NCBI GenBank assembly: GCA_029335935.2 | Contig: JARJMV020000182.1 | Location: forward strand, 1-17,496 | Length of the DNA: 17,496 nt | From: a bacterium | Lineage (GTDB): Bacteria; Armatimonadota; Fimbriimonadia; Fimbriimonadales; GBS-DC | Direction: 5' to 3' | Shown here: piece after piece, positions 1-17,496 of the stretch | Layout: every line of letters starts with the position of its first letter | Numbering within the stretch: the first letter of the stretch is position 1 | Program-made: the position numbers and the translations under genes | The notes under the pieces: generated by a model | The model's input: only the letters and a program-made list of their open reading frames with translations | The model's database searches: none | What the model was told of the DNA's origin: nothing

Positions 1-13
1 ATTCCTGTCCGTG
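1..13. repeat. Partial palindrome cut by the window edge (CGGACA variant)
   Basis: The first 13 bases match the right part of the dyad CACGGACATTCCTGTCCGTG, seen complete at 17221-17240. The left arm lies outside the window. It is followed by a CTCGGCGTCC element (25-34) that also occurs at 17134-17143 next to the right-hand array, so both window ends carry members of one repeat family. Confidence 0.6.
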
Positions 14-50
14 CGCAGTGTAGTCTCGGCGTCCCCACCAACAAACAACT

Positions 51-221
51 CTTGGACAAGAATGTCCAAGCCACGGGGCGTCCCCACCGACAAACACCGC
101 TTGGACAAGAATGTCCAAGCCACAGGGCGTCCCCGCCGACAAACAACGCTTGGACAAGAATCTCCAAGCCACGGGGCGTCCCTGCCGACAAACAACGCTT
201 GGACAAGAATGTCCAAGCCAC
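51..221. repeat. Tandem array of four 49-bp palindrome-bearing units
   Basis: Four copies of the 20-bp dyad CTTGGACAAGAATGTCCAAG (8-bp arms, AGAA centre) start at 51, 100, 149 and 198, exactly 49 bp apart. The third has one arm mismatch (TCTCCAAG). The 29-bp linkers are nearly identical and contain a second small palindrome of the type GGGGCGTCCCC followed by a GCCGACAAACAA-like stretch. All three forward frames stay open through the array and give repetitive peptides, which I regard as spurious. The architecture resembles REP/BIME-type extragenic palindromes; the function is unknown. Confidence 0.88.
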
Positions 222-230
222 AGTTGCGCT

Positions 231-258
231 GGTGCGACGCCATTCTTGGCGGCGCACC
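231..258. repeat. Second hairpin type (dyad B), left copy
   Basis: GGTGCGAC-GCC and GGC-GGCGCACC arms surround an ATTCTT loop, with one mismatched position in the outer stem. A 21-bp core from GGTGCGAC to TTGGCG recurs with one mismatch at 17106-17126 beside the other array. The rest of 259-328 shows nothing I recognise. Confidence 0.6.
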
Positions 259-328
259 GCGCTTGCACGACTTTCGTACCCTCAAGAAACCTTACGGAGA
301 GGGGTCAGGAGACTCACCCACCCAGGCG

Positions 329-651
329 TCAGAACTGCACGCCGAGCTTGAGGCTGCCCGAATAGTTCGGGCGCGACTGGGGCTGGGCGTCCATGCGCGG
401 CAGCAACATCTGCGCCTCCAACGCGAGGTAGAAACTCGACTGCTGGCGCGTCAGTCCGAGCCGCACCGCCGTCTCACGCAGGAACGCATCGCGCGCCCAT
501 TCCGATTGCTGGTAGGTCAATCCCAACAGCGTGGCGGCGTCGATATGTTTGCGCACGCTGAAGGTGTAGCGTCGCTCGGTGAATAGTTGTCCGATTTGGC
601 TTTGCTCAGTATAGCCCGCCTCAAGGTTCCATGCGCCGTGTCGCCAGCGCA
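329..651 (-). pseudogene. Duplicated 3' end of the adjacent outer-membrane protein gene
   Basis: Read on the minus strand, this encodes 106 residues matching the C-terminus of the protein encoded at 1508-3199. I count 12 substitutions, no gaps and no internal stop, ending in the same VQF-stop (TGA here, TAG in the parent). The nucleotide block 333-651 aligns without indels to 1512-1830, in the same orientation. Homology stops abruptly at 651, where an unrelated antisense RHS fragment begins. An open frame continues upstream to 790 but would give a chimera without signal peptide, so I treat this as a truncated copy. It may still serve as a recombination partner for the parent gene. Confidence 0.85.
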
Positions 652-652
652 T

Positions 653-848
653 GAGATTGAGTACTGGTATGACCGGGTGGGCAACCGCGTGCAGCGGGTG
701 CGCACAGTGAACGGGCAGACACGCACGGATGTGTTGACCTATGACGATGCGAACCGCGTGGCGAGTGTGAACGGTGTGGCATGGCAACACGATGCGAACG
801 GGAATGTGACGACGCGGCTAATAGACGGCGTAAGCTGGGTGTTGACCT
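653..848 (+). pseudogene. Orphan RHS/YD-repeat fragment
   Basis: The forward frame encodes about 65 residues of YD-repeat character: YDRVGNRVQRV, then VLTYDDANRVASVNG, then HDANGNVTTR. These are the beta-hairpin repeats that build RHS/TcdB-like shells of secreted toxins and wall-associated proteins. Both ends are missing. The 5' side is joined directly to the duplicated outer-membrane gene fragment at 651/652, and the repeat pattern is lost around 848, with the frame ending at 886. There is no signal peptide, core-closing motif or toxin tip, so it is a remnant. The exact 3' limit is approximate. Confidence 0.75.
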
Positions 849-1026
849 GTTGCAGCGCGGCGACATCAAGCAGTAGGCGACGCTGATGAAGTACATCATT
901 TTACTATGGCAGTTTGCGCTTTCGGTGAACTTGTGAGGAGGCATCCGTTTGCATCTCCACCAATGAAGGTGAATATTCGCTATGCGACAAGTTTGCACAC
1001 GAATTGGCTTGGTGAAGTTTCTATCT
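849..1026. other. AT-richer junction DNA without a convincing gene
   Basis: This stretch lies between the RHS remnant and the end of hicB and is visibly less GC-rich than its surroundings. It holds short open stretches only: a 16-codon hydrophobic frame at 886-936, and a 46-codon frame at 906-1046 that would overlap the hicB 3' end on the other strand. A good Shine-Dalgarno-like AGGAGG sits near 937, but the next ATG (965) is too far away. Composition and position suggest DNA acquired together with hicAB. Confidence 0.5.
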
Positions 1027-1245
1027 CTAACGCGCCTGATAAATGACAGGACGGTAGCGCGGCGCAGGTATAGGCTTGCCAGCATCGCGTGCGGCAGCCA
1101 ACCAGGCTTGCTTGGCAATCTGCACCTCTTGGAGCGCCTCTTCGGGCGTTTCGCCGAACGCGGAACACCCCGGCAAATCTGGAATATCCGCGATATATCC
1201 CTCGTCTTCTTCGCTGTAAAAGATGTTGATGTGGTAATCCTTCAT
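1027..1245 (-). CDS. hicB: HicB-family antitoxin
   Basis: This 72-residue protein carries the HicB partial RNase H-like fold signature: an N-terminal beta strand (YHINIFYSEEDEGYIADIP), the DLPGCSAFGETPEEAL motif and a following helix. It is the minimal form without an obvious C-terminal DNA-binding domain. HicB proteins neutralise the HicA mRNA interferase by direct binding and often autoregulate the operon. The start ATG overlaps the hicA stop by four bases (ATGA), so translation is probably coupled, in the usual hicA-hicB order. The gene is AT-richer than its neighbours, consistent with horizontal acquisition. Confidence 0.88.
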   Translation of the reverse strand: MKDYHINIFYSEEDEGYIADIPDLPGCSAFGETPEEALQEVQIAKQAWLAAARDAGKPIPAPRYRPVIYQAR

Positions 1246-1499
1246 TTGTTCTCAGCCTCCAACGATAAATTATACTCTTCCACGACCTTGAGAAACTGCT
1301 TGATTTGGTAGGGCTTTGCCTGTCCGCCTACATTTTGCAGATTCAACACAACAGGTAACTCTGGATGCACGAGGATATGATGACTGCCACTCACGCGGTC
1401 GAGGTAGAATCCATACGCTTCTGCCAGTCTCAGCATATCCTCGAAGCGTATATTTTTAGAACCCGCGAGTATGCGCTGTAGCACTTTGTGAGGTTTCAT
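1242..1499 (-). CDS. hicA: HicA-family toxin (putative mRNA interferase)
   Basis: This 85-residue protein resembles the HicA double-stranded RNA-binding-like toxin fold. An N-terminal helix region (MKPHKVLQRIL) and LAEAYGFYLDRVSGSHHILVH lead into the C-terminal helix (QIKQFLKVVEEYN). His40 of the GSHH motif is the likely catalytic histidine. HicA toxins cleave mRNA and arrest growth until HicB binds. I chose the ATG at 1499 because the longer open frame upstream runs antiparallel-shifted through the outer-membrane gene. The start is only 8 nt after that gene's stop, no Shine-Dalgarno is visible, and there is no room for a separate promoter outside the preceding coding sequence. Confidence 0.87.
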   Translation of the reverse strand: MKPHKVLQRILAGSKNIRFEDMLRLAEAYGFYLDRVSGSHHILVHPELPVVLNLQNVGGQAKPYQIKQFLKVVEEYNLSLEAENK

Positions 1500-1507
1500 A
1501 ACATGGT

Positions 1508-3199
1508 CTAAAACTGCACGCCGAGCTTGAGGCTGCCCGAGTAGTTCGGGCGCGACTGGGGCTGGGCGTCGTTGCGGGGCAGTAGCATTTGCATCTCCGC
1601 CGAGAGGTAGAAGCCCGATAGCTGGCGCGTAAGTCCCAGTCGAAGGGCGGCTTCGCGCAGGAACGCATCGCGCTCCCATTCCGATTGCTGGTAGGTCAAT
1701 CCCAACAGCGTGGCGGCGTCGAGCTGCTTGCGCACGCTGAAGGTGTAGCGTCGCTCGGTGAATAGTTGTCCGATTTGGTTTTGCTCGGTGTAGCCCGCCT
1801 CAAGGTTCCATGCGCCGTGTCGCCAGCGCAGTTGATACTGCTCGGTCTGCACGGGTTGCGGCGCGCCTTGATTCAGCGGATGCTGGGCGACCTGACCGCT
1901 CAGCGCCAGCCCCGCGCTCACGCGCCAATCCCAATGGATCTGCTGACTGCGCAGGTTCAGCCCGCGTAGCCCCTCATACATGCGCTCACGCAGCGTCAGT
2001 TGCAAGCCGTCGATGGGGTTCGCTTGAACCTGATAGCCGCGCATTTGCCCTGCATTCTCGATAGCTTCGTACTCGCCAGAGACGCGCAGGCGCGGGTCGA
2101 GCTGCGCTTGCAGTTGCGCTTGCGCCGCGCGTTGTTGGGAGTCCTCGCGCCAACGCTGGTCTAACCCCACCGCACCCTGCACGGTCGGCGTGCCGAAGCG
2201 CATTGCGACGCCGCTCTCCTCCGTGCGCCCCGCGTGCGAGTCGTCGACCGTGCGGTGGCGCAGCTCCATGCCCTGTCCAAGCTGCGTGCGCACCTGGGTC
2301 TGTTGCACCATACGCTCCCCTTGAGTGGTGGAATCCTGTTCCAGCTGGAGTCGCACCGCATCAGTAGGTTGCAGTTGCACCCGCGCGCGATCCACGACCT
2401 GCGTCGGTTGGTTGCCCAGCGCGGCAATCTGTCGCTCTAAGCTGAGCTGGATCTGCTGGAGTTGATAGTCCAACCCTGCGTGCCAGCGTTGTTGGGCGGA
2501 CTGATTGGGCAGCAGCGGTTCTTGAAGGCTCCATTGGAGGCGCGTGCGCAGGTGGGCGTCGGGCTGATAGAGCAGGTTCGCCTCGGCGGTTTGCTGTCCG
2601 CTGGCGAGACCGTAGGGGTTCGCATCGCCGAAGTCGCTGTCCACACGGCTAAATCGGAACCCGCCTTGCCAGCCTGTGTCGGTGCGCCACTGCGAGCGGA
2701 TTTGTAGCAGGCTGGGCGCGTCGTCGCCTTGCGGATTGCGGAACAGGTAGACCGCCTCGCCCTCGCGTGATGGCTCTTGCCAGCTCGCGCGCAGTCCCAA
2801 ATCGGTCGTGGGGCGGTTCGGGTCGCCGAGGATGCGTCCGCGCAAGCTTAGCGCTGCAGGTCCGCGACGCGCCAGCTCGGTCTCCAACGCGATATCGGCG
2901 TTCGTATTGCGCTGCGAGACGCCCGACTGGATCCGATAGCTCACGCGCGCGCTCTGGGTGGGCGTGAGTGCGTGGACGAAGCGGATTTGACCCGCCGCGT
3001 AGTCGATTGTGTAGTCCGCGTCGCGGCTAAGCCAGCGCGTATCCACCAACACAATCTCGGAACGCTCCACGACGCGGTTCCAGCTCAGCGTGTAGGGACC
3101 CGCCACGCCGCGCCCGACAATCACCTCCGAGACCAGCTCCTGCGCCGCTGCGCTCCCCAACAGATATGCCATCCATAGCGTCCACAGTGCGCGTTTCAT
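1508..3199 (-). CDS. Outer-membrane beta-barrel-like protein (exported, unknown function)
   Basis: This 563-residue protein has a clear signal peptide (residues 1-20, ending AAAQ). An N-terminal domain of about 70 residues has a TLSWN...ADYTIDYAAGQIRF pattern, a beta-sandwich-like module seen near the start of other outer-membrane proteins. The remaining ~450 residues alternate polar and hydrophobic positions, are rich in Gln, Arg and aromatic residues, and end in Phe. This matches the beta-signal expected of barrels inserted by the Bam machinery. I recognise no named family or TonB box. The 3' 319 bp are duplicated at 333-651. Eight nucleotides downstream begins hicA. The promoter is probably the AT-rich stretch just before the ATG, divergent from the protease gene. 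Confidence 0.75.
   Translation of the reverse strand: MKRALWTLWMAYLLGSAAAQELVSEVIVGRGVAGPYTLSWNRVVERSEIVLVDTRWLSRDADYTIDYAAGQIRFVHALTPTQSARVSYRIQSGVSQRNTNADIALETELARRGPAALSLRGRILGDPNRPTTDLGLRASWQEPSREGEAVYLFRNPQGDDAPSLLQIRSQWRTDTGWQGGFRFSRVDSDFGDANPYGLASGQQTAEANLLYQPDAHLRTRLQWSLQEPLLPNQSAQQRWHAGLDYQLQQIQLSLERQIAALGNQPTQVVDRARVQLQPTDAVRLQLEQDSTTQGERMVQQTQVRTQLGQGMELRHRTVDDSHAGRTEESGVAMRFGTPTVQGAVGLDQRWREDSQQRAAQAQLQAQLDPRLRVSGEYEAIENAGQMRGYQVQANPIDGLQLTLRERMYEGLRGLNLRSQQIHWDWRVSAGLALSGQVAQHPLNQGAPQPVQTEQYQLRWRHGAWNLEAGYTEQNQIGQLFTERRYTFSVRKQLDAATLLGLTYQQSEWERDAFLREAALRLGLTRQLSGFYLSAEMQMLLPRNDAQPQSRPNYSGSLKLGVQF
1512..1830 (-). repeat. Direct repeat (parent copy) of the 3' cassette
   Basis: This block aligns without gaps to 333-651 in the same orientation and covers the last 106 codons of the outer-membrane gene plus its stop. 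The two copies enclose about 860 bp holding hicAB and the RHS remnant. Recombination between them would remove that segment and leave an intact gene with an alternative 3' end. Confidence 0.85.
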
Positions 3200-3307
3200 C
3201 CTATATATAAGGATACCCTATAGTAGGCGCGCTCTGATTGCGGGAACAATTCTCTAAAAGAAGCGGGCAGGAATCCCCCTGCGCACGCCGAACTGCTCAT
3301 AGCCGAG
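3200..3307. promoter_or_regulatory. Divergent promoter region
   Basis: This 108-bp gap separates the divergently transcribed outer-membrane gene (minus) and tricorn-like protease (plus). On the minus strand GGGTATCCT followed by TTATATATAGG precedes the ATG and offers -10-like sequences (TATCCT or TATATA) within about 10 nt of the start. No strong Shine-Dalgarno is visible for either gene. An imperfect GCAGG...CCTGC dyad occurs around 3268-3283. Promoter assignment is by position and AT content only. Confidence 0.45.
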
Positions 3308-6300
3308 ATGCGTATCTTCGCGTTCGTTCTGGCGAGTCTGCTTTGCGTGGGAAGTTTTGCCCAGTCGGAGATTCGGTTCGCGCGGTTCCCTGCGCCGTCG
3401 CCTGATGGCGCTCAAATCGCCTTCTCGTGGCAAGGCGATATCTGGATTGCCCCGATCACTGGCGGCATCGCGCAACGCCTCACTGTCCACCCTGCCTACG
3501 ACTTCGCCCCCATCTGGTCGCCCGACGGCAAGAAAATCGCCTTCACCTCCGATAGGCACGGCAACGACGATGTGTTCGTGTTGCACTTGGACACAGGCGC
3601 GGTGCAACGCCTGACCTACTTTTCGGGGCGCGACCGCGCGTGGGGCTGGACGCCCGATAGCCAAGCGGTGCTGCTGGAGTCGCGTCGCGACGCCGAGCCG
3701 TATGGCGCGGATTTTGCCGCCTATGTCGCGCCCCTCAGCGGCGGCACGCCCTACCGCCTGCACAAAGCGAGCGGTTCGCCCTTCGCCCTTTCCCCCGACG
3801 GCAAACGCCTCGCCTTCGTCCGACGCGACAGCGCATGGTGGCGCAAAGGCTACAAGGGCAGCGCGCAAGGCGACCTGTGGCTTGTCGACCTCGCCACGCG
3901 CCGCTACACCCGAATCACCCAAACCGACACCCCCGACACCTTCCCGATGTGGGGCGCGGACGGACGCACCCTCTACTTCGTCTCCGAGCGCGACGGCACA
4001 GCCAACCTCTACGCGATGGACACCCAAACCAAGCGCATCCGCCCGCTCACCCGCTTCCAAAACGATGGCATCCGCTTCCCCCAAATCAGCGCGAACGGCA
4101 AGGTAATCACCTTCGAGCAAGGGATGGATACCTATCGGCTGGATACCGCCACGGGCGCACTGCGCGTCATCCCGCTGCAGGTTCCTGCGCACGACCGCCG
4201 CGCGCCCGATACCGTGCGCCGTACCTTCAGCGCGAATGTGGAAGACTACGCCCTCGCCCCCGACGCGAAAGAGTTCGTGTATGTCGTGCGCGGCGAGCTG
4301 TTCGCGGCGCGCTTCCCCGACGGCGGTCCCTCACGCAACCTGACCGAGACCATCGAACCCGAAAGCAACCCCCAACTCGCGCCCGACGGCAAAACGGTCT
4401 ACTTCGAGGCGGAGCGCAACGGCAGCACCCACATCTTCACTCTCACCTCCAACGACCCCGACGAACCGCGCCTGCGCCGCGCACGCTCGCACAAAATCGA
4501 ACCGCTAACTCACCGTCCTGAGGGCGAAAGCAAACCGCGCCTCGCGCCCGACGGCAAGTGGCTCGCCTTCCAACGCGGACAGGGCGACCTCGTGGTGATG
4601 CACCTCGAAACGAAACGGGAATTCACGCTCACTCGCTCGTGGAACTTGGGCAACATCGCCTGGTCGCCCGACAGCCGCTGGATTGCCTTCGACCGCTACG
4701 ACGAGAACTACAACAGCGATGTGTTCCTCGTGCGTGTGCCCGATTGGAACCCCCCTCAACCCCCGTCGGACACGCACGAATCGCACCCCGCTCCGACCCA
4801 AGCCGCGAGTGTGTCGGCGGAGCCAACTTTCGAGGTCTATAACCTGTCGCGTCATCCGCGCAATGACTTCGCGCCCAGTTGGTCGGCGGATGGGCGTGCG
4901 CTCGTGTTCCTCTCCGAGCGCGAGACCGATGTGCTCAACATTTGTCATGTGTGGCTGCGGCGCGCGGACTTTGAGCGCACCCGCGCCGACCGCGAAGACG
5001 AGGAAGACGACAAGTACGACGCGCCCAAAAAATCGGAAGCGAAAGACCCCGTGCGCGTGGAAATCGACTTGGAAGACCTCCACCAGCGCGTGCGCCTGGT
5101 GACGCGCTACGCGACAGGCGTGCAGGAGGCTATCGTCGCGCCCGACGGCGAGCAGATCGCCTTCCGCAGCGCATATCAAGGACAAGCCGACCTGTACCTC
5201 ATTAAGTGGGACGGCAGCGACGAGCGACGCCTCACCTCAGGCGGCGTGTCGCCCGCACAACTGCAGTTCAGCAAAGATGGCAAGACAATCTATTTTCTCA
5301 GTCGGGGCAGGCTCCAGCGCATCGCGACCTCAGGCGGCAGCCCCCAGACCACACGCACCGACGCCGAAATCACCATCGACCTTGCGAAAGAGCGTGAGTA
5401 CCTCTACGACGCCGCGTGGCGCACGCTGAACGAGACCTTCTACGACCCGAACTTTCACGGTGTGGACTGGGCGGCGATGCGCACGAAGTACCGCCCGTTC
5501 CTGCCCTATGCCCAGAGCGACCGCGACTTCACGGCGGTGGTGCTGATGATGCTGGGCGAGCTGCGTGCATCGCACCTGAGCTTCTCGCTGGCGCGTTCGG
5601 AGAGCGTGGACGCGCCGTCGAACACGGGGATGCTGGGCGCGGTGTTCAGCGACGCACGCGATGGTGAAGGCTTACGAATCGAGCGCGTGCTGCCCAACAC
5701 GCCCGCCGCACGCAAGGAGGTGAACCTGCAACCGGGCGAGCGCATCCTCGCCATCGACGGCAAGCCGATTACCCCCACAACGAATGTCTATCAGCTGCTG
5801 GACAACACGGTGGGCAAGCGGATTGAGGTGCGCGTGCGCAGCACGGACGGCGCGGAGCGGACGGTGTTCCTGCGTCCTATCTCCATCGCCGAGTTCAACA
5901 ACGCGCTCTATCGCGACTGGGTGGAGCGCAATCGGCAGTGGGTGGAGGCGCGCACGGGCGGGCGCGTGGGCTATGTGCATATCCAAGCGATGGGCGAGGC
6001 GAGCCTGCGCGAGTTCGAGCGCGACCTGTACGCGGTGGCGTATGGCAAAGAGGCGTTGATTATCGATGTCCGTTTCAACGGGGGCGGGCGCACGGCAGAT
6101 TACCTGCTGGCGATGCTCCATCCCCCGCGCCACGCCTACACCGTGGGGCGCAACGGCGAGCGGGGCTATCCGCAAGACCGCCTGCCCGTAATCGGCTGGC
6201 ATCAGCCGATTGTGGTGCTGTGCAACGAGCGCAGTTTCAGCAACGCCGAGATTTTCGCGCACGCGATTAAGACGCTCAAGCGGGGCGCGCTGGTGGGCAT

Positions 6301-6523
6301 GCCAACAGCAGGCGGCGTGATTAGCACAGGACAGCGGCGCCTGATGGACGGCAGCACGGTCTCCACGCCCGGACGCGGCTGGTTCACCATCGACAAGGGC
6401 GTGAACTTGGAGGGCAACGGCGCCGCGCCCGACTATCTGGTGGACTTCACCCCAGACGACGAGGCGTCCGAGCGCGACCCCCAACTGGAGAAAGCAGTGG
6501 AGGTGATAACCAAGCGTCGGTAG
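3308..6523 (+). CDS. Secreted tricorn-like serine protease (S41 family)
   Basis: This 1071-residue protein matches tricorn proteases in length and domain order. A signal peptide (1-19, ending SFAQ) is followed by two TolB/PD40-type beta-propeller regions (about 25-300 and 300-660) with many SPDGK.IAF repeats. An acidic linker (about 559-590) interrupts the second propeller. A PDZ domain follows (about 770-850), then the C-terminal S41 catalytic core. Residues corresponding to the known tricorn tetrad are present: Ser755-His756 in RASHLSF, nucleophile Ser978 in ERSFSNAE and Glu1035 in NLEGNG. Tricorn enzymes trim oligopeptides; the propellers gate access to the active site. The export signal places this one outside the cytoplasm, probably in the periplasm. 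It seems monocistronic. Confidence 0.92.
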   Translation: MRIFAFVLASLLCVGSFAQSEIRFARFPAPSPDGAQIAFSWQGDIWIAPITGGIAQRLTVHPAYDFAPIWSPDGKKIAFTSDRHGNDDVFVLHLDTGAVQRLTYFSGRDRAWGWTPDSQAVLLESRRDAEPYGADFAAYVAPLSGGTPYRLHKASGSPFALSPDGKRLAFVRRDSAWWRKGYKGSAQGDLWLVDLATRRYTRITQTDTPDTFPMWGADGRTLYFVSERDGTANLYAMDTQTKRIRPLTRFQNDGIRFPQISANGKVITFEQGMDTYRLDTATGALRVIPLQVPAHDRRAPDTVRRTFSANVEDYALAPDAKEFVYVVRGELFAARFPDGGPSRNLTETIEPESNPQLAPDGKTVYFEAERNGSTHIFTLTSNDPDEPRLRRARSHKIEPLTHRPEGESKPRLAPDGKWLAFQRGQGDLVVMHLETKREFTLTRSWNLGNIAWSPDSRWIAFDRYDENYNSDVFLVRVPDWNPPQPPSDTHESHPAPTQAASVSAEPTFEVYNLSRHPRNDFAPSWSADGRALVFLSERETDVLNICHVWLRRADFERTRADREDEEDDKYDAPKKSEAKDPVRVEIDLEDLHQRVRLVTRYATGVQEAIVAPDGEQIAFRSAYQGQADLYLIKWDGSDERRLTSGGVSPAQLQFSKDGKTIYFLSRGRLQRIATSGGSPQTTRTDAEITIDLAKEREYLYDAAWRTLNETFYDPNFHGVDWAAMRTKYRPFLPYAQSDRDFTAVVLMMLGELRASHLSFSLARSESVDAPSNTGMLGAVFSDARDGEGLRIERVLPNTPAARKEVNLQPGERILAIDGKPITPTTNVYQLLDNTVGKRIEVRVRSTDGAERTVFLRPISIAEFNNALYRDWVERNRQWVEARTGGRVGYVHIQAMGEASLREFERDLYAVAYGKEALIIDVRFNGGGRTADYLLAMLHPPRHAYTVGRNGERGYPQDRLPVIGWHQPIVVLCNERSFSNAEIFAHAIKTLKRGALVGMPTAGGVISTGQRRLMDGSTVSTPGRGWFTIDKGVNLEGNGAAPDYLVDFTPDDEASERDPQLEKAVEVITKRR

Positions 6524-6531
6524 CAGAGGTA

Positions 6532-6540
6532 TGGTACAAT
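6532..6540 (+). promoter_or_regulatory. Extended -10 promoter element
   Basis: TGGTACAAT, a TGn-extended -10 box, lies just after the protease stop and about 30 nt before the ATG at 6570. The predicted start of transcription near 6547 would leave a short leader carrying GGAGG (6557-6561), 8 nt before the start codon. The same GGTACAAT string occurs before nadC and before the small membrane-protein gene. No clear -35 is visible. Confidence 0.5.
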
Positions 6541-6569
6541 CGACGGCGATAATTGTGGAGGCGAAAACC

Positions 6570-7202
6570 ATGTCTAACTTGGAGTTCCGACAGATTCAAC
6601 TGAACTTGAACGCGGCGGTGGGACCGTTGAACGATGTGCGGCGGATGCGCATTATGGACGCCGTTGGCGAGGGGTTCAACCCCCAGCCTGTGCCGATAGC
6701 TGGTGCGATCGCGCTGGTGAACCCCCTCTCGCGCGAGGCGCTATTTCTCAACGAGAATCAGCTGCAATACACTTGCGACGGTATGCCTGCGCAGTTCTCG
6801 CCCTCGCGGGTGGAGAGCTTGCTTGCGGCTGTGCGCGACACCCTACTGCTGGAAGACCGCTTCCCGATGGTTTTGCAGGTCATCGCCCACATCGACGCCA
6901 ACGGCTCTGCCTTTGAGCGCACGGTGGAGGCGTTCACGCCCATCCCGCCCACGACGCTACGCGGCTACTTTCCCGGACTGCGCGGGCTGGGGCTGCGCAT
7001 CACCTTTGAAGAGACGCCCTATATCTGCGACCTGCGCATCGAGCCGCTGTTCAGCGACCCTGCATTCTTCTTTGTGCAGTTCAACGCTGGTTCGCAGCAG
7101 ACGGCGCAGTCCCTCGCGGCCATATTGGACGATACGACCCACTGGCTGAACCGTCTGCAGGGTGAGATGAACGATGTTATTCAAGAGATTCTGGGCGCGT
7201 GA
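6570..7202 (+). CDS. Hypothetical protein, upstream partner of the PP2C phosphatase
   Basis: I do not recognise this 210-residue protein. It has no signal peptide or membrane segment and looks like a soluble alpha/beta protein. The first half contains a hydrophobic stretch (IAGAIALVNPLSREALFLNEN). The middle has predicted strands (FPMVLQVIAHIDANG and LGLRITFEETPYICDLRIEPL). The end is an amphipathic helix (ILDDTTHWLNRLQGEMNDVIQEIL). I prefer the ATG at 6570 over the in-frame ATG at 6531, because GGAGG (6557-6561) is ideally spaced and 6531 lies inside the promoter-like element. The last 29 bases overlap the phosphatase gene, implying translational coupling and a linked role. Confidence 0.75.
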   Translation: MSNLEFRQIQLNLNAAVGPLNDVRRMRIMDAVGEGFNPQPVPIAGAIALVNPLSREALFLNENQLQYTCDGMPAQFSPSRVESLLAAVRDTLLLEDRFPMVLQVIAHIDANGSAFERTVEAFTPIPPTTLRGYFPGLRGLGLRITFEETPYICDLRIEPLFSDPAFFFVQFNAGSQQTAQSLAAILDDTTHWLNRLQGEMNDVIQEILGA

Positions 7203-8082
7203 GCAGGAGAACGCCGACTTGCCCCGAACCGAGACGCCCATGCAGGAGATTACTGCCGAGTTCAGCGCGGAGGAGTTGGGCGGCGCGCTGCCCGACGAGC
7301 CGTTGCGCACCCTGCCCCAAGTGAAGTTCGTCGCCCGCTCCGAAATCGGGCACGCTCGCGAGAACAACGAAGACAAGTTCGACTTCTACGAGCCTGACGA
7401 GACGGCGTTGCTGGCGGCGCGCGGCAGCGTCTACCTGGTGTGCGACGGCATGGGCGGTCATAACGCAGGGCAAATCGCCAGCGAACTCGCTGCGAAGCAG
7501 TTCCTGCATGCCTACTACCATCGCGGCGGTAGTGCGCAAGACGCCGCGCGCCAAGCCGTGCTTCAGGCGCACTACTACCTTGCCGAGATGGCAAGCAAAA
7601 TCCCCTCGCGTCACGGCATGGGCACAACGCTCACCGCGCTTATCCTCAAGCAGGACGAAGGCATCTTGGCGCATGTGGGCGACAGCCGATGCTATCGCCT
7701 GCGCGACGGGCAGTTCGAACAACTCTCGCGCGACCAGACGCTCGTGGCGCAACTGGTTGAGCAGGGCATCCTCACGCCCGAGCAGGCACGGTTTCACCCC
7801 CAGCGGAATGTGATTCGCCAAGCCGTCGGCGTCCACACCCCCCACGAGCCGCTCGAACCCGATATCGAGACCTTCCCCCTGCAAGCAGGCGATGTGTATC
7901 TACTCTGCTCCGACGGGCTGACCGACATGGTCGACGACGCCGATATCGAGGTGATACTCAAGTCGGAACCGCTCACGCGCGCCGCGTGGAAGCTCATCGA
8001 CCGTGCGCTCGCCCACGGCGGACGCGATAATGTGACGGTAGTGTTAGTGCAGGTGCAGACGCTCCAGCGCATCGAGGCATAG
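7174..8082 (+). CDS. PP2C-family (Stp1-type) Ser/Thr protein phosphatase
   Basis: This 302-residue protein has the metal-dependent PPM/PP2C motifs in order: ENNED (63-67), CDGMGGHNAG (90-99), GMGTT (148-152), HVGDSRCYR (168-175), LSRDQT (184-189), CSDGLTDM (245-252) and GGRDNVTVV (282-290). The metal-binding aspartates Asp67, Asp91, Asp247 and Asp285 are all present. Such enzymes dephosphorylate Ser/Thr kinases and their targets. An N-terminal extension of about 50 residues precedes the domain. The start at 7174 overlaps the preceding gene by 29 bp and has GGGTGAG upstream; ATG 7240 is an alternative. No partner kinase is in the window. The gene ends 8 bp from the convergent ligase gene. Confidence 0.93.
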   Translation: MLFKRFWAREQENADLPRTETPMQEITAEFSAEELGGALPDEPLRTLPQVKFVARSEIGHARENNEDKFDFYEPDETALLAARGSVYLVCDGMGGHNAGQIASELAAKQFLHAYYHRGGSAQDAARQAVLQAHYYLAEMASKIPSRHGMGTTLTALILKQDEGILAHVGDSRCYRLRDGQFEQLSRDQTLVAQLVEQGILTPEQARFHPQRNVIRQAVGVHTPHEPLEPDIETFPLQAGDVYLLCSDGLTDMVDDADIEVILKSEPLTRAAWKLIDRALAHGGRDNVTVVLVQVQTLQRIEA

Positions 8083-8090
8083 CCGCCTGC

Positions 8091-9122
8091 TCATCGCCAC
8101 TCCGCCCACGCTTTATAGGCGATATACGGTAGCTTTGGCAAGTAGTAGCCGATTAGCCCCAGCAGCGCGCGCCCCGCTGACGGTTTAACATCATGGGGTG
8201 CGACCGACGCCCACCTGCCTGTGCGGTAGGCGTGGTTCAAGCAGGCGTAGGTGTGTAGCACGCCCCGCTGCGCGGTGCAGTCCGCCAACTCATCCGAGAG
8301 CGTGCGCTGCAGCAGGATTTCCGGCAGGTCGACCAGCGCGCGCAGCTCGGCGTAGAGGCGCTGCAGGTCGGGCGTGTAGCCAGCGCGGGCGGCTTGCTCG
8401 CGCAACAGGGCGTAGCGCGCGAGGTCTAACGCGCGCGCGTCGGGCAACGCCACAATCGCATCCACCGCCCTCAGCAACCAGCGCAGCCGTTCCCCATCCC
8501 AGATGGGGTCAAGGGCGCGTATCTCGATGGTGCCCAGCCTGCGCGAGATGATTAAGTCTTGAAACCGATAGTAGGGGTCGTCGCGCAGCGCGCCAATCGC
8601 GAACGAGTGCGCCATCCGATAAGACTGCCCGAAGTATCGCCCCCCAGCATAAGGGCTGCTCGCCGATAGCACCATCAGCAGGGGCAGGAAGTGGGCAAGA
8701 TTCGCATACACCCTCGCGCGTCGCTCGGGTGCGACGCCGATGTGCAGATGCAAGCCGCCCGTGTTTGTAGGCGCCTCAATATCGAACAGGTGCCCGATCG
8801 GTACAAGATACGCCTGCCCCGCCGCCTGCGCCAAGTCCCTGCGTCGTGCGAGCAGGTCGTTGATTAGCGAGTCGATATCGCGATGGGGGCGCGTGGCTAT
8901 CTCGACGCTGCTCATCAGGCACTGGCGGGCGTCTTTGCCCCGTGCGAAGTTGGTGGCAGAGTGTTTATAGTAGTAGCGCGGGTTGCGACCGAGCAGTTTC
9001 GCCATCACATAGAGCGCGCTGAGCGTGGGGCGCGTCGGCTCCGTGATGAATACCTCCTCCTCGATGCCGTAAGTGGCGACGCATGGCGCAGCGGGCACGC
9101 GCGGGTGCGGACAGGTCTTCAC
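8091..9122 (-). CDS. GCS2-family carboxylate-amine ligase (glutamate-cysteine ligase-like)
   Basis: This 343-residue protein shows the signatures of the YbdK/GshA type 2 family: YGIEEE (18-23), SSVEIATRP (71-79), GGLHLHIG (122-129), LSASSPYAGGRYFGQSYRM (152-170) and GTIEIRALDP (197-206). Members join a carboxylate to an amine using ATP; several make gamma-glutamylcysteine, but the substrate cannot be told from sequence. No glutathione synthetase neighbour is present. Translation starts at GTG 9122, since the EEE motif near the N-terminus fixes the start region. A -10-like GGTATCTT lies 7 nt upstream, suggesting a leaderless transcript. Confidence 0.85.
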   Translation of the reverse strand: MKTCPHPRVPAAPCVATYGIEEEVFITEPTRPTLSALYVMAKLLGRNPRYYYKHSATNFARGKDARQCLMSSVEIATRPHRDIDSLINDLLARRRDLAQAAGQAYLVPIGHLFDIEAPTNTGGLHLHIGVAPERRARVYANLAHFLPLLMVLSASSPYAGGRYFGQSYRMAHSFAIGALRDDPYYRFQDLIISRRLGTIEIRALDPIWDGERLRWLLRAVDAIVALPDARALDLARYALLREQAARAGYTPDLQRLYAELRALVDLPEILLQRTLSDELADCTAQRGVLHTYACLNHAYRTGRWASVAPHDVKPSAGRALLGLIGYYLPKLPYIAYKAWAEWR

Positions 9123-9167
9123 GCGCCATAAGATACCCGAACTGCCTCAATTCGGGAGAGGTATACT
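9123..9167. promoter_or_regulatory. Compact divergent promoter with nested inverted repeats
   Basis: Only 45 bp separate the divergent ligase and ATPase genes. On the minus strand GGTATCTT (9137-9130) lies 7 nt before the ligase GTG. On the plus strand GGTATACT (9160-9167) abuts GTG 9168 and lies 6 nt before the in-frame GTG 9174. CCCGAA (9136-9141) and TTCGGG (9151-9156) form a hairpin or operator-like dyad, and ATACC (9133-9137) and GGTAT (9160-9164) an outer one. This arrangement would let one regulator act on both genes. Confidence 0.5.
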
Positions 9168-10682
9168 GTGTTTGTGAGGCGCGTTGGTGATGAGCGGACG
9201 CTGTTCGGCATTTCGCTCGCCCCTGAGTTGGAGCTTTATCTGCGGCGCACGAACCCGTGGTGGTCGGGCGATGCGCTGCCGCCGCTGCCCCCTATGCGCC
9301 GTGCGCTGTTTCAGACTGTCTACCGTCGGCTCCAGCACGGTCTGACGCATGTGATTGCCCTACGCGGCGCACGGCAGGTGGGCAAGACCACCCTGCTCAA
9401 CCATGTGATTGAGGCGTTGCTGCAGCAGGGCGTAGCGCCGCGCCGTATCTTTCGCGTGCAGTTCGACGAGATCCCGACCCTGCGCGGTCTCCAGCAGCCG
9501 TTGCTGAGCCTTTGCTACTGGTATCAGGAACAGATACTGGGCGCGCCCTTCAACGCCTGCGCGCAGGCGGGCGAACCTGCCTATATCTTCATCGACGAGG
9601 CGCAAAATCTTGTGGACTGGTCGGCGCAGTTGAAGGCGTTGGTCGATCACGAAGCGGTGCGCGTGCTGCTGACGGGGAGTTCCGCCTTGCGTATCGGGCA
9701 GGGGCGTGAAAGCCTTGCAGGGCGCATCACAACCTTGGAGTTAGGAGGTCTGCTGCTGCGTGAGATTGCAGCACTCCATGGGATGACTTCAATCCCGCCG
9801 CTGTTGGCAGAGAACGGCTACAACGCGCTCAGAAATATCGAGTTTTGGCGCGAGTTGCACAGGCATGGGCAACGCTACCGTGAGGCGCGCGACGCGGCGT
9901 TCGAGCTGTTCGCGCAGCGAGGCGGTTACCCCGTGGCGCATCGGCGCGTAGAGGCGGACTGGGGCGAGCTGGCGCAGTACCTAAACGAGACCATCGTGCG
10001 GCGCGTGATTACTCACGACCTGCGCGTCGGCGAGCGCGGGCGTAAACGCGACCAGACGCTGCTGGAAGCGCTGTTCACGCTCGCTTGCCGCTATGCAGGC
10101 AACGCTCCCAGCCCTGCAATCTACCTGCAGGAGCTGCGCACCGCGTTGCACGCCAACATCGGCAGCCAGCGCACACTGGCGTACTTGCGATTCCTCAACG
10201 ACACACTCCTGATTCGGCTTATATCCCCTCTCGAAATCCGTCTCAAGCGGCGCAAGGGCAACCCAAAACTCTGCCTATGCGACCATACCCTTCGCGCCAG
10301 CTGGCTTCAAGAGGTCGTGCCGCTCACCCCCGACGAGCTTAGTCACGCGCCACAGATGGCGCCGCTGGCAGGGCACATCGCCGAGAGCATCGTCGGCTTC
10401 TACTTGGCAAGCCTGCCCGAAGTCAACCTCGCATGGTTTCCCGAACGCCACGCCGAGCCAGCAGTCGATTTCGTGCTGACCATCGGCGCAACGCGCATCC
10501 CGATAGAAGTCAAGTATCGACGCTATATCGACCCGTGGCGCGACACTGTGGGGCTACGCGCCTTCCTTGAGAAGACTGCCAACAACGCCCCGTTTGGCGT
10601 GCTGATAACTCTGGAAGAGACCGAGTTGCCCGATCCGCGAATCGTTGCACTGCCGCTCAGCAGTTTCCTGCTGATGCGCTGA
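9168..10682 (+). CDS. AAA-type ATP-binding protein with DUF4143-like C-terminus
   Basis: This 504-residue protein belongs to the widespread AAA_14/DUF4143 ATPases. Walker A is GARQVGKTT (67-75), Walker B YIFIDEAQ (139-146, Asp143/Glu144) and a sensor-like LLTGSSA follows (167-173). The C-terminal part contains AVDFVL...IPIEVKYR, reminiscent of a PD-(D/E)xK nuclease-like core. The cellular role of this family is poorly defined; members are often scattered, sporadic and transferred. GTG 9168 is preceded by GGAGAGG with 6-nt spacing; GTG 9174 fits a leaderless start instead. The ABC ATPase gene begins 10 nt downstream, so the two are probably co-transcribed. Confidence 0.87.
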   Translation: MFVRRVGDERTLFGISLAPELELYLRRTNPWWSGDALPPLPPMRRALFQTVYRRLQHGLTHVIALRGARQVGKTTLLNHVIEALLQQGVAPRRIFRVQFDEIPTLRGLQQPLLSLCYWYQEQILGAPFNACAQAGEPAYIFIDEAQNLVDWSAQLKALVDHEAVRVLLTGSSALRIGQGRESLAGRITTLELGGLLLREIAALHGMTSIPPLLAENGYNALRNIEFWRELHRHGQRYREARDAAFELFAQRGGYPVAHRRVEADWGELAQYLNETIVRRVITHDLRVGERGRKRDQTLLEALFTLACRYAGNAPSPAIYLQELRTALHANIGSQRTLAYLRFLNDTLLIRLISPLEIRLKRRKGNPKLCLCDHTLRASWLQEVVPLTPDELSHAPQMAPLAGHIAESIVGFYLASLPEVNLAWFPERHAEPAVDFVLTIGATRIPIEVKYRRYIDPWRDTVGLRAFLEKTANNAPFGVLITLEETELPDPRIVALPLSSFLLMR

Positions 10683-10692
10683 GGGTGTGCCG

Positions 10693-12000
10693 ATGCTGAG
10701 CGCCAAGTCCATCACGGCAGGCTACAATCACGCGCCGATAGTGCTAAACGCCTCACTGCAGGTTCAGACAGGTCAGGTGGTCGCTTTGCTGGGGCCGAAC
10801 GGTTCGGGCAAGACGACTCTGCTGCGCACGCTGGCGCGCACGCTCACGCCGTTTGAAGGCGAGCGACTGCTGGATGGCAAACCCTACGACGCCTATCACC
10901 CGACCGAATTTGCCCGTCTGGTTGCCTACGCGCCTCAAGAGACGCCTGCCGAGATGGGCTTCACGGTTGCCGAACTGGTGATGATGGGGCGGTATCCGCA
11001 CCAGAAGGGGTTCTGGGGTGTGAGTCGCGCCGACCGCGACGCCGTAGCGCAGGCGATGGCGCAAACCGAGATTGCGGCGCTTGCCGAACGCACCATCAGC
11101 CAGCTCAGCGGCGGCGAGCGACAGCGCGTGAACCTCGCCCGCGCACTCGCCCAACAAGCGCGCTACCTGCTGCTGGATGAACCCACCACGCACTTAGACC
11201 TGCACCACCAGACGCGCCTGATGGAGATGCTACGCCAACACGCGCAGCGACAGGGCGTCGGCGCACTGCTGGTGCTGCACGACCTGAACTTAGCCGCGCA
11301 ATATGCCGACTGGATTGCGCTGATGCAGGCAGGGCGCATCGTGGGGCAGGGCGCGCCCGACGCCGTGTTGCAGCCTGAGCTGCTGGAAAGCGTCTATCAG
11401 ACGCCTGTGCTACGCCAAATGAACCCGCTCACGGGCAGACCGCTGCTGTTCCCGCTCGGCCAAGAGGCGCGCACGCCGTTGGCAAGCGACGCGCCGACAG
11501 CGTTCGTGATTGCTGGCGGCGGTTCGGGCGCGGCGGTCTACTACGCGCTCCTGTCGGCAGGTTGGCGCGTGCGCACGGGCGTACTGAACCTACTGGATAC
11601 CGACGAGGAGGTCGCCCGCGCGCTCCAACTGGAGCATATCACCGAGCAGCCCTTCTCGCCCATCTCGGACGCGGCGTACCAGCGCGCGCAGTCGCTGATT
11701 GGCGAGGCGCAGGCGGTCGTGATTGCCGACGCGCCGTTCGGACACGGCAACCTGCGCAACTTGGAGCTGGCGGTCTGGGCGCAGCGGCGTGGAGTGCCCA
11801 TCTACGCGCTGGAGGCGCGTCCGTTCCACACACGCGATTTCACGCACGGCAACGCGACGCTACTGTGGAACCTCCTGCGTCAGCACGGGATGCATACCGC
11901 CGCGAGCCTCGACGCGCTCATAGACCAACTGCGCCACGACGCAACGCACGCTTACTCTCATAACAGTAGCGCGAGTCGGGGAACATCTTCTCCGGGTTAA
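10693..12000 (+). CDS. ABC transporter ATPase (FhuC/BtuD/HmuV type) with C-terminal extension
   Basis: In this 435-residue protein, residues 1-250 are a complete ABC ATPase: Walker A GPNGSGKTT (34-42), Q-loop Gln82, signature LSGGERQR (138-145), Walker B LLLDEP (159-164) and switch His196. The sequence resembles ATPases of iron-siderophore, heme and cobalamin importers. Residues about 268-410 add a second domain beginning FVIAGGGSGA, with a glycine-rich Rossmann-like start and the stretch GVLNLLDTDEEVARAL. Similar long forms exist in other bacteria. No permease or binding protein is nearby. ATG 10693 is preferred to GTG 10687, as GAGGGTG lies 5 nt upstream. The 3' end overlaps the convergent oxidase gene by 83 bp, and the low-complexity tail (SSASRGTSSPG) lies within it. 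Confidence 0.9.
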   Translation: MLSAKSITAGYNHAPIVLNASLQVQTGQVVALLGPNGSGKTTLLRTLARTLTPFEGERLLDGKPYDAYHPTEFARLVAYAPQETPAEMGFTVAELVMMGRYPHQKGFWGVSRADRDAVAQAMAQTEIAALAERTISQLSGGERQRVNLARALAQQARYLLLDEPTTHLDLHHQTRLMEMLRQHAQRQGVGALLVLHDLNLAAQYADWIALMQAGRIVGQGAPDAVLQPELLESVYQTPVLRQMNPLTGRPLLFPLGQEARTPLASDAPTAFVIAGGGSGAAVYYALLSAGWRVRTGVLNLLDTDEEVARALQLEHITEQPFSPISDAAYQRAQSLIGEAQAVVIADAPFGHGNLRNLELAVWAQRRGVPIYALEARPFHTRDFTHGNATLLWNLLRQHGMHTAASLDALIDQLRHDATHAYSHNSSASRGTSSPG

Positions 12001-13354
12001 GTTTGTCGTGCGGGTTGAATACTGCCTTGACGCGCTTCATCGTCTCCAAGTCGTGCGCGTTGAACATCTGGCGCATCAGGGCGCATTTCTCTGTGCCGAT
12101 GCCATGCTCGCCTGTGAGGCTGCCGCCTGCGCGTAGGCAAAGTTGTAGGATTTCGTCGCCTGCTTCCACGACCCGCGCCACTTGGTCGGGGTCGGAGTCG
12201 TCGAACAGCAGTACGGGGTGCAGGTTGCCGTCGCCTGCGTGGAACACATTGGCGAGTTGGAGTTGGTATTTCGCAGCGATTTGGGCGGCTTCGCGCAGCA
12301 CTTGGGGCAGTTTGGAGCGCGGGATGACGCCGTCTTGCGTGACGCAGGAGGGCGCGAGCCTGCCCAACGCGCCGATGGCTTTCTTCCGCGCCGCCCAGAG
12401 CCGCGCACGCTCGATGGGCGTGTCGGCTTGACGCACCTCGCGCGCACGATTGCGCCGACAGATTGCCAACACATCCGCCTGCTCGCCATCCAACTCCACT
12501 TCCAAGCCGTCCAGTTCGATGAGTAGCACCGCTTCGGCGTCCAGCGGGAAGCCATAGCCGAACGCCGCTTCCACTGCCTGCAGGGTGAGCGCGTCCATCA
12601 GCTCCAGCGCGGCAGGCACGATGCCGCCCGCGATAATGTCGGATACGGTCTGACTGGCGTCTTCCAGTGTTTCGAACACGGCGAGCAGGGTGCGCACGCC
12701 TCGCGGATGGGGCGTGCGGCGCGCGACGACCTCTCTGACGATTGCCAGCGTGCCCACGCTGCCCGTGATTAGCCCCACCAGGTCGTAGCCGAGCGGGTCG
12801 TCCTCCTCGCCGCCGAGCTCCACGACCTCCCCGTCGGGCAACACGACCTGCAAGGCTGTGATGTGGTTCACCGTCACGCCGTATTTGAGCGTGTGGGGAC
12901 CGCCCGAGTTCTCGGCGACATTGCCGCCGATGGTGCATGCGCCTTGTGAGGAGGGGTCGGGCGCGAAGTGGAAGTGGGCGTGTTGCACGGCTTTAGTGAG
13001 TTGATAGTTCACCGCGCCCGCTTGGGCGCGTAGGCGTCGGTTGGCGGTGTCTACCCATAAGATACGGTTCATACGGCTAAAGCCTATCACCACGCCGCCG
13101 TGAACGGCGAGTGCGCCGCCCGACAGCCCTGTGCCCGCCCCGCGCGGTGTGATGGGCAGCCCTACGCGACTCGATAATTGCACCACTGCGGCGACCTGCT
13201 CTGTCGTTTCGGGCAGCACGACCACCGTCGGCAACGATTTCTCTATTGTGTAGGCGTCGCAGTCGTAGGCGAGCAAGCCCACAGGGTCGGTAATCACCCC
13301 GTCCGCGCCCACGATGCGCGCCAACTCCCTGCGCAGCGACTCGGATATGCTCAT
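11918..13354 (-). CDS. FAD-linked oxidase, GlcD-type (glycolate/D-lactate dehydrogenase subunit)
   Basis: This 478-residue flavoprotein is of the VAO/PCMH family. The FAD-binding motif PRGAGTGLSGGA (70-81), PDPSSQGACTIGGNVAENSG (132-151), GSVGTLAI (198-205), the C-terminal HAGDGNLHP (372-380) and GEHGIGTEK (415-423) are all present. GlcD-type enzymes oxidise 2-hydroxy acids such as glycolate or D-lactate, passing electrons to partner subunits; no GlcE or GlcF is in the window, so the substrate is open. I placed the start at ATG 13354 rather than further upstream. It overlaps the stop of the small membrane-protein gene as ATGA, suggesting coupled translation. The last 27 codons overlap the ABC ATPase gene tail to tail. 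Confidence 0.92.
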   Translation of the reverse strand: MSISESLRRELARIVGADGVITDPVGLLAYDCDAYTIEKSLPTVVVLPETTEQVAAVVQLSSRVGLPITPRGAGTGLSGGALAVHGGVVIGFSRMNRILWVDTANRRLRAQAGAVNYQLTKAVQHAHFHFAPDPSSQGACTIGGNVAENSGGPHTLKYGVTVNHITALQVVLPDGEVVELGGEEDDPLGYDLVGLITGSVGTLAIVREVVARRTPHPRGVRTLLAVFETLEDASQTVSDIIAGGIVPAALELMDALTLQAVEAAFGYGFPLDAEAVLLIELDGLEVELDGEQADVLAICRRNRAREVRQADTPIERARLWAARKKAIGALGRLAPSCVTQDGVIPRSKLPQVLREAAQIAAKYQLQLANVFHAGDGNLHPVLLFDDSDPDQVARVVEAGDEILQLCLRAGGSLTGEHGIGTEKCALMRQMFNAHDLETMKRVKAVFNPHDKLNPEKMFPDSRYCYESKRALRRGAVGL

Positions 13355-13641
13355 CGCAACCCCTGAATGAATAGTCCGATCAGTACGGCGAGTGCAAGGA
13401 GCGCGAGGGCAATCCAGCCGTAGCGTGCGGCGAGGCGGTCGCGCTCGCGCGCCAGCCATGCCAAGTGCGCCAGCGCCAGCAGCGGCGTCAACAGCAGCAG
13501 CCCCAGCCCCGCGTCGATAAGCCAGTTGCGTTCGTCACCGCTCATCAGATGCCATACCCAGCCGATAGCCATCGTCAGCGCACTTAGGTAGGTCAATCGC
13601 CGATAGGTCTGCGCAACGCTCTGCTCGATCTCGCCCCGCAC
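13351..13641 (-). CDS. Small three-helix membrane protein (DUF1634-like)
   Basis: This 96-residue protein has three hydrophobic segments: LTYLSALTMAIGWVWHLM (16-33), a long one from WLIDAGLGLLLL to HLAWLA (about 40-64) and the C-terminal WIALALLALAVLIGLFI (76-92). The layout, with a charged ARERDRLAARYG loop before the last helix, resembles the DUF1634 family of unknown function. I assign that only tentatively. Translation starts at GTG 13641. Upstream, GGAGGAGG could be a distant ribosome site, or GGTACAAT 6 nt before the start a -10 box. The four-base overlap with the oxidase gene suggests the products are made together; a membrane anchor for the oxidase is a possible but unproven role. Confidence 0.72.
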   Translation of the reverse strand: MRGEIEQSVAQTYRRLTYLSALTMAIGWVWHLMSGDERNWLIDAGLGLLLLTPLLALAHLAWLARERDRLAARYGWIALALLALAVLIGLFIQGLR

Positions 13642-13647
13642 GAGTAG

Positions 13648-13655
13648 ATTGTACC
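13648..13655 (-). promoter_or_regulatory. -10-like GGTACAAT before the membrane-protein gene
   Basis: Reading the minus strand, GGTACAAT ends 6 nt before GTG 13641. This spacing would place the transcription start at or next to the start codon, giving a leaderless mRNA. The identical 8-mer precedes nadC and the hypothetical gene at 6570. Immediately upstream is GGAGGAGG, so read-through from the hydrolase gene with Shine-Dalgarno-led translation is the alternative. Confidence 0.4.
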
Positions 13656-13686
13656 TCCTCCTTGTCGGGGGCGACGGAGGGGCGTG

Positions 13687-15108
13687 TTAACGCGCAGGCG
13701 CACGGTCGAAGAAGGCGAAGGCGTCGGGCATGGCCTCGCGCACAATCATTAGGTGGTCGCAGCCGTCGTACTTTTTGTAGTCCAGCGTCTTCAGGTTCAG
13801 CCCTTGCAGGCGGCGATAGGCGGTCTCGATGTTGGTCTTGAGCATGCTGAGTTCTTGCTCGCCGACGGTCATCAAGATAGGCAGGTCGGCAGGGACTTGG
13901 GTGGGTAGTCCTGCGCCTGCGAAGATGGCGACGGCGCGGAATCGGTCGGGGAACTGCGCAATCGCGGCAAAGCTATGTGCGCCGCCCATCGAGTGCCCCA
14001 TCAGATAGATGCGCGTGGGGTCTATCGGCAGCAGTTTCTGGGCGGCTTCCAGCGCGCCGCCGATGTGCGCCAAGTTCATCTCGGCGCGTGGGGCAATCAC
14101 CGCCCAGCCGCGCCGCTCGGCTTCTTTGAGGATGACGCCCAGCCCGTAGCCCTCAAAAAACAGATGCTCGTTGCCCCCTGCTCCGTGCAGGGCAAGCACA
14201 AGTGGGATTGGCTGGTTCGGTTGGAACTGCTTGGGGATGAACAGCCGAAACGCCACCTTGCGCTCGCGGTGGAGCGTCGCCATCCAGTAGTCGCCCGGCG
14301 CGGGTTGCCACGCCGATTTACCTGCTTCCCAGCCTGCCGCGAGCTGCTCGGCAAGTTGGAGCAGGCGCAGCAGGGGATAGAAAGTCTCTGGACTGTCGCC
14401 TTTCTGGGCGTTGCGCAACACATCGCGCGCATTCAGCACGGTCATGCGCTCGGTGGGGTCGGCGTCGTCGTGCGATTCGGCGGCTTGGTCTAACGCTTGC
14501 AGCCGCGCGCTCAGTTGGGCGATTACGCTGAAGGTCTGTCGCCACTGGCGCAGGGTCTGCTCGCCTTGACGGATTTCGAAGTGCGCTTCGTAGTCGCCCT
14601 CGGCGGCTTGGGTGAGCAAGGTTGCGGCGTCGCCTGGCTTGGGGTTCTCCAGCGTTCCTTCACGGAGGGAGCGCGTCTCGCCTCGGCGCGTCACTTTCCA
14701 GCGCAGTTGCAGCGGGGCGTCGGGCGCGTCCGCGCGATAGAACTCAAATAGCTGCAGGCGCAACACAAATTCGCCCCGATCGAGCAACTCTTTCTCAACG
14801 GCGTGGGGCAAGCGGACGCCGATGGAACCTGCGTAGAGCATTTCGGGCGTGGGCGGCGCGTCGGAGCGCAGCAGCGCACAGGTCTGCGTCAGGCTCCGCG
14901 CGAGCGCGCCGAACCGTCCAGAGAAGAAGGCGGTTAGCCCCTCCGAGAGTGGGCGCGTGGCGCGCAGGCGCGCTTCCGGCGAGTCGCGGTGCGCTTCCCA
15001 GCACGCTTCCATCTCGATGAGGCGCGCTGCTAAGTCCGCCCGCGTGATGGGCGACTGGCTCCACGCGCCGCACCACAGTAGCAACCCCAACAGCCCGATG
15101 ACACGCAT
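13687..15108 (-). CDS. Secreted alpha/beta hydrolase (esterase/PHB-depolymerase-like)
   Basis: This 473-residue protein has a signal peptide (1-18, ending AWSQ). A region of about 260 residues that I do not recognise follows, mixed beta and helical, before a C-terminal alpha/beta-hydrolase domain from about residue 283. In that domain HGAGGNE (308-314) is the oxyanion-hole region, GHSMGG (371-376) carries nucleophile Ser373, and GCDHLM supplies His452. The acid is unclear: around TVGEQEL (414-420) the usual Asp is missing and Glu417 or Glu419 may replace it. The domain resembles feruloyl-esterase, LpqC and PHB-depolymerase-type enzymes, acting outside the cytoplasm; the substrate is unknown. 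It lies 43 nt downstream of the kinase gene and 45 nt before the membrane-protein gene, on the same strand. Confidence 0.85.
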   Translation of the reverse strand: MRVIGLLGLLLWCGAWSQSPITRADLAARLIEMEACWEAHRDSPEARLRATRPLSEGLTAFFSGRFGALARSLTQTCALLRSDAPPTPEMLYAGSIGVRLPHAVEKELLDRGEFVLRLQLFEFYRADAPDAPLQLRWKVTRRGETRSLREGTLENPKPGDAATLLTQAAEGDYEAHFEIRQGEQTLRQWRQTFSVIAQLSARLQALDQAAESHDDADPTERMTVLNARDVLRNAQKGDSPETFYPLLRLLQLAEQLAAGWEAGKSAWQPAPGDYWMATLHRERKVAFRLFIPKQFQPNQPIPLVLALHGAGGNEHLFFEGYGLGVILKEAERRGWAVIAPRAEMNLAHIGGALEAAQKLLPIDPTRIYLMGHSMGGAHSFAAIAQFPDRFRAVAIFAGAGLPTQVPADLPILMTVGEQELSMLKTNIETAYRRLQGLNLKTLDYKKYDGCDHLMIVREAMPDAFAFFDRAPAR

Positions 15109-15151
15109 AAGGTGAAGATTCTTTGCGCCTGGGAATGCTCCTGCCGAGCGG

Positions 15152-16225
15152 TTAGCCGTCGCGCAGTGGCTCGCCCATCTCCGTGCCGTCGGGCAAAATG
15201 CGCAGGTAGCCCAGCTGCACCCAGCGCACGGGCTGCACCGAGCGCACGGGCGTCAGCACGGTCAGTGTCCGCGCCTTGTAGTCCAGCGTCTCTATCAGCC
15301 CCAGCCCGTAGCAGCGCCCCGTGTAATCGATGAGCCCCACCAGCAGGTGATGGTATGCCGACTGGGGCAACATCACGAGTTTATCGACCTGAGCGAGGGT
15401 CATGAGGGTCTCGATTTGCGCGTCGCTGAGCGGTTGGCGCACGATGAGGTGGAGCGAGTCGCCCACCATCTCGGCGTGGAGCAGCTCGGCGCGGATTTGC
15501 TCACTGAAGAATCGGCGTCGCGCGTCGGAGAGCGGTTGCCCCGCGCCCAGTCGCCTGCCGATGAAGCGGAACTGCTCGATCGGCATGGCGTGCGCGTGCG
15601 CCTGCTCGAAGTAGCGTGCGAACGCCGCGCGTCGGTGCTGCGCTCGGTGTGGGGGCGACTTGCGCAGGATGCTCTTGGGCACTGCCAGCTCGTACAGTTT
15701 CCAATCGGCGCGCATGCGCAACGCGCCGAGTATCGGCTCCAGCTCGTCCCCGCGCTTGAGCGCCACTATCGCTTGAGGGCGCAGCAGGTCGACCAGCATA
15801 ATCTTGTAAGCGCGTCCGTGCCAGCCGCCGATATAGCCGTCGGTATCGATGACGACGCTGTCGGGCTGTAGGGGGGCTAAGTCGTCCAGCACGCGCCGCG
15901 CGCCTGTCAGCGCCTGCGAGACATGGCGCACAGGCGACACATCGCCCAGAAACGCCATACTGTACGGCGTCAACTCGCTGAGCAGCTCATACGGTTTGTT
16001 AATCAGCACGCTGCTGAACGCGGCAGGGGGTCCGATGCTGGTTTGTCCCACATCGAGGTCTACGAAGCCGACGCTGCGTCCCACCTGCTGCTGCAGTTTG
16101 AGCAACAGCGAGCAGAGGGTAGACTTGCCTGTGTCGGTTGCGCCCAGCACGAGGGTGGTTCCGCTGGCAGTGATGAGTTCGTCGACTGCTTCCTGCCATT
16201 CGGGGTACAGTTCGCGCCAGCGCAT
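15152..16225 (-). CDS. Clp1/Grc3-family polynucleotide kinase-like protein
   Basis: This 357-residue P-loop protein has the Clp1/Grc3 layout. Walker A is GATDTGKST (28-36). VDLDVGQTSIGPP follows (about 55-67), matching the family's D-x-x-x-GQ motif. VIDTDGYIGG with a downstream LLRPQAIVAL stretch matches the family's NTxGW...LxP region. The C-terminal domain is LIDYTGRCYGLGLIETLDYKARTLTVLTPV, ending in a beta-rich GYLRILPDGTE. Family members phosphorylate 5'-OH ends of RNA or DNA; archaeal examples are of about this size. The long N-terminal domain of eukaryotic Clp1 is absent. I start at ATG 16225, one nucleotide after the nadC stop, as upstream residues in the open frame look non-native. 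This tight spacing implies co-transcription with nadC. Confidence 0.85.
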   Translation of the reverse strand: MRWRELYPEWQEAVDELITASGTTLVLGATDTGKSTLCSLLLKLQQQVGRSVGFVDLDVGQTSIGPPAAFSSVLINKPYELLSELTPYSMAFLGDVSPVRHVSQALTGARRVLDDLAPLQPDSVVIDTDGYIGGWHGRAYKIMLVDLLRPQAIVALKRGDELEPILGALRMRADWKLYELAVPKSILRKSPPHRAQHRRAAFARYFEQAHAHAMPIEQFRFIGRRLGAGQPLSDARRRFFSEQIRAELLHAEMVGDSLHLIVRQPLSDAQIETLMTLAQVDKLVMLPQSAYHHLLVGLIDYTGRCYGLGLIETLDYKARTLTVLTPVRSVQPVRWVQLGYLRILPDGTEMGEPLRDG

Positions 16226-16226
16226 C

Positions 16227-17069
16227 TTAGAACTCCAAGTGCATCGGCAAAATGGGCGCGGAGTGGGTGAGCGCGCCGACGGAGATGTAGTCCACGCCCG
16301 TTTCGGCGATCGCACGCACCGTGTTCAGGTTCACGCCCCCCGACGCCTCGATGAAGCGCACGCGCCCTTTGGCAAGCCGTACCGCCTCGCGGAGGGTCTC
16401 CAGCGGCATGTTGTCCAGCAAGAGTCCATCTGCGCCTGCCTCGATTGCCTGCTCCACTTGCTCCAGCGTTGTGCATTCCACCTCTACGGCGAGCAGGTGA
16501 TGGGCGTTTTGGCGAGCGCGGCGCACCGCCTCACGAATGTCGCCGCCCAACGCGACAAGATGGTTGTCCTTGATGAGGATGCCGTCGTACAGCCCCACGC
16601 GATGGTTGCGCCCGCCGCCCACGCGCACGGCGTATTTTTCCAGCAGGCGCAGTCCGGGCGTCGTTTTGCGCGTGTCCGTCGCCTGAGCACCTGTGCCCTC
16701 GATGGCGTCCACAAACTGGCGCGTAAGCGTGGCAATCCCCGACAGATGTTGCAAAAAGTTCAGTGCAGTCCGCTCTGCTTTCAGAATGGCTCGCGTGTTG
16801 CCGTGAATTTGCAGCACGGGCGCGTCGGGGACGAGCAGCGCGCCGTCGGAGAGGGCGTGTGGAAACTGGATATCGGGGTCAAGGGCACGAAACACGCGCT
16901 GGGCAACGGCGACGCCGCACAACACGCCTTCTGCCTGCGCCAAAATCGCGCACTGCATACTATGGTCGGCTGGAATCAAGCTATCAGTTGTCCAATCACC
17001 CGCGCCCAAGTCCTCTTGTAGGGCGCGGCTAATCAGCGCATCGAGGTCCAACTCGCTATACTTATACAT
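16227..17069 (-). CDS. nadC: Nicotinate-nucleotide diphosphorylase (carboxylating)
   Basis: This 280-residue protein is quinolinate phosphoribosyltransferase, the usual family length. It converts quinolinate and PRPP to nicotinate mononucleotide in de novo NAD synthesis. Diagnostic stretches are EDLGAGD (19-25), ERTALNFLQHLSG (99-111), TRKTTPGLR (133-141), GGGRNHR (151-157), KDNH (167-170), VEVE (195-198) and LDN (218-220). These include the arginine, lysine and histidine residues that bind quinolinate and phosphates. ATG 17069 fits the family N-terminus. A GGTACAAT box lies 7 nt upstream and no Shine-Dalgarno is seen. nadA and nadB are not in the window. It heads the minus-strand cluster. 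Confidence 0.97.
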   Translation of the reverse strand: MYKYSELDLDALISRALQEDLGAGDWTTDSLIPADHSMQCAILAQAEGVLCGVAVAQRVFRALDPDIQFPHALSDGALLVPDAPVLQIHGNTRAILKAERTALNFLQHLSGIATLTRQFVDAIEGTGAQATDTRKTTPGLRLLEKYAVRVGGGRNHRVGLYDGILIKDNHLVALGGDIREAVRRARQNAHHLLAVEVECTTLEQVEQAIEAGADGLLLDNMPLETLREAVRLAKGRVRFIEASGGVNLNTVRAIAETGVDYISVGALTHSAPILPMHLEF

Positions 17070-17076
17070 CGGGTGA

Positions 17077-17084
17077 ATTGTACC
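17077..17084 (-). promoter_or_regulatory. -10-like GGTACAAT before nadC
   Basis: On the minus strand GGTACAAT is followed by 7 nt and then the nadC ATG. This spacing places the likely transcription start at the start codon, i.e. a leaderless message. No good -35 hexamer is visible; the upstream DNA is the dyad B repeat. Confidence 0.5.
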
Positions 17085-17105
17085 TGCCCGCCGACACCCT
17101 GCACA

Positions 17106-17143
17106 GGTGCGACACCATTCTTGGCGTCGTAGCCTCGGCGTCC
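17106..17143. repeat. Dyad B, right copy, with CTCGGCGTCC element
   Basis: GGTGCGAC-ACC-ATTCTT-GGC-GTCGTAGCC forms an imperfect hairpin and matches the left copy at 231-251 in 20 of 21 core positions. It is followed by CTCGGCGTCC (17134-17143), which in the left cluster occurs at 25-34. It sits just upstream of the nadC promoter, outside any gene. Confidence 0.6.
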
Positions 17144-17191
17144 ACGCCAACAACACCAACCACCGTACCATCGCGTCCCCGACAAACTCTG

Positions 17192-17365
17192 CTTGGACAG
17201 GAATGTCCAAGCCACTGTAGCACGGACATTCCTGTCCGTGCAGAACCCCGTGCATACCGTCGCGTCCCCGACAAGGTCTGCTTGGACAGGAATGTCCAAG
17301 CCACTGGGGGCGTCCCCGATAAGGTCTGCTTGGACAGGAATGTCCAAGCCACTGGGGGCGTCCCC
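17192..17365. repeat. Palindrome array upstream of nadC
   Basis: Three dyads CTTGGACAGGAATGTCCAAG occur at 17192-17211, 17281-17300 and 17329-17348, the last two 48 bp apart with near-identical linkers. A variant dyad, CACGGACATTCCTGTCCGTG, lies at 17221-17240. It has changed arms but intact pairing, and its centre reads as the reverse complement of the others. The linkers again contain GGGGGCGTCCCC. This is the same family as the left-end array but with a GGAA rather than AGAA centre. Open frames through it (LDIPVQAD-like peptides) look spurious. Confidence 0.87.
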
Positions 17366-17370
17366 GTTGA

Positions 17371-17496
17371 TCAATCTTTCCTTGAAGTAGACTTTTCTTC
17401 TGGGATGAAAAGACGCGGGAGATACTGGTTCAGAAGACTGCAGAGGCAGTGTAGTCGCCGTTTCCTGCTTTCACACGGCGAGAAGCGTTCCGCCAA
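17371..17496. other. Window-edge segment with ambiguous open frames
   Basis: On the minus strand a frame is open from the window end to TGA at 17371-17373, giving a 41-residue tail ending IPEEKSTSRKD. It could be the C-terminus of a gene continuing beyond the window. A plus-strand frame from ATG 17405 is also open to the edge. Both cannot be judged from 126 bp, and neither is recognisable. CTTTTC and GAAAAG form a weak dyad around 17390-17413. Confidence 0.3.

Follow-up and report, generated by a model that had tools for sequence, protein, structure and literature searches.

The palindromes at both ends of the analysed DNA are, with high probability, GTAG-tagged REP elements arranged in head-to-head pairs (REPIN or BIME units), and we propose that they were spread by a RAYT transposase. 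A preliminary description had read them as a REP/BIME-like or regulatory-RNA family, possibly spread by a dedicated transposase. The former reading is supported by a one-sided GTRG tag, inverted dimers with two distinct ends, copies throughout the genome, RAYT genes flanked in the same way in relatives, and a unit that is present or absent at one and the same site. The regulatory-RNA reading gained no support.

Tagged palindromes in the window

The window, by which we mean the whole stretch of 17,496 bases, is a complete contig (C260) of a Fimbriimonadales draft genome (G000; 2.03 Mb, 85.5% complete). Both of its palindrome arrays therefore lie at assembly ends, a circumstance overlooked in the preliminary description. 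The pattern CTTGGACA-N4-TGTCCAAG matches seven times (51-70, 100-119, 149-168, 198-217, 17192-17211, 17281-17300 and 17329-17348), against 0.04 matches expected by chance with up to three mismatches allowed. One arm of the copy at 149-168 is broken (TCTCC for TGTCC), leaving six of the seven perfect. The single match to CACGGACA-N4-TGTCCGTG lies at 17221-17240. The eight dyads first reported, seven of one form and one of the other, are thus confirmed, as is the partial copy at position 1: bases 1..13 of the plus strand are the right half (CACGGACATTCCTGTCCGTG) of a left-type REP of the CACGGACA type, truncated where the contig starts.

Next in the left array comes a left-type REP (20..43, plus strand, GTAG tag at 20-23) that is degenerate and of the CGTCGGCG class, recognised by eye against GTAG-CGTCGGCG-TCCC-CGCCGACG. 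Its partner is a right-type REP, CTTGGACA-AGAA-TGTCCAAG, at 51..74, with a GTGG tag on the minus strand at 71-74. Pattern matching places three more GTGG-tagged right-type REPs on the minus strand at 100..123, 149..172 (with the one arm mismatch) and 198..221. An eroded left-type remnant that has lost its tag (GGCGTCCCCACCGACA; 77..92, plus strand) was read by eye within the 49-bp repeat unit (families D2 and D3), and remnants resembling it stand at 126-141 and 175-190.

In the right array, another degenerate CGTCGGCG-class left-type REP bearing a GTAG tag (17129..17152, plus strand, by eye) is followed by a minus-strand right-type REP, CTTGGACA-GGAA-TGTCCAAG, at 17192..17215 (pattern match; GTGG tag at 17212-17215). 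The left-type REP GTAG-CACGGACA-TTCC-TGTCCGTG, on the plus strand at 17217..17240, stands tail-to-tail with this element and head-to-head with the right-type REP at 17281..17304. The latter and a further right-type copy at 17329..17352 are minus-strand pattern matches with GTGG tags.

Neither the one-sided GTGG/GTAG tag nor the degenerate left-end palindromes within the 49-bp unit had been noticed at first. The same is true of a further palindrome class, TGCGACGCC-ATTCTT-GGCGGCGCA, at 233..256, with a second, degenerate copy at 17108..17131; palindromes of this kind occur in tandem beside the RAYT gene of one relative, G163. The tandem periods first described hold on the left (49 bp, three times), but on the right 48 bp applies to one interval only, the other being 89 bp. 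Similarly, the centres AGAA on the left and GGAA on the right are specific to each cluster within the window, but this is no rule for the genome, where arrays L083 and L085 mix both.

A two-ended unit dispersed through the genome

A genome search, as the preliminary description had proposed, shows the family to be genome-wide: G000 holds 171 exact copies of GGACA-N4-TGTCC, against three of the reversed pattern. Counts of clusters, tags, neighbours and gene positions cover 60 contigs plus the window, which together hold 157 of the 171; one of the 60, contig C261, has no exact copy. For tags and arm pairing, six of the 157 were dropped as too near a contig end, leaving 151. A GTAG or GTGG tag adjoins one side in 138 of these 151 copies and the opposite side in nine. 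The outer arm triplets pair perfectly in 139/151, where 1000 shuffles gave a mean of 65.7 and a maximum of 83. The family does not belong to the CGTC-tagged REPs: CGTC opens one of the left stem classes, and GTAG stands before that class at 47 of 60 sites. Copies fall into about 70 clusters over the 60 contigs (66 or 72 by differing cluster rules), arrays have periods of 34-67 bp, and copy number within the genus ranges from 0 to 358.

Orientation follows a grammar. Among 197 pairs of close neighbours, 117 are in opposite orientation and 80 head-to-tail. Of the opposed pairs, all but one (116/117) combine a left-type element (CAC or CGTCGGCG) with a right-type one (CTT or CTG), and 79 of the 80 same-orientation pairs are of the same side. 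In head-to-head pairs the two ends are usually 5-9 bp apart (54/71). CTT and CAC are consequently not two states between which a single hairpin changes; they mark the opposite ends of a dimorphic REP pair. The preliminary description had correctly observed that arm positions 2 and 3 change together with their partners between the two forms, and took this as a sign of selection on a hairpin or symmetric site. Since the two forms belong to different ends of the same unit, their difference does not in itself point to compensatory evolution. A spacer shared with other species, where the stem pairs differ on both sides, offers better evidence.

The near-perfect symmetry and the many copies might also suggest operator-like sites, where the inverted repeat, in duplex form, would be bound by a regulator or nucleoid protein. 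Yet the sequence of the arms varies from left to right end and from one species to another without loss of pairing, a freedom not expected at a site that a protein reads in the duplex, and copy number runs from none to hundreds in one genus. We regard this explanation as scarcely credible.

Shared sites and transposase genes in relatives

The spacer between the TetR and TolC genes was compared in 14 genomes. REP dimers alone occupy it in G000, G162, G163 and G152, dimers together with a RAYT gene in G159, and no REP pair in eight; one genome could not be assigned. The dimers in the first four were read by eye, the finder having missed one or both ends. The inverted pair is thus present or absent as a unit at a single site, and its stems show paired changes between species. 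In G156, a single tagged palindrome where the TetR gene ends was taken as chance.

Sister species differ in array size at the same place: copy numbers in orthologous arrays of G000 and G162 are, for example, 3 v 1 and 3 v 6. A sample of 58 G162 contigs drawn independently of REPs gave four usable orthologous sites, all occupied in both species, and hence no fresh jump was caught between the sisters. The relatives' loci L153-L210 were chosen for holding a REP, which biases comparison towards occupied sites; in this biased comparison, the G000 site L029:2562, with one search-pattern palindrome, has none in G161. At L119:8604 in G163, where a copy likewise seemed to be missing, there is in fact a dimer whose stems differ. 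The idea that many G000 contig ends are joined at REPs in G162 was set aside: four loci span two G000 contigs, and by eye only L155 joins two REP-bearing ends, which leaves a single case. Two truncated contigs were excluded when contig ends were counted in G162.

Array periods of 34-67 bp and the size differences between sisters are what simple local duplication in tandem, with no dedicated transposase, would produce from a palindromic stretch. However, some 70 separate clusters, tag-defined ends and the unit's presence or absence in the TetR-TolC spacer require dispersal besides duplication. As a full account, duplication is therefore highly improbable, and it probably adds copies within arrays.

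Regulatory RNA elements or terminators, with hairpins acting after transcription and selection on RNA structure keeping the paired changes, are likewise very unlikely. The single strands fold stably (z -6.0 to -7.9, DNA parameters, four sequences), and the left stem at the G152 TetR-TolC spacer has, by eye, G.T pairs on one strand. Further, 201 of 272 REP sites lie outside called genes where the coding share is 85% and about 15% is non-coding, a count from a crude ORF caller in which 146 of the 201 sit beside a contig end and have no called neighbour on one side. The other 71 lie within called genes; among 20 of these listed, several are at the end of an ORF running into an array. Against an RNA role, at least five T in eight bases occur at only 12 of 534 flanks, an Rfam search of the window returned no match, the pair is absent from the TetR-TolC spacer in eight relatives, and a terminator needs neither the left/right orientation rule nor the GTRG tag. 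The hairpins may have a secondary role in RNA.

A search for a Y1/RAYT-type transposase, suggested in the preliminary description, succeeded in relatives but not in the G000 draft. Inverted tagged palindromes flank the gene on both sides at 10 of 41 RAYT loci, a subset of the RAYT matches found, against 0/16 for a control gene and 3/41 for the arrangement with tags inside; at the remaining 31 loci the two-sided test failed with a strict finder. The two-sided loci include those of G159, G153, G156 and G098, with no internal stop, and G166, with one. The G159 gene lies between left-CAC/right-CTT dimers, and the stop-bearing G166 gene between a left-CAC end and a right-CTT end. Relatives thus carry the REPtron arrangement, a RAYT gene flanked by the same kind of REP in inverted orientation. 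Translated GGACATTCCTGTCC tags were absent from the 120 metagenome RAYT homologues listed, of 7895 matches; in some of those listed, REPs with a different sequence are translated (GTGVPPV, GMGFQPM).

In the G000 draft, the RAYT search gave only a sigma-fused paralogue (E 0.044), and no RAYT was found in the drafts of G154, G161 and G162, which with G000 are the four most copy-rich genomes of the genus. Across these drafts, REP copy number does not track with the detection of a RAYT. The 60 contigs examined all exceed 3 kb, so a RAYT gene lying between REP arrays could be absent from the assembly, and the cognate RAYT of this species may have been lost or have fallen out in this way.

The only Y1_Tnp match in G000, on contig C261, was rejected as the REP mobiliser. 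It scores 26.3 against the RAYT cut-off of 80, and its 64.9 bits exceed the NCBIfam IS200 cut-off of 55. Its HUH motif reads PNQVYL, one end resembles sigma-70 region 4 (Pfam 19.3 bits, below the cut-off of 24.1), matches of the same shape occur in 16 of 18 family genomes regardless of REP count, and the finder detects no tagged palindrome next to it in G000.

Each unit has at its left end GTAG and then a hairpin of the CAC or CGTCGGCG class, and at its right end GTGG or GTAG and then an inverted CTT- or CTG-class hairpin. Taking RAYTs studied in other systems as a model, we suggest how these paired REPs would have spread. A RAYT, an HUH single-tyrosine transposase, would recognise each end as a folded hairpin when the DNA is single-stranded, cut at the GTRG tag and copy the pair to new places. 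Arrays could then grow or shrink through local duplication, slippage or further RAYT action. We see a small chance that the genus's REP pairs rose to hundreds of copies, with stems changed in concert per species, on both strands and also at shared insertion sites, in lineages that have lost their RAYT. Gene conversion, slippage or another HUH protein, instead of a resident cognate transposase, would then maintain the pairing within the hairpins and the size of the populations.

The arrays explain both the breaks of these drafts at such places and the translated REPs at the ends of predicted proteins. The genus offers copy numbers from 0 to 358 and one spacer that is empty in some genomes, holds only dimers in others and carries a transposase gene in one. 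With closed genomes, the relation of RAYT presence to REP copy number and stem turnover would be testable within it.

Comparison with known REP systems

In the BIMEs of E. coli, Y and Z REPs alternate in opposite orientation. The G000 family likewise has two REP types alternating in orientation; the sequences differ, and the likeness lies in the arrangement. For the dimorphic REPs of RAYT-REP pairs, Nunvar et al. 2010 (PMC2817692) report REPs to be about tenfold more numerous when the genome has the cognate rayt; in contrast, the four copy-rich drafts show no RAYT. With REPINs, as portrayed in the portions used of Bertels and Rainey 2011 (PMC3116915) and PMC8049555, the family shares an inverted REP doublet as its unit and the ordered tandem repetition of almost identical units; in contrast, its ends are two classes with different arms, mostly 5-9 bp apart. 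E. coli REPINs persist in RAYT-less genomes, at least 69 per genome, according to the same portions of PMC8049555.

The closest comparison is with the GTAG super-family of REPs (Di Nocera et al. 2013, PMC3733652), which the surveyed sections of that paper describe from Proteobacteria, Cyanobacteria, Chloroflexi and the PVC group, and in whose text the words Armatimonad, Fimbriimonas and Chthonomonas are absent. The comparison covers that text. Common to both are a GTAG tag at one end (GTGG in some families), stems with alternative complementary residues, short loops, clusters, dimers in head-to-head, tail-to-tail and head-to-tail order, heterodimers of two stem types, and RAYT genes near such repeats that are missing in some species. 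Head-to-tail dimers are described there as rare, whereas they make up 80 of the 197 close neighbours in G000. The evidence supports a known kind of element, REP/BIME, in a phylum that the text of the survey does not name, and extends the range of bacteria rich in GTAG REPs and RAYTs to Fimbriimonadales (Armatimonadota).

A family of tagged palindromes across the genome

As the preliminary description stated, the window contains seven CTTGGACA-N4-TGTCCAAG dyads and a single CACGGACA-N4-TGTCCGTG dyad. For the first pattern 0.04 are expected by chance, and one of the seven has a broken arm. The dyads belong to a much larger set. Searching the whole source genome (G000) for the dyad core, GGACA-N4-TGTCC, recovered 171 copies and 3 of a reversed control, and 157 of the 171 fall within the 61 contigs read. 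An unbiased search of these contigs for perfect palindromes with arms of at least 8 bases returned 275, among which a few classes dominate. The commonest are CACGGACA-GGAA (48), CTTGGACA-GGAA (41), CTTGGACA-AGAA (24) and CGTCGGCG-GGGA (18). Read on the strand whose loop is pyrimidine-rich, 138 of 151 copies have GTAG or GTGG immediately 5′ of the stem, and 9 of 151 have it at the mirror position. Such a one-sided tag is the defining feature of GTAG REPs, according to PMC3733652.

The preliminary description had read the dyads as either REP/BIME-like or a regulatory-RNA family. Rfam returned no match in the window, T-runs beside the stems are few, and both REP ends fold well as single-stranded DNA. 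A secondary effect of the REPs on RNA or chromosome structure may exist.

The GTDB 220 collection contains 58 stretches with the pattern GTAGCACGGACATTCYTGTCCGTGC, a count that may omit records of the window's own genome; their titles read uncultured Fimbriimonadales bacterium and, in one case, Armatimonadota bacterium. Our literature search, covering REPs, RAYTs (REP-associated single-tyrosine transposases) and palindromic repeats in Armatimonadetes or Fimbriimonad taxa as well as the core sequence, found no description of these repeats. The core GGACA[AG]GAATGTCC is common to other families of the phylum with different outer arms, as in G110 (contig C35, loci L058-L070 and L125) and G043 (L054-L082), where GTAGGAG and CTAACTGGGACCGC, respectively, stand 5′ of it; in G110, one copy and a RAYT are about 120 bp apart.

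Pairing of left and right ends

With one mismatch allowed, 272 sites were sorted by stem into CTT (126), CAC (79), CGTCGGCG (60) and CTG (7). Neighbours no more than 150 bp apart form 197 pairs, 117 in opposite and 80 in the same orientation. A left-class stem (CAC or CGTCGGCG) is joined to a right-class stem (CTT or CTG) in 116 of the 117 opposite pairs, while 79 of the 80 same-orientation pairs are left-left or right-right. Of 71 head-to-head pairs, 54 have a gap of 5-9 bp. The paired arm changes noted earlier between the CTT and CAC forms thus reflect a difference between the two ends of one element. The left 49-bp unit of the window is itself such a left+right pair with an eroded left end, in which GTAG-TCTCGGCGTCCCCACCAACA is still legible at 20-43. 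A third palindrome class, at 233-256 and 17108-17131, is also found in tandem next to the G163 RAYT, on one side within the part that this locus shows.

Elsewhere in the window, 333-632 and 1512-1811 form a 300-bp direct repeat (89% identity), the end of ORF 1508-3199 being duplicated upstream. By eye, ORF 587-886, between the copies, has the appearance of an RHS/YD-repeat fragment, and minus-strand coding stretches at about 1030-1500 resemble a HicA/HicB-type toxin-antitoxin pair.

Arrays at contig ends and between relatives

The G000 draft comprises 2.03 Mb in 335 contigs and is 85.5% complete; the window is one whole contig (C260, 17,496 bases). Among G000 contigs chosen for holding REP copies, 47 of 72 REP clusters have a contig end no more than 200 bp away, against 5.7% expected. 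In G162, from contigs picked regardless of REPs, the figure is 9 of 24 (under 200 bp). The arrays lie at both window ends because arrays of this kind are where the assembly breaks.

Over kilobases, G162 and G000 align at roughly 88-97%, which makes G162 a close sister. Array size varies between G000 and G162 at orthologous places: 3 v 1, 5 v 8, 5 v 10, 3 v 6, 4 v 3, 3 v 4, 2 v 2 and 4 v 2. The loci were selected as REP-bearing; flanks were usable for 25 G000 clusters, some compared on one short flank. In a REP-independent sample, all four usable sites were occupied in both genomes (1 v 1, 1 v 1, 2 v 1, 3 v 2).

The spacer that separates a TetR-like gene from a TolC-like one, both named by sequence reading, was compared in 14 family genomes. 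TetR had no match in G155 or G161, and the comparison stopped short of G165 and G166, at 37% and 43% identity. The G159 spacer runs dimer, RAYT, dimer, dimer, where a dimer is a head-to-head left+right pair. G000 has two tandem dimers, and G162, G163 and G152 one each, that of G152 degenerate; the G154 spacer is interrupted by a contig end. Eight of the 14 (G160, G158, G157, G156, G153, G151, G164 and G167) have no REP pair there, and some of these may have lost it. The element opens with GTAGC after an identical TTAGCCCCCC in G000, G163 and G152; the G162 tag is GCAG, and the pre-tag bases of G159 differ. G157, without a pair, has different sequence after TTAGCCCCCC. G000 and G162 share the left stem CACGGACA/TGTCCGTG, where G163 and G159 have CACGGGCG/CGCCCGTG; the right stem is CTTGGAC/GTCCAAG versus CTTGAG/CTCAAG, so that at a single site the stem pairs vary on both sides. 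Replacement by conversion or re-insertion may account for this.

RAYT transposases and copy number

Of 151 genomes in the phylum, 105 have matches to NCBIfam NF047646 (REP-associated tyrosine transposase) with an E-value no higher than 0.001, the weaker ones including a related non-RAYT gene; 53 of the 151 pass the curated cut-off, as do 4 of 18 in the family. By a strict finder, tagged palindromes with tags outside flank both sides of 10 of 41 RAYT loci and none of 16 non-RAYT gene loci; the tags-inside arrangement occurs at 3 of the 41. Within the family the two flanking ends are unlike: CAC/CTT at G159 and at a stop-bearing RAYT of G166, TGCTGAAG/TGCGGAAG at G153 and G156. In G098, from another family, CACGGACA-CTCC-TGTCCGTG lies on either side of the RAYT. 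The translated repeats GTGVPP and GMGFQPM appear at the ends of RAYT relatives P0001, P0003 and P0087 (metagenomes, other phyla), and ORF callers therefore read flanking REPs as protein.

A separate gene, at L115:4519-5451 on G000 contig C261, combines an IS200-like Y1 domain with an end resembling sigma-70 region 4, with orthologous loci among L219-L236 and same-shape matches in 16 of 18 family genomes. Its HUH motif reads PNQVY, PNQVH or PNQIH (13 of 16 loci aligned), and the gene has the look of a domesticated transposase, probably inactive, that has become a DNA-binding protein.

Core copies within the genus number 358 in G162, 218 in G154, 199 in G161, 171 in G000, 94 in G163, 60 in G159, 17 in G152, 13 in G157, 12 in G158, 3 in G155, 2 in G153, 1 in G160 and 0 in G156. 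RAYTs of G163 and G159 fall below the family cut-off and are strong against the RAYT alignment. Those of G153 and G156 exceed it and accompany another REP type. The G160 RAYT is a stop-bearing copy, and fragments occur in G152, G159 and G153.

The dedicated transposase suggested for the dyads was sought as a Y1/RAYT-type gene in the G000 draft, and no RAYT was found; nor was one in the drafts of G162, G154 and G161, these four being the copy-richest genomes of the genus. Absence from drafts can mislead: with a RAYT enclosed by two REP arrays, the resulting contig would be about 1 kb long, and every G000 contig fetched exceeds 3 kb. A G000 contig does read through the TetR-TolC site without a RAYT, where G159 has a matching one. 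The relation is reported to be the opposite in most strains of PMC2817692. In E. coli, REPINs persist in genomes without a RAYT, as reported in PMC8049555.
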